Positions 1 through 64,000 of a DNA stretch of 64,000 nt are shown piece by piece. This stretch comes from Mycosarcoma maydis (Eukaryota > Basidiomycota > Ustilaginomycetes > Ustilaginales), in NCBI RefSeq assembly GCF_000328475.2, contig NC_026479.1, positions 248,001 to 312,000 on the forward strand, read 5' to 3'. The first letter of the stretch is position 1. Each line of letters opens with the position of its first letter. The translations under genes were made by a program, and so were the position numbers. Under the pieces are notes generated by a model. The model searched no databases. It worked only from the letters and a program-made list of their open reading frames with translations, and was not told the DNA's origin.

Positions 1-267
1 CCGCCGCAGCAGCAGCAACAACAGCAACAACAACAGCAGTTCCAGCAGCAGCAGGTAGGACAGCCTGGCCCGAATCGACCTGGCATGCCCGCACAGATCA
101 CCCCTACAAATCTGCCGGCCAACTTGCATCAGCAGATGCTTCAACTGCAACATCTCGTTGCCACAGGTCGCATCACATCCCAACAGGCACGCGAACGCTT
201 TGTTGCCATGCAGCAGGCTACACGCCAGATGATGGTTAAGCCGCAGCAGCAGCAACAACAACAACAA

Positions 268-302
<35 letters not shown>

Positions 303-2730
303 ACAGCATCAACCACATGTCGGCTTATCGAATGACGTGTCGCAGGTCCAGCAACAGCAGTTGCCACATCAACAACAACAGCTTGCTTCCGGGATGCCCA
401 ACGTTCCCCAAGGCTTCCCTGTAGTGCCGGCAATGAATCAGTCCCAGCTCTCGCCAGGCGCAACACAACGTGCAACGCCCGCTCAGGCTTCCCCAGCTCC
501 GAATCAGGGCCTTCCGGGAACTATGCCAGGAGCAGCACCAGGCTTGTTCAACGATCCTGCGGCGATGCTCACGCAGCAGCAGCAGCAGCAGCAGCATCAA
601 TCCCAGCAGCAAGCGCCGTCTGCGGGTCAGTCTGGCTCGGATGGTGTACCAACATGGCCATCGCAGCCACCCACGGGCATGCCGCCTTCTCCGACAAAAT
701 CCCAAGCTGCAAACGGTGCAGGTCCAAAAACGCCCATCACTACATCCAAACTGGAGCCCAAGCAGCCAAAGAGAAAGCGCAAAAAGACTGACGTTAGCCT
801 GTCGACACCCTTGCCAGCGAGTGCCGGCGTCGATGTGAAACCGCCTATGCCACAGCTCGGCGAGAAAACAGGCAGTTCTGGAGCGATGGGTCAGCCGCCG
901 GTCGGAGCGCCTTCAGCTCCAATTGCATCGCCTTCGCAGCCAGAGAAGAAGGTGATTCCCGGGACATTGCAACCAATCGGTCCACCCGCTCCTCCACAGA
1001 AGCACAAGATCGAATATCTTCCGATGCGTCGCGAGGTCCAAAGTCACGGAGGATGGGATCTTTCTCTGGTAGAATCGCAGTATGCACCAGCGATGGTGAC
1101 ACGAGGCTGTCCGAGGACGTTGCGCGAATTGGGTCTGGTGGACGTGCAAGGGCTGATCATGTCGTTGCGATCGCGTCTCGACTTTGAGGTGTCATACGCG
1201 CTCAACACTCTGTTGATCTTGTCAGCGGGCGTGGGCGCTGCGCACAATTTCCAAATTGGATTGGCGTCTTGCGAAGACTTGCTGGAAGAGCTTCTGGACT
1301 TGCTCGAGGAGACCAGTTTCCAGTCCAAGCCAGACGCTGATAGGCAATCGAGTCTGGATATGGCGTTGCTGCTGCAAAATGGCGCACACGCCGAATCTGC
1401 GCGCCGCCGAAGCAAACGTCAGCGCCATCAAGGAGGCCTCGACTCGATGCCTACCTATCGCGATTGGATCGCGGCAGCAGCCGAAGAGGAAGCAGAGCTC
1501 AAGATCTGGAGGCGGAGAAAAACGGCGCGCTCGCGGTCGTTGGCAGGAAGCGTGCTCAACGGAAGCAGCGAGGTCGACTCGCTCGCTGGGTTCTCATCAG
1601 CAGCCTCGAGCCACGACGCGTCCGACGCCACCATCTCAACCATGGGCGTGGAATCGGAGCAAGAGAGATCGACAGAGCACAAAGCAGCGACGGCTTTGAC
1701 AATACTGACGATCCTGAAAAACTTCAGCGCGATGCCCGAAAATATGTTTTTCTTTAACCATAGTCCGAAATTACTGCAAGTGCTGGCGAGGCTTTGTCAG
1801 AGCGATGCCGAACGTGTACGAGCATCTCACGACGACGACGACGATGGCAACGAAGCGGACAATGCAGAGGCGGAAGCGGATAGCCCAGAAACGGTCTTCA
1901 CAACGATGGAAGCGCTTCGCGTACGCAAAGAGGTGCTGGTGATCGTATCCAACTTGGCGGGCGAGGCGCTCGCGTTTCGCGATCAGGATGCAGTGACGGT
2001 GCGAGCGCTGTTTGAGCTGCTGGCATCGTTCATCCTGGAAGCGGGAGCAGTGGAAGAAATGGATCAAGCAGCCGAAGTCGCCGAGATCGCAGCTACTCTT
2101 CCGGCGGGCGCTCCTGCGCCGGCTGTGATGCGACGGACTCCGTACCACGCCGACCTGGCGCTGGATGCTCTGTCGAAGCTAGCGCTGCCAGACGAGAACC
2201 GAGAAGTGCTTGGCGCACTTATCCGTGGCGCTGACCTGGAACGGCTGGTATGGGAATTGGTCAAGATGCTGCCCATGACGGAATCCGACTTTCAAGTGCT
2301 CAACACGGAACATCGCTTGGGATATTGCGAACGGCTTTGCATGTGCCTGTACAACCTGGCGTTCCTCTCGCCACCCACGGTCAAGTTGCGACTGCGTCGC
2401 ATCCCCGGTCTGTCGGGGATCGTGCTGCGGATCGTCAAGAAGCTGTCGAGGGCGACACCGGACTTTTCACGAAACCCGTTTTCGGTGCTGTGCAGGAGAC
2501 TGGTGGAAGCGCTTCGGTTGATTTCAGAGGGGAATGACATGTTTGGCGCACCGGCACTGCTCGGGTTTGGGCTGAGCGATGGCACGGGTGCGGCACCAGC
2601 TAGTACGGTGGGCAAGAGGCAGATTGGGTTGTTGCTCAACGACGAAGAGGGCGTATTGGAGATTCTGGGGACCAACGAATTGGACGGTGTACTGGGCGAT
2701 GAACTGTATGCTCTCATTGCGAGTGGGTGA
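1..2730 (+). CDS. SWI1: SWI/SNF chromatin-remodelling subunit Swi1/ARID1-like, C-terminal part (5' partial)
   Basis: The frame is open from base 1, so the gene begins upstream; the first in-window ATG is at 85. The visible protein starts with a Gln-rich region, including 21 consecutive Gln codons at 244-306 and a second Q/H run near 571-600. A basic KQPKRKRKK patch near residue 230 is a likely nuclear signal. From about residue 310 the sequence becomes a folded helical region (motifs HGGWDLSLVESQYAP, ALNTLLILS, PYHADLALDALSKLAL) resembling the C-terminal armadillo-like domain of ARID1/BAF250 and fungal Swi1. The ARID DNA-binding domain is expected upstream and is not seen here. Known role of the family: a DNA-contacting scaffold subunit of SWI/SNF remodelers in the nucleus. 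The acidic run DDDDDGNEADNAEAEAD interrupts the helical region. Family assignment is fairly secure. Confidence 0.82.
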
Positions 2731-3002
2731 GTATACATGCAAATCAGACCGGTGATCGTTGTGCGCGTGCGTTGTCAGCCAGAGTGGCGATTTGCAATAC
2801 CAGTGCTGGATCCAAGTCGGTGATAGAGATTATGATGGGTGTGTTGACGAGTGTGCACAGTCAGTTGGCGGGCAGGAATGCACAGATCGAGGCTAGCGAG
2901 GCTAGCGAGACACGAGCTCGGATTGCACAGTCGGGATGAGGGGCTGTGATGATTGGGACGGTAGCGAGTGGGAGGATTGGAGAGGAACGATAAGAGGATG
3001 GG

Positions 3003-4214
3003 TTATTTTGCGCCGATGGGGGCGGCGCCGTGGGAGGCGCTGCCTGGAGGAGGCGGGTGCGACTTTGCAGTTGCATCGATGATCTGCAGGACGTACTGTT
3101 TTTCATCGACGAACTGCTCGTCGTCCTTGTCGTTGTGGAAGTCGGAGAGGAACTTGACCAGACGCTCGCTGTTGCGCCTGAGGATGTTCTCGATCGAAGC
3201 AGGTTTCTTTGGATTGGCTACAAATACCTTGAAAACGTGGAACGCCTCGAACTGGATGTTTTTGCTTCGATCGCGCAGCAGGTTCATCATCATCTTGAGA
3301 TTCTCGTCGCTCGAAATGTAGCGCGTCATGACGCTAAAGTTGGTGCGGTCCAGTAGAATCTCACCTAGCAGCTTGAGCGATTGGCGCTTAGTCACATAGT
3401 TGGGCGATTGCAGAAGCGTTGTGTACGTAGCAAAGAAGCGATCGTAGTTGGACTCGAGATACGAGGCCACCATGGATTTGTGGCGTGTCAGCGTTTCTTT
3501 GAAATTCGAAAACGCATCGCACGAGATCCCAAACGTAGTCGTTTCAATGTAGTCTGGGAACGTGTAGAACCGATCGCTGTACAGAAGGATCTTGGCGAGT
3601 GCTTCGTGTCGCAACATCTCGCGTAGGATCATGCCCGTGTTGAGCGCCACGTCAGGGTTTTCGTAACCTCGCAACGCGAGAAAGATGACGTCGGGTCGTG
3701 TGGCGAGGTACTCTACCGTGGGCGAACGGCTACCGATCTGCCTTCGAAGCAAGACGTTGAAGATCTGCGAGACGTCCTTTTTCGCCTCGAATTCGAACTT
3801 GGCAATGTGCGCTACAAGCAGTTGAAGAACATGGTGCGAGTACACTTCCTGTGCCAGTTGCGCGACGAGTTCGGGCTGCGGATCAGCATCTCCATCGCCA
3901 AACAGGATCGCTTTGATCTGGCAGAGCGTCTTGGAGATATCATCGACGGCTTTTCGTTTGGCTTCGGAGGAAGAGCTACTTGCGGAAGAGTTGGAAGACG
4001 TGATAGCCGACGAGCCAATGGCGGTCGAAGCGGCGGACGACGACGACGACGAGCAAGAGGCGCCGTTGGAATAGTGGTTGTGCAGCGAGTTGGACGAGTT
4101 GCTACCGCCAAGTTGGGATACCGAGTCAAGACGGAGGATGGTGTCGCGCAGATGACGAACGAGCTCCTGTGGCGTACGCGACTTGGACTTGAAGATAAAG
4201 TTCATCGGGGGCAT
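3003..4214 (-). CDS. HYM1: Mo25/Cab39/Hym1-like scaffold protein
   Basis: The product is 403 residues. The N-terminus (NFIFKSKSRTPQELVRHLRDTI) and the helical repeats (SRSPTVEYLATRPDVIFLALRGYENPDVALNTGMILREMLRHE; NYVTKRQSLKLLGEILLDR; NIQFEAFHVFKVFVANP) are those of the Mo25 family. These proteins activate and scaffold GCK/STE20-type kinases; in fungi Hym1 works in the RAM/MOR polarity pathway with the NDR kinase. A Ser/Asn-rich insert at about residues 40-85 is longer than in animal Mo25 (about 340 residues). The ATG at 4214 directly precedes the conserved N-terminus. A 13-bp minisatellite lies about 20 bp upstream of the ATG, probably in the 5' leader. No intron is needed. Confidence 0.95.
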   Translation of the reverse strand: MPPMNFIFKSKSRTPQELVRHLRDTILRLDSVSQLGGSNSSNSLHNHYSNGASCSSSSSSAASTAIGSSAITSSNSSASSSSSEAKRKAVDDISKTLCQIKAILFGDGDADPQPELVAQLAQEVYSHHVLQLLVAHIAKFEFEAKKDVSQIFNVLLRRQIGSRSPTVEYLATRPDVIFLALRGYENPDVALNTGMILREMLRHEALAKILLYSDRFYTFPDYIETTTFGISCDAFSNFKETLTRHKSMVASYLESNYDRFFATYTTLLQSPNYVTKRQSLKLLGEILLDRTNFSVMTRYISSDENLKMMMNLLRDRSKNIQFEAFHVFKVFVANPKKPASIENILRRNSERLVKFLSDFHNDKDDEQFVDEKQYVLQIIDATAKSHPPPPGSASHGAAPIGAK

Positions 4215-4234
4215 CTAAACGGCGTCGAACAAGA

Positions 4235-4286
4235 GACAGCGATGTAGGACAGCGATGTAGGACAGCGATGTAGGACAGCGATGTAG
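4235..4286. repeat. 13-bp minisatellite, four copies
   Basis: Four exact copies of GACAGCGATGTAG follow one another, then the start of a fifth. The array sits 21-72 bp upstream of the Mo25 ATG, so it is likely transcribed as 5' leader. Thirteen bp is not a multiple of three, which argues against coding. Confidence 0.95.
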
Positions 4287-4720
4287 GACGGGGTATGCGG
4301 AAAATGTTGGGAGCTCCCGTCGATGCTCACAGCTAGACAGCCAAGAGAATGAGTGAGAATTTGGATTCGGAAGGTGTGGGGGAGAAGAAGGCAGAGCTGC
4401 GTGATGGCGAATGATCTCCGAAGACGATTCCAATGGATGGAAACTGGCGAAAACGCAGAGGCACTACGAAAGCGTGACGGGCAAGTGGTGCGTCGAGTGG
4501 GTAGCAGCAGAGTCAAGATGAGGAAGAAATCGTAATCACGAACAGGTCGACAAGTGATGGGCTGGAGGAAAGCTTGACCGAATCGAGGAGGATCGAAAAG
4601 GACGAGCGGGGGAGGGAGCGAGCGAGCGAGCGAGCCAAAGACTCTCGAGGTGTTGGTCTCTCGGCTGTGGCACGTTAGAGTTGGAGAGGGGTCAATTCTG
4701 CCAGCCTGCATGCATTCAGC

Positions 4721-4760
4721 GTCAGCCAGCGTCAGCCAGCGTCAGCCAGCGTCAGCCAGC
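4721..4760. repeat. 10-bp tandem repeat, four copies
   Basis: Four exact copies of GTCAGCCAGC are present, with a decayed copy just upstream (ATTCAGC). Confidence 0.95.
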
Positions 4761-4973
4761 AGCAAATGCAGCCGCCAAATCAAAGACAAACCTTCACAAC
4801 TGAAAAGAGAGCCGCCAGCCGCACTAGATTCACGAATGCGCAGAATCACAAATAGGAGCTCACGCCTACTCGAACAACTCGTGACTGTGACATCTGTCTG
4901 CCCTCTCAACTTGTCTCGCCTCGCTTTGCTGTGCTCTGCTCTGCTCTTTGTCTACGTAAACATTTTCAGTAAC

Positions 4974-5001
4974 GTGGTTGTGGTTGTGGTTGTGGTTGTG
5001 G
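4974..5001. repeat. (GTGGTT)n hexanucleotide repeat
   Basis: More than four units of GTGGTT stand directly before a TCGTGAA/TCACGAA heptad array. Confidence 0.95.
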
Positions 5002-5008
5002 ATCGCAG

Positions 5009-5083
5009 AATCGTGAATCACGAATCGTGAATGTAAATTGATTTTTCTAACCTCATTCGTGATTCGTGATTTGATTCACGATT
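5009..5083. repeat. TCGTGA/TCACGA heptad array
   Basis: Units TCGTGAA, TCACGAA and TCGTGAA run head to tail at about 5011-5031. ATTCGTGATTCGTGATT follows at 5055-5071 and ATTCACGATT at 5074-5083. Because TCGTGA and TCACGA are reverse complements, neighbouring opposite units make hyphenated palindromes (TCGTGA-A-TCACGA). It is the first clear example of the dispersed family described in the findings. Confidence 0.9.
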
Positions 5084-5576
5084 TCAGCCCAAAATTGCGC
5101 ATTTCCACTGACGCGCGAGCGACTCAGCCGAGTGAACCGGTTCGTGAGTCGTAATCGTGAATAAACACCAAACAAACCACGAACCCACCCACGACTCACG
5201 ATCCGTCCTAATCTCGAATCGTGAATCGTGAATTATGGATAGGGGCACCTCATTCACCATTGACGATTGGCTTACTGGCTAACACCTGCCTATTCAAGCG
5301 CCAACTCGAAAATTGCATGAAAACTGTAAGACCGGCTCTTATCACAGTTGTCTTGTTGCCACTCGTCACTCGTGACTGCCACGCGTGCCACACCAGCTCT
5401 GGCTGATTCACGATTCCGTAATTCTCGGTTCAGGATTCCCCATTTGGAATTCGTGTTTCAGGGTCCAACGTCGTTCCTAGTTGGCTCGACTGCGCATCAC
5501 CATCATCCTCAACCCACCTTGTTGCTGTCTGGCCTGAAGTAACAAAAGCCAAGCGACGTCAGAGTCGAGTCACAGG

Positions 5577-6611
5577 ATGCCCAAAAAGCGCAAACGTACC
5601 TCAACCGGCGCTTCGGTCCAACACCTCGACACCGATCACACCTCATCTTCCCCCTCGAAACACCTCAACCTCAGCGCCTATCATCCGGACCTCGACCTCG
5701 CATCCTTCCCGGCGTCTTCGCAATCGCTATACCGCTCGCTTCTGCCACACTCTCTCGTGCACCCGTCCGCATTTCCACCCAAACTTTTGAAATACTGGCG
5801 TCATCGACACTCGCTGTTTTCGCTGTACTCGTCCGGATGTCTGCTCGACGAACAATCGTGGTACTCTGTCACACCCGAGAGCGTTGCTTTCCGTATCGCC
5901 AAACGATGCGCCACCGACGGCGTCATCGTGGACCTCTTCACAGGCGCAGGGGGTAATGCGATCCAGTTCGCAATGACGTGTGCCAAGGTAATCGCCGTCG
6001 AGCTCGACGAGCTCAAGTTGAACATGGCTCAATGGAACGCCGAGGTGTATGGCGTCAAAGATCGGATTCTTTTCATCCACGGCGATAGTCTGCAACTGCT
6101 CGACACGCTCCTTACGTGGAGAAAGCAAAGCCCCAGCATCAGCCATCAGCAGGACGAGCAAGTGTGGAATGGCATCAAATCGAGCGATCTAGACGCGGTA
6201 CATGCCGTGTTTCTCTCACCACCCTGGGGTGGAATCGACTACGCTCAGCCCACCACCACCGACCAGAACCCAGATACCACTTCAACATCGACATCCTACT
6301 CGCTCACCTCGATCCAGCCCGTCGACGGCGCCACCCTCTTCTCTCGAGTCTGCCAAGCATTTCATACCACCAACATCGCCTACTACCTACCACGAAACAC
6401 GTCGCTTCAACAACTCTCACACCTCGCCCTACAGCTCGACCGACCCTGCAAACTTGCAAGCAGCACCACCCAAAATGTCAACCACAACAACAACCTCAAA
6501 GTCGAGTATCAGTACGTAGACCACGGCAGAAAACTCTCCAGCCTCACCGCTTACTACGGCGCTCTAGCCACCGATTGGGACGACAGCACAGACGATTGGC
6601 GCCAAACATGA
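5577..6611 (+). CDS. TGS1: Trimethylguanosine synthase Tgs1 (RNA cap hypermethylase)
   Basis: The product is 344 residues. It begins with a basic nuclear signal (PKKRKR, residues 2-7). A Rossmann methyltransferase core follows: KYWRHRHSLFSLYSSGCLLDEQSW and SVTPE before motif I, then VDLFTGAGGNAIQFA (S-adenosylmethionine binding), AVELD as the acidic motif II, HGDSLQ, and the catalytic SPPWGG at residues 214-219, whose Trp stacks on the m7G cap in characterised Tgs1 enzymes. The enzyme adds two methyls to N2 of m7G caps on snRNAs and snoRNAs. The length fits fungal Tgs1, and the first ATG precedes the nuclear signal. A loop after motif IV (about 220-245) carries a T/S-rich insert. The gene converges on the hydrolase gene with only 155 bp between stop codons, so the 3'UTRs probably overlap. 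Confidence 0.95.
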   Translation: MPKKRKRTSTGASVQHLDTDHTSSSPSKHLNLSAYHPDLDLASFPASSQSLYRSLLPHSLVHPSAFPPKLLKYWRHRHSLFSLYSSGCLLDEQSWYSVTPESVAFRIAKRCATDGVIVDLFTGAGGNAIQFAMTCAKVIAVELDELKLNMAQWNAEVYGVKDRILFIHGDSLQLLDTLLTWRKQSPSISHQQDEQVWNGIKSSDLDAVHAVFLSPPWGGIDYAQPTTTDQNPDTTSTSTSYSLTSIQPVDGATLFSRVCQAFHTTNIAYYLPRNTSLQQLSHLALQLDRPCKLASSTTQNVNHNNNLKVEYQYVDHGRKLSSLTAYYGALATDWDDSTDDWRQT

Positions 6612-6766
6612 TCCTCGGCATCGCATTGCCATCACACTTGCACAGCTCCACATGCGCTGCTGCCATCTGCATCCATGACCCACGCGATCCCCGATCCTCA
6701 CGCATGCTTCTATCAAGCTCTGTATTTTTACTGCAGCACTCGCTACACGAGTGCGACAACCAATGT

Positions 6767-9700
6767 TTACACCCCATCGATCCACTGTGCGATCCTCCTC
6801 CAGGTCGATGAGCGTTCGGGCTCAAACCATTTGAACAGCAGGTAGTCGTGAACAGCGTCCTTGACCTCGTCAAGGATCACTTGGCGGTCTTCCTTTTCTG
6901 CTGGCTCGGGTGGTGGTACTGCGTGCAGCCGTGTCTTGGCTGCTGCTGCCGCTGCTGAACTAGCTTGCCATGGCTGTGGCGCCGGTTCGAGCGTTCCGTC
7001 GTTGGTCGCTTCACCATTCTCACCCAGCAGCGTGGTGTCTCTGCTGTGCAAGCCGCGCCTTGTGTTACCCGGTCTAGGCTCGCCATCCACCACCTTGGTC
7101 GCAAACTGCTCGCCTCGCTCTGGCTCTACGCCCAACTGCATACCTTGCAACTCGTCCGCCGGCGTCTCGCCAATCTGCGCCTGGTCTGCATCCAGGATCT
7201 CCTTCGGTCTCGGCCTAGCCCTCCTCTCGGCCATCTCCCTGGCATTGCAACCTGCGCTCAACCGATCTCCCGCATATACGGGTCTAGCCTTGATTGTGCC
7301 CTCGGCCAAACGATGTGCCAACGTCAGATGTTGGTCGTACGAGATCTCGGCGGATCCAGTGGTGATGTAGATCTTCTTCGGAAACCCATGGAACCCCCAA
7401 TGCGGGCCCTCGCCACCGCGTTCCAGCGGCAGCTGCAGCGAGACCGGCGAGATGTACGGGTTCCGATACGTCTCTCTCGCTGGCAGATCGCCCAAGAACG
7501 CCGAGACCGCCGTGTTTCGGAAGGCGAGCATGTTGCTGATGATATCTGAGTCTTGGTTCAGATAGACGGTAGAATCCAGGTTCGGGGCGCCTGTCGGTCC
7601 GCTGTGCGAGCGAGAGACGTCTACCCACGGAGACATGAGCAGCAAAGCACCTGGTTGCTCGGCAATCGAGGGACCCTCGTCGCGAAGGTACCGGCAGAGC
7701 GCGAGCGCCAGGTTGCCACCCGCAGAATCGCCAGCGATGATAATGTTCTCAGGCGAGAAATTCAGTTCGCGCACCAAATACAGGTAGCCAGACAGTGCGT
7801 CGAGTAGAGCCGCCGGGTACGAGCCGGCGCGAGGTCGTCCAGGCACGCACAACCGATAGTCCAGACTGAACGACCGCAGCAGCTTGCCCGCGCTTGTCGA
7901 GCGAGCTCCAGCCGAGCAAGAGTTAGAGGCGGACGATGACGATGACGTCGAGGACGACGTGGATCGCGACGCAGTCTGGCCGTTGGCAGCTTCTCTGGCT
8001 CGGTAGATTTCGGCCATGTAGCGCAGGCTCTCGGTGTTGACCGCTGCCGTTACGTCCTTTTCGTGCGCCGTGCCGATCCAGTACGCGCCACCGTGCAAGT
8101 GGTACAGTACCTTCTCGCCAGGCTCCGCCGGTCTACCCACTCCACGCTTTGCCTCGACGCCCGACGACCCATGACTGCTCTGCGAAACCGCGCGCAAACT
8201 CGCCGCAGACTCGTGCATCGCATCCACGCGCTCGCATTCTTCACGTTTACACTCACGCTCCTGGTTTGGTGTGCTGCTAGCGTTGGTCGAGCTTGGACCG
8301 GATGCATGCTTCCTGGCACGACACGAATCGGATGCAGCATGATGCTGCTTACCCACCTCTCCATACCAGAAGCCACAGGTCCTTTGCGGCATGACCTTCT
8401 GCACCTGCATCGCCCTCCTCAACTCGCCCCTCACGTCGTCATGCGCAACCGGGTTGACCCAGGTGAACTTGCACCGCACCGTCTTGCTGTGCGGCACCTC
8501 CTTCTGCAGATCGCGACCCAAATTGGTGCGCGTCCGGAAGGTGAGCTTAGTGCCGTGGCGGAAGAGCTTGACCATGGTGGCCTTCTTCCAGCTCCAATCG
8601 GGGCGGCCACGGTGTGAAGGGAGGATCGACGAGATGGCCCATCGAGGCAGGTGGTAGAGGCCGACGCTGAGGCCGAAGTAGGAAAAGTACATGTACTTCC
8701 ACGGTTGACGTGCCCAGAGCGGGCATTCCTGGTTGAACTCGGATTCGCGTCCAGAGCCTTGCAAGGGAAACTCTTTGATGGGGATCCGGGTGCGCAGCTT
8801 GGACGTCCACGTGGTCGAGTGTCGCCGAGGAAGGTGCAGGCCCGTGCTGTTGCGCCGGCTGGGCGTGGCTTGCGAGCGCACTCTGGTGTGAGCTGCGCGA
8901 GATGTAGAGGCAGATCGTGTAACTGGAGGGGAGCAATCGCGCGGTTCAGGGAGCTTCTCGGAATTGGATCGACGGATGCCGCCTGTGTGTGTGCGGTTGT
9001 CCGTGTCGCTTTCGTCAGCTTTTGCACGTCGACGACTGCTGCCGCGTCGAAAACTGCTTGTTCTTGAGGAGCACGCTTGTTCTCCTTGTGCGTCGCCGCG
9101 TTGCTGAGCCGATCCAGCGCCATCTCCAAACAACGGCAGCGCTACCAGCCAGGACGGCTTGGTCGGTTGGTCCGGACACTGGATTGGCTCGAGACCCGCT
9201 TCCTGCTGTGTGCGTAGCAAGCCCATGGTCTGCCGTTCGTCCAGCTCTTCCAACCTCTTTTGCTGATCGTAGATCCTCTGCTGTACCACATGGTCTTCTT
9301 CCTCGTCTTGCATGTCTATGTCGGCCTGATTGGCACTGGCAGAGATGGATCTCTGGGGTGCACGCTGCTTCAAAGCAGGAAGCTGCTTCTTGGAGCGTTT
9401 TGACTTGGTTTTGAACAGCGAGGTGAACGAGCTGGATTGCGCAGGCAGAGTCTCGTGCGTTGTCGTAAGAGACGGTGATTGCTGCAAGTTTCCGGGTGCG
9501 TGTTGGTTTTGTTGCATGTCGTGCTCGAGTCTGCCGAGCGAATTTGGGATGTCGCTTTTGCTCTTTTGACTTGTGCTTGGCGATTGCAGTTTGTTCTTGA
9601 TGGAATTCAGCGTGCGCGCGGGTGCACCTACGGTTGTAGTGAGCGTTTCGGTGACTGTACTGGGTAGATTCTTGATGGCGGATGCTGAGGAACGTAGGGA

Positions 9701-10069
9701 GCGGATCGAGGAATGATTCGATTCAGAGTCATGTTTGGAGTTAGCATGCTGATTGACGGTGTGATGTTGAGTGCTAGCTTGTGGCTGCTGTGATGAGCCG
9801 GTGGGTCGGAGAGATGAGAACGCTTGCTGTTCAGATGGCGAGAGGGAGGGAGGTGACATGCTAGACTGTTTTGGAGGTTGATGATTGCACGATTCGCGAT
9901 CCGATTCGGTTGGGCTGTGTGGTATTTGGTCTATGGTTGTGGTCGAGGATAGCGTGGATGTCAGTTGCGTCGGGTCAGAGGCCGAGTGAGGGATGGTGTG
10001 GGTGCCAAGATGCGCGCAGCTGTGCACACTCGGTACCGAGCTAGCTTCAGCCGGTCGTCGGTCTGGCAT
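6767..10069 (-). CDS. Alpha/beta-hydrolase (acetyl-hydrolase / hormone-sensitive-lipase type) with long disordered N-terminus
   Basis: The start is taken at the ATG at 10069 (product 1100 aa); the frame is open up to a GTG at 10150 but has no earlier ATG. Roughly the first 450 residues are Ser/Gln/Arg-rich and look disordered. A hydrophobic stretch (YMYFSYFGLSVGLYHLPRWA) precedes the catalytic part and may dip into a membrane. The catalytic domain shows the oxyanion motif HGGAYW (His about 659), the nucleophile elbow GDSAGGN (Ser about 782) and a C-terminal His in VHDYLLF (about 1074), with the acid likely in the GSAEISYD segment. This order fits the lipase/esterase group that includes steryl-acetyl hydrolases. 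The region after GSAEISYD carries a long Arg/Glu-rich insert before the catalytic His. The substrate cannot be told from sequence. Confidence 0.85.
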   Translation of the reverse strand: MPDRRPAEASSVPSVHSCAHLGTHTIPHSASDPTQLTSTLSSTTTIDQIPHSPTESDRESCNHQPPKQSSMSPPSLSPSEQQAFSSLRPTGSSQQPQASTQHHTVNQHANSKHDSESNHSSIRSLRSSASAIKNLPSTVTETLTTTVGAPARTLNSIKNKLQSPSTSQKSKSDIPNSLGRLEHDMQQNQHAPGNLQQSPSLTTTHETLPAQSSSFTSLFKTKSKRSKKQLPALKQRAPQRSISASANQADIDMQDEEEDHVVQQRIYDQQKRLEELDERQTMGLLRTQQEAGLEPIQCPDQPTKPSWLVALPLFGDGAGSAQQRGDAQGEQACSSRTSSFRRGSSRRRAKADESDTDNRTHTGGIRRSNSEKLPEPRDCSPPVTRSASTSRAAHTRVRSQATPSRRNSTGLHLPRRHSTTWTSKLRTRIPIKEFPLQGSGRESEFNQECPLWARQPWKYMYFSYFGLSVGLYHLPRWAISSILPSHRGRPDWSWKKATMVKLFRHGTKLTFRTRTNLGRDLQKEVPHSKTVRCKFTWVNPVAHDDVRGELRRAMQVQKVMPQRTCGFWYGEVGKQHHAASDSCRARKHASGPSSTNASSTPNQERECKREECERVDAMHESAASLRAVSQSSHGSSGVEAKRGVGRPAEPGEKVLYHLHGGAYWIGTAHEKDVTAAVNTESLRYMAEIYRAREAANGQTASRSTSSSTSSSSSASNSCSAGARSTSAGKLLRSFSLDYRLCVPGRPRAGSYPAALLDALSGYLYLVRELNFSPENIIIAGDSAGGNLALALCRYLRDEGPSIAEQPGALLLMSPWVDVSRSHSGPTGAPNLDSTVYLNQDSDIISNMLAFRNTAVSAFLGDLPARETYRNPYISPVSLQLPLERGGEGPHWGFHGFPKKIYITTGSAEISYDQHLTLAHRLAEGTIKARPVYAGDRLSAGCNAREMAERRARPRPKEILDADQAQIGETPADELQGMQLGVEPERGEQFATKVVDGEPRPGNTRRGLHSRDTTLLGENGEATNDGTLEPAPQPWQASSAAAAAAKTRLHAVPPPEPAEKEDRQVILDEVKDAVHDYLLFKWFEPERSSTWRRIAQWIDGV

Positions 10070-11030
10070 TCTCAGATCTCGAGCTGGTGCTGGCGTCGAT
10101 CTGCTAGTTGGTTGGTACAAGTGTAGATGCAAGCAAGCGTAGCTGTACACGGTAGGGTGGAAGGTCGCTGCAGCTCGAGTTGGTGTGTGTGTTCATGCGT
10201 CGATCTATGTGTGAAGTCAAATGGAGCACTTGGGGATAGGCTCTTGGACGAGTCCCGCAGACTATGGCGGTAGCGATCAGAAGACGTCGCAACGTGCAAG
10301 TCAATCATGAATGCTTGGCGGTCAAGAATGAGGATTCAGGATTCAGGACTCGTGATTGTGGTTGTGTTTCGTGATTACCAGAATATTCTCTCGACGCTAA
10401 CTCCGAGACTTGCAATCGTGAATCACGAACACAAAAGGCACGCGAGCGTGGAGCCCTAGCTCTAACTCTTACACCTCGCCGAGGCAGCTGTGAGCCAGCC
10501 AAGGCGTGAGGTATGAGAGGCCACCATGTAACCTTGACCACCTTTTGCATCTGACGCTGAATACTCGCAACAGTCACGAGGCACGAGGCACGAGTTGCAT
10601 GTCGCGCAACCGCGTGTCCAGTCACCAGTGTGTCACTTGTGCGCCACAGAGACGGCGAAAAGTGGTGTGACATGCGTCGGCTGCGGGGCAAGTCGCACGC
10701 TGGCGTCATCCCGCTGCGTCAGATTGACCAGTCGGGAAGAACCAAATCCAAAAACCACGCACCACGAAATCAGTCACGAGTGAATCGCAAATCGTGAAAT
10801 CTCGTACGTTCTACCCGATCCTCAAAGCGAATCAGCATTCGTGATTCACGATTGACCAGCTTGCCGCCATCATCAACAGCAGTGACGGACACACACGAAC
10901 CACTCACGGACTCGTGACTATTCATGAGTGACTGGTATGCGATTCATGTCATCCTGATTCTTGCGTTTCGATCATCACGGTGAAAAGCACTCTTCTGTAT
11001 CCTCTACAGCATCCGCCTGTATCCGCTTGC
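10070..11030. other. Intergenic region, hydrolase 5' side / Ubp8 3' side
   Basis: It holds the hydrolase promoter and the Ubp8 3'UTR. TCGTGA-family motifs lie at 10347-10372, 10415-10433, 10573-10592, 10770-10798, 10837-10853 and 10903-10930. No convincing coding sequence or RNA gene was seen. Confidence 0.65.
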
Positions 11031-13473
11031 CTATGTGCTCGAGTGAGCATTCGAACTGATGATGTTCTTCAACAGCCTCCTCTTGTAACACAGCTGGTAC
11101 GCTCTCGCCTGCAAAACCTGCGCCTCGCTCGTAGCATGCACCTTATCGTCATCGAAGCGGTACCAGCTGCCTCTCCATTTAGAAAAGTTGGTATAGTGTC
11201 CCGTGTTCATCGATCCTTCGTGCACCACCACGGTGAACAAGTCATACAGGTACGCTCTGTAGCACATTCACGCAACCAATCATGACAATCGCGTCAGTCA
11301 ACTGCATCAAACTAAAAAAAGCGTCCGGTCGCATGCTGACAGCATTGCCAAGGCTAACTTACTCTGGATCAGGGTTGGCGAGCAACGTGGTATGCTTGTT
11401 CGATGTTGCACTGTCGCCATGGTTCAGCTCGTCCACAGGGGCGCGTATCTCGGCGGTCGAGAACTGGCGTACGTCCAACACGAGCGGGAATCGCACCTTG
11501 GTGTCGATCTTGGCAGCCGACGACGTGTGTTCGAACCTCTTGAGCTGGATGCACAATACCGGAGGTAATCGATACAAGCTCAACTGCTTTGTTGCGGACG
11601 CACTTCCACCGCAGCCCGTACACGAGTAGTCGTTGTTGCCCAACTTTTCCTCGGAGCAGTATCGTTGCAAGCAGATGGTGAGATGCTGCTCCTCTTGCAC
11701 TTCTATTGCTCCATTGCCATGTACTGCGGCTGGCTTGCCATTCAACAGCTTGGTCTTTGTGTTGTTGCCGATTGCATTCACACTGTTGGCGTCTTTGCGC
11801 CGCATCGATTCGGGTCGCACGTCCAGGCTGAGGTCAAGCATCGGATCTCTTGTCGTATTGACCTTTCCACACCTTTGACACGTAACGTCGGACTGCAGTT
11901 GGCCAGCAAACGTCCTATGCACCACGCAGGGGCATCCAGCCACGCCTCCATTGCCTCGAGCACCCAGCCCCATCGGCGTACCGCCGTTGCCACCCATTCC
12001 CTCCTCCTCGGACTGATTCCCCGAACCGCTACTGCCTTCGTAGTGGTCAAACAGCAGATTCAGCGCGTCCGAATGTTCGTATGCAAACCATGGAAGCGAC
12101 GATCGTTCCGGTGCCCGACTGGTGAGTGCAGTGTGGATCGAGTTGAGTGCTGAAATAAACAGTTCGTGTGCATCGTGCTGACCCGCCTGACCGAGCTCGC
12201 TGCTCGCCTGATCTACCCAGACACAGTACAGAAACGAAATGGGTCCATGTGGTCCCTTTGCTGCTGGGATATTGGTGCCGTTCTGGCTTGCAGCTCGTAC
12301 CATCGCATCTGCAACTGTGGTTGCTGAAGCGCCAGGACCAGTCGTACCCGTTCCCGTTCCGAGGCCAGCAGCCAGTGCACCTGGATCGGACGAGTAGAAC
12401 TCGGAAAAAATCTTGTCCATCTCGCAAGCCAGGCACGTCTTGGCTCCATTGCAAAGCGAAGCATTGTGTCGATCGGATAAAAAGTAATTGCGAAGTAGCG
12501 GGTTGTGCAGGAAGGCCTGAATGATGACATTCATATAGCACGTTGCGCCCATATTGCGGAGTCCCCTGGGTACTCGGCAGGTGACGCTGGATGTGTCGGT
12601 CGAGTAGAATGTGGCCATTGCTGCTGCTGCATCTGAAGCCGAAGGGGGGAAGAGCGATTCGAGTGTTGTCTTTCTCGGACCGAATTGTTGGCCGATCACG
12701 TTGGCATTGACGCGGCGAGTCTCGTGTCGTTGGATCGATTCGAGCAACGCGTCGTGAACAAAGTCTTTGCAACTGGCACAGTAGATGTGGCCATACAAGA
12801 GATCGAACGCAAGCGTATGCTTTTTGGCTTGCAGGTGCTGAATTATATGGCTATCGGATGAAGTGCGTGTCGGCTTGGTGCGATCGTCGTGTACAGGGGA
12901 CGAGAAACAGCCGGTAAATGCACATTCCAGGCAGATGAAAGGTCGTAGCATGTCAGCGTGACATGTGTGACATTGAGGATAGTCGAGTTTTCTCCGCTTC
13001 TTGACTTGGTGGCCCAACTTTTTCGCCTCGGCCACCTCTTGATTCCATTTGGCGAGTTCGGCTTGCTTTTCGTCGTCGTCCATCATCTTCACATGCCCGC
13101 TCCGAATCTGTCCTCCCCATCGCAGTCCAGCAATGTACCGCTTCAAGTACGACCTTGTTGTATCGGAAAGTGTGTCGAAACTGTCACGTCTTGTCTCGTC
13201 GCCATGTTCGGATTTGATTTTTGTAAAAGACGTAGAGCTGCAAGCAGCGTCCAATTTGAGCAGTGAGCTGAGATGGTGGCATCCAGCTGGAATCGCGCGG
13301 ACGTGTGTATCTGTTCCTGAGCCGATCGACGAGAGCGACGGTGTACCGGCACGCGATGCGCTTGCCGACGACGGTTTGGTGGGCGAAACCGATCCGGTAT
13401 TGTTGGAGCGCTGCGACGAAGCCATGTGGCCAAGCTTGGTGGGTGACGCCGAAGAGGCTCTTGACGACGGCAT
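11031..13473 (-). CDS. UBP8: Ubiquitin-specific protease Ubp8/USP22-like (SAGA deubiquitinase), two exons
   Basis: Exon 1 is 13473-11363 and exon 2 is 11256-11031. The 106-bp intron has a GTAAGT donor, a GACTGACG branch site and a TACAG acceptor; the joined frame gives 778 residues. The order is a Ser-rich start, a ZnF-UBP region (CHTCH, FICLECAFTGCF, HIYCASC), then the catalytic Cys box GLRNMGATCYMN (Cys about 312), two Cys-x-x-Cys pairs (CQRC, CTGC) and RLPPVLCIQLKRFEH. The His box NTGHYTNF (His about 724) and WYRFDDDKV lie only in exon 2, so without splicing the enzyme would lack its catalytic His. USP22/Ubp8 removes ubiquitin from histone H2B within SAGA. A Gly/Ala-rich insert sits between the Cys box and the QHDAHE motif. 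Assignment to Ubp8 rather than another ZnF-USP rests on this domain order. Confidence 0.92.
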
Positions 13474-14222
13474 GATGGGCGGATGCTGTTGGTGAGATGT
13501 AGCACTAGGACGTTTATGGGAAACACAGATGTTTGCTGCGGTCTAGGCGTAAATAAGGGGACGGTCGATGTTGCAATGCGTTGCGATGCGATGCGATGCC
13601 AAGGCAGAATGTGTGCAATGTCGACCAGCCGCACAGTGACTGCCAATCACGCCAGCATGCAGCCGCTTGAGAAACTTGCACTACAAGCCGATTCGAGAGG
13701 CATAAGAGTCCACAAGAGAGCAAACTGTAGAGGATATGGTCTACGATTCACGACCCAGGTGTGCACGCCAAGTCGTGTTCACGCGAGACGCTTGCTTGTT
13801 GACTTTCTTCGCAACCAACTTGACTCGTGACTTTCACATTTGACACCAACCCGAAAGCCGCACGCCAAACTCATCTGCTGTGCCTGCAGCACCCTCAGCC
13901 CGCTTACCGCGCTGTGCTGCCTCTATTTTCATCGCCGCACGCCGCACGCCGCACGCCGCACGCTGGCCATTGTTAGATCCACTCGCCGCAAACTCGCACT
14001 CACGACTCTGTGACTCGCACTCCACGCTTACCTCTTCACTGCTTCATGCTTTGCCAAACCGCATCACAGACGCGCAATCACGAATCACGAATGAGACACG
14101 AGACAGGCACAAAACAAAACGATCGCCATCAGCAACAGCACTTGATGATTGAAAGTCGGCCGTGGCTGTATAGTCTTTGAAGCAGACGAAAGGTCGGATC
14201 ACATATTCTTGCTGGCACACGA
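13474..14222. other. Intergenic region, Ubp8 promoter / Lhs1 3' side
   Basis: About 750 bp. A 7-bp repeat (CGCCGCA, about four copies) lies at 13933-13963. TCGTGA-family motifs lie at 13743-13752, 13991-14005 and 14075-14098. No gene was recognised. Confidence 0.65.
13933..13963. repeat. CGCCGCA heptanucleotide tandem repeat
   Basis: About four tandem copies of CGCCGCA/GCACGCC lie in the Ubp8 upstream region. Confidence 0.85.
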
Positions 14223-16982
14223 TCAAAGCTCTTCATGTCGTGGAGGAGCCTCGTTGTCCTTCTTTTGGTCCTTTTGGTCCTTTTCGTCCTTCTTTTCGTC
14301 CTTCTTAGGCGGTGGAGTCTTCTTCGGCCGAGTTTTGGCGATCTTCCTCCTCTTTAACTTGCCAATCTGCTCGCCGACCTTTCTCCTTCTTGTATCCACA
14401 TCACCGCTCAACAGCGCCGGATCGTCACTCGGACCCTTCTTGTCCTGCGCCTGTTTGCCTTCTGCAAACCACTTTGCATCCTTTTCGATGGTAGCGTTGA
14501 GCGCGTCCAGTTCAGTGACGCTGTACTTGCTCGATAGATTCGCTTCGATCGCCGCGGTCAAGTTGGCCTTTGCTTCAGCCACAAACGCACGTGCGTCGGC
14601 GAGCGAGGTTTCAAATTCGGCGAACGACGCAGCTCGCAACTTGTTTTGGGACAGTCGCGTTTCCAGTGGCTTGATGAGCGATTCCAGCGAGGCTCGTTTC
14701 AGTTTCAGCGTCGAAGTGTCAGCTGTCTCGCCATCTTCAGAGAGCCATGCCGAGAGCTCTTCGGTTTTCGATGCGATCGACGTGCGTTCGGCGGGCTTGG
14801 TGACAGAGCTATACGTTGGGTCATCAACCAGGTCGCGAACGCGGTAGAGGTACGACTCGATCGCATTACGAGCTTCTTCGCGCGCAGCTTTGCGTGTAGC
14901 TGCTTGCGCCATGGTCCAGAGCTTGTCTTTGCTGCGCTTGATCTCTTCGCCAGACAGAGGTCGCACCGCATCGTTCTGCGGAATGACACGTGCGGTGAGC
15001 TTGACAATCTTGTCCTTGGCTGGTACAGATGCCAGCGTCTCTTCTCCCTCCTCTCCCTGAGCCTGTGCATCGTCCTCCGTGGTCGTCTCGTTCTTGGCAG
15101 CCGAAGCAGTGCCGTTGGTAGCAGTGCCATTCGTAGCGGTCTTCTTAGGCGTAGACACGCCAAAGAACGACTTGAGCGCACCAGCAATACCGCCTCCCGC
15201 TTTAGGCTTGATGACCATGACAATGTTCTCCACCGCATATGTACCCAGCGGTCGGCTGATAACAGTCAAATTGACGTGCGTGTCCACTTGGTCCAGCTGT
15301 CCGCTCGCTTTGATGTCCTTGAGCACGTCATCGATGCCCGTAACCTCGACCATGGCGATCGACCGATCCGTGCTGTCTCCCAACGCCTTTTGCGCAGCAG
15401 CGTCGTACTCGAGCTCAAAGACAAAGTCCTCCTTGGCATTGTCGTACTGGCGCAACACAGCGTCGGTCTCGTATGAAGCAGCGCGGAAGATGGTCTCCTG
15501 CTTTCCGTCAGCCTCCTTAAGATTGACAGCGTACGGGATGAGGTCGTACGCGCGAATTTCCTTCATGCGGAATTGAGGGTTGAAGCTGGCACCGTAGAAT
15601 GCAGCGCCCATGACGGCCGCCTCATCGGCATTGACGTTTTGAGCGAGCTTCGAGTCCGGGATGCCTGCCTCACGCAAAGCATTCTGCACTAGAGGAACAC
15701 GCGTACTTCCACCCACCAGAACGATGCTGTTGATGTCGCTCAACTTCAACCCGGCATTGGCTAGCGCCTGGCTTATTGGCGAGGTGAACTTGGGCACCAG
15801 GCCGGCGGCGGTGACAGCGTCTTCAAAGTCTTGACGTTGGATCATGGTTCGGAAGTCGATCTCATCCACCAGACTCTCGACACTGCTCGAGGCGGCATCG
15901 TTGGCGCTGAGAATGTGCTTGACACGGTTCGCCTCCTTGAGCAGCCGAGCCATAGCGCGGTGGTTGTCGCGAATCGAACCACGAATCTGCTTACTGTGCT
16001 TGGCATCGAATTCAGCGGCGAGCTTGTCTCTCAAAATCAGATCCAACTTTAATCCGCCTACATTGCGCTCCCAGCCAACACCCTTGACGTCAACAACAGT
16101 AGAGTCCTTCGACGCCTTGCCCACCGACAAGATCGAGTCGATCACCACGGGCTTGGTGCTAAACTCGACCACCGTAGCACGCACCGAGCCCGAGCCGACA
16201 TCGAAGAAGAGATGTTTTTCGGGCTGAGGGAAGGTGCGTGTCTGTGCATAATTGACCGCTGCAGCGGCGCCATCCGAAACGAGTCGTGGGCGGAAGCCGG
16301 CCAGAATAGCAGAGTCGACGATTGCCTGACGCTCCTGCGCGTTGAAGAAGGCAGGTACGGTCACTACGGCGTCCAACCCACCAAACGAGCCGACGTTGAA
16401 TCCAGCTGGCAACAAAGGATTGACTCGCTCACCAGCCGTCTCTTCTGCCAGCTTCTTGGCGTATTCCAACTGCATGCCAACCAGCTCTTCCACAGTCAAT
16501 ACGGGCAACGAAGAGAGTTTCGAATCCGCCTCGTAGGGACGCTTGAGTGAGCACGTGGACCGATCCGAGCTGACGACATCGTTTCCGAAGATCGACTTGT
16601 ACAGCTCGACATATTGCTTATCCTCTTCATTTGTCGTGCGGCCGAGAAGAGTCTTGAGGCCGTAGAAGGACTGCTTGGGCTCTCGTGTAGCGTGGTTGTA
16701 AGCGTTGGTACCGAAGAGGATCTCTTCTTCGAGACCCCATTTTTTGAAGGAAACCGCCGACTGAATCTTGCGCTTTGAGTCGCGATCCAACACCACATCA
16801 AATGGCAAACCGGGCTTGACAAGCGAGACCTTCATCCATTCTGTGCCGTAGTCGAACGCGACCACACCCATTGCAGTCACTGGTGTTGAGAGCAGCGTCA
16901 CGGCGAGCAGCGCGAGCACTAGGAGCATGCTAGAAGCTGAGCCGATGCGGGCGCGGAAGCCTGTGGCTGTCGAGAAACGCAT
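14223..16982 (-). CDS. LHS1: ER-luminal Hsp70-family chaperone Lhs1/GRP170 (HYOU1-like)
   Basis: The product is 919 residues. A signal peptide is clear (SSMLLVLALLAVTLLSTPVTA, cleavage near residue 37). The Hsp70 ATPase domain follows (GVVAFDYGTEWMKVSL, VTVPAFFNAQERQAIVDSA, VLVGGSTRVPLVQ). The beta-sandwich region is less conserved, then comes a helical C-terminal part and a Lys/Asp-rich tail (KKDEKKDEKDQKDQKKD). The protein ends in HEEL, an HDEL-type ER-retention signal. Lhs1/GRP170 is a nucleotide-exchange factor for BiP and a holdase in the ER lumen. Divergence from canonical Hsp70 (for example YNHATREPKQSFYGLKTLLGR) and the length place it with Lhs1 rather than Kar2. It is intron-free. 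Confidence 0.95.
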   Translation of the reverse strand: MRFSTATGFRARIGSASSMLLVLALLAVTLLSTPVTAMGVVAFDYGTEWMKVSLVKPGLPFDVVLDRDSKRKIQSAVSFKKWGLEEEILFGTNAYNHATREPKQSFYGLKTLLGRTTNEEDKQYVELYKSIFGNDVVSSDRSTCSLKRPYEADSKLSSLPVLTVEELVGMQLEYAKKLAEETAGERVNPLLPAGFNVGSFGGLDAVVTVPAFFNAQERQAIVDSAILAGFRPRLVSDGAAAAVNYAQTRTFPQPEKHLFFDVGSGSVRATVVEFSTKPVVIDSILSVGKASKDSTVVDVKGVGWERNVGGLKLDLILRDKLAAEFDAKHSKQIRGSIRDNHRAMARLLKEANRVKHILSANDAASSSVESLVDEIDFRTMIQRQDFEDAVTAAGLVPKFTSPISQALANAGLKLSDINSIVLVGGSTRVPLVQNALREAGIPDSKLAQNVNADEAAVMGAAFYGASFNPQFRMKEIRAYDLIPYAVNLKEADGKQETIFRAASYETDAVLRQYDNAKEDFVFELEYDAAAQKALGDSTDRSIAMVEVTGIDDVLKDIKASGQLDQVDTHVNLTVISRPLGTYAVENIVMVIKPKAGGGIAGALKSFFGVSTPKKTATNGTATNGTASAAKNETTTEDDAQAQGEEGEETLASVPAKDKIVKLTARVIPQNDAVRPLSGEEIKRSKDKLWTMAQAATRKAAREEARNAIESYLYRVRDLVDDPTYSSVTKPAERTSIASKTEELSAWLSEDGETADTSTLKLKRASLESLIKPLETRLSQNKLRAASFAEFETSLADARAFVAEAKANLTAAIEANLSSKYSVTELDALNATIEKDAKWFAEGKQAQDKKGPSDDPALLSGDVDTRRRKVGEQIGKLKRRKIAKTRPKKTPPPKKDEKKDEKDQKDQKKDNEAPPRHEEL

Positions 16983-17785
16983 CGTGTGCGATACGGATCG
17001 ATGAGCGTGCTTGGTGCAATTGGAAGCAGGTTTACGACGCTGTCACCAGCTAGCGTCTCTGTGTGATGCACCTTCCTTGAGTTGTGACGATTGTGTATCG
17101 AAGAGGGGAGAGGCGAGTTTAGTTGTCTTGATGGTGTGGGGAATGGTGTGGAAAGAACTGGACGATGAATGGTGTCAGAGGCTACCATTCCTTAGAAGAA
17201 GTGCAGGCAAGGTGCGAGGCGAGCCTTGTTTCTAGGCTGCTACGTGTCCACTTTGATTTTTGATGCGGGTGACGTGCACATTCACGATTCACGCAAGTTG
17301 CCGCCCAGAGAAATCGTGAATCGTGAATCTCGATGCATGACGCTTCGTGCGAAGGTCGCCGAAAATTCGCTGCTTTACTCAGTTGCATTGCTCTAACAGC
17401 TCAATTGGGCCCCACGCCCAGCGCCCGTCCAAAGAAAAAAGAAAGGGCTCATCGACCCTCTCACGTCTATCTCCATCAGCCGCACGCTAAAAGATCAACG
17501 CGGAGAGCTTCCGGAAAAACACTGTGCAAAGAACGAGACAGGCAGTCGTTGCGAGAATGGTCGAGCCAGGTCGGTGGTATATGTACAGAGCGGGGTCCTA
17601 AGTAAGCGTGGAAGATGACATCAAAAAAAAAAAAAGTCTGGGGTGTCGAGCAAGTCGCAGAGCACGTCTCGCGCTCCCTCACTCTCCCTCATCGAAAGAA
17701 AGACGAAGGAGAAGTGACGGATTGGCAGCGACCCGAACCAAGAGCAGGGCCAAGCAAAAGTGAGATGAGATGCAGTTCCGCCTGA
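16983..17785. other. Intergenic region, Lhs1 promoter / Rab5 3' side
   Basis: About 800 bp. TCGTGA-family motifs flank 17281-17330, including AATCGTGAATCGTGAAT. A poly(A) run of 13 lies at about 17622-17634. The rest shows no recognisable gene. Confidence 0.65.
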
Positions 17786-18694
17786 TCAACAGTTGCAGGC
17801 CTCCTTCCTGTTACCCTGTTGGTTGTTCTGCAGATCGACGCTACCAGCTTGGCCACCACTCGCCTGTCGCGCACCGTTCCCAGCAGCCGCACCGGCGGCC
17901 GCGTTCCTCGCCAAATGCAGATCGATCGGGATTTTCTTTGCGATCTCAGTGAACACCTCGATAACGCCTTCGCCTGTCTTGGCCGAGGTCTCGAAGAACA
18001 ATAGACCGGCTTCTTTAGCATAGGCTTCAGCTTCGTCCTTGGGTACAGCCCTCAGCGATTCTGCTGCAGCTGTTGCTTCTGGTGTTGTTGTGGCTGTGTC
18101 GTCATCGTCGTCATCCTCCGTTTCGGCATTGGCGGATGAAGAGGACGAAGTTTCGTTCAGCAGGTCGATCTTGTTGCCGACGAGCGCAATGACAATGTTG
18201 GGATTGGCTTGACGCTGCAGTTCCTTGACCCACGACTTTGCTTTCTCGAATGAGCTGGCTTTGGTGACGTCGTAGATGACGGCCGACGCCTGGGCGTTGC
18301 GATAATACATGGGTGCGAGAGAGTGGAATCTTTCCTGTCCCGCAGTGTCCCAAATTTCAAACTTGATCAGACGATCCTCGAGACGGCATTTTTGCTGTTA
18401 TGGAAGAACCAAGACGAGAAAAATATGAGATGAGCCAGTGTGACCAGATGGCATACCTACTATGCTCGAAACTGACATACTCACAGTGAGGAAAGCAGCC
18501 CCGATGGTGGGCTCTTTGTTTTCCTGGAAGTCGTTCTGAACGAATCGAAGCACTACAGAGGACTTTCCGACCGCGGCTTCACCAAGCAGAACGAGTTTGG
18601 TTTGGAACGGTTTTTGGGGGGAAGCAGCGGCACCAGCACTAGCACCAGCACCGACAGCCTCGCCAGCAGCGTTGTTGGTAGCCTGAGCTGACAT
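17786..18694 (-). CDS. Rab5-type small GTPase, two exons
   Basis: Exon 1 is 18694-18485 and exon 2 is 18394-17786. The 90-bp intron (GTGAGT donor, ACAG acceptor) falls exactly after the Rab5 signature [10 protein letters not shown]. The joined product has 272 residues. Motifs are GEAAVGKS (38-45, P-loop), WDTAGQE (85-91), NKID (144-147), SAK (207-209) and a C-terminal CNC (270-272) for double prenylation. Rab5 controls early endosome fusion and motility on the cytosolic endosome face. Two features are unusual: an Ala/Gly-rich N-terminal extension of about 30 residues, and a Ser/Asp/Thr/Ala insert of about 33 residues (151-183, with six consecutive Asp) between NKID and the SAK motif. Confidence 0.95.
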
Positions 18695-19873
18695 GTTTGA
18701 CCAGACGCTTTTCGGGTAGGTGGGAAGCTGTGAGTGTGAGTCGTCGTCTCAAATGATCTAGACGATAGGAGCGTGCCTATCAGGAACAGTGCTGGTAAGC
18801 CTTAGCGGAAAGGCTGAGTTTTGTCGGCACCAAGTCGTGACGATGCTGTTGTGTAGTACAGACACCTTTTCTATGAGCTCGAAGGTCGAGATTGGGACGA
18901 GGGTTCTGTTGCGATGATAATTGGCAAAGCGAGGTGAGCAAAGGTAAAGAAAGCCTGAAGGACGAACACAAGATCAAGAGATATGGTGTGAGATGTCGAG
19001 TGCGAAATTGCAAAGAGACTCACGACTCACAACTTTGTGTGCTTTGTGCTGTGCCTGTGCAGCAGCATCAAGTACAAAGCGTGTGTGGAGACAGTTGGCT
19101 GGCGCGACAAACGAGAAAGGTGGCGCAGCGCAGGCAATACACACACACGCACACACACACAGCCGCGAGCTGGAACCAAGCTGAGCAAAGCTCTGCTCGT
19201 GGCTAGGCACGGAGACCAAAATTCACGATTGCAATCAAGAGTTCAAGATTCAAGATTCACCATTTTCGTGAAAATCGTGAATCACGAATGACGCCTCACA
19301 ACTCTATGAGTTAAGTTAGACTGATGTGCTCTTCTGTAGTGAGTTGAGTCGGCAGAAGAACGAGAACACTCGAAACGATCTAACAGTTCTTGTTTACTAG
19401 CATGTGCCACGTGTGCCATCAGCTCGTGGTTCGTGGTTCATGCCAACATTCACGACTTGTGTGCAAAGCAACGGACTTGGAAACATGCCGTGTCTCGTTA
19501 GTTGGATCGCTTGGCTGCGGCGGGCGGGACGAAAAGCATTCACTCTGGACGATGAGTTTTAAAGGCTTTGCGATCCCGTGCTGGCTGTGCAGGCGCGGTT
19601 AGATTTTTTTGTCAGTGATGGGATCGACCTCCTAACAATCTTGAGGGGCTTTGTGCTTCGTGCTTGTCCTGTCATGCCGAATGCTGTTCTCATCTATACA
19701 TGCACCCGACTTGAAACCAGGCCAATCATCCTTGGTCCTAGTCGCAGGCGTGATCACCGTGCATGAGACTGAATGCGAAGATGGATAGGGGTCGTAGAAG
19801 TACAATTGCGTTGCGTTGCGAAATGAAGCATACAGTTACAAAGTAAGAGCAGTCTCGAGATGCGGGACGGGAC
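18695..19873. other. Intergenic region, Rab5 promoter / NC2 alpha 3' side
   Basis: About 1.2 kb. A (CA)n microsatellite lies at about 19139-19162. TCGTGA-family motifs lie at 19018-19032, 19220-19230 and 19260-19290. Open frames here are short and low complexity; no gene recognised. Confidence 0.65.
19139..19162. repeat. (CA)n microsatellite
   Basis: About eleven CA units, interrupted once by CG. Confidence 0.9.
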
Positions 19874-20464
19874 TCAATCCGACTCGTCGGCGTTCTTGGC
19901 CGTCTTTCTGCGTTTTCCGCCTCGATTGTCGCCGGCTGCTGCTGTGGCTGTTGCTGCTGCTGAAGAGTCGGTCTCGACCGGATCGGGGACTTTGGCGACA
20001 ATGTCTTTGAGGAAGTCAAACGTTTCGTTGGTGTGCACCGTTCTCTTGCTGTTCTCGTCCCGGCATTAAAGTTGAGCGAAACAACATGACGACAGGTTGT
20101 GGACCAAAGGAGCTTCCTGTCAGCATCGTGTCTAGCAGTCATGAGGACGTGCATGTAGCAGCAAAGACTTACACATGGTACGGAGTCATCTTCTTCGCTC
20201 CTCTGCTACGTGTCTCTTTCACTGTCTCTTCGACGATGCTTGCCATAAAAAGCTCCAACGCCTTGGCTGTCAGACCCAAATTCCAGATTGCTAGGTGTCA
20301 GTGTCCGGTACCTTTGGTCGTCGTTGCTCTTACGCATCCGGCTATTCCCACTCACAGATCAAAACCGGTGTTGCTTGTGCGACTTTGCCCACGTCTTCGT
20401 CGGCTTGCATGATCTTCTTGATCCTAGCCACTGGGAACTTGCATTGTGCTGATCGCTTGACCAT
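19874..20464 (-). CDS. BUR6: Negative cofactor 2 alpha (DRAP1/Bur6), three exons
   Basis: The exons are 20464-20356, 20266-20173 and 20048-19874; the introns are 89 and 124 bp, with GTGAGT and GTAAGT donors and CTGAC-type branch sites. The joined frame is exactly 126 codons (125 residues). The protein starts [20 protein letters not shown], continues through a histone fold ([14 protein letters not shown] then [30 protein letters not shown]), then [20 protein letters not shown] and a basic tail ([10 protein letters not shown]). This matches NC2 alpha, which pairs with NC2 beta (Dr1) and binds TBP-DNA to repress or modulate RNA polymerase II initiation. No single open frame shows the protein, so it is easily missed. 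The ATG at 20464 gives the short N-terminus usual for the family. Confidence 0.93.
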
Positions 20465-20955
20465 CTTGTCGGTTGTCAGCGACCGTGTTGCTGATAAAGT
20501 TGGACGGATCGAGGCACGCGGTGATGAGGTGAGAGAGATTCGTGATATGTGCAGAAAACGTCGCATTACCGTCAGGCGCGTCTTCACGCTTGAAACGTGC
20601 AGCTGTTGAGATGTGCCGCCAAAAAAATTGTTACGGCCGAAAGAGAATCGACATACAAAGAGCTATCTGTGGCAAGAACGCAGCTTTGATGCCTGTTCCC
20701 CCGCTAAACACGAATCACGAATCAAGCTCGAAGCAAGTCTCGACTCATGGTGACATTCGTGATGGACGTGATACGCTACCATGGCGAGTCAGAATGGCAC
20801 TATGCTTCTGAATCAATGACGCGCAAGCATAGGTGCAAGCATGGGCATCCCTGATCACTTAGACAGCGAGATCTCAACTGATTTGCACACCACCTGCAAC
20901 TGAAAGGAACGACGCGCTGCGATGGTAGACTGGCAAGACCAAAAGAGAAGCCTAC
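20465..20955. other. Intergenic region, CSN3 3' side / NC2 alpha promoter
   Basis: About 490 bp between two genes on the same strand. It holds CACGAATCACGAATC at 20710-20725 and ATTCGTGATGGACGTGAT near 20755-20772. No gene seen. Confidence 0.6.
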
Positions 20956-22627
20956 TCAATATTCGGCATCATCCAGCTCGTCAGCAACCGAAAAAGCGTC
21001 GGCACCTGCGGATCTGGCATCGCGAAGTTTGAGAGCCTGTCGTCATCAGAGCCATACCAAAGCGACGCGAAAAGGCGCGAGTTGCAAAAACATGGTCAGC
21101 ACGCATCGCTATCTGGCAAGTTCTCCGCGCATAGCAACATGACCTACCCGAATCAGATAGGTAGGACTCTTGCCGATTTGCCTGTCTCTCTGCTGTAACA
21201 GTGTTTGCCACTGCTTTGCAATTCGGATCTTGTCTTCAAGTAACGAGATCGACGAGGTTGAAGTGTACGAGTCGCCGGCGAAGATATTGAAGCAAACCAT
21301 CCAGTTGGCGTTGGCATCGCTTGCTGAAGCGGACGAGGTTGCATTCGGCGATGATGAGAGTGTAGCTCGCACCCATCCTTTGCGAACCTGTATTGAATGC
21401 GACAAGTCAGCTCAAAGGTCAGAATTACACTGACGACACAAGACGTAAAGCGAGAAATGTCAAAGGGGAAGCCATGTCACGTACCACCTCTTGCACATCG
21501 GCATACACGCTCGGAACGGCATCGTCTCCCTCCAAGCCGATCTTTTGCGCGATGGCTCCAAGAGATAAGGCGCTGTACACCTGTGCCAGCTTTTGAATTT
21601 TGCGCTGTCGATAAACAGCCAAGCATCGTCGGATGAGCCCGACGTTTCGGTCCTTCTCAAATGCATTGTGATATTCCTCGGCCAGCCGATACACCTCTTG
21701 AGTGTCACCCCATTTCTCGTAGGCCGCGACAAAAAGCGTGTACGGCTGTGCAGACATGTTGAACATCCTCGTGATGAGCTGCGGAGTGTACCTGGGTACC
21801 CGTGATGTCTTGCCATCGGCGAGGAGTTGAACCAGGACAAGCTTCTTGTATGCGTCCATATGGATCGCGCTGACAGCCACGGCGGGGCTCGAGATGCACG
21901 TTTCCAGCGCATCGATTGCGTCGTGCAGTCGGTCGAGCTTGATATAGATGAGCGCAGCATAGTAGAAATACTGGAGAACATCCGAGTGTGTCAATGGGGT
22001 GATGGACGTATCTGCGTCAATGAGAGGCAGATCAATGAGCATGGTAGCTGCCTCGGCATAGCGTGCTGTTTTAAGGTATTGATAAGCTAGCATGGGATGC
22101 AACGTGGTGATACTCTCGGAACTTGTCAAGAACCGAGATGCCAGCGCTTGCAGAAGCTGTAGAGCCGATTCTGGATTCGTTCCTCGGTCACCAAGTGCGG
22201 TGAAGCTCGCAGCGAGCTGGGTGACCTTGTCAGCAGCGAGTTGGACCTGCGCTAGATTGAAACGCTGTACGAATGCTGTGATGTGTGGTAAAAGGACGAC
22301 AGCGCCTTCGACAGTGGTTGCGGCCTGAGATGCTCTCGCAGCGAGGATGTAGAGCATGCCGACGGAGTGTACAGCTGGGTCAAGGGCCGAGAGCGGGTCG
22401 AGGTTAGTTTGAATCAGGTCGCAAAGAACTGTCTCTGAGGCGGGAGGCGGCTGAGAGCGACTGGAGCTAGACGCAGTGCGGACGCTCGACTCGCCATCGG
22501 ATGGAGGGTTGCTGCAGAGCTTGCGTAGAGCTGGCAGCAGGCTCGACTCGATACGGGCCAGGTCGGCCGCGCACTCGAGGATGAGCGCCAGAGTGTCCTC
22601 GATGCCGGTCAAGATCGTGATTGCCAT
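20956..22627 (-). CDS. CSN3: COP9 signalosome subunit 3 (CSN3), three exons
   Basis: The exons are 22627-21485, 21387-21148 and 21036-20956, giving 487 residues. Introns are 97 and 111 bp with GTACGT and GTAGGT donors, a GAGCTGAC or GCTGACC branch site and CAG acceptors. The ATG at 22627 is used, since the frame upstream reaches only a TTG. The helical repeat part (HPMLAYQYLKTARYAEAA; VLQYFYYAALIYIKLDRLHDAIDALETCIS; MDAYKKLVLVQLLADGK) and the winged-helix PCI part (KIQKLAQVYSALSLGAIAQKIGL, then exon 2) match CSN3. CSN removes Nedd8 from cullins. Exon 2 adds the end of the PCI fold (DKIRIAKQWQTLLQQRDRQIG); exon 3 adds a short acidic tail (SVADELDDAEY). The last exons depend on my splice calls, which keep frame. 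Confidence 0.87.
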
Positions 22628-23416
22628 GGCGAGAAGCGCGACGGCTAGCAAGGCAAGTAGTCAGGATCGGGATGCCGGCCCAAGGTGTTGTAGATGAGCG
22701 AGGTGAGAGGATGGAACAGCTGATGATTCGATTCGTGATTGTCACTTTCTTGAGCTATAAGCACGTAACTTTGCTCATTCACGATTTGTGATTCGTGATT
22801 AGGTTGTCCTGAGCGCGGAGTATGTTGGGATTCATAGCGAGAACTCCACATCCTTCCAAGTTCAGCTCGTGGCTCCACAACCCGTGACCCGACGCCGTTT
22901 TTCTGACTATGTAGCCGATACAGGTGTAACATCCTTTGCCTTTTCATTTACGATTTGTGCTTCCGTGTTCGTGAATGGTGTGCTTCGTTGCGGATGCGCA
23001 CGCGCTCAGCGTTTTGTGTGGCGGAATCACAGAGCCGGTAAGGTAACGCTTTGCAACTCACGACTCATAATCGTGAATCGGATCGGCTCGCGTGTATTAT
23101 TATGTATAGCTATACTTTCGTGTGCTTGCGAAGCGAGACACGAGAATCACAAGTTGTGAGGGTGTTGGTCGCTGGCGTGTGTCACAAAATTTGAATCGTG
23201 AATCGTGAATCACGAATCACGCACGACGAATGCGATTCATGTTATTCACCGTCTCGAGTGACTCGTGACTGTTGGCTCGACGTGTGAGTCAGTCACGAGT
23301 GTGAGTTTCGCAACTTGTTGCACAGACTTGGTATTTCGTTGACGCTTCGCTTGCAACCACATCAGCAACGCAACGAGACTCGACGTAATTGCTACGATCT
23401 GCTACACTCTTCAAGC
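22628..23416. other. Divergent intergenic region CSN3/SPT small subunit, motif-rich
   Basis: About 790 bp of shared promoter. TCGTGA-family motifs are dense at 22731-22750, 22776-22803, 22949-22980, 23058-23085, 23193-23232, 23255-23270 and 23288-23302. The run at 23193-23232 has about five heptads in two orientations. No gene seen. Confidence 0.7.
23193..23232. repeat. TCGTGA/TCACGA heptad array
   Basis: Two TCGTGAA units are followed by TCACGAA and TCACGCA, then a decayed CGACGAA. The two halves face each other, giving a long imperfect inverted repeat. Confidence 0.9.
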
Positions 23417-24121
23417 ATGGCGGCCAAGACACGAAAGACTGCTGCAGCGTCTTGCAAGGCTGGTGCATCGTCTGACCACCTCCACCCATCCTCGGCTGCT
23501 ACTGCGAAAGCGCCATCGAGCAGCCCCAGTGTCGGCACAACGTCCACAGGCGGCGCACGAGGCACATACATTCCACTCAAATCTGCACAGCGCGAGAAGA
23601 ACGCATACGAACGAGCGAACAGCTGGACGTGGAACCCGATTCGCATCATTGAGCGAACCCTCTTCCGAGCCTACTGGAACATCGAGGGCACGTTTGTGCT
23701 GTCGATGCTCGAGGTGTGGGAGGTGTTTCTGGTGATTGTCGTGTTCTGCCTGCTTACGTTGCTGTTGTGGTATTCGTTGATTCACTACTTCCCTCGTCAT
23801 GCCCAGCAGGTGGCTACACGTGCACTGTATTACGTCTACGGTAACTCGCCCCCTCCCCAACTCGCCGCTGCTGTAACCGTTGCCGACCCGACAAGCACAG
23901 CAAACGCTTCACTCCACTCTGCAGCCACAGCCGCAGCCGCATCAGCATCAGCAACAGAAGGCGTCCTCGAAAAACTCATCACCTCCAGTAACCAGCTCTG
24001 GGCTAGTCTGGACGCCGAAAACGCCGCCAAGGACGCTAACCCGGAAGTGCTCGATACGCTGATCAGCAACTTGAACAAGGTCAAGCAAATGATGCGCAGC
24101 GCGGCCAAGACCGACCTCTAG
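23417..24121 (+). CDS. Serine palmitoyltransferase small-subunit-like membrane protein
   Basis: The ATG at 23417 is chosen (234 aa); an in-frame upstream ATG at 23315 would add 34 residues without similarity. After a Ser/Thr-rich N-terminus, the core at about residues 80-142 reads TLFRAYWNIEGTFVLSMLEVWE, then one strong membrane helix (VFLVIVVFCLLTLLLWYSLI) and HYFPRHAQQVATRALYYVYG. This has the arrangement of the ssSPT/Tsc3-type activator of serine palmitoyltransferase, whose hallmark is a MLEPWE-like motif just before a membrane helix. The family stimulates the Lcb1/Lcb2 enzyme at the ER, the first step of sphingolipid synthesis. The protein is much longer than animal ssSPT (about 70-80 aa); the C-terminal Ala/Thr-rich linker and final helix (EVLDTLISNLNKVKQMM) are extra. 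Assignment rests on one short motif. Confidence 0.65.
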   Translation: MAAKTRKTAAASCKAGASSDHLHPSSAATAKAPSSSPSVGTTSTGGARGTYIPLKSAQREKNAYERANSWTWNPIRIIERTLFRAYWNIEGTFVLSMLEVWEVFLVIVVFCLLTLLLWYSLIHYFPRHAQQVATRALYYVYGNSPPPQLAAAVTVADPTSTANASLHSAATAAAASASATEGVLEKLITSSNQLWASLDAENAAKDANPEVLDTLISNLNKVKQMMRSAAKTDL

Positions 24122-24345
24122 ACTTTCCAAGCCCACTCGCACGCTTGCAACCGTCGTTGCACAAATGTACATTTGCAGTTACATTACCTCGGAATGTGCC
24201 ATAAAAGCCACCTTGTCACCTTGTCACCTTCCACGTCTGTGCCTCACAATTCACGATTCAGGCAAGATGGCTGGCGAACTCATGCCAATCTATGTTAGTC
24301 TATGTTGCTGATTGCATAGCAAGCAGATGTCGAGTGAAGCACGCA

Positions 24346-27300
24346 TCAGAAGCCAAGACCGCCACGCGAAGTCTTGACTGTGGCCGAAACCGGATTGGGC
24401 GTGCCCTGCGAGCTTCCAAGACCGCTTCCCTCTGTCCAACCCATCGCGGCCAGCAGCTTATGGCCAATGTTATCAGCGCCAATTCTATCCGCACCGAAAC
24501 CGACCTCTTCTCCCTCTCTGTTCTTAGGAACCGTTCCTCCACCGACACCGTACAAGCCTCCACCACGTGCGCTGCCACCTTTGCCCTTGTTGCGCGACTT
24601 GTCCTTGAAATCGCTTCGACCCGCATGGTTGCCAAACGTAGCACCCGCATTCGAATAGACAATGCTCTTGACTTTGCGATAGTCGACATTCAGCCCGCTC
24701 TTGCTCGTCTTGATGAGCGTCGGGAACCGATCGCGGCCTTTGCCTTTGGATTTCGACTTGAGATCGTAGGCAGCGGCGAGGGCGTGTACCTCGGCACGCG
24801 CGAATTTGTCCATTGGCTGGCAACGCATGGTGCTGCAACCTTTCTGCGCAAGAAAATGCTGGATCTGCTGGTTGAGCTCCGCCATGTTGAACGCAAACCG
24901 CTTGTCCAAGCCCGACGACGTAATGTCATCGGGAGACGTTTGGCCACCAAAGGTGAGGACAGACGCATCCACCGCATCGATCGATCCAGCAGCGTTGATC
25001 GCCGATACAACGTTGTTCGAATGCGCTTTCAGGCTGGCTCGCATCTCGCGTTTCTCGGCCTTGCGCGCCAGCTTGGCTTGCTTTTTGGTCGACTTGGTCT
25101 TGCCACTACCTTGCTTGCCGTGCGTGTTGGGGAATGGATTGAGCGCCGCCGCCTGTCGCTCCAGGAGACGCTGCTGCTTCTTGGTCGCCTTGCCCGCACG
25201 ATCCTTATCCCACTGCTGCTGAAGCTCTTGCGCCCAAAGATCTTCATCGGTAAACTTGCGACCTTTGCGCTTTCCGTTGCGTGCTGTAGGGATACACCCT
25301 ATGCCGTACGCAGGGTCGTCCGAGTCGACCTCGTTCTCGGCAGATGCAAGGTCCATAAGATCGGAAAAGTCGCCGCGCGAGATGGCGTGGAAGAGTTTCC
25401 TTTGCTGATGTTTGGACGAGGGCGCCGACTTGGGGTCACTTCCGATGCCGGCACCACCCACTTGCGATGACAGCGCGCGGATAAAGTCTTCGTCCTTGTC
25501 GGCCCATGAATATTTGCCGCGGAACATACCTTCGTCGTCGTCGTCGTCATCATCATCGTCGTCGTCATCATCATCACCACTGCTATCGTCATCATCTTCG
25601 ACTTGTTCCGAATCCGAATCGTCGCTGAAGATCTTGGTGCTCTCTTGATGGTGCTCATCATCATCTTTGAGAATGATGCGCAGCTTCTCAGCGAGGCTTT
25701 GGTCGTCGTCGTCAGTGTCGAGCTCACTCTCGGTGAGCCATTCCTTGACTTGAGCCGTATGGATCTCATCGTCGATATCGCCAAAGCTGAGCTGACGCCC
25801 ACCGTTTTGCGGATCCATACCGTTCACGAAGCGAATCATGGCGTCCACGTCGGTCGCGTCTTCTAGTTTCGAGAGTCGTCGAGGCTTGGACTTGGCTTTT
25901 GCTGCGTCTTGCGCAACACCATCGATATCCTGGCTGGAGAAACGAGCGTGCTTGTCTTGATCGCTCTCGTCGTCAGACGTATCGTTAGCGTGGTTGAGAA
26001 TGTTTTGCATATAGTCCGCGACAATCGCGTCCTGATGTGCTTTACGACTACGAGCGAGCTGAGCGGCGTTGCGTGAGACGGCTAGGCGATTGGCCAGCGA
26101 ACGTTTGGCGCGCTGTCCTCCACGACGCCTGTTCGACTTGTCAGCATCCATGGGCATGTGATTGTCGTGCTCGTCTTCATACTCCCATTCATGGCGATCG
26201 GCGCGAATGGCTTTAGCCAGGATGGGGTCGGTGATCACCTCGCCTTCGTTGCTGTGGCTCGTGATGGAAATGCTTGCGGTAGCAGCTGCGAGGTGGTCAT
26301 CTTCTTGTGCAACGTCGATTGTGTCGTCGTCCAAGCCGCCAGGGGGGCCGTCGCTGCCCCATTCGAGGTCAGAGTCGCCCTCGCGCGCAACGCGACACGG
26401 CTTACCATGTCTATAGGACGGTGTCTTTCGAGATGTTTTGGAGCGCGTCCGCACAGTATCGCCGAGAGCCATACGGTGTGACGACGTAGTAGAAGAGGTG
26501 ATTTGCGCTTGTTCCGAGGCAGTCGTTGGGTCTTGGCCTTCGAGGTCGATGACAAAGCCGAGCTCCGCCTCTTCTGCATCAACACCAATTTCTTCTGTGT
26601 CTACTGGTGTCGTCTCAGTGATAGCCTCTTTTGAAGCCAACATGAAAGTTTTGTCCGCAGCGGGTACCGTTTGCGACTGCGTGGGGATGAGAATGATATC
26701 TTGGTCATCGTCAGATGACGCTGTGTAGACGCGAGAAGCGGGGTTGGCAGTTGTCAAACGTCGAACGGGATCAGCAGCTTCAGTAGCTTCAGCATCAGGT
26801 GGTAGCGTGCTGCTGTCCTTCTGGTCGACGCCATCGACGAGCAAGTCAGTTAGGCCAGCAGGTACACCATCCTTTGTTGCGCCGTCTAGTTCGGGCTGGA
26901 ACGCAGGCAGCGACCACGCCATGGCCTCGTCGTCGTCGAGCATCGACTCGCCCGGCGCCAGCTGCTTGGAGCCTGGAAACGCCGCTAGCAAGGCGTTGAT
27001 CTCGGCTTGATCGTCTTGATCGTTGACACTGGCAAGACGATCGAGATCGAATGCATTCACCGTCGTGCTTGACAACGTAGAAGCGACGCGAGATGGTTCA
27101 TACGGCACAGCGTTCGTTTGCGATGGGGATGTTGAAGCGATTAGGTTGGCTGCAGAGCCGGGAACGGACGGCTTTGGGTTGGAAGGCTTGCGGTATCCTA
27201 GACCTGTATTACGAGGCGCCGATTGTTCGGCCGATCGCAGCTGTTGTGACTCTGTCAACTGAGCGACCGGAGCAGTTGGGTCGGTGGCTGCATCTTTGGG

Positions 27301-28137
27301 TTCATTAGGTGGAAAGTTGCCCTTGAGAGGATCACCGAACTCGCCGGTAGATTTGACGAAGGCCACAGGAACCCGAAAGGGATTTTGCGTTGAATCAGCT
27401 GCGTCGCCGAAGCGCGAAGTATTGCGTTGTCTGCGCTCCCGGCTGCGCAGTCCAGGGATACCGGCGAGATACTTCGAATCTTCGGTTTCTTCGGGGGGGC
27501 GAAACTTGGATTGTCCTCCGGCGCCTCTAGTAGTGTAGAACTCGGGAAAGTTGGTAGGTGCGTTGGATCTCGAGGCGAAGCGTGGGTTTGATGTGCCGGC
27601 TAAAATCGAAGGAGGGTTGAAAGCGCGTTGTGGTGTGACTGACCCAGAGGCGACATTTTGCGGATGCAAAGTCTGCAGTATGCGGGAATTCTCTTTGAGA
27701 TCTGAATCAAGGTTTGACTCGAGATGTGGCTTGACTGTGTGCTTGTAGCCTTTCGGGGGCTCAATGGAGAAGTGATTGTCATTGTCGTCGTCTTCGTCGT
27801 CATCATCGTCTTGATCGTCTTGGTCTTCGTCGGCATAGTCGTGACGATGGGCGCGAGTCATATCAGAGTAGTCAAAGCCGACACGGTTCTGGCGTGTTAC
27901 AGAGAGGTGGCCTGCTCGACCACGACCTCGATATGGCCTTGCATTTGTTGGACCGCCGCGTGGGGAGTGTGCACCGGAGCCGGAGCTGGGCGCGTCGCCG
28001 AGCGTGTGTTGCTGGCCATGGAAGGGCTGAAACCCGCCTGGGCCACCTCCTCTCGCGCGACCTCGACCTCGACCTCGACCTCGACCGCGGCCCCGATTTG
28101 GTGGCCCACCGCGACCGCCGTTACCCCACTTGCCCAT
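24346..28137 (-). CDS. SQS1: R3H/G-patch protein, Sqs1/Pfa1-like (Prp43 cofactor)
   Basis: The start is taken at the ATG at 28137 (MGKWGNGGRGGPP, 1263 aa). The frame extends upstream but that part looks like leader sequence. The N-terminus is RGG-rich (GRGRGRGRGRARGGG). A long disordered middle is rich in Asp, including a run of 15 Asp. The C-terminal part has an R3H-like segment (KFARAEVHALAAAYDLKSKSKG), KSIVYSNAG, and a G-patch at the very end (NIGHKLLAAMGWTEGSGLG). This order, with the G-patch last, fits yeast Sqs1/Pfa1, which activates the DEAH helicase Prp43 in spliceosome disassembly and ribosome maturation. The D-rich and RGG parts suggest a nuclear or nucleolar RNA-binding protein. 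Confidence 0.88.
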   Translation of the reverse strand: MGKWGNGGRGGPPNRGRGRGRGRGRGRARGGGPGGFQPFHGQQHTLGDAPSSGSGAHSPRGGPTNARPYRGRGRAGHLSVTRQNRVGFDYSDMTRAHRHDYADEDQDDQDDDDDEDDDNDNHFSIEPPKGYKHTVKPHLESNLDSDLKENSRILQTLHPQNVASGSVTPQRAFNPPSILAGTSNPRFASRSNAPTNFPEFYTTRGAGGQSKFRPPEETEDSKYLAGIPGLRSRERRQRNTSRFGDAADSTQNPFRVPVAFVKSTGEFGDPLKGNFPPNEPKDAATDPTAPVAQLTESQQLRSAEQSAPRNTGLGYRKPSNPKPSVPGSAANLIASTSPSQTNAVPYEPSRVASTLSSTTVNAFDLDRLASVNDQDDQAEINALLAAFPGSKQLAPGESMLDDDEAMAWSLPAFQPELDGATKDGVPAGLTDLLVDGVDQKDSSTLPPDAEATEAADPVRRLTTANPASRVYTASSDDDQDIILIPTQSQTVPAADKTFMLASKEAITETTPVDTEEIGVDAEEAELGFVIDLEGQDPTTASEQAQITSSTTSSHRMALGDTVRTRSKTSRKTPSYRHGKPCRVAREGDSDLEWGSDGPPGGLDDDTIDVAQEDDHLAAATASISITSHSNEGEVITDPILAKAIRADRHEWEYEDEHDNHMPMDADKSNRRRGGQRAKRSLANRLAVSRNAAQLARSRKAHQDAIVADYMQNILNHANDTSDDESDQDKHARFSSQDIDGVAQDAAKAKSKPRRLSKLEDATDVDAMIRFVNGMDPQNGGRQLSFGDIDDEIHTAQVKEWLTESELDTDDDDQSLAEKLRIILKDDDEHHQESTKIFSDDSDSEQVEDDDDSSGDDDDDDDDDDDDDDEGMFRGKYSWADKDEDFIRALSSQVGGAGIGSDPKSAPSSKHQQRKLFHAISRGDFSDLMDLASAENEVDSDDPAYGIGCIPTARNGKRKGRKFTDEDLWAQELQQQWDKDRAGKATKKQQRLLERQAAALNPFPNTHGKQGSGKTKSTKKQAKLARKAEKREMRASLKAHSNNVVSAINAAGSIDAVDASVLTFGGQTSPDDITSSGLDKRFAFNMAELNQQIQHFLAQKGCSTMRCQPMDKFARAEVHALAAAYDLKSKSKGKGRDRFPTLIKTSKSGLNVDYRKVKSIVYSNAGATFGNHAGRSDFKDKSRNKGKGGSARGGGLYGVGGGTVPKNREGEEVGFGADRIGADNIGHKLLAAMGWTEGSGLGSSQGTPNPVSATVKTSRGGLGF

Positions 28138-29341
28138 GTCGCTAGAGAGTTGTGTTTGGTGTTTTGGTATGGTTCGATACGGAAATACTCTGCTGGAGGA
28201 ACAGCTTGATGGGTCGCTTGTCGGCGTGCGTGTGTGTGCGTTGTGGTCAAGTTCCTGGAAGTGAAGGCTCTTTGAGAGCTGTAGATACGCGCCTACAGCT
28301 GACTGCCTTTCTATGAAGGTGTGCGGGTGTGAAGGGAAACAAGTACGACGGAACTTGAGGGAGCCGCGTATCCAAAACCTCCTCGAAAGTTGTCTTTGGT
28401 GAGCGGATCTGAGCGTTTCGCTTGGTGCTTGCAGGGGACGAGCCACGAGCCACGAGCTACGAGCTACGAGCTGTGTGTTTGACTAACTGAGTCAACTGAA
28501 GTTATTAGTTAACTCAGCGCAACGTGCAGCCAGGCGCGACCCGCCGTGCGCCGAGATGAAAGCCAAAGTGGAGCTGGCAGCAAACATCTCTCATAACTCG
28601 CGACTTGAGCTGAGCATGTGAGCTTTCAAGTGAGCGCGCTCCTGCGTAAGTCTGTGAGTCGTGGGTGCATCGTGAATCAGCTGAAAATAATCCCCGATCA
28701 TGAGTCACGAATGTCGAATAACATCGTGAATTTCGCAAAAGTCGCCGATCAGAAGACTCACGATTTCAGATATCACGATTTATTTTATTTATTCGTGATC
28801 CGTGGATTCAAAAAACGGAGGTGACTTTGTGTGATCCAACATGGCTGAAATTTGGCTGTGTGCACTTGCTCTCGCGGACAGACGCGTTCACGGTTCTATG
28901 GCACATTCGTGATTGACTTGCAGCGTGGAAGATATCTGGAGAGAGCGCGTAAAGAGGCCGTGTCGGGTTGAGATTCAGACTACGCTGGCTCGTGGCCCAC
29001 GCTTGCATACAGCTGTGTTAAGCTACGCTTAGGCTCTGTCTCGTCACGCGTCTCGCCCAACCAAACATGAAAGTCACAGAATTCACAAGTCACGATTCAC
29101 GATTGGTGATTCACGATTGGTGTTGGTCTCGTTGCGTTCGTGAATCACGAATCACGATTTTCCACTTGGAAACGGTTGCTGCGCTCGGCCAAGATCAAGT
29201 TCGTGAGTCTCGTGAGTGCGATGGTGCAAGCTTGATTCCATCACGAATCTGTGCGCCATTCAAGTCTTGAATGTAGTCTTGAATGTGGCCCATTCTCACG
29301 CTCTGCCCTTTCAACACAACCACCAACTTGCATCACCAACC
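28138..29341. other. Divergent intergenic region Sqs1/centrin, motif-rich
   Basis: About 1.2 kb of shared promoter. TCGTGA-family motifs are dense at 28655-28680, 28700-28740, 28757-28800, 28905-28917, 29085-29123, 29137-29160 and 29200-29250. A short repeat of GAGCTACGAG/GAGCCACGAG occurs at 28438-28470. No gene seen. Confidence 0.7.
29085..29160. repeat. TCGTGA/TCACGA heptad array
   Basis: Three forward TCACGATT copies occur at 29092-29119, one of them behind TTGGTGA, then TTCGTGAATCACGAATCACGATT-like sequence at 29137-29159. It lies 180 bp upstream of the centrin ATG. Confidence 0.88.
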
Positions 29342-30019
29342 ATGTCGCTCTACACGCCATCCTCAAAAGCAGCCAAGCGTCGCGCGGCCAACCTAGGCGC
29401 TTCCACCAGCAACCACACATCCACGCCCAACCATCTCTCGACGTCAGCCTCCTCGAGGATGGTCAATTCGCACCACCACATCGAAAATGCCTTGACAGAC
29501 GAACAGCGACAAGAAATCAAGGAAGCCTTTGAGCTCTTTGATACAGACAAAGACGGCGCTATCGACTACCACGAGCTCAAAGTAGCCATGCGTGCGCTTG
29601 GCTTTGATCTGAAAAAGGCCGAAGTGCTCAAATTGCTGCGCGATCATGACAAGACCAATTCTGGCCTGCTCGAGTGGGACGACTTCAACAGGATCAGTAG
29701 GTTCCACATTGACCAAAGCATTTCTTCTGTCTCGATGAGAGCCAAGCTACTGACAAAGTGTTGGCTATTTCTTCCGATTTCAGTGTCTGAAAGAATCGCA
29801 GCCAGAGACCCAATGGACGAGATCCGTAAGGCGTTTGCGCTGTTCGACGACGATGCAACAGGCAAGATCTCACTCAGGAATCTCAAACGTGTAGCAAAGG
29901 AGCTAGGCGAAACCTTGGATGACGACGAGCTGCAGGCTATGATCGACGAGTTCGACCTCGACCAGGATGGCGAGATCAACGAGAACGAGTTTATTCAGAT
30001 CATGATGGACGATTCCTAG
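29342..30019 (+). CDS. CDC31: Centrin/Cdc31 (caltractin), two exons
   Basis: The exons are 29342-29696 and 29784-30019, giving 196 residues. The 87-bp intron (GTAGGT donor, TTTCAG acceptor) joins to give [13 protein letters not shown], the normal centrin linker. A Ser-rich N-terminal tail of about 48 residues is followed by four EF hands: [36 protein letters not shown] and [12 protein letters not shown]; loops 1 and 4 have full calcium-ligand sets. Centrins act at microtubule-organising centres (spindle pole body duplication), in nuclear mRNA export and in nucleotide-excision repair. The intron is a multiple of three and contains no stop, so unspliced RNA would encode a 225-residue form with 29 extra residues between EF2 and EF3. 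The first in-frame ATG upstream (29216) would add 42 unrelated residues and is not used. Confidence 0.95.
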
Positions 30020-30399
30020 TAGCCAACTCGGGCTCGGGTCATGCATCTCCACTTGCCCATTCCTCGCAACTGCTAGCATTCTCCGTCGTAACCTGCGCTC
30101 TAGCACCCTTTTAGAAACGCATTGCCACCATCACCCATCGCCGGCCTCGGCCTTTTCGTTTACCTGTACACTCAATCGCACACACAGCGGCATAGCTCCT
30201 CCAGCGCCTCATTCCTTATTGTATTTGTATCGCCATGTCTTGCAACTCGGCTCTTCTGTATCACCTCTTGCTCATCTCACACGTCGGTCGAATGCGACAT
30301 GGCATGTTCTGTGGGCGAGATGGTATGTGCTGAGTTTCAGTATGCTGTCACTGCCCAAACAGACCCAGGCACCATGACATCCTCTAGAGATCGACCTTG
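30020..30399. other. Convergent intergenic region centrin/Mph1
   Basis: About 380 bp of 3'UTR on both sides. No motif of the TCGTGA family and no gene was noticed here. Confidence 0.6.
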
Positions 30400-33300
30400 C
30401 TAAAGCTGACTGCTGTCCGGCAAGCCATCGGGCTCGGAATCGTAGATAATGTCGTCTTCGTCGTTGACCACAAACGAGTCTTCAGAATACATATCATCTG
30501 ACGCCATCTGCATTCTCGCTGCGTTTCGAGATTCGCTCGATACTGGCTGAGCACTCGTCGGCCGCCATGCCGGTCTGCTCGGCGTGACGGGCTCACCAAA
30601 TCGACCACCCACTCCGGGAAACGGCGCGTGCCGCAACCTCTGAAACTCGGGCGGAGCCGCCTGCGACAGCATCGACTGCAGATAGATACTCTGCTGGTGA
30701 TATCCCCTCGGCGCCTGCGTGGGTACGAAATCACCGACCGCTTCTCGATCCGAATCGTCTTCAGCCGACGATCCCAGCCCCGAATCATCCTCGTCTCGCT
30801 CCCCGTGCACCTCTTCGTCCGTAGACCGCTCTGCTTCGTACTGAAACAAGGCGCGCGAAGTGGGTGAGTTGGTGATCTTTCGCTTCTTTATCCCGCCACC
30901 ACGTTGCCGAGCAGCCATCTCGTTCCGTTTCTTGCTCTGTAGCCGCCTCGTCTCGGCATCCCTTTCATCGTCTGAATCGTCGGCAATGCGGACTTTGCCA
31001 CGCACTCGCGTACGACCCTTGACCGCAGTAGGTGATGTATCCACATCGTCCGCCGCTTTGCTCGAGCTCGACGCCTTTTGCAGTCGACCCCGGCGTTTCA
31101 CCGGTCCTTTGATGGGAGACGATAAAGCTGTATCGTCGTCCACCTCGTAATCTAGGTGCTTGCTCAAAACACCGCTCGAATCTATATCCGGAGACTCGCG
31201 AATCACACGTTTGCTGCGCCATCCACCTGCACGCCGAGGCACCGAGTCCGGCGGACCCATCAAGCTCAAGCCCTTTCCTTGCAACTCTTGCGCTTTCGAC
31301 CGAGTGTCTGTTTTCTCTTGACGTTGCTTGGCTAGCACCTTTTCCTCTTCTTCGTCTATGATTGCTTGAATGATCGGGTGCGCCTTTTTCTCTCTGCTGA
31401 TCGCCCTGCGTGGTGATGGGGGCGACAACAGGATCGGCTCCAACTGTTCATGCCCGTCCTTCAGCCTGTTGTTCGATTCCATCGAGATCTGCGCTTCGAT
31501 TCGCGATGGATTCGGGCTGTGCAGATCCGGCTTGTACGTCGCCTCTTGTTCAATGCGTGAGATCGCGTTCTCCATCGACATATCCATGGTCAGATCGGCA
31601 AACTCGTCATCGTCATCGTCATCGTCGTTGAGTGTTGTGACAGCTTGAGCGATTCCTCTGCTACGCGGAGACTTTGTCTCGAGTCGACTCTGGTCCTGGC
31701 TCTTGCTGTGCCCATACCAGGCAGACACAGAATCGATGGCATCGTCGCTCTTGCGCAGCGAGAGAATGCCCGAACTCGTGCTGCTGCGCCCAGAGCCCAT
31801 CGGTCCGACGCCGAGCTTCTTTCCGCGTGTAACACCACCACCTGCTACCAGAGCTAGCGGAGAGGACGATGCGCTCGGAACGCCTACTGTTTGGAAGCCA
31901 TCAGATGCCGGACCAACTCCCAAGCTCGTCGCCGGCCATCTGAACGAAGGCGGCGGAGAAAATGGCGGCGAGCTCGGCGGTGAAGATGCGATGATTCTTT
32001 GCGTCGATGGCCGAGCTTTGTCCTTCGACGATCGGAACTTGAGCGACAGATTTTCCTTTTCCGACTGAGGTTCCAGCTCGTCCTGCGGCAGAGTGAGCAG
32101 ACGAAGCATCTTTTGGCTATGCGTCTCGTTCAAAGGACCAACCGCGTCGGCATCGTTGACGTGCGAAACGTCATGGCTGCCAGAACGTTGCTTGCGTTTG
32201 GTGAGAGTCGACGCTTTGCGGAACCCTTCGATGATATCGCCGCCTTCAGGCATGTTTCGCTTTGGATCTTTTTTGGGTTTGGCAACTTTCGTAGCCCGAG
32301 GTGCTTTGATTGCCTTGTCATTCGAGATCATCGACGGCTCGAACTCAGGCTGCTCGACTTCCTTCAGCACAGGTCGAGGCGAAATGTGGTCCGGCACCAT
32401 ACGATCGACATCGTCAAAGAGCTCGACGTGCATGCGCGAATCGACTTCCTTTTGCACCGCCTTGTAGTTGTTCTTGGAATGCTGCCAGTTGTGTTGCTCG
32501 CGACCTTCGGACACAAGCACCGCAATCTTGCCCTCGCGCTTTCGACCGGTTCGACCAATGCGCTGCAGCATACGGATCGAGTCTTTGACCGCTTCGTAGC
32601 ACACGGTCAGATCCACCGATCCGATATCAAGACCTTCTTCTCCGATCGAAGTGGCGACGAGAACATTGTATATGCCCTTCTTGAAATCGGCAATGACGCG
32701 TTCCTGGTCTTTCTGCGACATGCCCTTTTTGCCGCTCCTGGATTTGCTCTGACCGACGAACTCGGTCGCCTTGAAGCCTGACTCGTTGAGGAAGCCCACA
32801 ATCTCATCGCAGCATTCTCGATACGAGCAGAACACCATAGCCCTCGTATCCGCCTGCGATGAGCTCTCAAGGTTGGCCACCTCTCCCGATGTGGGCGTGT
32901 TTCCAAGCACATCGTGTCCGCTCACCTCGAACGCCTCTGCGTTGTGCACTTGATCCGCTTTGAACGCATCGAAGTGCTCGATGAGTACATTGCGCAGCTT
33001 GAGCATCTTGGGATGCAGGATTCGACCTTTATGGTCTTGCATCACCTCGAGGTCATGGATGATTTCGATAAAGGTGGTGTTGGAGTTGGCGTACATCTGC
33101 TGTTTGGCGGAACTAGTCTGTTTACCTTTGGTATTATAACCCATGGAACGCTCTTTGAGACGGCTGTAAAACATGGTGGGCGACTGCTCCATGAGGTATT
33201 GCATCGACAGCGCCATGTGGCTGAGCTCCCGGACGTTGGCCTGCAACCACCTGTTTTCACGCAAGATGGCGGCACGCCTTCTATCTTTCATCATGGAATT

Positions 33301-34872
33301 GACGGCGAAAGGATGCAAAAGAACAGGGTCCTGGTTGTGAAGGAGACCAGCTTTCATGAGTGGGTCCATCTGAGTTTGCATGAGCTTGGCCCACTTCTCC
33401 TTGACCAAGTTGAGGTCTTTGCCGAGTGTGACATTGACGATCTCTTCACGCTTGCGGAACATGTAACGTTGGACGTCGATGGCTTCTTCGGTGCGAATCT
33501 CGATCTGGTTGATGTGAAGCTGGTCAACAACTTCCTGTACGCTTTCCGAGTCCTTTCCGGGTGTAGCTGAGAGCGCAAGCACACGAAAGTGAGGGTTGAC
33601 TTCCATGATGCGACCAATGACATTACCGTATGCGTACTTGCCGCGCGCTTTATGTGCCTCGTCGATGACGACACAGACGATGTCACGCGGATCGCAGCGC
33701 TTCTCGCGGAGATCGTTTTCGAACGTCTGCGGAGTCATGTAAAAGATGCGCTTCGTCGCCCAATAATCGCCGCGTCGCGAACCTGCCGTATTGCCGGTGA
33801 GATCGATGGCGCAGTCCCAGGGGAGGCCGCAGATGCGATGGCAAGCCGTCTTTTGCTGATCGACGAGCGGGCGTGTTGGTGCGAGGAAGAGGATCTTGCC
33901 ATCGGGATACCATCGGAAGAAGTTGAGTATGACTACGGCAGCAATAAACGTTTTGCCGAGACCGGTGGGAAGAGCGGCGAGTACATTGTTGAAGAGTGCC
34001 TTTTGGACAATATTGTACTGGTAGTCTCTCCTTTCCATGTTGGTGGGGTAGATCCAGGTTTTGGCCGCTTCGAGGTCGATCTTGCACTTTTGCGACTGAA
34101 CAGGAGCGAGTTGGCGGCGAGAATCGAGCGGTTCGGGCGGAAGCACGTTGACAAATTCGCTTTCTGCATCCCAGTCGCGTTCGCGTTCGAGCTTGGGATT
34201 GCCTTTGGGGCTCGAAGAGTCAAATGCGTCGACATCGATGGCTTCCTTATCGCGATTCTTTGCATTCTCTCGATGAAGGTAGGCCTCTCTGTCCCACGTC
34301 TTTGTGCCTACTTTTTGTTGCCAGGGTGGGCGGTAACTAGGGGATGCGTTTATATTATCAGGAGCTGTTGAATGATTTGCAGCGGTTGGAGCTGTCTGTG
34401 AGGAGATAACGATATGGCCTGGGCTTGATGAAACCAGCTTTGCGGATCGTGTCTGCGTGGATGTGACAGGCTTGCCAAAGAGGTTCATCTGCCGAGTGCC
34501 CCCAGAAGATGCAAGCTGAGTCGATGCGTGCGAGTCCGTCGAACGAACGCGCTGCATGGGTCTTCTGGAGGTAGTTGCAACGGCCAAAGTAGCAGCAGGA
34601 TCTATCCGTGTGGTAGAGCCATTTGTCGCGGGTGGTTGAAGCGCTGCCGGACCCCTTGCATGGGTAGTCTTGCGGAGGGACGAAAGCTTCTGAATGCAGG
34701 GCGGAGCTGGTGCAGACTTTGTCTGCGAGCTAGATCTCGGCGCTGGACAGAGTTGTGTGGCATTGCTGGCGAGATTGTGTTCGATCAGGTCGAGCTGGAG
34801 GAGGGCATGATCGTCTAGACCAAACTCGTCAAACTCGTCGATATCGTCAAACTCGGCTGGTGAAGTTGCCAT
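30400..34872 (-). CDS. MPH1: Mph1/FANCM/Fml1-type DNA helicase
   Basis: The product is 1490 residues. The N-terminus is acidic (EFDDIDEFDEFGLDD). The superfamily-2 helicase region starts at NMERRDYQYNIVQKALFNN: Walker A LPTGLGKT (301-308), FLAPTRPLVDQQ, DEAH (404-407), SATPG (435 on), then the long helical insert typical of the FANCM/Hef group (RYMFRKREEIVNVTLGKDLN), and the C-terminal helicase lobe with VFCSYRECCDEI, GEEGLDIG and QRIGRTGRKREG. The last 600 residues are acidic and Ser-rich, without a clear nuclease domain. Family role: branch migration, D-loop and fork remodelling in homologous recombination and interstrand crosslink repair. Animal FANCM also has a dead nuclease and (HhH)2 at the end; those are not visible, as in other fungi. 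Intron-free. Confidence 0.95.
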   Translation of the reverse strand: MATSPAEFDDIDEFDEFGLDDHALLQLDLIEHNLASNATQLCPAPRSSSQTKSAPAPPCIQKLSSLRKTTHARGPAALQPPATNGSTTRIDPAATLAVATTSRRPMQRVRSTDSHASTQLASSGGTRQMNLFGKPVTSTQTRSAKLVSSSPGHIVISSQTAPTAANHSTAPDNINASPSYRPPWQQKVGTKTWDREAYLHRENAKNRDKEAIDVDAFDSSSPKGNPKLERERDWDAESEFVNVLPPEPLDSRRQLAPVQSQKCKIDLEAAKTWIYPTNMERRDYQYNIVQKALFNNVLAALPTGLGKTFIAAVVILNFFRWYPDGKILFLAPTRPLVDQQKTACHRICGLPWDCAIDLTGNTAGSRRGDYWATKRIFYMTPQTFENDLREKRCDPRDIVCVVIDEAHKARGKYAYGNVIGRIMEVNPHFRVLALSATPGKDSESVQEVVDQLHINQIEIRTEEAIDVQRYMFRKREEIVNVTLGKDLNLVKEKWAKLMQTQMDPLMKAGLLHNQDPVLLHPFAVNSMMKDRRRAAILRENRWLQANVRELSHMALSMQYLMEQSPTMFYSRLKERSMGYNTKGKQTSSAKQQMYANSNTTFIEIIHDLEVMQDHKGRILHPKMLKLRNVLIEHFDAFKADQVHNAEAFEVSGHDVLGNTPTSGEVANLESSSQADTRAMVFCSYRECCDEIVGFLNESGFKATEFVGQSKSRSGKKGMSQKDQERVIADFKKGIYNVLVATSIGEEGLDIGSVDLTVCYEAVKDSIRMLQRIGRTGRKREGKIAVLVSEGREQHNWQHSKNNYKAVQKEVDSRMHVELFDDVDRMVPDHISPRPVLKEVEQPEFEPSMISNDKAIKAPRATKVAKPKKDPKRNMPEGGDIIEGFRKASTLTKRKQRSGSHDVSHVNDADAVGPLNETHSQKMLRLLTLPQDELEPQSEKENLSLKFRSSKDKARPSTQRIIASSPPSSPPFSPPPSFRWPATSLGVGPASDGFQTVGVPSASSSPLALVAGGGVTRGKKLGVGPMGSGRSSTSSGILSLRKSDDAIDSVSAWYGHSKSQDQSRLETKSPRSRGIAQAVTTLNDDDDDDDEFADLTMDMSMENAISRIEQEATYKPDLHSPNPSRIEAQISMESNNRLKDGHEQLEPILLSPPSPRRAISREKKAHPIIQAIIDEEEEKVLAKQRQEKTDTRSKAQELQGKGLSLMGPPDSVPRRAGGWRSKRVIRESPDIDSSGVLSKHLDYEVDDDTALSSPIKGPVKRRGRLQKASSSSKAADDVDTSPTAVKGRTRVRGKVRIADDSDDERDAETRRLQSKKRNEMAARQRGGGIKKRKITNSPTSRALFQYEAERSTDEEVHGERDEDDSGLGSSAEDDSDREAVGDFVPTQAPRGYHQQSIYLQSMLSQAAPPEFQRLRHAPFPGVGGRFGEPVTPSRPAWRPTSAQPVSSESRNAARMQMASDDMYSEDSFVVNDEDDIIYDSEPDGLPDSSQL

Positions 34873-35254
34873 GTTGGTGGGGGATGCTATCGAGCAGGAT
34901 GCTTACTGCGCTTGAGGATGGGAGATGATGAAATGATGATGCTGAAAGTGATGTAGTGGGTATGATATGGTTCGAGCTATGAGTTGATCAGGTTTTGACG
35001 GAGAAAAGGGGTGGTGGACAACAGGCAAGTCATGTTTTAGTGAGGTGCCGCAAGTTGTAACGAGTACAAAGGCAAGATGTTGAGACAGATGGCAGAGGAT
35101 AGAGTGAATGCACATGCGATGACGAAAGCCTTGGTCATGTAGAGTTGGGATGTGGTGATCAGGGATGAAGGCGAGTACAAGATAATGTTGGCATGCTTCC
35201 AATCTCGTTGTGCTTCCAGGGTGATTGGAAACTGAGCTGGACTTGGCTGAACTG

Positions 35255-35364
35255 AGCTGAGCTGAGCAGGGCAGGGCAGGGCAGGGCAGAGCAAAGCAAA
35301 GAACAGCAGAGCAGAGCAGAGCAAAGAACAGCAGAGCAGAGCAGAGCAGAGCAGAGCAGAGCAG
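35255..35364. repeat. GCAGA-type pentamer satellite
   Basis: About twenty pentamers (GCAGA, GCAGG, GCAAA, ACAGC variants) stand in tandem. Confidence 0.85.
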
Positions 35365-35523
35365 CGGAAGAGAGAAAGGACGAGCTGGGGATGGTCGTTC
35401 GGGAGCGATCCGAGCCTTGTTCTGTGGGATTTTCAAGGCAGTTCCGCTGGTGGCGTTGCTACCAACTCAGCCTTTGCTTGTCATGAAGAGAGAGACACAC
35501 ACATGACAGATCAACACTCGACC

Positions 35524-35642
35524 GACTCGTGACTGTAACAGACACATCGACGCACTCACAGACTCACAACTCCTCCATGCTCAGAAATTGTCAATACTCG
35601 TGACTGACTCACGACTCACAAGTTACGCGTACTCACGACTCT
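35524..35642. repeat. ACTCGTGACT-variant motif cluster
   Basis: Several copies of GACTCGTGACTG, ACTCACGACTC and their relatives (ACTCACAGACTCACAACTC) lie close together. They share the TCGTGA or TCACGA core, but with C/G flanks where the commoner class has A/T. Confidence 0.8.
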
Positions 35643-35895
35643 CTGCTGTCGCGTAAAAAGTCAGCGTGAGCTTCAGCAAAGCTTCGTGCGTGAATTGAAG
35701 CGGATCGGCAATCGGCTGTTGAGCATCGCCGATTAAGAACAAGCTGTTGCTTCGGAAGAAAAGTGGAGCCACACAGACCAGCCAAGCTTTTTGACGTAGG
35801 CCTCGTACAACTGCAGCTTCCCTTCAGCCTCGTCTAGAAGAGCAAGCCTGTCACTTCCTAGGCCTTACATAGAACCGACAAGCCGATCTGCACCA

Positions 35896-37182
35896 ATGGC
35901 AAGCGCCCGAGTGTTCCGTGTCGCCGTCACCGGCATTCGCACAAGAGCAACTGTGCTGCCAACAGCAAGCCCCTCCTGGTCTCGAAGCTCGTTGCCACAA
36001 CGACTCGCACCTCGTAACCATCGAGGATTCGCGTCATCGACTGGTGCTTTTTCAGCTGTCTCTTCAACAACCTCGATATCTGCCGGTAATGCAGCTGCAT
36101 CAACAGCAACAATAGCAACAGCAGACGCCACCAGCACATCAACCCAAGCTGTCGCCGACTTGAGCATCGTGCAAGGCGGATTCGAATTCCTCCAGCCATG
36201 GGTGCCCACCATCAACAGTCTTGCTGATACGATGCATCTTAGCGGTCCCTACGCGCACGCACTATCCATATTCATCCTCGCCTTTGCTGTCCGAACCGCA
36301 ATCACGCTACCCATGACGCTATGGCAGCGTGGCAAGACTCGCAAGTTGACCGAAAAGGTGTTACCCGAATGGGAGATCATGAAGCAGCGCATTCCGCTAG
36401 CCGTACGAGCAAGGTGTAGGAGGGCTGGCATGTCGTACGAAGCTTTCGAAGCCGAGGCACAAAAGGAGCTCAAGGCGGAACTCGCCAAGTTGCTCCGCAA
36501 GCACAATGCATCACCTCTGCCGGCTTTCCTCGGTCCGGCCGTGGTCACCATTCCGGTGTTCCTGCTCATGACTGCGCTGCTTCGACAGTGCGCCCTGGAT
36601 CCAACTTCACCATTGAGCTCAGAAGTGCTACCGTGGTGGTCGCCCTCGCCCGAGCTCGCGCAGCAGTTCAAGGCGAGTACAGCGATCCTAGCCGACCGCG
36701 GCTTCGACGAAGCGGCCATTGCAAAGCTGAGAGGCACCATGGGCGGACCCACTCTTGTCGACAGAGATTCCACCATGATTGGTCCGCTGAGCTTCGGAAT
36801 GTTGACGCTCGCCAACACCGAGTTGAACAGCTGGAGCAGGAGAAGCATCGCCAAGATCAGAGTAATTACATCAGGCGGTGGCTCGGACGCAGCTGCAAGA
36901 ACGGCGGACAAGTTGTTGAACCACAAATCTGGAGGAGCGCGATCACAGGTCAAGCCGGAAGACGATGAACCGCCGAGAGCTAGGATCATGACGAATGCTT
37001 TGCGAATCATGGCCATCGCTTTCATCCCCATTGCTTGCCAGGCGCCGAGTATACTGGTCATCTACTGGCTCTCGTCAGGTATTTACACTTTGCTTCAGAA
37101 CTCGATCCTCGCCGTACTAGACCGTCAATCCGAAGTCATCAAGGCGGCGCGCAAGCAGCAACTTCTGCGACAGCCACAATAA
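35896..37182 (+). CDS. COX18: Mitochondrial inner-membrane insertase Cox18 (YidC/Oxa1 family)
   Basis: The product is 428 residues. The N-terminus is rich in Arg/Ser/Ala without acidic residues (MASARVFRVAVTGIRTRATVL), a likely mitochondrial targeting sequence. The Oxa1-type core contains TMHLSGPYAHALSIFILAFAVRTAITLPM, then a charged loop (KVLPEWEIMKQRI), a membrane helix AFLGPAVVTIPVFLLMTALLRQ, the MGGPTLVDRDSTMIGPLSFGMLTLANTELN segment, and a final pair of helices (IMAIAFIPIACQAPSILVIYWLSSGIYTLLQNS). The order and loop type resemble Cox18 more than Oxa1: Cox18 exports the C-tail of Cox2 across the inner membrane and has no ribosome-binding C-tail. A short Lys/Arg tail is present, but no long coiled extension. 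Oxa1 itself remains a less likely alternative. Confidence 0.85.
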   Translation: MASARVFRVAVTGIRTRATVLPTASPSWSRSSLPQRLAPRNHRGFASSTGAFSAVSSTTSISAGNAAASTATIATADATSTSTQAVADLSIVQGGFEFLQPWVPTINSLADTMHLSGPYAHALSIFILAFAVRTAITLPMTLWQRGKTRKLTEKVLPEWEIMKQRIPLAVRARCRRAGMSYEAFEAEAQKELKAELAKLLRKHNASPLPAFLGPAVVTIPVFLLMTALLRQCALDPTSPLSSEVLPWWSPSPELAQQFKASTAILADRGFDEAAIAKLRGTMGGPTLVDRDSTMIGPLSFGMLTLANTELNSWSRRSIAKIRVITSGGGSDAAARTADKLLNHKSGGARSQVKPEDDEPPRARIMTNALRIMAIAFIPIACQAPSILVIYWLSSGIYTLLQNSILAVLDRQSEVIKAARKQQLLRQPQ

Positions 37183-37502
37183 TCACGAATTCACACCTTT
37201 GCCCCTCGCTGCGATCCTTGAATGCACATGATGCAATCTCATAATACGCATTCACCAGGCTACGAGCATAGGCATGACCTTGATTGCAATAAATATGCTA
37301 GTCACGAGTGTAGTGTACAGATGAGAACGAATGCAGAGCCAGGTTTGAATTACTTCTCGCCAGGCCTTCTCACACCGCGCACACGGATCCTTTCAGACGT
37401 CTGCACCCTTGCGCCCCATCTGTGATTCAAGCCCAACGAAATGCAAACTTTGAGTCGTCAGCAATCTGTTGATCACAACTCTGCCTGAAACAACATGTCA
37501 AC
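37183..37502. other. Convergent intergenic region Cox18/mS41
   Basis: About 320 bp. It holds ATAATCACGAATTCAC just after the Cox18 stop and TAGTCACGAGTGTAG near 37301. No gene seen. Confidence 0.6.
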
Positions 37503-37985
37503 TTACCCTCGAACCTTTTTCTTCGGCTTTGCATCAATCACAAATACGTCTGGGTTGGCACCTTGTCGGAACTTTTCTCTCGCCCACAGGAAGAATCGCC
37601 TATCCTTTGTTGTTATGCCTGCTGCTTTGAGCTGGTTCGAACGGATGGTGAAGATGTTGGACCATTGCTCGCCAATGGCAGATGTGAGTGACGAGTTCGA
37701 GGCGAGATCGCGACGTGGGCGGGAGATGGAGCTGAGGAACGAGGCTGGATCCGACACTGCAGCTGCAGAGCCCGCATGAGTACACGAGGGTCCCAAAGAA
37801 GCGAGTCAGTAAAGTCAGGTCATACATGTAGGGTGTAGCTGCAGAGATGGACAAGAAGGCTGCTTACCTTGAGGTTTTGGGATCGCCCTACGTGGCGGTG
37901 CGGCTGCTGCTGCGGTTGTAGTCAATGTTCGTGAGCAGGAAGCCCTTCCGCAGGCGGATATGCCTGTTGCAAATCGTGTCAACAT
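37503..37985 (-). CDS. FYV4: Mitochondrial small-ribosomal-subunit protein mS41 (Fyv4, IGR motif), two exons
   Basis: Exon 1 ends at 37868 (GTAAGC donor); exon 2 starts at 37762 or 37756 and ends at 37503. The ATG at 37985 gives a typical mitochondrial targeting start (MLTRFATGISACGRASCSRTL); another in-frame ATG at 38006 is possible. The joined protein is about 125 residues (about 132 with the 38006 start). Exon 2 carries the IGR-type segment: SDPASFLSSISRPRRDLASN, EQWSNIFTIRSNQLKAAGI and DRRFFLWAREKFRQG, then a Lys-rich end (DAKPKKKVRG). Proteins with this motif (yeast Fyv4) are part of the mitochondrial 37S subunit. The acceptor is duplicated (CAGCTGCAG): both sites keep frame and differ by two residues. 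The branch site is CTGAC. Confidence 0.85.
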
Positions 37986-38643
37986 CTTTGTGATGATCGT
38001 GTGCATACACTTCTGCGACGGAGTGTCGATGTTGACGGCGGTAGGTTCAAGAGCGAAGTTGCAGGATCGTGTGAGAGAGGCGTTGCAAATCGTGAATCAC
38101 AAATCGCAAATCACGAATCCCGAATAATCGTGAATCGCCTCGGAACTTGCTCTCTTCCTGCTTTTTTCCTCACGCCTCGGTGCCAGTCACGAGTGGTCAT
38201 AGAAAAATTGCAACGTTTTGGACGCTCTAAATTTGTTTGAAACCACGGTCTTACACCTAAAATGAATTTTCACGTTTTCCTTCTCTACAACTTAGGCGTG
38301 AGGGATTCGTGATTATTCATGATTTCATCAACGTGATTCGTGAAAAACGCTGCAAGCGCTCACTCTTTCACTATTCACGATATGTTCATTCACGATTCCT
38401 TCCAGCTTGCTCACACGCCAAATATCAGCGGCAACGCAAACTCAGACCAAGTGCACACAAGTAAGAAGGGGCAAAGAAACAATGAAACGAAAAGTTCGAT
38501 GCGAATGCGATGGACAAGACGGAACACGAAAGGTCAATACGGCACGACGGATCTGAGCTACCAGACGGGATCAAGTGTTGCGATCATCGTCGAGCATCAC
38601 GTCGCCCTGATACGAGCTGAATGATAGCAGAAACGGAGCATGT
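37986..38643. other. Intergenic region mS41/glyoxal oxidase, densest motif run
   Basis: About 660 bp. The region holds the longest array of TCGTGA-type heptads (38085-38135) and further copies at 38187-38200, 38305-38345 and 38370-38400. It is AT-richer than its neighbours around 38200-38300. No gene seen. Confidence 0.7.
38085..38135. repeat. Long, partly decayed TCGTGA/TCACGA heptad array
   Basis: Seven-base steps read TCGTGAA, TCACAAA, TCGCAAA, TCACGAA, TCCCGAA, then TAATCGTGAATCG. The phase is kept while single bases change, which looks like decay of a tandem heptad array. Confidence 0.88.
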
Positions 38644-40521
38644 TCAATAACGATCGACGCCACCCTTTTGATGACGGGCATGCAAGCCGCTTCGGTGGAG
38701 CACTTGGTTGTGACTGGAAGCCACATCGCGTTCGGTCTGGGACGCATTCTGTCGTCTTTGAAACATGTCGTTCATCGGGGCGGTCGAGCCGGGCAGCACG
38801 CTCTCTGCATCGACAGGCTGCTCGCCGATCTTTCCGTTGCCCACCATGACCATCTTTCCTTGACTCGGAACGCCATCGACTACAACGAACGCGAGCGCAG
38901 GACCGGGAGCAAACAGGTTCGGATTGGGTGGAAGCTGCGCTACGTAGAGCTTGCTGCCCCGATGTGTCGACTTGAGCTCGATCATGCGTTGACCCATATT
39001 CATGCCATGCGTGGAAAATCCAGTTCGAATCAGGACCACCTTGGCCTTCTGCGCCTGTGCTGCAGAACTGAGCCTGATGGTAAAGCCTTGACCGCCGTAC
39101 GAGAAAGAGCTAGGGAGACCGTCGTTCGAGGGCCGAGGCTGATCGTAGAAGTCTGGGTACCATCGTTCAATGCGGTATTCCGTCTTCCACTTGACATGGT
39201 GGTTGACGTCAGCATTAGGGTTGGAACCAGCAACGAGGATAGACGAATCCGGAAGCAGCGTAGCAGACGAATGATAGAGTCGACCAATGTTGGTGCTTCC
39301 GACGCGCTTCCATCGGTTGCCTCGGCTTGCCTTGGGGTCGTATACGAGAGGCTGGTACGACGGGTTGTCGCCATACGACTCGCCCACCGGTTTGCCGACA
39401 GAGTTGGGGTCGGTGCTGTAACCAGCAACGCCAGTGGTGACACCGTTGCCGAACCACAGGGTGCCGTCGGGCAGGTTGATAAATTGACCCATGGAACGAC
39501 GCTCGGGCAAATCGTCGACCGATTCCCAGTTTCCACCCTGGAATGGGCTGATCTGCTCGCACGACGTCGATGCGGGAACCTGAGATATGGGGATCGAGGG
39601 TCCACCCTCGTTACCCCAGTTCGAGACCTTGCCCAAGCTCGTACCACCGCAGAAGAGGATGGTCTCCTTGTAATCGTCTGCCGGAGTTAGAGGAAGCATA
39701 GCCGAGCCACCAGAGGCAGGATAGACACGAGGAGCACCTGGAATCTTGGCAAATGCGCGCTCGCTCTGCTGGTCGTAATTCCAAAGGATCGCCTCCCTTC
39801 CGGCTTGGATAAACACCTCACCGGACGACATGAGATACGCGATCGGGTAGAGTGAGAGGGGTACAGTACGTTGCAGGATTGGCAAATTAATACTAGCTCC
39901 GCCACTCTTAGGAGGGTAGAACTCGTAAGTAGGAACATTAGAGCCCTGGCTTGGAACAAAGCCACCGTCGCGCATGCCTCCAAGGATGATATTGGATCCA
40001 TCGGCTAGAGGCTCTACGGTAGGATACCACCTCTCCATGTTGAGCTGATTGCTGTTTTGGTCGTTCCACTGACATTGCATGTTGTCGCAAGGGCTAAGGA
40101 ATCGCAGTGCCTTACCGCCATTGTAAGCGCCGTATCCAGCACCTGCCTTAGCAGTCGCGCCATTCGTGGTAACCGCCTTGTTTCCGCCCGTGACGAGCCA
40201 ACTGCCGTCGCCCAGCGTCATACCGCCGGCACAGAACGTGTTGGAACGCACCTCCATGGGGCGGTAACTGTTCGAGTTGATGTCGTACTCGACAGCCCAC
40301 GCCGGATGACCGTTGACGCTGACCGGGTTGTTTTCGGTCTTGTCAAGGATGTAGACTTTTTGCTCTGTGCCGAGGAACATCATTTGAGCCGACACGCCCG
40401 AATTGCCAACGACTTGCATGGTACCGGCTTTGCCCGCCGATACACCGCTATTGGCGCTGGCGATAAGGAGAGCACCAAGGACCACACCCTTGAGCAACGA
40501 CGTCTGAGTCAAGGTCGCCAT
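38644..40521 (-). CDS. Secreted glyoxal oxidase (copper radical oxidase)
   Basis: The product is 625 residues. A signal peptide is present (LLKGVVLGALLIASANSGVSA). The galactose/glyoxal oxidase fold is shown by Kelch-like blades and by all five expected active-site residues: Cys97 (NTFCAGG, thioether partner), Tyr166 (ERWYPTVE), Tyr416-His417 (GRLYHSSA) and His505 (GFSTHGMNMG). Their spacing parallels characterised glyoxal oxidases. The enzyme oxidises small aldehydes to acids with release of hydrogen peroxide outside the cell. Smut fungi have several glo genes, and Glo1 of Ustilago maydis is needed for filamentous growth and virulence; which paralogue this is cannot be told here. No C-terminal membrane anchor or carbohydrate-binding domain is visible; the end (HQVLHRSGLHARHQKGGVDRY) is unremarkable. 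Confidence 0.93.
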   Translation of the reverse strand: MATLTQTSLLKGVVLGALLIASANSGVSAGKAGTMQVVGNSGVSAQMMFLGTEQKVYILDKTENNPVSVNGHPAWAVEYDINSNSYRPMEVRSNTFCAGGMTLGDGSWLVTGGNKAVTTNGATAKAGAGYGAYNGGKALRFLSPCDNMQCQWNDQNSNQLNMERWYPTVEPLADGSNIILGGMRDGGFVPSQGSNVPTYEFYPPKSGGASINLPILQRTVPLSLYPIAYLMSSGEVFIQAGREAILWNYDQQSERAFAKIPGAPRVYPASGGSAMLPLTPADDYKETILFCGGTSLGKVSNWGNEGGPSIPISQVPASTSCEQISPFQGGNWESVDDLPERRSMGQFINLPDGTLWFGNGVTTGVAGYSTDPNSVGKPVGESYGDNPSYQPLVYDPKASRGNRWKRVGSTNIGRLYHSSATLLPDSSILVAGSNPNADVNHHVKWKTEYRIERWYPDFYDQPRPSNDGLPSSFSYGGQGFTIRLSSAAQAQKAKVVLIRTGFSTHGMNMGQRMIELKSTHRGSKLYVAQLPPNPNLFAPGPALAFVVVDGVPSQGKMVMVGNGKIGEQPVDAESVLPGSTAPMNDMFQRRQNASQTERDVASSHNQVLHRSGLHARHQKGGVDRY

Positions 40522-43268
40522 GGTTGCTACCGTCTATCGATCAGAAGACTGGGTAATGGTTTCAACGATCTTGGATGCTGATTGCTATTCGACAGAGATA
40601 TTCTGATGCGTAATCGAGAAGATGAGAAGCAAGAAAAGAGCGTTGTAGTATGTAGAAAGAATGTGCTGTTGCGTGGTTGTGAGCACGCTCGATGCTGTTC
40701 GTCAGAACGAGGGACAAAGGGGGGAATGGGGGGGAAAGGCGCAGGGGAGTCGAGGTATAGGGGAGAGTATAGATGATCGTAGAGAGAGAGAGAGGAGAAA
40801 AGTGGGACATGTATAGAAAGTCAGTGAAGAGGGGGTCCTGTGATTACCGCAGACGCATGTAGAAGTCGAGGTGGTAGGGACTGCAGCGCCCTCATAGCAC
40901 TCAAATGAAGCATTCAACCCCTGTGATGTGCGGTGAGATAAGCGAGAAGCAGCTGTCCCTGTTCCTTGCAGGCACAGGGTGGGGTTCCAGATGAGCCGAA
41001 CCAGCTGACTAACAGCCAGATGTCGCTGATGCTACCAGTGACTCGGACCTTGTTGATGGAATACTCAGGGGCATATCACGCTGCATACTGTGGCTGTGAC
41101 CCACCACAAGGACGTAAGTGAGACAACAAGGCTTGCACGACCTTGTGGATGAAGCTCGGAACGAACATCGTAGATTCTTGTTCGAAGCTAGGAAGGATCG
41201 AAGGAAGATCACAGGCAGGAGATCAAAGCAAAACGGCAGTCAGCCACAGGCGAACACATGATGTACGGAATGAGCTTCGATTGTCTCAGGCACAGGCCGC
41301 CAAGATGATAGCACATCAGAGGTTACAAAGTCGATTCCCATATAGCAGAACGAGTTCGAGAAGATGGCGAGAAGAAAAGCCCATGTCAGGGAAGGCTTTT
41401 CGACCCTCCATTTCGCCAACATCACGTACTGAAACGAAATCGTTCTTGTTCTCTCACACTGACCATTTGACAACTCACCAGTACGCCCTTGTTGAAGACG
41501 TCGACGGTTGTGGGAGTGAAAAAAAAAAAAAGGTTGCAAGCGAGCCTCGACCCGGCACGAATCAAATCGACTGAAAGGTGTCGCCACTTTCTGCTCTGTC
41601 CCCCTGCAGTTGATTCAGCGGAGAGTTGGGTGGGCGGGCCCCTTTGCAGCATTTCACAAGTGGCATGCATGTACTGTAGCTGAGTAACAATGCGGATGTT
41701 CCGCTTGTCCGGTTGGTTTGATTGTTTGCTGCTTGCGCCCCGCACACACTAGCTCCGGGCTCATCTCTGGTCTTGCACCTCCTCTCAGCTTCCTTTCGGT
41801 TGCTACCAGCCCGGCCTGAAAATGCTATCTCCTTTTCTTGTTATCACAAGTCGAAGCCCGCCGGTGTTTCGGCTCGAAGCTTGAATGCAGACACTCGAGC
41901 GTCGATCAGGACACAGAGAAACAAGTTCATTGGCCACTCGAGTTTGCGATCCTGCAGGCGTGACGGGGAATTGTGGTGTGTGGAATCAAGCACATGAACA
42001 AATGTGAATGAATGGCATGTGATGTAACTCCTCTGTCGAATGTCGATCTCGTCATACGCAACTGAGACATTTGGTCGAACTCAAGGCTGTCGATTAGAAG
42101 TCTCGTTGTGGGGCGGGAGAGGGGAGCGCCACAAGAGAGGTGCAGCGGGAGAGACAGCGAGGCGTGTAGCGAGAAATGTAGACGTGGATAGTTGCCAAGA
42201 GGTCAGGCGACGCCTGATCCAATTGTGTGAGACAATTGCGCATCTTGACAGCTGGCACTAACCGCAACTGAACTGTACTGCACTGTAGAAATTCTACTGG
42301 TACATGAACCCTTTCCGACATTTACGAGTGCCGGACGACGCTGCACAAGCTGAAACAGAGTCAGAGACGGAAATCGACTGGGAGACGGATGGTGCAGTGC
42401 GTCGGAGGCCGAAACGTGCTGTGAGGAGAGGTTGCGCATCGGTAATGCACGTGCAAGGCTCATTCCTTGCGACCTACAGCAAACCCCTCGCATATCATTT
42501 TTCATCAAGCCCGACATACCCGCGACCCCGTTCCGCTTTTCAGGACATCTCACTCGAAAACGCACCAGTCAATCTCACGTTCCTCGACTTGCCCCCGCGT
42601 TATAGACTGCTTTGCTATCCCATTGTGTACACAGCTCTGCAACACGCGATTTGGCAAAATCGTGTATTGAAAATAGGTGCAGGTAAAGCGACGTTGTCGG
42701 GAGTACGAGTCTGCTTCTTTATAAACAGATATACTCAAATTGACAACATAGCATAAGTTAATGGAAGAGAAGTGAGATGCATCTAGATACAAGCGTGACT
42801 GAAGTAGATCAACGACAGTGCCACAGTCGTAAGCGATATTGATTCGGATCCGAGTAACCCAGGTCTGCTCATCTAACCCCTAGTCACGAGTATATTCCAG
42901 CTTGTTAGGCCGACCTGTCTGTTCTTCAACACCTTGTTCCGTCGGAGCGCATTCACGATTCTTCAGCATCGTGAAGCCTTCAGTCCAAGAGAAGGCAACC
43001 GGCGTGACAAACCGTTCAAACAGCACGCTGACTAAGCATGATGTTACAGGGCACGGGCCGGCCGGAAATAACAGGATTGTCCATGCCAGAAATAACTATT
43101 TGTGGATAAGCTGGTTGTCATCCATTATAGCGATTTTTTTCGAGGTACACTACGCTATCTACTAACTGTGCATTTCACAATTACCATGGATGGGCTGGAC
43201 CTCATCCCACTCTCTTACCCACAGGGGTCGCCACACGCAGGCTGTGGGTGCGGAGCACACCCTTTAAA
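40522..43268. other. Gene-poor stretch left of the LTR element
   Basis: About 2.7 kb. It contains a (GA)n run at about 40780-40797, a poly(A) run of 12 at 41520-41531, an ORF of unclear status (42304-42756), and a few TCGTGA-type motifs (42886-42898, 42952-42990). A possible LTR start (TGTTACAGGG) lies near 43043. No conserved gene was recognised, unlike the compact flanks. Confidence 0.6.
42304..42756 (+). CDS. Small ORF of unknown status, weak F-box/2EXR-like motif
   Basis: The ATG-initiated frame has 150 codons. An acidic N-terminus (ETESETEIDWETD) is followed by a basic patch (RRRPKRAVRRG). Near residue 95 comes NLTFLDLPPRYRLLCYPIVY, which resembles the F-L-D-L-P-P-E-I-R start common to fungal F-box and 2EXR proteins, but the rest of such a domain is missing. 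It could be a small gene, a fragment of one, or chance. Confidence 0.25.
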   Translation: MNPFRHLRVPDDAAQAETESETEIDWETDGAVRRRPKRAVRRGCASVMHVQGSFLATYSKPLAYHFSSSPTYPRPRSAFQDISLENAPVNLTFLDLPPRYRLLCYPIVYTALQHAIWQNRVLKIGAGKATLSGVRVCFFINRYTQIDNIA

Positions 43269-43581
43269 AGACATCATTTCCCTTCTTCTAGACGAACTGG
43301 ATCTCATCCTTTCTATTACTCTTTTATCTTACTGTTTACTCACCATCGCGAAAGTAGTTACGTTACGTTTGTTCGACCAGTGCAGCAATCCAACACATTG
43401 CTGCCATACACGCTCGTGCCCTTAGTCCTGTGGATCAGCGTGTTCAAGATCCAAAACCTACACCGACACTGCAGCACCTACACTGCAGACGGTCCCCGAA
43501 TCATCACTAGATATCATATAGCAGAACACCGTCGTTAAGTACGCTCACGAGGTGCGCTGCACACCCCTTCAGAACCGAGCT
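43269..43581 (+). repeat. Left LTR of a decayed LTR retrotransposon (alignable part)
   Basis: This segment aligns with 45246-45552 over about 310 bp, roughly four-fifths identical by eye. Shared blocks include AGTGCAGCAAT, ACACTGCAGCACCTACAC and GCTGCACACC. Many differences are C/T or G/A. The true LTR may begin upstream near 43043 (TGTTACAGGG). The exact ends and any target-site duplication could not be fixed. Confidence 0.8.
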
Positions 43582-43741
43582 ACGCCGCATCACCGCTGAG
43601 TGGAGCGTTCATCGCAACCAGCAGATACCGAGTCTTATCACGCATCTTCCAGCTCATTGCGTCATACGCACACACTGCGGTCTCCAGACACAGGATTGTG
43701 ACATCAGAGTGGATCACTCAAGTGATACCCCGTAGCTCAGC

Positions 43742-44864
43742 ATGGACGACTACATCGAGGGTGAGACGACCCGGGAAGGTGTAACCCGTCAACGAGCCTC
43801 GTCGTGCGGACCCTTTCGACGCGATCGATGCGCTGGCTAAAGAGGTGGAACGAATTGCGGCCCGCTTGGACAGGGAATTAGCAGCCCGAGACAAGAGGGA
43901 TGCAGACCTAAACGCTCTTCTTGATCTGATACAGCGCCTGCACCCGACACAAGTGCCTAGTCCTACGCCCCATGCCAACGTGAATTCGCCGCAGCTGGAC
44001 CCCTCGGCATACACCTCGCAGTCCCAGGATACGTTTGCCATTCATGGTGACCCACGCACCTCCAATCTAATGGCTACGTTCACACCAGCTACAGCCCAGA
44101 AACTAGTACCTGGCTTAACTGGACGCCGTGACTACACCATGGAAGAGGTCTATTCAACAGCAACGGGTAAATGCTTCACTTTCGAAGAAAGTCAAGAGAA
44201 GTCGGCATCACACCGAGGCGGAAGCTTGTACCATCTCCCCGATTTGAAGTTCTCCAAGTGGTTAGAAGATGACCTCGAGCTCACCCTCATTCTGGCCGAG
44301 AATTGGTTCAGGTTCTATGACCTGAATGACGACCGCAAACGCATCCAGTACCTCATTCACCATATGGAGGGAAGGGGCGCACGATGGTTTAAGTCGAAGT
44401 TGCGTGTTGATCCTCACCAGCGGGGAAACCTCTTTAGGGACTGGGAGTTTTTCGTTGATCGACTCAAGGAAGTCTATGCCCTCCCAGACCAGAGGTTCGA
44501 AGCGTTCGGCAAGATCCATCGACTGCGAATGAATAGCAACAAAGCAGGCAAGGCTACGGAGTACGTCGAGGAATTCCGCGACCTAGCCAGTCTAGCTCAC
44601 ATAGACACTCCGGCCCACCTTATTTACCTCTTCAGAAATGGTCTCACTGAAAACCTACGTAGAATGTTCGAACGTGACCCGCCCGACAGCCTCTGGGACT
44701 GGTACCGAGAGGTCGAGTCAATCGATCGAGATCGAGCACTATCCGAACACGGACGGCGTGCCAAGGTCGCCAGTACTTTTCGTCCAACGCAGCCCACCTG
44801 GTCCTCACGCCGGAAAGTGCGCCGGCAGTTTTCCACTCCGCGTCAGCAGGAGAGGAGCATCTAA
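43742..44864 (+). pseudogene. gag relic of the LTR element
   Basis: From 43785 to 44864 one frame is open and encodes a retrotransposon Gag capsid region: LPDLKFSKWLEDDLELTLILAENWF, HHMEGRGARWFKSKL, FRDWEFFVDRLKEVY, YVEEFRDLASLAHIDTPAHLIYLFRNGL. No ATG opens that frame: the likely original ATG (43742, MDDYIEGETTREG) is in another frame, so a one-base shift seems to lie near 43790-43805. The end is an abrupt junction, after which the sequence resumes as pol chromodomain in a different frame. No zinc knuckle is seen after the capsid part. Confidence 0.8.
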
Positions 44865-44880
44865 CACTGCTGCTCAACTA

Positions 44881-44990
44881 GGTGACAAACGTCACCAAGG
44901 CGACGTCATCGAGTACAAGGTGCTTTGGAGAGGGTACCCCGAAGAGACCGCTTCCTGAGAACTCGCTTCTAGCCTCGAGTGAAGTGATCC
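44881..44990 (+). pseudogene. pol C-terminal chromodomain stub
   Basis: The frame reads GDKRHQGDVIEYKVLWRGYPEETAS and then TGA. IEYKVLWRGYPEE is the core of the chromodomain found at the integrase end of chromoviruses. The TGA stands where the family usually has a conserved Trp, so a G-to-A change may have created the stop. Confidence 0.75.
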
Positions 44991-45245
44991 AAGCAAGAGT
45001 TTGAGTCGCGAAGGAGAAGCACTAGGCGTCGCAACGTGTGTGTGGGACCCTCGTACTCACACGCTAATGACATTCTAACCACCTCCCAGCACGGGTTAGA
45101 TCGGCACAGACAGTCACGATTCGTTTGTTGTGCTCGGCACCAACGTCGATGCGCTCGGCACACATTTTTCACAGTTAGTTATTCGTGATTCCCAACAGGC
45201 ATTTTGGAGCCAGAATTCGACTTCCACACACAGGTCGTGTGTGAT

Positions 45246-45552
45246 AGACATCACTTTCCTTTAGAGTGCCACATCCACTCTACTACTCTTTCACCTTACT
45301 ATCTTTTCGCCCTTGTGACTACTCTCTACTACTTTACGTTTTGTTCGACTAGTGCAGCAATCTAATGCATTGCTGCCACACACGCTTGTGCCTTGTGACC
45401 TGTGGATTAGCGTTATTGAACGTCAGAATCTTCACTGACACTGCAGCACCTACACAGCAGACGGAACCTCAACCATCGTCAGACATGCTGTAGCAGTACA
45501 CCGTCGTCAAGAACGTTCACCAGGTGTGCTGCACACCATTCAGAAGCGAGCT
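45246..45552 (+). repeat. Right LTR of the decayed LTR retrotransposon (alignable part)
   Basis: It aligns with 43269-43581 (see there). Between the chromodomain stub and this repeat lie about 250 bp of non-coding sequence with two TCGTGA-type motifs (45112-45126, 45180-45193). Confidence 0.8.
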
Positions 45553-46846
45553 GGGCAAGCTCGAGAATAAAAGCAGCCAAAAGGAATGATGGTCAGTAAA
45601 AGTGCCGCAAAGACGTAGTTGAAAAGGTGCAGCGAAAGTGTATCGGTGCGTGGTGCATGCTGTTTGATCGTGACGAGATGCGAAAGACGTCATGGTGGTG
45701 AAGCAGTGTGTGGGACGACAGTGGAAGGGGCTGAGGCCGACGAAAGTACCATGGCTGCCAAGCAGAGGAAAGCATACTTGGTTGGGCGCAATTGTTGCGA
45801 GCGCAAGTGTGAAAGTGGTGCGGGCGGTGATGGCGGAGAGGAAACGAGAAGAGTTCAGTCAGCCTTGAAGATCGCGTCGAGGACAAGAGCGCAATGTAAA
45901 CACCAACACCAAGCATGTTTGTCAAACGAGTCGGTCCGGAGTGAGTCGAGTCGATCATGTCGAAAGAGATGGCACGAGCCATGAGTGCTTTGAGATCAAA
46001 GCGCTTGCTTTCAACACGACAGTCTGTCTCGAAAGGAAAGTACTGCAAGCTATGAGACGTTTGACCTGAAGGACAAGACTGTATCCTCTGAGCTCTTCGA
46101 TGCCGGCGTCGTCCATAACTTGTTCGAGCATCTCGGCAATGCCACAGAGGAGCATCCCCGTTGACGATCAGAAACAGGTCCGTGATGAGCTTGTGTTACC
46201 CGTCAGCATCGGTCGACTTCGGCTGCCTTGCTCCGTTTGTGAACTCCAGAGGCTTGTCCCAGCGGTCAATCACAGACCAGTGCCACAAAGAGAGTGTGAT
46301 GAACGCCGCCAACAAGTCAGGAGGGTACATGGTGACCCACTGCTCCGCTTGCTGTCACGGCGCCGATGCTCCCTCGTCGTTGCCTCTCCGTCCTCCTTGT
46401 TATCTGTGTCCACCTCGGCAAGCCCCGTTCATGAGTCCAACTTCTTCCACCTCTGCCTAGCCCTTGTCCAAAACTACGGTCTCACTGTCCTCATCAACCT
46501 TATCCTCTTGCTTCACGATGTCCGAGGCCAACGTGGCCACAAAAGAAGAATTGTTGAAAGGGAAGATCTCAATACTAATGCGGTTGAGCTCCCAATTTGT
46601 TTCAGATTGCTAATGGGACCTAAAGAGATGATATGAACAAAACGTGGCAGAACTGCTAGACCGCTCATACACATGTGATGTACTAACTAGTGCTGTATTG
46701 GTTCTAGCTGTTACACCGGAGGTACATCAGCAGTGTACCAGTCGTGAGTCTTGACAACAAGCTTGTTCTTTCGAGGTGTCTCACGTCTCGGTGCTTATGT
46801 CTGTGTCTCGGTCTCGCGGCTCGTGGTTCGTGGCTCGATAGTGCTT
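45553..46846. other. Gene-poor stretch right of the LTR element with a possible broken gene
   Basis: About 1.3 kb. On the + strand, protein-like runs appear in changing frames: MSKEMARAMSALRSKRLL from 45957, then YETFDLKDKTVSSELFDAG from about 46050, and an ATG frame at 46100-46636 of 178 codons. None was recognised. The pattern is that of a decayed gene or chance; no intact gene is supported. Confidence 0.45.
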
Positions 46847-49555
46847 TCAGTCCTCCAACGCGCCGCAACGAGCCAAGATTGCCGTCAACTTGTCTTTGTC
46901 ATTCACCTCGAAATGGCTCGAGATGATGTCGGAAACGTTGATGTTCTCTAGTCCTGGCACGTCGTCGATCGCACGGCTACCAGCAACGCGTGGCAGTTTG
47001 CCCGCCCTCAACTCTTCCACCGATACTCCGGACCCTAGCCAGGCGGCGATACCGCAAACCATGTCCTTGGACGAAAATACATTGACAAAGCGACGCTGCA
47101 CGATGGTTCGAACCTTGCGCAGTGTCGCGTTGGACGGAACAATGGGTGCCGAGATGAGAAATACCGAATCGACCAGATGCGACGTGGTCTCGGGCTCCTT
47201 GGCAAGCTCGGTGAGCGCGGTCAAGATGGTTGCTGCTCCCAATGAGGTGCCGATCAGCACAACGGGCCGATGACCCTGCACCTCGTTTCGCAGCGTCTCA
47301 GCAAGGATCAGTCCCGCCTTGTGTGCTTTCGTCTTGGCACGAACAAAGACGCCGTCAAGCGTAGCTGATGCCGCGTTGAACATGCTCATCGGTAGCGTGA
47401 TGGCCGCTATACCGGCAAGCGCCGTCTTCTTAACCACCTCCTCTGCTGCCTTGGTGCCGCCTGTTCGAATGAGATTATCGAGCATGTAAGAACGCAACCC
47501 TTGACCCGCTTCTTTCATCATTTCCGCCTCGCACTCGATCGCAAACGCATCCCGATTGTCTTTGGCGCCCTCAAAGATGTAAGTCCATGGTACGACCTGC
47601 TGTTCGGTTTCGAGGATGAGTCCACTGCAGCAGATGGTCGCATGCAGGCTCGGAATCGCAATACCTGCTTTGCGTGCTTCGGTGGCCAATTCGGCAAACG
47701 AAAAAGACGACACTCCTCGCAGACGTCGCTCAACGCGATAACCCGCAAGACCGCCGCCACCCAAACCGAACAAAGTTCCGAGCATGATGATGCCTCCAGA
47801 AGTCGCGAGAAAAGAAACGCCGGTGAGCCCGACCAGTGCAGGTGCAATCAGCGGAGCGGCCAGACCGCCAGTCAACCCGATGACGAGCCCTCCAGCGATA
47901 AAGCCGCCTCCCATGGCAGCCCACTTGCCCCACGTCCCCTTTTCGCGCTCGCGCTCCACCACCGTTCCAGAGTGCTGGTTCATGTACTCGGAGCGCTGTG
48001 ATGGCTGTGTGACTGAGCCGGTTTGTGCATCGAGCGAGGCACCCGCCGGAAGTTGCTCGACGATGCCCTTGCCATTCTTGGACACCGATGCTCTATCACC
48101 CTCGCTCATGATGAAGTAGATCGTCTGGGCCATGACTTTCTCAGCCATCCATACTTGTCGCGCAGAGATGCCCATAGCGGTAGAGGCAACGAAGATCAAC
48201 GATCTCGCTCGAGCATCATAGTGACATACTTCGTTGGGCTTGACCGGCTGCTTGGCACCTTTATCGGCAGGACTGGGTGCGGCACGCTTTGTAGAAGCTT
48301 GGGACTGTGTGTTTATCAGATCCCTGCTTGCGGAAGAGAGCTTGCTCCATCCAGACAAAGTGCCCGCCTTGAGGGAGGTCAATGCATTCTTGGATGCATC
48401 CCCAATCAAACGCCCTGTCTCGGTCATCGGCTTCATGGCATCGTCGGTCGTATTTACTCGAGCGACAGTTGAAGATGGCACAGGTGCTGTTGGCGTTTCG
48501 ATTTCTTGTGGCCCGGATGCAGCTGATGTCAGCTTCTGTTGGCCCTCTGGGCTTTCCGATGGCGAGGACACGTCAGGCTTAACTTTGCCCTTTGAGCTTT
48601 GCGATCCGGACCGAGGCAGGTCAAGCTCGGTCTCTCCGAAGAGAAAGTCTTGCTCAAAGACAGTGGATGTGCCGTCCTGAGCTCGAAATTGACCCAATCC
48701 AAGAGCGATCAGCAACAATTCGTGGGCGACCTCGATGTCTTGGCCGGATTCCGGATCGAGAGCGCCTTGCATGCGTTTTGGGGGTGTAAACGCTAACGTG
48801 TCCTGCGAGAGGGTGCGAGCTCTATGCTGGCGGTTGAGCTCAGCGCTGGTTGAGTTCGATGTTGTCGCAGCATCCGTTTGGCCTCGGAGGTAGTCTGGAA
48901 GCTCTTGGGCATCTTGATCGTACGCAAAGCCCTCGAAGCCATGATCAGACAAGGGGGAAGCGGACGACTTCAGGTAAAGACTCTCGAGGGAAGCTGTGGT
49001 ATCGGCGAGCTGGTCCTTCTGAGCGCCTGTATGTAGGCCTTGTGGCGCCTTTTCTGGGTCTGTGCCATTGACAAGATCGCACTTTTTGGCATCATCGATG
49101 CCCTTGATGGGGAGATCGAGGTTAGGAAAGCGGCGAGCGTGGTCTGAGCCCGACTCTAACGCTGGTTCGTTCGCGCAGATGGGATCTTGCGTATCTGCGT
49201 GTTCAAGACGACCTCGGGCAGCAGAAAGCACATCATCAAGACTGATGGGATCTGGTGGGAGCGAATCCTCTACAACGCCGAGATGCTGACAGGTTGCCGT
49301 GAGAAACTTTTGGCCGTAATCGGACCATTCCTGCGCCACAGAGTACGCCGCAGTGCCAGAAGCCGATGGGAGCTTCGATGATCCAAGTGTGCCAACCAGG
49401 TAGGTAGCACGTTCTACATGGCGTCGGACAGCATACTTGATCGAGATACAGGTTGCAAGTCGAAGATGCGGCGACCACTTTGGCGAATATGATTGCAAGG
49501 AAGACAGATCCAGCGACGATGTGGTTGCTTGGACGCGATCTTTCCTAGAGAACAT
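46847..49555 (-). CDS. DUF726/TMCO4-type membrane-associated alpha/beta hydrolase
   Basis: The ATG at 49555 is used (902 aa); further upstream the frame has only a GTG. The N-terminal half is Ser/Glu-rich and variable. A Gly-rich hydrophobic pair of segments follows (GGFIAGGLVIGLTGGLAAPLIAPALVGL; ATSGGIIMLGTLFGLGGGGLAGY), then the hydrolase part: HATICCSGLILETEQQVVPWTYIFEG, a MSMFNAASATLDGVFVRAKTKAHKAG helix, the nucleophile elbow VLIGTSLGAATI (Ser about 771) and VFLISAPIVPSN. This matches the DUF726/TMCO4 family (yeast Mil1/YFL034W). Yeast Mil1 is linked to Golgi vesicle traffic; a lipase function is only suggested by the fold. A stretch after VDGTVF is less conserved. Confidence 0.88.
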   Translation of the reverse strand: MFSRKDRVQATTSSLDLSSLQSYSPKWSPHLRLATCISIKYAVRRHVERATYLVGTLGSSKLPSASGTAAYSVAQEWSDYGQKFLTATCQHLGVVEDSLPPDPISLDDVLSAARGRLEHADTQDPICANEPALESGSDHARRFPNLDLPIKGIDDAKKCDLVNGTDPEKAPQGLHTGAQKDQLADTTASLESLYLKSSASPLSDHGFEGFAYDQDAQELPDYLRGQTDAATTSNSTSAELNRQHRARTLSQDTLAFTPPKRMQGALDPESGQDIEVAHELLLIALGLGQFRAQDGTSTVFEQDFLFGETELDLPRSGSQSSKGKVKPDVSSPSESPEGQQKLTSAASGPQEIETPTAPVPSSTVARVNTTDDAMKPMTETGRLIGDASKNALTSLKAGTLSGWSKLSSASRDLINTQSQASTKRAAPSPADKGAKQPVKPNEVCHYDARARSLIFVASTAMGISARQVWMAEKVMAQTIYFIMSEGDRASVSKNGKGIVEQLPAGASLDAQTGSVTQPSQRSEYMNQHSGTVVEREREKGTWGKWAAMGGGFIAGGLVIGLTGGLAAPLIAPALVGLTGVSFLATSGGIIMLGTLFGLGGGGLAGYRVERRLRGVSSFSFAELATEARKAGIAIPSLHATICCSGLILETEQQVVPWTYIFEGAKDNRDAFAIECEAEMMKEAGQGLRSYMLDNLIRTGGTKAAEEVVKKTALAGIAAITLPMSMFNAASATLDGVFVRAKTKAHKAGLILAETLRNEVQGHRPVVLIGTSLGAATILTALTELAKEPETTSHLVDSVFLISAPIVPSNATLRKVRTIVQRRFVNVFSSKDMVCGIAAWLGSGVSVEELRAGKLPRVAGSRAIDDVPGLENINVSDIISSHFEVNDKDKLTAILARCGALED

Positions 49556-50088
49556 GCTGCAGGAGGGCGATGAGCCGGTTCGACCTGATCGTTTGTATGA
49601 CACTACAGCATCTGCTGGAGTCGGATGCGAATATGAAAGCTATCGAGCTTGTCAAGGGTGAGTAAGAAGTTGGTGCTAAGTTAGCTCACGCGAGAAAACA
49701 GCTTTTGTAGCTATCCGTGGTCCAAGCGCGATCCGATTGAAAGCGGCGCGTATGCATGCTTGCATGCATCACGCATGCTGCGCCAAAAAACTCCGTGCTC
49801 CGTGCTCGTAACTCACAACTCCAAATCCACGATCTGTCATTAACTATCACGTAAGTTATGATTGACGTATTCGCATGATTTTCGATTCTGTGATTCACGA
49901 ATCGTGATTGTGCTCGGCGCACCAACTACCCTAATCACGAATCTTATCACGGTAACACCTTCAGAGCCCCAAGTTGAACTGGCCGCTATTCAAGGTGTTT
50001 GCACATCAGTAGAGCCAGTGCATGCAAAGTCTGGCACAGGTGCAGGACATTAATGAGAGAGATCGGATCCGTCATAGTGAGATTGTGG
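49556..50088. other. Intergenic region, nucleotidyltransferase 3' side / DUF726 promoter
   Basis: About 530 bp between two genes on the same strand. TCGTGA-family motifs lie at 49887-49907 (ATTCACGAATCGTGATT) and 49931-49945. No gene seen. Confidence 0.6.
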
Positions 50089-52953
50089 CTACGAGTCAGC
50101 ACCGTGAGCGCCTCGTGCCAGGCGCAAAGCAACGAGATCAATGTCTTCTGACTCGGAAGAGGCATCTGTCTCTGAAGAGGCTTCTGTCTTGGCAGAATAA
50201 GTGGGACCGTGATCCGCTCTTCCAGTATAAGCCTGCTTCGTTGTATCGGCATGCATGGGTCCAGCTCTGGGTGGTGCTGGCGCTGTCGACGACGCTGGTG
50301 AATTCCACATGTCGACAAAGCTCGGATCGTTCTTCATTCCGGCACCGAAGGCGGCACTGTGACTACCGCCGATGCTACTGCCGCTCCCGTTGTTTGGATA
50401 TGAGCGCCAGTTATGAGAGGGCTGCTGGTTCCTCGATCCCATCGACTCATGTGAACCTAAAGCTTCGATCTTGTCTGCCCGTCTGGCCATATCCTCCCGT
50501 AGCCTATGCGCTTCTTTGACCTCAGATCTACGAGCTTTTGCTTGCTTCCTCTTCTCCTTGTACCGGTCTTTCGCAGCTTGTTTGGCGGATTCGCGCGCCT
50601 GCGCTTCTGCTTTCTCCTGCAGTCGCCACAGCTCCACCGCTCCGATGTCAGTGCCTCTTTCACCGGGCCCCGATGTAGCATTCGCATCGAGACGTGCACT
50701 GCCGTGATTGCAGAGGTCGAGGATGAGCGGTGCGTCCTTCAGTCGTTGCCTTGGAGCGTCACTCGCATCGTGTTCCTTGTGTAGGCCAAGGTAATCAGCA
50801 GCGCTCTGCATCGTGTTTTGCCACCTTTCGATCGCGGCAGCCTTGATGTTTCGCGACGTGTTGCGGTCAATGATGAAAGGATCTTGCACTACCAACTCTT
50901 CATCCGCCCAAATATCTATCTGCTCCTCGCGAAGGCCAACACGGGCGTCGTGGTCTCGGGAAGCAGCACCAAAAGAATCTCGAGACCTATCGGAACCGAT
51001 TCTGTCGCGTTCGGCACCGCCATCCTCGCTGGTTGAGTCAACGAGGATGACTTGTCTTGCAAGTGGAGCCTTCTTTCGTTGCAGTGGAGATCCGTTGACC
51101 ACAGACACAACTTGTGTGCGTCGGTCAAACTGCATATAGAATCGGATGAAAGATACTAGCATCCTGCCTAGCAAGCGATCCATCTTGGACACGGTCTTTA
51201 ATTCAGGGCCAACAGCAGCAAGTCCGGGTATTTGCCTTTTCTGCAGGCTCAGATCAGGATGGTTTGTCGCGAACGTGACGTCGTACTTTTTCGGTGGCGA
51301 CGGCTCTTCGACGACACGTTGTCGTGTATTCTTGCCGCGTCCCAGTCGTCTGACGCGTGAATAGAGAAAACTGGGTCGGATGTTGAGGGTAGTCAGGAGA
51401 ACTGGGCTCTGCAAATTTGGCAGCACGCCTTCAATTTGGAGTACCTGTAACGCCATCAGAGCGATCGTGTAGCTGCTGAATGTCATGAATCCGCCCTTGC
51501 CCGATGGATCGTTGAGATCACTACGCGAGTACCAGTGCTTGAGGAAAAAGATGAGCGGACGCACGATCAAAGGCTGCAGATCGGCGTAGGCTTGGATGAG
51601 CTGCGAGTTGAAGAGGCCAAATCGCTCGTTGATGTTGATATCCGCGGGTATGTTGAACTTGCGATGGACCATCTTGACGATGGGTACATGGGCACCACTG
51701 ATGGGGACGATGTTGCGGAACTTGGCCGAGTTACGGACGGCTTTGGCGATCTGGCTGGTGCTGTACCACTCTGGCATGCCGTCCGTATGACGAACAATTT
51801 GTTTGGAAACTCGACGCAGCTCTGGTGGTGTTCCAACGCCATATGGACGCGTAGGATCGAGCAAGACAAGGTCGAGATCCGAGGACTCGGTGATGAGGCC
51901 CGTCACGCTGGAGCCAAACGCCGCGACTTGGAGACCTTGACCAGGCCACTTGGCATTGATGGCGCACTGCACGTCGGCGATGACCTCGTTGCGTTGCGCC
52001 TGATCGGATGCGGGAGGGCGTGACTCTTCCCAGAAGCCTCTCATCTGGCGACCTAATGCTGTATAGAGATCCACTGTCTCACAAGATACATCTACGGCGA
52101 TGCTAGAAGAGGATGTGTTCGGAACAAAGAGCCACTTTCGGCAGGCGCTCCGATCCGCCTCGACACGTACACGCTCGCATTCCTTTTCGAGCTGAGTGGC
52201 TCGGACGCCATCATTAACCTGCTTCTGAACGTCCGACCTTCGCTGCATTTTGTCTTGTTCGCGCTGCTTGTTGCGACGATCTACTTCGGCAGTGTGGTGC
52301 GCGGCTTGTTCTTTTTCGAGCTGAAACGCGATCATACCTTCATCGACCTGCTTTTGAATCCGCAGTGTCCGCCGTGTTTTCTCCTCTTCTCTCAGTCTGT
52401 TCCGACGTTCAGCCTCTGCGAGTCGGTAAGCCGCCTCGCCCGTCTGCTGTTTTTCTCTCTGTGCGCTTTGAAGAGGCCCTTGGCGAGACCGGGTTTGATA
52501 CGTTGAAGGTGACAAGTGCGCGTGTGCAGAGGTGCTGGGGGAGTCTAAGTAGCCGTGCGGCACGTATGGGCCATCGTGGAGATTTGATTCCAGAGGAGAA
52601 TAAAGGTCGGCATATATGATGGCGTCGAGGTCGCGCTGAAAGAAAGCGCGGTTAGATGCAAACGCGAGCTTGCTGATGGGATCCAGCCCAGATATGGCTG
52701 GGCTTGGTACTTTTACATCCGTGTTCCGCTCTTCATAATTGGCATTGTCCAAATGAGCTCCGCTTCCGTGTGGGTTCGAGCCGGAAGCACGTCCTTCCAG
52801 TGCGCCCGAAAAGGCGTGGGATGCGCCAGCGTCTATGACGTGTGCATCTTCCCTGGAAAGTCTCGGTTCTGCGCGTGAGGGGGCAGTTTTTATCTGGTCA
52901 ACTGAGGTGACGGTGAACATAAGCACTAGATCGTCTAGTATTGAAGCCGACAT
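50089..52953 (-). CDS. Cid1-type non-canonical poly(A)/poly(U) polymerase
   Basis: The product is 954 residues. A charged coiled-coil stretch at about 175-270 contains a tandem duplication. The nucleotidyltransferase core follows: AAFGSSVTGLITESSDLDLVLLD with DLD at 359-361, the third Asp in FNIPADININ, then the PAP-associated domain (YADLQPLIVRPLIFFLKHWYSRSDLND, KGGFMTFSSYTIALMALQVLQ). Its usual NG..S/D end is replaced by a disordered insert before FLYSRVRRL. A coiled basic C-terminus (AKDRYKEKRKQAKARRSE) follows. The family adds A or U tails to RNAs (Cid1, TUTases, Gld2). The short Pol-beta core with a large helical N-terminus is typical of fungal Cid1-like proteins; specificity (A or U) cannot be told. 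Intron-free. Confidence 0.9.
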   Translation of the reverse strand: MSASILDDLVLMFTVTSVDQIKTAPSRAEPRLSREDAHVIDAGASHAFSGALEGRASGSNPHGSGAHLDNANYEERNTDVKVPSPAISGLDPISKLAFASNRAFFQRDLDAIIYADLYSPLESNLHDGPYVPHGYLDSPSTSAHAHLSPSTYQTRSRQGPLQSAQREKQQTGEAAYRLAEAERRNRLREEEKTRRTLRIQKQVDEGMIAFQLEKEQAAHHTAEVDRRNKQREQDKMQRRSDVQKQVNDGVRATQLEKECERVRVEADRSACRKWLFVPNTSSSSIAVDVSCETVDLYTALGRQMRGFWEESRPPASDQAQRNEVIADVQCAINAKWPGQGLQVAAFGSSVTGLITESSDLDLVLLDPTRPYGVGTPPELRRVSKQIVRHTDGMPEWYSTSQIAKAVRNSAKFRNIVPISGAHVPIVKMVHRKFNIPADININERFGLFNSQLIQAYADLQPLIVRPLIFFLKHWYSRSDLNDPSGKGGFMTFSSYTIALMALQVLQIEGVLPNLQSPVLLTTLNIRPSFLYSRVRRLGRGKNTRQRVVEEPSPPKKYDVTFATNHPDLSLQKRQIPGLAAVGPELKTVSKMDRLLGRMLVSFIRFYMQFDRRTQVVSVVNGSPLQRKKAPLARQVILVDSTSEDGGAERDRIGSDRSRDSFGAASRDHDARVGLREEQIDIWADEELVVQDPFIIDRNTSRNIKAAAIERWQNTMQSAADYLGLHKEHDASDAPRQRLKDAPLILDLCNHGSARLDANATSGPGERGTDIGAVELWRLQEKAEAQARESAKQAAKDRYKEKRKQAKARRSEVKEAHRLREDMARRADKIEALGSHESMGSRNQQPSHNWRSYPNNGSGSSIGGSHSAAFGAGMKNDPSFVDMWNSPASSTAPAPPRAGPMHADTTKQAYTGRADHGPTYSAKTEASSETDASSESEDIDLVALRLARGAHGADS

Positions 52954-53596
52954 GATGCGTGATCGATTTGTGATTTGTGCTCTGGTTTCGACGAGGCGCC
53001 TCTAGCGCAGATGATGTTTACGTTGCGGAACAATAGACAAGGGTGTCTATGCAGGTGGATGGAAGCATAACACGGTGTGCAGGTAGATCTTCTGGCTGCC
53101 GATTCCACCGCATACGACAGTAGTCAGAATAAGACGAGAGGGGTAGTCAAGGATCATTGATGATGGCCACACCGAAGGATGACGGCTGGACTGTATGGCG
53201 GGACGTGCAGAAACGACCTTGCCAGATCAGCGGTTTGTTGAGCTTGATTGTGCGTGCGCTTTTTCGTCCATGTGGCGGACTGGCGCGCGTCGTGACGTAT
53301 CACACAAATAATCCACGATCAGTTAACATACTCGTGACTATGTACAGAAAGAAACGTGAATCAGCTGGCTTGAAACAAAGTCCAAAAAGAAGGCAATGTA
53401 AACCAACCCAAAAAAGCGAGGGTTTTTTGGTATCCGAAAGCCGGACTTCCGTGTTCTAGTTGAAGTGTCTTTCTATAGAGCACGTACAGATTCTCGTCCT
53501 CACTGCCGCCATACCGTTCGGTGAAGTATACACCGGCGATTCAAAAAGCCCGCTGCTCTAAAGCTGCCTGCAGGTCGAAGCGAACGAAGCTGCATC
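52954..53596. other. Divergent intergenic region, nucleotidyltransferase/SUZ protein
   Basis: About 640 bp. Weak TCGTGA-type motifs lie near 52955-52978 and 53330-53341. Nothing else recognised. Confidence 0.6.
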
Positions 53597-54269
53597 ATGG
53601 GAGGTCGGGCTGAAGTGCACGAGATTGTTGCGACATCCAAGGGTAAGCACTCCAAGACACCCAGGGTTGCTCGGCAACGGCAACGGCAGCAGCGGGATGA
53701 TACAGTAGATGAATGGGATGCCGAAAGCAGTGATGACGACAGCAATACCGGAACAAAACAACAAGACGTGTTCAAGACTTCCAAGGACCAGTGGATCGAA
53801 GCGTAAGTCTATGCAACGTCCTTGCAACGCTCTCACCCGCTGAACAAGCAAACTGACACTCGTTGACACGGCCCACTATCACTCACTGACTCAACGTCGG
53901 ATGGAAAGTAATTCGCAGGCACCAGCTGCTGTGCCATTAGTTGCGTCTGCTCCCGGCCGCAGCCTCCCGGATGCCGCGTACGGACACTGCCTGCAGAGCA
54001 ACCCTGGCGCGCAAGCCCCAGCAGCTTTGCCGAGCAAAAGCGGCATCACAATAGCACGAGCACCACCACGCATTCTACAGCGTCCCAAAGAGGCGGCTCC
54101 GGGCATACGAAGCGATGGCGTGGCAGTCAATGCGTCGAAAGCAGGTTCTCAAGAACATAAGACAGTCGAGCAACGGCAACATGAGTATCGTCTAGCGCGC
54201 GAAAGGATTTTCGGTGCTCCATCCAAGCCAACTTCTTTTTCAAGCAAGAACAGCCTGTCGAGAAGCTGA
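53597..54269 (+). CDS. SUZ-domain protein (SZRD1-like), two exons
   Basis: Exons are 53597-53802 and 53909-54269 (188 aa). The 106-bp intron has a GTAAGT donor, a CACTGACTC branch site and an AAAG acceptor. The N-terminus is basic, then acidic (DEWDAESSDDDSN). Near the C-terminus, ITIARAPPRILQRP followed by TVEQRQHEYRLARERIFG is the SUZ RNA-binding motif, as in SZRD1 and R3H-SUZ proteins. The end is Ser-rich (SFSSKNSLSRS). Known SUZ domains bind RNA; nothing more precise is supported. The gene is small and split, so is easily missed. Confidence 0.85.
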
Positions 54270-55702
54270 GAATGTTTTCCATGCTAGAGCTTACCAGAGC
54301 CAATATACCCAAAGGCCTGACCAGTGCAGGAGTGCCACGAGCCGAATGTGTTGTGATGAAGCTGATGTCATGCTTCCAAAGCTCCGCAAGGCTGGACGGT
54401 ACGTACGAATCAGGCCCGAGTCCATCCGCCCAGTTGGCAACCCACAGTCGTCAGTCACGAGCGTACAGTGGGCGGTTTTATGAAAGTTGTTATATCGGCA
54501 AGCCTAGCCCACAAACAAACCTTTGAGAAACGCACGTTACCGGATCCCAGCGATTCGCTAACTTATTCGCGACGAATCTGAAGAGGTTGATCCCACGCTC
54601 TCGGCCAAGACGTAACCTAGAGGCGCTGAGGCTTCTTGGGCTTATTCTATTTTTCTCGGACCCGACATGCCAGTCACAAGTGTGCCAATCGATTTGAGCC
54701 ACAGCAGCCTGACAGTTCCGGTCAGTTCCATCTGAGAATCGAAGCAGACGGATTTCAAATCGTGAATCCATAAATGCACAAGAGAAATACAAATTCCACG
54801 CATTCGATTGTATTCAAGATTCACGTCGGGTAAGGTTGCACCAGGCCGATTCGCTTGGGCGCCGTGGCTAGCGCATGGAAGTTCCAGGAGAATTTTGTAC
54901 TATTCTCGGGGTTCAACCTCATAGACATTCAAAGACAGTGAATGTATGGAGCAGAGCACCGCGAAGAATCACAAATGCCGTATGCACTGACGACACAACC
55001 AGAAGAGAACGTTGATGGACACGGCAGCGCTGAGGAATCGGGCGCGGTCAATGCGGTGCAGGCTTGGATATGCCATGGCCCGATCGCGGCGCCTGGCTGC
55101 GTTTCTGTACCGCATGTGAGAGCGGGCTTTGACAGCTTTGGAGATTGACGGCGGGCGGCGACTTCTGCGTTGGTCAGTTTCGAAACTTTCGGCGGGCGCT
55201 ACGAGGGCCAAGAGTCACACAGTCGGGCGGGTGTTTCTGCCGGTCGATGTTGAAGCTGAGAGCAAAAGGCCAGCAAAGGCCAGCAAAGGCCAGCTTGGCA
55301 CACACTTTCAAATTTGGTGGATTCGAAATTTTCCACTGGCTTGCTCCGGTCCTTTCCTATCCTGTCCTCGATCTTTGGAGCAAGCAGGCACTCAGCCAGT
55401 GTATGTGTTTCTTTCATTTTTCTTCCTCTGGCTCGAATTTTTTCCCTCTTTGTCACTCTTCTTCCGGCCGCGCTATTGGAGCTGTTACTGGAGCTGTTGG
55501 TCTGAGAGCATCGCGCAATCCGTGTGCTTCCACCAATCATTCGTCGCATCTTTGGCGCTCGCTTTGGCCCACTCTTTGGATGAGCGCTCGCCCTCTTTCC
55601 CTCGTCGCCGGTGCAAAATCCCTAGAAAAATACCTTTCTTCATCGGCAGCTTCCCTTCCAACCTTCTCCCACCTACCTACCACCTCTCACAAAGTAGTAC
55701 AG
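54270..55702. promoter_or_regulatory. Upstream region and leader of the ADP/ATP carrier gene
   Basis: About 1.4 kb. Pyrimidine-rich tracts (55335-55480, 55580-55690) suit the promoter and transcribed leader of a strongly expressed gene. A 10-bp repeat (CAGCAAAGGC, about three copies) lies at 55271-55293. TCGTGA-type motifs are present at 54445-54460, 54758-54768 and 54821. Overlapping open frames at 55129-55993 read through the leader and the intron and do not look like protein. Confidence 0.55.
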
Positions 55703-56188
55703 GTAAGCATCTCCTCCGCCGTTTCGCAGCCATCGAGGGCTTCATGCTTCCTGATGGTCAAGACAATCACAACACACCCTTCCGCTCCACTATCTGATGC
55801 GGTTTCGTCACCATCAGTTGCACGGCCAACTGGCATGGTCCATGCATGCACTAGCCAATTCTTGAATCACTCTCGTGGTTCATATTTTGCTACATATGTT
55901 CATGAAGATCATAGCATAGCGTCGCTTGCCATCGATGATCTGCTCTTTGCTATTTTCGATCGGCTTATCTTGCGTCGCACTGATGATCGGTGAAGCCAAA
56001 GTGTTTCGGCGTTTTGCAAAACCGAAAGCCTTTTTACGTTTCTGCTCCGTGCTGAGACGTAAGAATGTCATTGTCGTTTGCCCAAGGATAAAATGGAACG
56101 CGCTCATTGTCTGCTCTATATCACCGCTAATAGTAACTGACATTTTTTTTCACCATCTATACTATTCTTTTTTTACCTCAACTCTCAG
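55703..56188 (+). other. Probable 5'UTR intron of the ADP/ATP carrier gene
   Basis: A GTAAGC donor after ACAG (55703), a TAACTGACA branch site near 56133-56141, a long T-run, and a CTCTCAG acceptor ending at 56188 define a 486-bp intron six bases before the ATG. It contains no AAC coding sequence. The call rests on splice signals only. Confidence 0.6.
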
Positions 56189-56193
56189 TCAAA

Positions 56194-57147
56194 ATGGGTA
56201 CCGTTGCCGACCCCGCTAAGACTAAGAAGACCGTCAGTGGCTTCGCCACTGATTTCCTCATGGGTGGTGTTTCCGCCGCCGTCTCCAAGACGGCTGCCGC
56301 CCCCATCGAGCGTGTCAAGCTTCTCATCCAGAACCAGGACGAGATGATCAAGCAGGGCCGTCTCGCCGCCCCCTACAAGGGCATTGGCGACTGCTTCGTC
56401 CGCACCTACCAGCAGGAGGGTCTCGTCTCGCTCTGGCGTGGTAACACCGCTAACGTCATTCGTTACTTCCCCACTCAGGCTCTTAACTTCGCCTTCAAGG
56501 ACTTCTTCAAGTCCCTCTTCGCCGTCCCCAAGACTGCTCCTTACTGGAAGTCGCTCTCGGCCAACCTTGCCTCCGGTGGTGCTGCCGGTGCCTCGTCGCT
56601 CCTCTTTGTTTACTCGCTTGACTACGCCCGTACCCGTCTTGCCAACGATGCCAAGTCGGCTGCTAAGGGTGGAGGAGACCGTCAGTTCAACGGTCTCGTC
56701 GACGTTTACCGCAAGACCATTGCCTCGGACGGTATCGCTGGTCTCTACCGTGGTTTCGTTCCCTCGGTTGTCGGTATCGTTGTCTACCGTGGTCTCTACT
56801 TCGGCATGTACGACTCGCTTAAGCCCGTTCTGCTTACTGGTAACCTCTCGAACAACTTCCTTGCCTCGTTCTTGCTCGGCTGGGGTGTTACCACTGGTGC
56901 TGGTCTTGCTTCTTACCCTCTCGACACCATCCGACGACGAATGATGATGACCTCGGGTGGCAAGGTCCACTACAAGAACATGTTCGATGCCGGTCGCTCC
57001 ATCATTGCCGCCGAGGGTGTCTCGTCGCTCTTCAAGGGTGCCGGTGCCAACATTCTCCGTGGTATCGCCGGTGCCGGTGTGCTCTCTGGTTACGACAAGC
57101 TCCAGGAGCTCATGTTCGGCAAGGTCTACAAGGGTGGTTCCGGTTAA
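56194..57147 (+). CDS. AAC: Mitochondrial ADP/ATP carrier
   Basis: The product is 317 residues. Three mitochondrial-carrier repeats are evident (each P-x-[DE]-x-x-[RK], for example [14 protein letters not shown], YPLDTI), and the AAC-specific RRRMMM stands at residues 247-252. Segments such as [32 protein letters not shown] and [18 protein letters not shown] are near-identical to known fungal AACs. The carrier exchanges cytosolic ADP for matrix ATP across the inner membrane. Codon use is extreme: almost all codons end in C or T (GCC, CTC, TCG, GTC, CGT), unlike all neighbours, which indicates very high expression. No intron is in the coding part; one probably lies in the leader. Confidence 0.98.
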
Positions 57148-57608
57148 ACGGTCTGGACCTTTCCTGTCCTTTTGCGCTAGTCCTCTGTTCTGTGTCGATG
57201 TCGCCGGTGTCAGCCAGCGACCTTCACGGAATAAAAATTCAGTTTCTAGATCTGATCCAATCTTCTTTGCGTCGTTTGACCACTAGCTGTGCGTGAGCTG
57301 TCTCTAATGTTGCCTGGATAAGTGATTCTAGAATGGCGAGTATGCGTTAGCAGCAGTGACAAGCACGAAGCACGAAGGACGAAGAGGAGCATAGAACTTG
57401 GAGCTGTGAGCATGTGCTGTGGCTGTTAGAGCGACACGAGGGCGCGTAAAGTGGAGTCGTGAGTTTGTCGCGTGGGTTCAGCCTGAGCGTGTATGTGTGT
57501 GTGTGTTTTGGCGCGTGTTGAAATTTGGCGCGATCCTCGAGCTTGGGTTGGTAGTTGAGTCACTCTTCTGCGCTCGACCTGCTCTCTTCCATCATATCGC
57601 GCGCCACA
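57148..57608. other. Intergenic region AAC/Rfc5
   Basis: About 460 bp. The AAC 3'UTR and the Rfc5 promoter. A GT-rich stretch lies at 57488-57506. No gene seen. Confidence 0.6.
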
Positions 57609-58767
57609 ATGCTGTTCGTCGACAAGTACCGACCGAAAGCGCTCTCCGAGCTGCACTACCACCAAGATCTCTCTAAGCGGCTCTCATCGTTGGCAGACCA
57701 TGAAGATTTCCCACACATGCTCATGTACGGTCCATCAGGAGCTGGCAAAAAGACTCGCATTGCCTGTCTCCTTCGCCAACTCTACGGTCCCGGCACTTAC
57801 AAGCTCAAGATCGATCAGAGAGTATTTGTGACGCCTTCGAATCGCAAGATCGACGTTAATATTGTCTCATCCAACTACCACATTGAATTGACGCCTTCGG
57901 ATGCGGGCAACTACGATCGATTGGTGATCCAGGACATCTTGAAGGAGATTGCACAGACGCAAAATGTGGATTTGAACGCCAAACATAGGTTCAAGGTGGT
58001 AGTGATCAATGAAGCCGACTCGTTAAGTAGGGATGCACAGAGTGCGTTGAGGAGGACTATGGAGAAGTACATGGGCAATTTGAGGTTAGTCTTGTGCGCG
58101 ACAAGCACGAGCAAAATTATCGGTCCAATTCGATCACGTTGTCTGTTGCTCCGAGTCGGTGCGCCAACAGATGAAGAGGTAAGTCTATGTATATTGCGGT
58201 GCCAGCAGAGTTTTCAAGGGAGCTTCATCTGACCACGCCCAGCAAATGCCCTCTCGTTCTTGTCTCTCGGTACAGATCAAAACGGTACTCAACCACGTAG
58301 CGAAAAAGGAACGCTTCAACATCCCCGATGCTGTGCAAACCCAAATTTGCGACGACTGCAATGGCAATCTTCGAAAAGCTATGCTCGTACTCGAAGCTCT
58401 CCGGATGCAATCGCCCGATCTATCCGGTGGTATCGGTATTGCCAAACCGGATTGGGAGATCTATATTACGAAAACCGCCGACCTGATCCTCTCGGATCCA
58501 TCACCACAAAACCTGCTCGCTGTACGATCCAAGCTCTACGAGCTCCTCGTGCACGCCATTCCCCCAACGCTCATCCTCAAGCATCTCACCGATAATCTGG
58601 TCAAGAAGGTCGATGCGCAGGTAAAAGCCGCCATCGTCCAGAAGGCCGCGTTTTATGAGCTGAGGACGAGGACAGGTAGCAAGGTCATCTTTCATTTAGA
58701 AGCGTTTGTTGCCGCAGTGATGCATATTCAGAAGAGCTTCTTGTTGGGCATGACGTGGGATGACTGA
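57609..58767 (+). CDS. RFC5: Replication factor C subunit Rfc5 (human RFC3 type), two exons
   Basis: Exons are 57609-58178 and 58276-58767 (353 aa). The 97-bp intron has a GTAAGT donor, a TCTGACC branch site and a TACAG acceptor. MLFVDKYRPKALSEL is the usual start; the P-loop is GPSGAGKKT (41-49), and VINEADSL, ALRRTMEKYMGNLRL and SRCLLLRVGAP (SRC arginine-finger motif) follow. The second half contains the RFC collar (AIPPTLILKHLTDNLVKK; FHLEAFVAAVMHIQK). The Walker B is NEAD rather than DEAD, as in yeast Rfc5/human RFC3, so this subunit probably does not hydrolyse ATP. RFC loads PCNA at primer ends. Confidence 0.95.
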
Positions 58768-59317
58768 GCGTCCCGCGCTCGTTCACTTGCCATGACGGGC
58801 AATGTCATGACATTTGCTGATCATGACTACGCTTCTTGCGCTGTGTACATCTTGGGCCGAATACATGTATTGCCGATGCGACGAGGTCGCTTGTACCCGC
58901 TGGAGAGCTCGGCACCGGGTGGCGTCTGTGAGGACCGTGAATAGTGCGGTGACACTGGAGAGCATCTTGAACTGCACTTAGCAGCAACGAAGGCCGAGAG
59001 ATGTGTCAACTTGAAATGCCTCCTCTCCCCTTGCTCATTCTTCGCGGCTCGTCATCATCTACATGATCGCTTCACTGCGAAGAACGGATGGCGACCGACT
59101 CAACTTGCGCTGCTGCAAAGCTCGCACAAACTCGTAGATCCAGGCGAAACAGGAGCGTGTACGGAACGATGGCAGTGTCGATACGAATCGGACGTGATCA
59201 GCATTTTCAAACATTTGAAACGAACGCATGTCGAACAACGCCAAAGCCAAGTTTGTTGCGCAAACATTCACGATTGCTGCATTAACGACATCAAGACGCG
59301 AGGCTATGTGCAATCCA
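58768..59317. other. Convergent intergenic region Rfc5/Dbp6
   Basis: About 550 bp. A single ATTCACGATTG motif at 59265-59275. Short open frames are not gene-like. Confidence 0.6.
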
Positions 59318-61930
59318 CTAGTTGCGATACAATGTAGACATTCTTGCAAGAGCGTCTTCGTATGCGCCCCTCAGCTTGTGCAGCTCGCGCGTAACGGCGT
59401 CGCCCTCGACGAAGTCAACGGTTTCGTTCTCCCTGAGCTTCTTGGGCCTGATCTTTGCGATGGGCGTTCGACGAGCGATGGTACGAACCGTCTTCTTAAA
59501 GTGACGAGCCTCCTGCTCCTCGACGAGAGTCCAAGCGTCACCGTGCTTACCTGCGCGCGCAGTACGTCCCACACGATGCACATACTTTGCCGGATCGATC
59601 GGAGCATCGTAAGAGATCACATGCTCGACTGAAGGAAGGTCGATTCCTCGCGAGATCAGGTCGGAACAAACAAGCAAGTCGATCTCACCTTTCTCGAAAG
59701 CGCTGAGGATCCGTTGACGATCGGAAGGCTTGAGCTCGGACGAGTAATTCTTGACAACCAACGCGCGGCTTCCACGAGCAATAAGACTGTTTTCGACCCT
59801 GACCTCTTCAAAAATCTCCAACAGCTTGACCAACCTGGCAGCTGAATCGACTGATTTGGTAAAGCAAAGCGCCTTGCGGATGCGACCCAACTCGTTATTC
59901 ACATCGTCGGGCCGGTGAAGAAGGTAGAGCAGATGGAAGGGTTTGTCGGCCGACGTTGTAACAAGCATATGCTCATGCAGCGAGTGCGGTAGCGAGAATT
60001 GCTCGTGCTGCTGTACCCCATTGGCCCGACCTTGGTCCTCGTCTCCAGCCGAGTTGGTATCCTGAACAGTGATGTAGTGAGGGTTGCGTAGGCCGAGAGC
60101 TGCGATCTTGGCTGGGTCGCGAGTCAAGGTTGCCGAGAACAGCAATTTTTGGACCGAGGGTGCTGCTTCCTCCTGCAAAGTCGACGTCGCTGCAGCGCCT
60201 AAACCAGAAGCGCTAGACGAAAAGAGCTCGAATGGAGCCTGAGCGGGCCCGGATTTCTGTGAGGCACGTTCACGTTCAGCTTGATCCGTCTTGCCATTGG
60301 TTGCAGCAAGAACCCGGCGGAGCCATTCTTGGAAGGACTGGTTGAGCAAGCGATCTGCTTCATCGACGACTAAGAATCGCAAGTGAGCGAGGTTGAAGCC
60401 GGGCGTTGAATCAAGATGATCAATCAATCGGCCTGGAGTGGCGATCAGGATGTCGATCTTGGGCTCTGACTGTGCTTCGTCTTGGTCTTGATCGACAGCG
60501 CTGCTCGATCCGACAAGTTGATTCTGCTCGTGCGCAAAGCTATGTTGGCCCGTTGCGGTACCGATTCGGAGTCCAGATCCCTTGGCCACAAGCTCTAGAG
60601 TACTCCTGACTTGCGAGACAAGGTCACGTGTTGGCAGCACAATGAGAGCGCGCAGACGGACAATCTGGCGCGTGCGCAACACTTCAACAATCGGAACGCT
60701 GTAAGCAAGCGTCTTTCCGCTTCCTGTCGGCGCAGAGACACACAGGTCGCGCGGCGGAGCGAAAGGGCGGTAAAGAGACCGACTTTGGGGCTGGGCAAGC
60801 AGACATGGGATCACCGATACCTGGACTGCGAACCATTCGCTGATACCAAGTGCCTCGAGGCGGGATCGGACGATATCGCTCAAGGCAACCTTGCTGAAAT
60901 CGTCACTGGCACTGCTGCGAGCTGAGATGGTTACCGACTCCTGGTCATCCGGAGAGGCTTCTTCCATCTCTTGGTCGACGAGAGCGCCGCCGTCGAGTGG
61001 GGGAGGAGAAGATGCTTTAGCGGGATTGGCTGGCTTGTTCAATTCCTTTTGCTGCCAAAGAGGGCGAGACAGGGTTGGATCAACGACGGTTCGGTTCGAA
61101 AGACCTTCTGGCAAACCAAGCGAGCGGATCAGCTTGGGATCAACAGCCCTGCGTACGCCAGCAAGAGGGAATCTCTCGAGCGCCTTGTCCTCCTTTTGGG
61201 CTCCGACGTCGACGTCCATTTCAACATCTGCCGAAAGCGTTTCCGTTTCTAATGTTGACGCTTTCGGCGTGGAAGGGGATGCTGATTCGACGTCATCTTG
61301 CTCAGAGTCGGAGCTCGACTCTTGATCCGAGTGTCGGTCCGAATTCGAATCCGAATCCGAATCCGAGTCCGAGCTTGAAGGAGAAGAGGAATCGGAGTCA
61401 GCTTTTTGCGCTACCGGCGAATGTTGCGTTTTTTTCTTTCGGGCTGCCTCGCGACGATGCAAAGCTTCCTCTTCGGGCAAATGCAAGCCGATCGAGTTGT
61501 CTGCTCTTGCTTGTGAGCCATCGTTGTCGGCCTTTGATTTCTTGGGCGCAGCACGTATCCTAGCCTTGCGACGCTCTTTCTTGGCCTTCAGGTATCTCTG
61601 TTTGGCTTTCGTTTTCTCTCTGGGTCCGGTCTGGGCCTTCTTTACGGATTGTCGTAGCAAGGGCGCTACATTTAGCCGAGAAGGGTGAATATTGAGGGCG
61701 GGGCGTGCTACAGAAGGGGCTGGTACTGCAGTGGAGGCAGCATTGGATGATGCTGAGGATGTGCTCGTCCCAGGAAGATTTGAGCCTGACGCTTCGTTTC
61801 CTTGTACGAGTTTGCGCTTCTTCAAGATCCTCTCGTTGAGAGCGTCTAGCTTGGCCGTATCTGCGGGATCGTCTTTGCTGCCTGACGGAGACGATGCACT
61901 GAATGCGTCAAAGCGCTTGACCGAGAACAT
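59318..61930 (-). CDS. DBP6: DEAD-box RNA helicase Dbp6/DDX51 (60S ribosome assembly)
   Basis: The product is 870 residues. The N-terminal third is basic (KAKKERRKARIRAAPKK) and acidic Ser-rich (alternating Ser-Asp run, likely casein-kinase target). The helicase part: FAVQVSVIPCLL (Q-motif-like), Walker A APTGSGKT (400-407), LPTRDLVSQV, TPGRL, DEAD (523-526), SAT, ALCFTKSVDSAARL, SRGIDLPSVEHVI and HRVGRTARAG. The wide insert between APTGSGKT and the DEAD box, and PLWQQ near the start of the domain, fit Dbp6/DDX51, which acts in early 60S pre-ribosomes in the nucleolus. Inserts after RRVLAATNG are longer than in yeast. Intron-free. Confidence 0.92.
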   Translation of the reverse strand: MFSVKRFDAFSASSPSGSKDDPADTAKLDALNERILKKRKLVQGNEASGSNLPGTSTSSASSNAASTAVPAPSVARPALNIHPSRLNVAPLLRQSVKKAQTGPREKTKAKQRYLKAKKERRKARIRAAPKKSKADNDGSQARADNSIGLHLPEEEALHRREAARKKKTQHSPVAQKADSDSSSPSSSDSDSDSDSNSDRHSDQESSSDSEQDDVESASPSTPKASTLETETLSADVEMDVDVGAQKEDKALERFPLAGVRRAVDPKLIRSLGLPEGLSNRTVVDPTLSRPLWQQKELNKPANPAKASSPPPLDGGALVDQEMEEASPDDQESVTISARSSASDDFSKVALSDIVRSRLEALGISEWFAVQVSVIPCLLAQPQSRSLYRPFAPPRDLCVSAPTGSGKTLAYSVPIVEVLRTRQIVRLRALIVLPTRDLVSQVRSTLELVAKGSGLRIGTATGQHSFAHEQNQLVGSSSAVDQDQDEAQSEPKIDILIATPGRLIDHLDSTPGFNLAHLRFLVVDEADRLLNQSFQEWLRRVLAATNGKTDQAERERASQKSGPAQAPFELFSSSASGLGAAATSTLQEEAAPSVQKLLFSATLTRDPAKIAALGLRNPHYITVQDTNSAGDEDQGRANGVQQHEQFSLPHSLHEHMLVTTSADKPFHLLYLLHRPDDVNNELGRIRKALCFTKSVDSAARLVKLLEIFEEVRVENSLIARGSRALVVKNYSSELKPSDRQRILSAFEKGEIDLLVCSDLISRGIDLPSVEHVISYDAPIDPAKYVHRVGRTARAGKHGDAWTLVEEQEARHFKKTVRTIARRTPIAKIRPKKLRENETVDFVEGDAVTRELHKLRGAYEDALARMSTLYRN

Positions 61931-62410
61931 GATGGAGCACCTTGTTTCGCAAAACGTCCGTTTGATGAACGTGGAATAGAGGTGAGGCTAAAGCGCTGGT
62001 TCCAACGGATAGACGTCGATGTGTGCTCTTGGCCGAGGCTGTACCAAGAGTTTCGTATTTTTGAACCCTTGACAACTCACGACTCACGACTCAAACAAGC
62101 CGCTTGCTCCAAAAAATTCTTGAAAGAGGGTCGGAAGCCGGGGAACGCACATGACGTGCAACGTGCGAGAAAATACAGCTTGTTAGACCTTAGGATAGCC
62201 TCCCTAAGTTCTCCACATCCACGATTCGTGATTCAAGGTCCTGAGCCGTGAGTGTGAAGATTGTCAGACATCACTTATCAATAAACGTCAACTGATTCGT
62301 GATTGTCACTCGTAATCCTTTCCGGACACCACATCACGTGCCGACGACTCACTGTCGGACCCTCAGGAGTTCAGTCCACATTGGGCACTATCGGTAGGAG
62401 CTGCGATACG
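61931..62410. other. Divergent intergenic region Dbp6/Tfb4
   Basis: About 480 bp. TCGTGA-family motifs at 62079-62095 (ACTCACGACTCACGACT), 62220-62235 and 62293-62318. Two in-frame sections before the Tfb4 ATG stay open but are judged leader. Confidence 0.65.
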
Positions 62411-63679
62411 ATGCCGGCAGCAACAACGCAAGCCAGGTCGACCACCGAAATCGCCAATGCTGGGTTCTCGCACATTCAGTCATCCAAGAGCACTGGGGTA
62501 CGCACCTCTCCCGACTTTCTTGTGCTCGTGCTGGACATCAACCCACTAGCATGGACGAGGCGATCCGAATCACTCGACAAGGGAAAATATAAGCAAGTTT
62601 CCAGCGATGTAGCTCTGGAAGATGCGCTTGCTGCTATCATGATCTTTCTGAATGCGCACATGGCAATGCAGCACGAGAACGGTCTTGCCATTTATGCTGC
62701 AGCGGGGACAGGAACCGCGCAACTCCTCTACTCGACAGCTTCATTTTCAGCCAAGGCGACGGGTACGGGAGTAGTTAATTCGGCTGCGTCCACCAGCGCA
62801 CAAAAGCCCGATGCCAATACATACCAACACTTCAAACTGGTCGACGACCATCTCGAGCAAGGTATCCGGGCTACGTGCAAGTCGATGTTTGACCGGGCAA
62901 AGAAAGCGCAAGAAGCTGTCCATGCAAGTGCGGATAGTGAAGCGGTCAAGCATGCGACGCTTAGCCGCTCCATCAATGTCGGCATCGTGTCTGCCCTCTC
63001 CCAAGCTCTCTGTCACCTCAATCGGCTTGGACTGAGCGACGCTACGGACGCGGCTAATACTGGCAATGGGATAGCCGCAACGGCGCAGACTCGAGCGGGT
63101 GGCGCAAACACGGCGCAAGGTGCGGGTGGAAGTGTTGGAGCCGGTAGCATAGGCAGCTTCAAGTCGCGTATTCTTATCCTCAGCGTGACGCAGGACGCCT
63201 CAACACAGTACATCCCAATGATGAACTGCATTTTTGCGGCGCAGAAGAAGGGCATCACCATCGACGTCTGCAAGCTGTTTGGCAAAGATACTGTCTTTCT
63301 TCAGCAGGCGTCCTACCTCACTTCGGGCACGTACTTCCGTCTCGCCGATGATGAGGACCAGAGCAAGAGCGATACGGCAAGCGCCACAGATATGCGGTCG
63401 AGTCTAGTGCAGACTCTGCTTACGACGTATCTGCCGTCACGGTCGATGCGAGGCGTGATGAACCTGCCAAGCCTCGAGAAAATTGATTTCAGGGCTGCTT
63501 GCTTCTGTCATCGCAAGATCGTCGATATCGGATACATCTGCAGCGTCTGTCTGAGTTTATTCTGCTCGCCCAAGCCCTCCTGTCTTACTTGTCGGTCCAA
63601 ATTTCCCAAGGAGACGTTGCAACGGTACGAGAATGAGCTCCAATTCACTGCCGATGCGGGCACTGCTGCTCCAGCATGA
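62411..63679 (+). CDS. TFB4: TFIIH subunit Tfb4/p34 (GTF2H3)
   Basis: The ATG at 62411 is used (422 aa); the frame upstream (from 62303) is open but shows no similarity. The vWA-like domain begins SPDFLVLVLDINPLAW, then ALAAIMIFLNAHMAMQHENGLAIYAA, SVTQDASTQYIPMMNCIFAAQKKGITIDVCKLFG and TYFRLAD. The C-terminal C4 zinc region is FRAACFCHRKIVDIGYICSVCLSLFCSPKPSC (first Cys at 364). This is the p34 subunit, which pairs with p44 (Ssl1) in the TFIIH core for transcription initiation and nucleotide-excision repair. A Gly/Ala/Thr-rich insert of about 40 residues sits before FKSRILILSVTQ. Confidence 0.95.
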   Translation: MPAATTQARSTTEIANAGFSHIQSSKSTGVRTSPDFLVLVLDINPLAWTRRSESLDKGKYKQVSSDVALEDALAAIMIFLNAHMAMQHENGLAIYAAAGTGTAQLLYSTASFSAKATGTGVVNSAASTSAQKPDANTYQHFKLVDDHLEQGIRATCKSMFDRAKKAQEAVHASADSEAVKHATLSRSINVGIVSALSQALCHLNRLGLSDATDAANTGNGIAATAQTRAGGANTAQGAGGSVGAGSIGSFKSRILILSVTQDASTQYIPMMNCIFAAQKKGITIDVCKLFGKDTVFLQQASYLTSGTYFRLADDEDQSKSDTASATDMRSSLVQTLLTTYLPSRSMRGVMNLPSLEKIDFRAACFCHRKIVDIGYICSVCLSLFCSPKPSCLTCRSKFPKETLQRYENELQFTADAGTAAPA

Positions 63680-64000
63680 AATTGCAGCGCTAACGTGTTG
63701 CTTCATTCACGACTCTTACTGTGCAAGCTGAATGCAGTCTTCTCGCGCGAAATGACCCGAAAATGGGCACCCGTGACCACGCAACACGAATCACGCACCA
63801 CGCTGTGCAGAGTGCGCGGCCAAGCTTTGCATGTCTTGTCGGTTTGTGCCCAGCTGCTGAGACAATCGTGAATCGCGAATTGGATGGAGATTCACCAGAA
63901 AACTCCACATGAACCGGAAGCTTGACACCACATCGTATCACCACAAACTTGAAAGCCAAGTATAAATCTTGACCTCTTTACATCCACTCAGCTCGTATCG
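63680..64000. other. 3' flank of Tfb4 to the window edge
   Basis: About 320 bp. TCGTGA-family motifs at 63704-63716, 63788-63802 and 63866-63882. No gene seen within the window. Confidence 0.55.

Follow-up and report, generated by a model that had tools for sequence, protein, structure and literature searches.

The 64,000-nt stretch of DNA analysed here (the window) contains 120 copies of the hexamer TCGTGA (63) or its reverse complement TCACGA (57), of which 111 lie in non-coding and nine in coding DNA. Coding regions are our own ORF-based calls rather than curated gene models. An earlier note on this DNA had described more than sixty copies of a dispersed, mainly intergenic motif; the motif is real and more abundant than described, present at all 12 of the places named there (5.0 to 62.1 kb), and occurs both in direct 7-bp (heptad) steps and in opposed pairs, as had been reported. 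Its density is 4.35 per kb in non-coding and 0.23 per kb in coding DNA (19-fold), and the region C2:1-200000 has a 9-fold contrast (367 non-coding and 37 coding cores; 3.53 vs 0.39 per kb). The biggest contrast between coding and non-coding DNA among seven control hexamers was approximately 4-fold (TCTAGA in the window), on just 3 and 8 sites. The window and C2:1-200000 together form a 264-kb sample of the 19.66-Mb genome, in which no non-coding 6-mer is more over-represented than TCACGA/TCGTGA. It occurs 478 times, whereas trinucleotide frequencies predict 122 (z = 32).

The hexamer is the centre of a longer unit, A-x-T-CGTG-A-x-T (or CACG in place of CGTG). The A/T flanks reported previously hold for the outer positions (A at -2 and T at +7, 81% each), but the positions adjacent to the core are variable and are copies of each other. 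There are 81 full A-N-TC[GT/AC]GA-N-T units in the window, none of them inside called CDS, so that the previous statement that coding regions lack the motif is correct for the full unit and incorrect for the bare hexamer, which occurs nine times in called CDS. The called coding DNA of the sample (~134 kb) has two units, one with the same base at both x positions (same-x). Genome-wide, ANTCGTGANT has 27,565 matches vs 262 for reversed-pattern controls, and TCGTGANTCGTGA has 5,219 vs 13.

Both x positions carry the same base in 294 of the 332 non-coding units of the 264-kb sample, compared to a mean of 1.7 and a maximum of 5 same-x units in 40 runs of simulated sequence of like composition; on C1, 91 of the first 100 matches listed are same-x. 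Tandem repeats are not the cause of this equality because it is also found in isolated units with no other core within 25 bp (153 of 175 in 264 kb, coding DNA included). Among 419 cases of a triplet repeated on either side of CGTG, ANT accounts for 294 (ATT 102, AAT 99, ACT 49, and AGT 44), and the next triplet occurs 12 times. The equality of x indicates that the insert is flanked by a duplicated ANT, and each unit thus consists of 4 inserted bp plus a second copy of a 3-bp target, an insertion of 7 bp in total. G or C is slightly favoured on either side of the ANT target. A single x runs throughout 13 of 15 opposed adjacent pairs and 29 of 32 same-orientation pairs. Most chains in the sample consist of one unit only (217 of 252), and the longest runs in the genome reach approximately 10 heptad steps (e.g., C1:609105-609173). 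Same-x sites with altered cores include CATG (14), CGCG (9 of 13 CGCG units), and TGTG (24), and transitions in the flanks number 12-14.

The motif scan placed single units throughout the window. On the forward strand, these are ACT-CGTG-ACT (4877..4886, 5368..5377, 10910..10919, 13823..13832, 23261..23270, and 53330..53339), AAT-CGTG-AAT (5153..5162, 10414..10423, 54758..54767, and 63864..63873), ATT-CGTG-ATT (28905..28914, 45181..45190, and two units at 62224 and 62295 within 62224..62304), and AGT-CGTG-AGT (46740..46749 and 57455..57464). On the reverse strand, they are ATT-CACG-ATT (5074..5083, 5406..5415, 17280..17289, 19221..19230, 24249..24258, and 59266..59275), AAT-CACG-AAT (20713..20722 and 49933..49942), ACT-CACG-ACT (19018..19027), and AGT-CACG-AGT (10772..10781 and 23291..23300). 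Chains of three units with x=A are located at 5009..5032 (AAT-CGTG-AAT-CACG-AAT-CGTG-AAT, both orientations) and 23194..23217 (+ + -), and chains of two at 5055..5071 (x=T, +), 5217..5233 (x=A, +), 14076..14092 (x=A, -), 17312..17328 (x=A, +), and 62075..62091 (x=C, -). Opposed chains are ATT-CGTG-ATT-CACG-ATT (10837..10853) and AAT-CGTG-AAT-CACG-AAT (19273..19289). Looser clusters comprise three x=T units at 22731 (+), 22777 (-), and 22791 (+) within 22731..22800; ACT-CACG-ACT (23056) and AAT-CGTG-AAT (23069) within 23056..23078; CACG units at 29095 and 29109 (x=T) and at 29143 (x=A) within 29095..29152 (-); AAT-CACG-AAT (37181) and AGT-CACG-AGT (37300) within 37181..37309 (-); six units at 38088, 38109, 38126, 38185, 38305, and 38388 within 38088..38397; and AGT-CACG-AGT (42882) and ATT-CACG-ATT (42951) within 42882..42960 (-). 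Four x=C units at 35525 (+), 35596 (+), 35607 (-), and 35631 (-) within 35525..35640 are accompanied by a unit with a 5-bp core, ACT-CACAG-ACT, at 35554.

This second class, ANT-CTGTG/CACAG-ANT, occurs 1,177 times genome-wide vs 56 for its control, and in the 264-kb sample it has the same ANT target, 8-bp steps, and the same x in 11 of 14 units. Other examples in the window are AGT-CTGTG-AGT (28649..28659, +), ATT-CTGTG-ATT (49885..49895, +), a unit of a weaker class, ACT-CACTG-ACT (53881..53891, -), and the mixed chain ACT-CACG-ACT-CTGTG-ACT (13998..14015), in which a 4-bp and a 5-bp unit have a common ACT. The mixed form CAGTG is also in excess (217 vs 61), but the excess of the mirror form CTGAG is marginal (131 vs 81; 38 same-x among the first 100 matches listed), and a mixed-repair origin of CAGTG is therefore unsupported. 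Also over-represented are TA-AGT-TA and TA-CAG-TA, which have the shape of mariner-type footprints. The word TAACTTA was considered as an intron branch point and rejected, as it has no orientation with respect to genes (22 vs 20).

In three places, natural duplicates within the genome provide filled and empty versions of the same site, with a length difference of exactly 7 bp. Of eight subtelomeric copies of one sequence, AAT-CGTG-AAT is intact in two and decayed in five, and the C7 copy has a single AAT and is exactly 7 bp shorter. Paralogous sequences on C11 and C21 differ by two such 7-bp units, one ATT-CGTG-ATT and the other AAT-CATG-AAT. The difference between the left and right ends of C2 could equally have arisen by 7-bp slippage, and at any single site the length difference taken by itself may record a gain or a loss. 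A repeat pair within the window, compared in the same way, had no 7-bp difference of this kind. The AAT-CATG-AAT unit on C21 lies within sequence homologous to an open frame on C11, indicating that coding DNA does not exclude such units completely.

We consider it likely that the units are excision footprints of a DNA transposon, most likely of an EnSpm/CACTA-like source. The element would insert at a 3-bp ANT with a weak G/C preference on either side and duplicate it, and on departure would leave four bases of its end (CACG from one end, CGTG from the other), giving ANT-CGTG-ANT or ANT-CACG-ANT, with the site 7 bp longer than before. Two ANT sites would then be available in every scar, and repeat visits to the duplicated ANT could therefore build 7-bp chains in either orientation with the same x, which would account for both the heptad steps and the opposed pairs; some longer same-orientation runs probably grew by slippage as well. 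A 7-bp gain in coding DNA shifts the frame and would usually be purged, so scars would persist chiefly between genes. One or more related classes would have left 5 bp (CTGTG/CACAG) and 8-bp steps. The earlier note had offered a transcription-factor site, a chromosome-structure or replication mark, or a spreading mini-repeat; the last comes nearest, as an insertion that duplicates its target is not needed by a binding site. The note also held that the pattern was not a transposon or a plain microsatellite. The unit itself is no transposon, but is most likely the scar of one that has departed.

Because the source transposon was not found, we infer both the excision step, in which a longer element once stood between the two copies of ANT, and its superfamily. 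No convincing CACG-ended, ANT-flanked element was present in the 264-kb sample. A search for paired CACG ends separated by 40-9000 bp and bordered by identical ANT triplets gave 25 pairs that match at 13 or more of 20 positions (best 15 among the pairs listed). When the first seven bases, common to mere scars, were left out, the best of 531 pairs matched at 10 of 13 positions, compared to at most 8 of 13 for three control cores (41-66 pairs each), and these pairs were not accepted as intact elements. When the sequences extending from unpaired ANT-CACG were searched for recurrent words (~288 kb), the most frequent one had five copies and was chain-like. The Pfam profiles Transposase_21 (PF02992, CACTA) and Plavaka (PF18759) had no match in the genome, a result that does not imply absence of the transposase since both were silent in control genomes too. 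Hybrid cores (CATG and CGCG), which could arise from 4-nt CACG overhangs annealed with two central mismatches, were considered as proof of excision; they are no commoner than point mutation gives, as judged by TGTG, the other CpG transition (24), and we make no such claim. The source transposon seems to be lost or rare in the genome.

Cut-and-paste transposons, including Tc1/mariner, hAT, and CACTA elements, leave excision footprints in which a short remnant of the element end lies between two target-site duplications. The smut units are alike in having a putative end remnant between copies of the target, in both orientations, with repeat visits possible. They differ in that the remnant (CGTG/CACG) is nearly constant, with a genome-wide abundance and a rank among non-coding 6-mers as given above, and in that no resident source was found. 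Tc1/mariner and pogo elements leave comparable scars, but duplicate TA rather than ANT. The genome has 13 matches to the DDE_1 and four to the DDE_3 transposase; among the four DDE_1 (pogo) loci that were read, one has TA-flanked inverted ends beginning ACGT and three lack convincing ends, and pogo was rejected as the source. The canonical target duplication of Harbinger elements is TWA, not ANT. The genome encodes two related copies of a PIF/Harbinger transposase (C2 and C7) and a shorter third match, and inspection by eye of the ends common to the two copies revealed AGAGGTTTTGG rather than CACG, a mismatch on which Harbinger was also rejected. Duplications of 3 bp are usual for PIF/Harbinger and are also found, together with 5'-CAC..GTG-3' ends, in the EnSpm/CACTA elements that PMC12730594 describes from rust fungi (Pucciniales); the string 'Ustilag' does not occur in the main text of that paper. 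The 3-bp duplication and the CAC/GTG bases of these rust elements (PMC12730594) agree with the duplicated ANT and with the cores CACG/CGTG and CACAG/CTGTG and suggest, by analogy, that the smut source was most likely EnSpm/CACTA-like, although the scars show only four or five terminal bases and the transposase and inverted repeats are unseen.

An improbable alternative to excision is direct micro-insertion, in which an enzyme, such as a domesticated transposase or other recombinase, makes a 3-nt staggered cut at ANT and adds a fixed 4- or 5-nt word, with no long element at any time. Such an activity would explain why the unit is 7 bp long, contains a duplication, and occurs in two orientations, and why no source element was found. 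If this reading is true, the genome has over 20,000 copies of a mobile insertion whose size is far below that of any other known to us. However, it requires a hypothetical enzyme with a fixed 4-nt donor, and the two classes, with cores starting CAC or ending GTG, together with the TA-flanked mariner-type words, look like ordinary products of transposon ends.

Less probable still is a widely used binding site for a transcription factor or chromosome protein that recognizes the 10-bp ANTCGTGANT. The units are very frequent, near-palindromic, mainly intergenic, and denser 100-600 bp upstream of coding starts (3.1-5.5 per kb in 100-bp bins) than downstream of stops (1.9-3.9 per kb). CGTG is in the sense orientation relative to the nearest gene at 104 of 176 isolated scars (p = 0.02), a slight bias that excision footprints do not predict. 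However, a binding site requires neither the equality of the two variable bases, which shows that the degenerate flanking positions are not independent, nor the exact 7-bp differences between filled and empty sites, and the units are as dense between convergent genes (2.14 per kb) as between tandem ones (2.18 per kb; divergent, 3.22 per kb).

Slippage of a heptanucleotide microsatellite, (TCGTGAW)n, is very unlikely as a general origin and is retained for the longer same-orientation runs only, some of which probably grew in this way. Single units predominate among the chains, isolated units already contain the duplicated ANT, and opposed pairs have the same x throughout although inversion of a unit is beyond the reach of slippage. 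CpG deamination of an ancestral TCGCGA repeat, from which TCGTGA and TCACGA each differ by one transition, can be dismissed because TCGCGA is not enriched in non-coding DNA (0.27-0.38 vs 0.45-0.57 per kb in coding DNA) and the CGCG core occurs in just the few same-x units noted above.

No match to the 13-16-base motif strings was found in the open-licence PMC literature, and the open-licence PMC titles and abstract openings that were listed, often the top 10-15 of a longer set, do not mention the motif. The genome is compact and has few recognizable repeats in the sample, where self-comparison of the 264 kb identified seven repeat pairs. Such a compact fungal genome may owe its commonest intergenic word to transposons that came and left. 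Scars whose empty state is precisely defined and which degrade through point mutation would constitute a countable record of insertion and excision that is missed by searches for whole elements, and they are possibly usable as markers in phylogeny and population studies. A scan for a constant core with equal flanks is applicable to any genome and could reveal extinct transposons from their scars alone. For motif discovery in smuts, the finding is a caution, as the leading word in promoters probably has no regulatory role.

The TCGTGA/TCACGA core, which the earlier note had described as intergenic, is strongly concentrated outside coding DNA. The window contains 120 cores, 111 outside and nine inside called coding segments (4.35 per kb of non-coding vs. 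0.23 per kb of coding DNA), and C2:1-200000, on the same contig, contains 367 non-coding and 37 coding cores (3.53 vs. 0.39 per kb). The largest contrast among seven control hexamers was approximately 4-fold (TCTAGA in the window, with 3 and 8 sites). TCACGA/TCGTGA is also the top 6-mer of non-coding DNA (478 observed vs. 122.3 expected). Pattern searches, from which all whole-genome counts derive (19,664,356 bases, 27 contigs), returned 5,219 matches to TCGTGANTCGTGA vs. 13 to the reversed pattern, and 889 matches to TCGTGAATCACGA vs. 1. The window (C2:248001-312000) and C2:1-200000, together 264 kb, were read directly, as were a few small pieces. Coding DNA was called by a script of our own, based on ORFs and codon usage, which gave 20 segments for the window and 52 for C2:1-200000; exons missed by the script were scored as non-coding, and the coding/non-coding contrast should therefore be understated.

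When the flanks of the cores were aligned, 81% had A at position -2 and 81% had T at position +7, and the full unit, ANTCGTGANT, has 27,565 genome matches vs. 262 for the reversed control. The two N positions of the unit are not free because they hold the same base in 294 of 332 non-coding units (264 kb). Such agreement occurs in 70 of the 81 window units, in 153/175 isolated units (no second core within 25 bp; 264 kb, coding included), and in 91 of the first 100 matches listed for contig C1. Forty random sequences matched in composition (second-order) contained on average 6.2 units, 1.7 with matching bases (maximum 13 and 5). When no triplet was presupposed, the triplets repeated on both sides of CGTG (n = 419) were ATT (102), AAT (99), ACT (49), and AGT (44), followed by one with 12. 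In a blind scan of 1–8 bp inserts between equal flanks of 2–9 bp, CACG/CGTG flanked by 3 bp came first by excess count (419 observed vs. 51 expected) and, among simple-sequence repeats, second by z (51.6). The observation of the earlier note stands, while the possible regulatory motif that it considered gives way to a 7-bp insertion that duplicates its ANT target. Such insertions form a genome-wide field, and they are most likely excision scars of a transposon. The sequences show the structure of the insertion; the transposon that left it is inferred.

Heptad steps, also reported previously, appear as a sharp peak of core-to-core distances at 7 (34 same-orientation, 13 and 9 opposed) and a second at 14 (14 same-orientation, 5 and 2 opposed). 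Each scar would offer two ANT sites, and later insertions at these sites would generate 7-bp steps in either orientation with all N alike, which would explain the agreement between adjacent pairs (29/32 same-orientation and 13/15 opposed). Most chains (217/252) hold a single unit. Slippage probably also lengthens same-orientation runs, since these can be longer, reaching about ten steps at C1:609105-609173.

None of the 81 window units lies in called coding DNA, where the earlier note had noticed no copies, although this does not extend to the bare cores. Called coding DNA of the 264 kb (about 134 kb) has two units, one with matching bases, a scarcity in line with the frameshift that a 7-bp gain causes there. 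Just one unit (any bases at N) falls within the 100 bp adjoining coding starts (6,965 bp), whereas the following 7,000 bp contain 28. The density of such units is 3.2 per kb between divergent genes, compared with 2.2 for tandem and 2.1 for convergent pairs. Target preference is weak, for a C or G to the left and right of ANT (~71% vs. ~60% at ANT sites elsewhere). Of 176 isolated scars with matching N (264 kb), 104 have CGTG in the sense orientation of the closest called gene (p = 0.02), perhaps by chance.

The rule that one ANT becomes ANT-CGTG-ANT was examined in natural duplicates. Among eight aligned copies of a subtelomeric repeat, two (C2 and C6) have AAT-CGTG-AAT, decayed forms occur in five (four AATTGTGAAT, and AATTGTTAAT in C9), and the C7 copy shows only one AAT, with a gap of exactly 7 bp. 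Two pogo-related paralogues on C11 and C21 (77% identity over 2 kb) differ by five indels of 5–16 bp in the aligned part, and two of these are scars in C21. One is ATT-CGTG-ATT, with its left flank also differing by one base; the other is AAT-CATG-AAT vs. plain AAT, within the C21 counterpart of the open frame of C11. There the homologous C21 reading moves to another frame and the first frame returns after a short stretch, so the scar does shift the frame and has been tolerated in a transposase-derived gene. In any single case, the 7-bp difference, taken here as a gain, may instead be a loss. Both loci (L041 and L042) are pogo/DDE_1 genes whose open frames are long and for which no convincing inverted ends were found; they are possibly domesticated. 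The two ends of C2 (L009 1-3900 and L043) have 3.4 kb in common, with 27 mismatches across 3,463 aligned columns, a likeness that reflects recent subtelomeric exchange or duplication, with related copies near many other contig ends. They differ by 7 bp within a scar chain, which could equally be slippage rather than insertion.

Further classes were sought with ANT flanks required. The 5-bp core CTGTG/CACAG has the same base at both N in 11/14 cases (264 kb) and in 76 of the first 100 genome matches listed (1,177 vs. 56 genome-wide), builds 8-bp steps (C1:718781-718823), and joins the 4-bp class in six mixed chains (264 kb). CAGTG/CACTG is weaker (217 vs. 61) and CTGAG marginal (131 vs. 81), with matching N in 71 and 38, respectively, of the first 100 matches listed for each. 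ANT-CTTG/CAAG-ANT exceeds other transversions of CGTG (15/22 matching, 264 kb) and is perhaps a further minor class. Non-coding DNA (264 kb) also has an excess of TA-AGT-TA (42 vs. 6.2) and TA-CAG-TA (32 vs. about 8), in orientations not tied to genes. We take their shape to be that of Tc1/mariner-type excision scars. In the window, the first of these words (TAASTTA) lies at 11355, 19312, 42754, 49677, 49852, and 54559, and the second (TACWGTA) at 41672 and 53701 and, in called coding DNA, at 8103 and 39862.

A constant short core between 3-bp target copies, in both orientations and with empty alleles, has the anatomy of the excision footprint of a cut-and-paste transposon. A literal overhang-annealing model would predict hybrid cores; CATG (14) and CGCG (9) occur at sites with matching N but are set aside as proof of excision, because ordinary mutation yields as many. 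Resident Harbinger copies were rejected as the source, as their ends are other than CACG. Two related copies (C2:1202128-1202598 and C7:3319-3738) have a DDE_Tnp_4 match, a convergent second reading frame, and common ends containing AGAGGTTTTGG; about 950 bp of the C7 copy are missing from the C2 copy. The genome has 13 DDE_1 and four DDE_3 transposase matches, both of TA-duplicating families. A pogo-type element of ~2.1 kb on C23 (L035 683-2818) is TA-flanked, with imperfect inverted ends starting ACGT. In the window, direct repeats (43359-43581 and 45330-45552, 80% identical) lie on either side of an ORF (43845-44864) matching Retrotrans_gag (PF03732, E 7e-7); together these may represent a Ty3-type element, decayed or domesticated, and what is left of its LTRs. 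No genome match was found for Transposase_21 or Plavaka, and their controls were likewise silent; nothing convincing as an EnSpm/CACTA-like source was found in the 264 kb. Our best guess for the departed element is nevertheless EnSpm/CACTA-like, since published rust-fungal EnSpm elements have 3-bp duplications and ends 5'-CAC..GTG-3' that fit both clear scar classes (PMC12730594).

With palindromic cores halved and no background correction applied, 217 units with matching N carry a single substitution among the eight fixed positions, vs. 294 perfect ones. This suggests a very rough average decay of 7–8% per base, and hence that the scars built up over a long time. Applying 89% matching to the 27,565 genome matches, we estimate about 24,000 clean scars genome-wide, with decayed ones extra; a single surviving event every thousand years, sustained for some tens of millions of years, would suffice.
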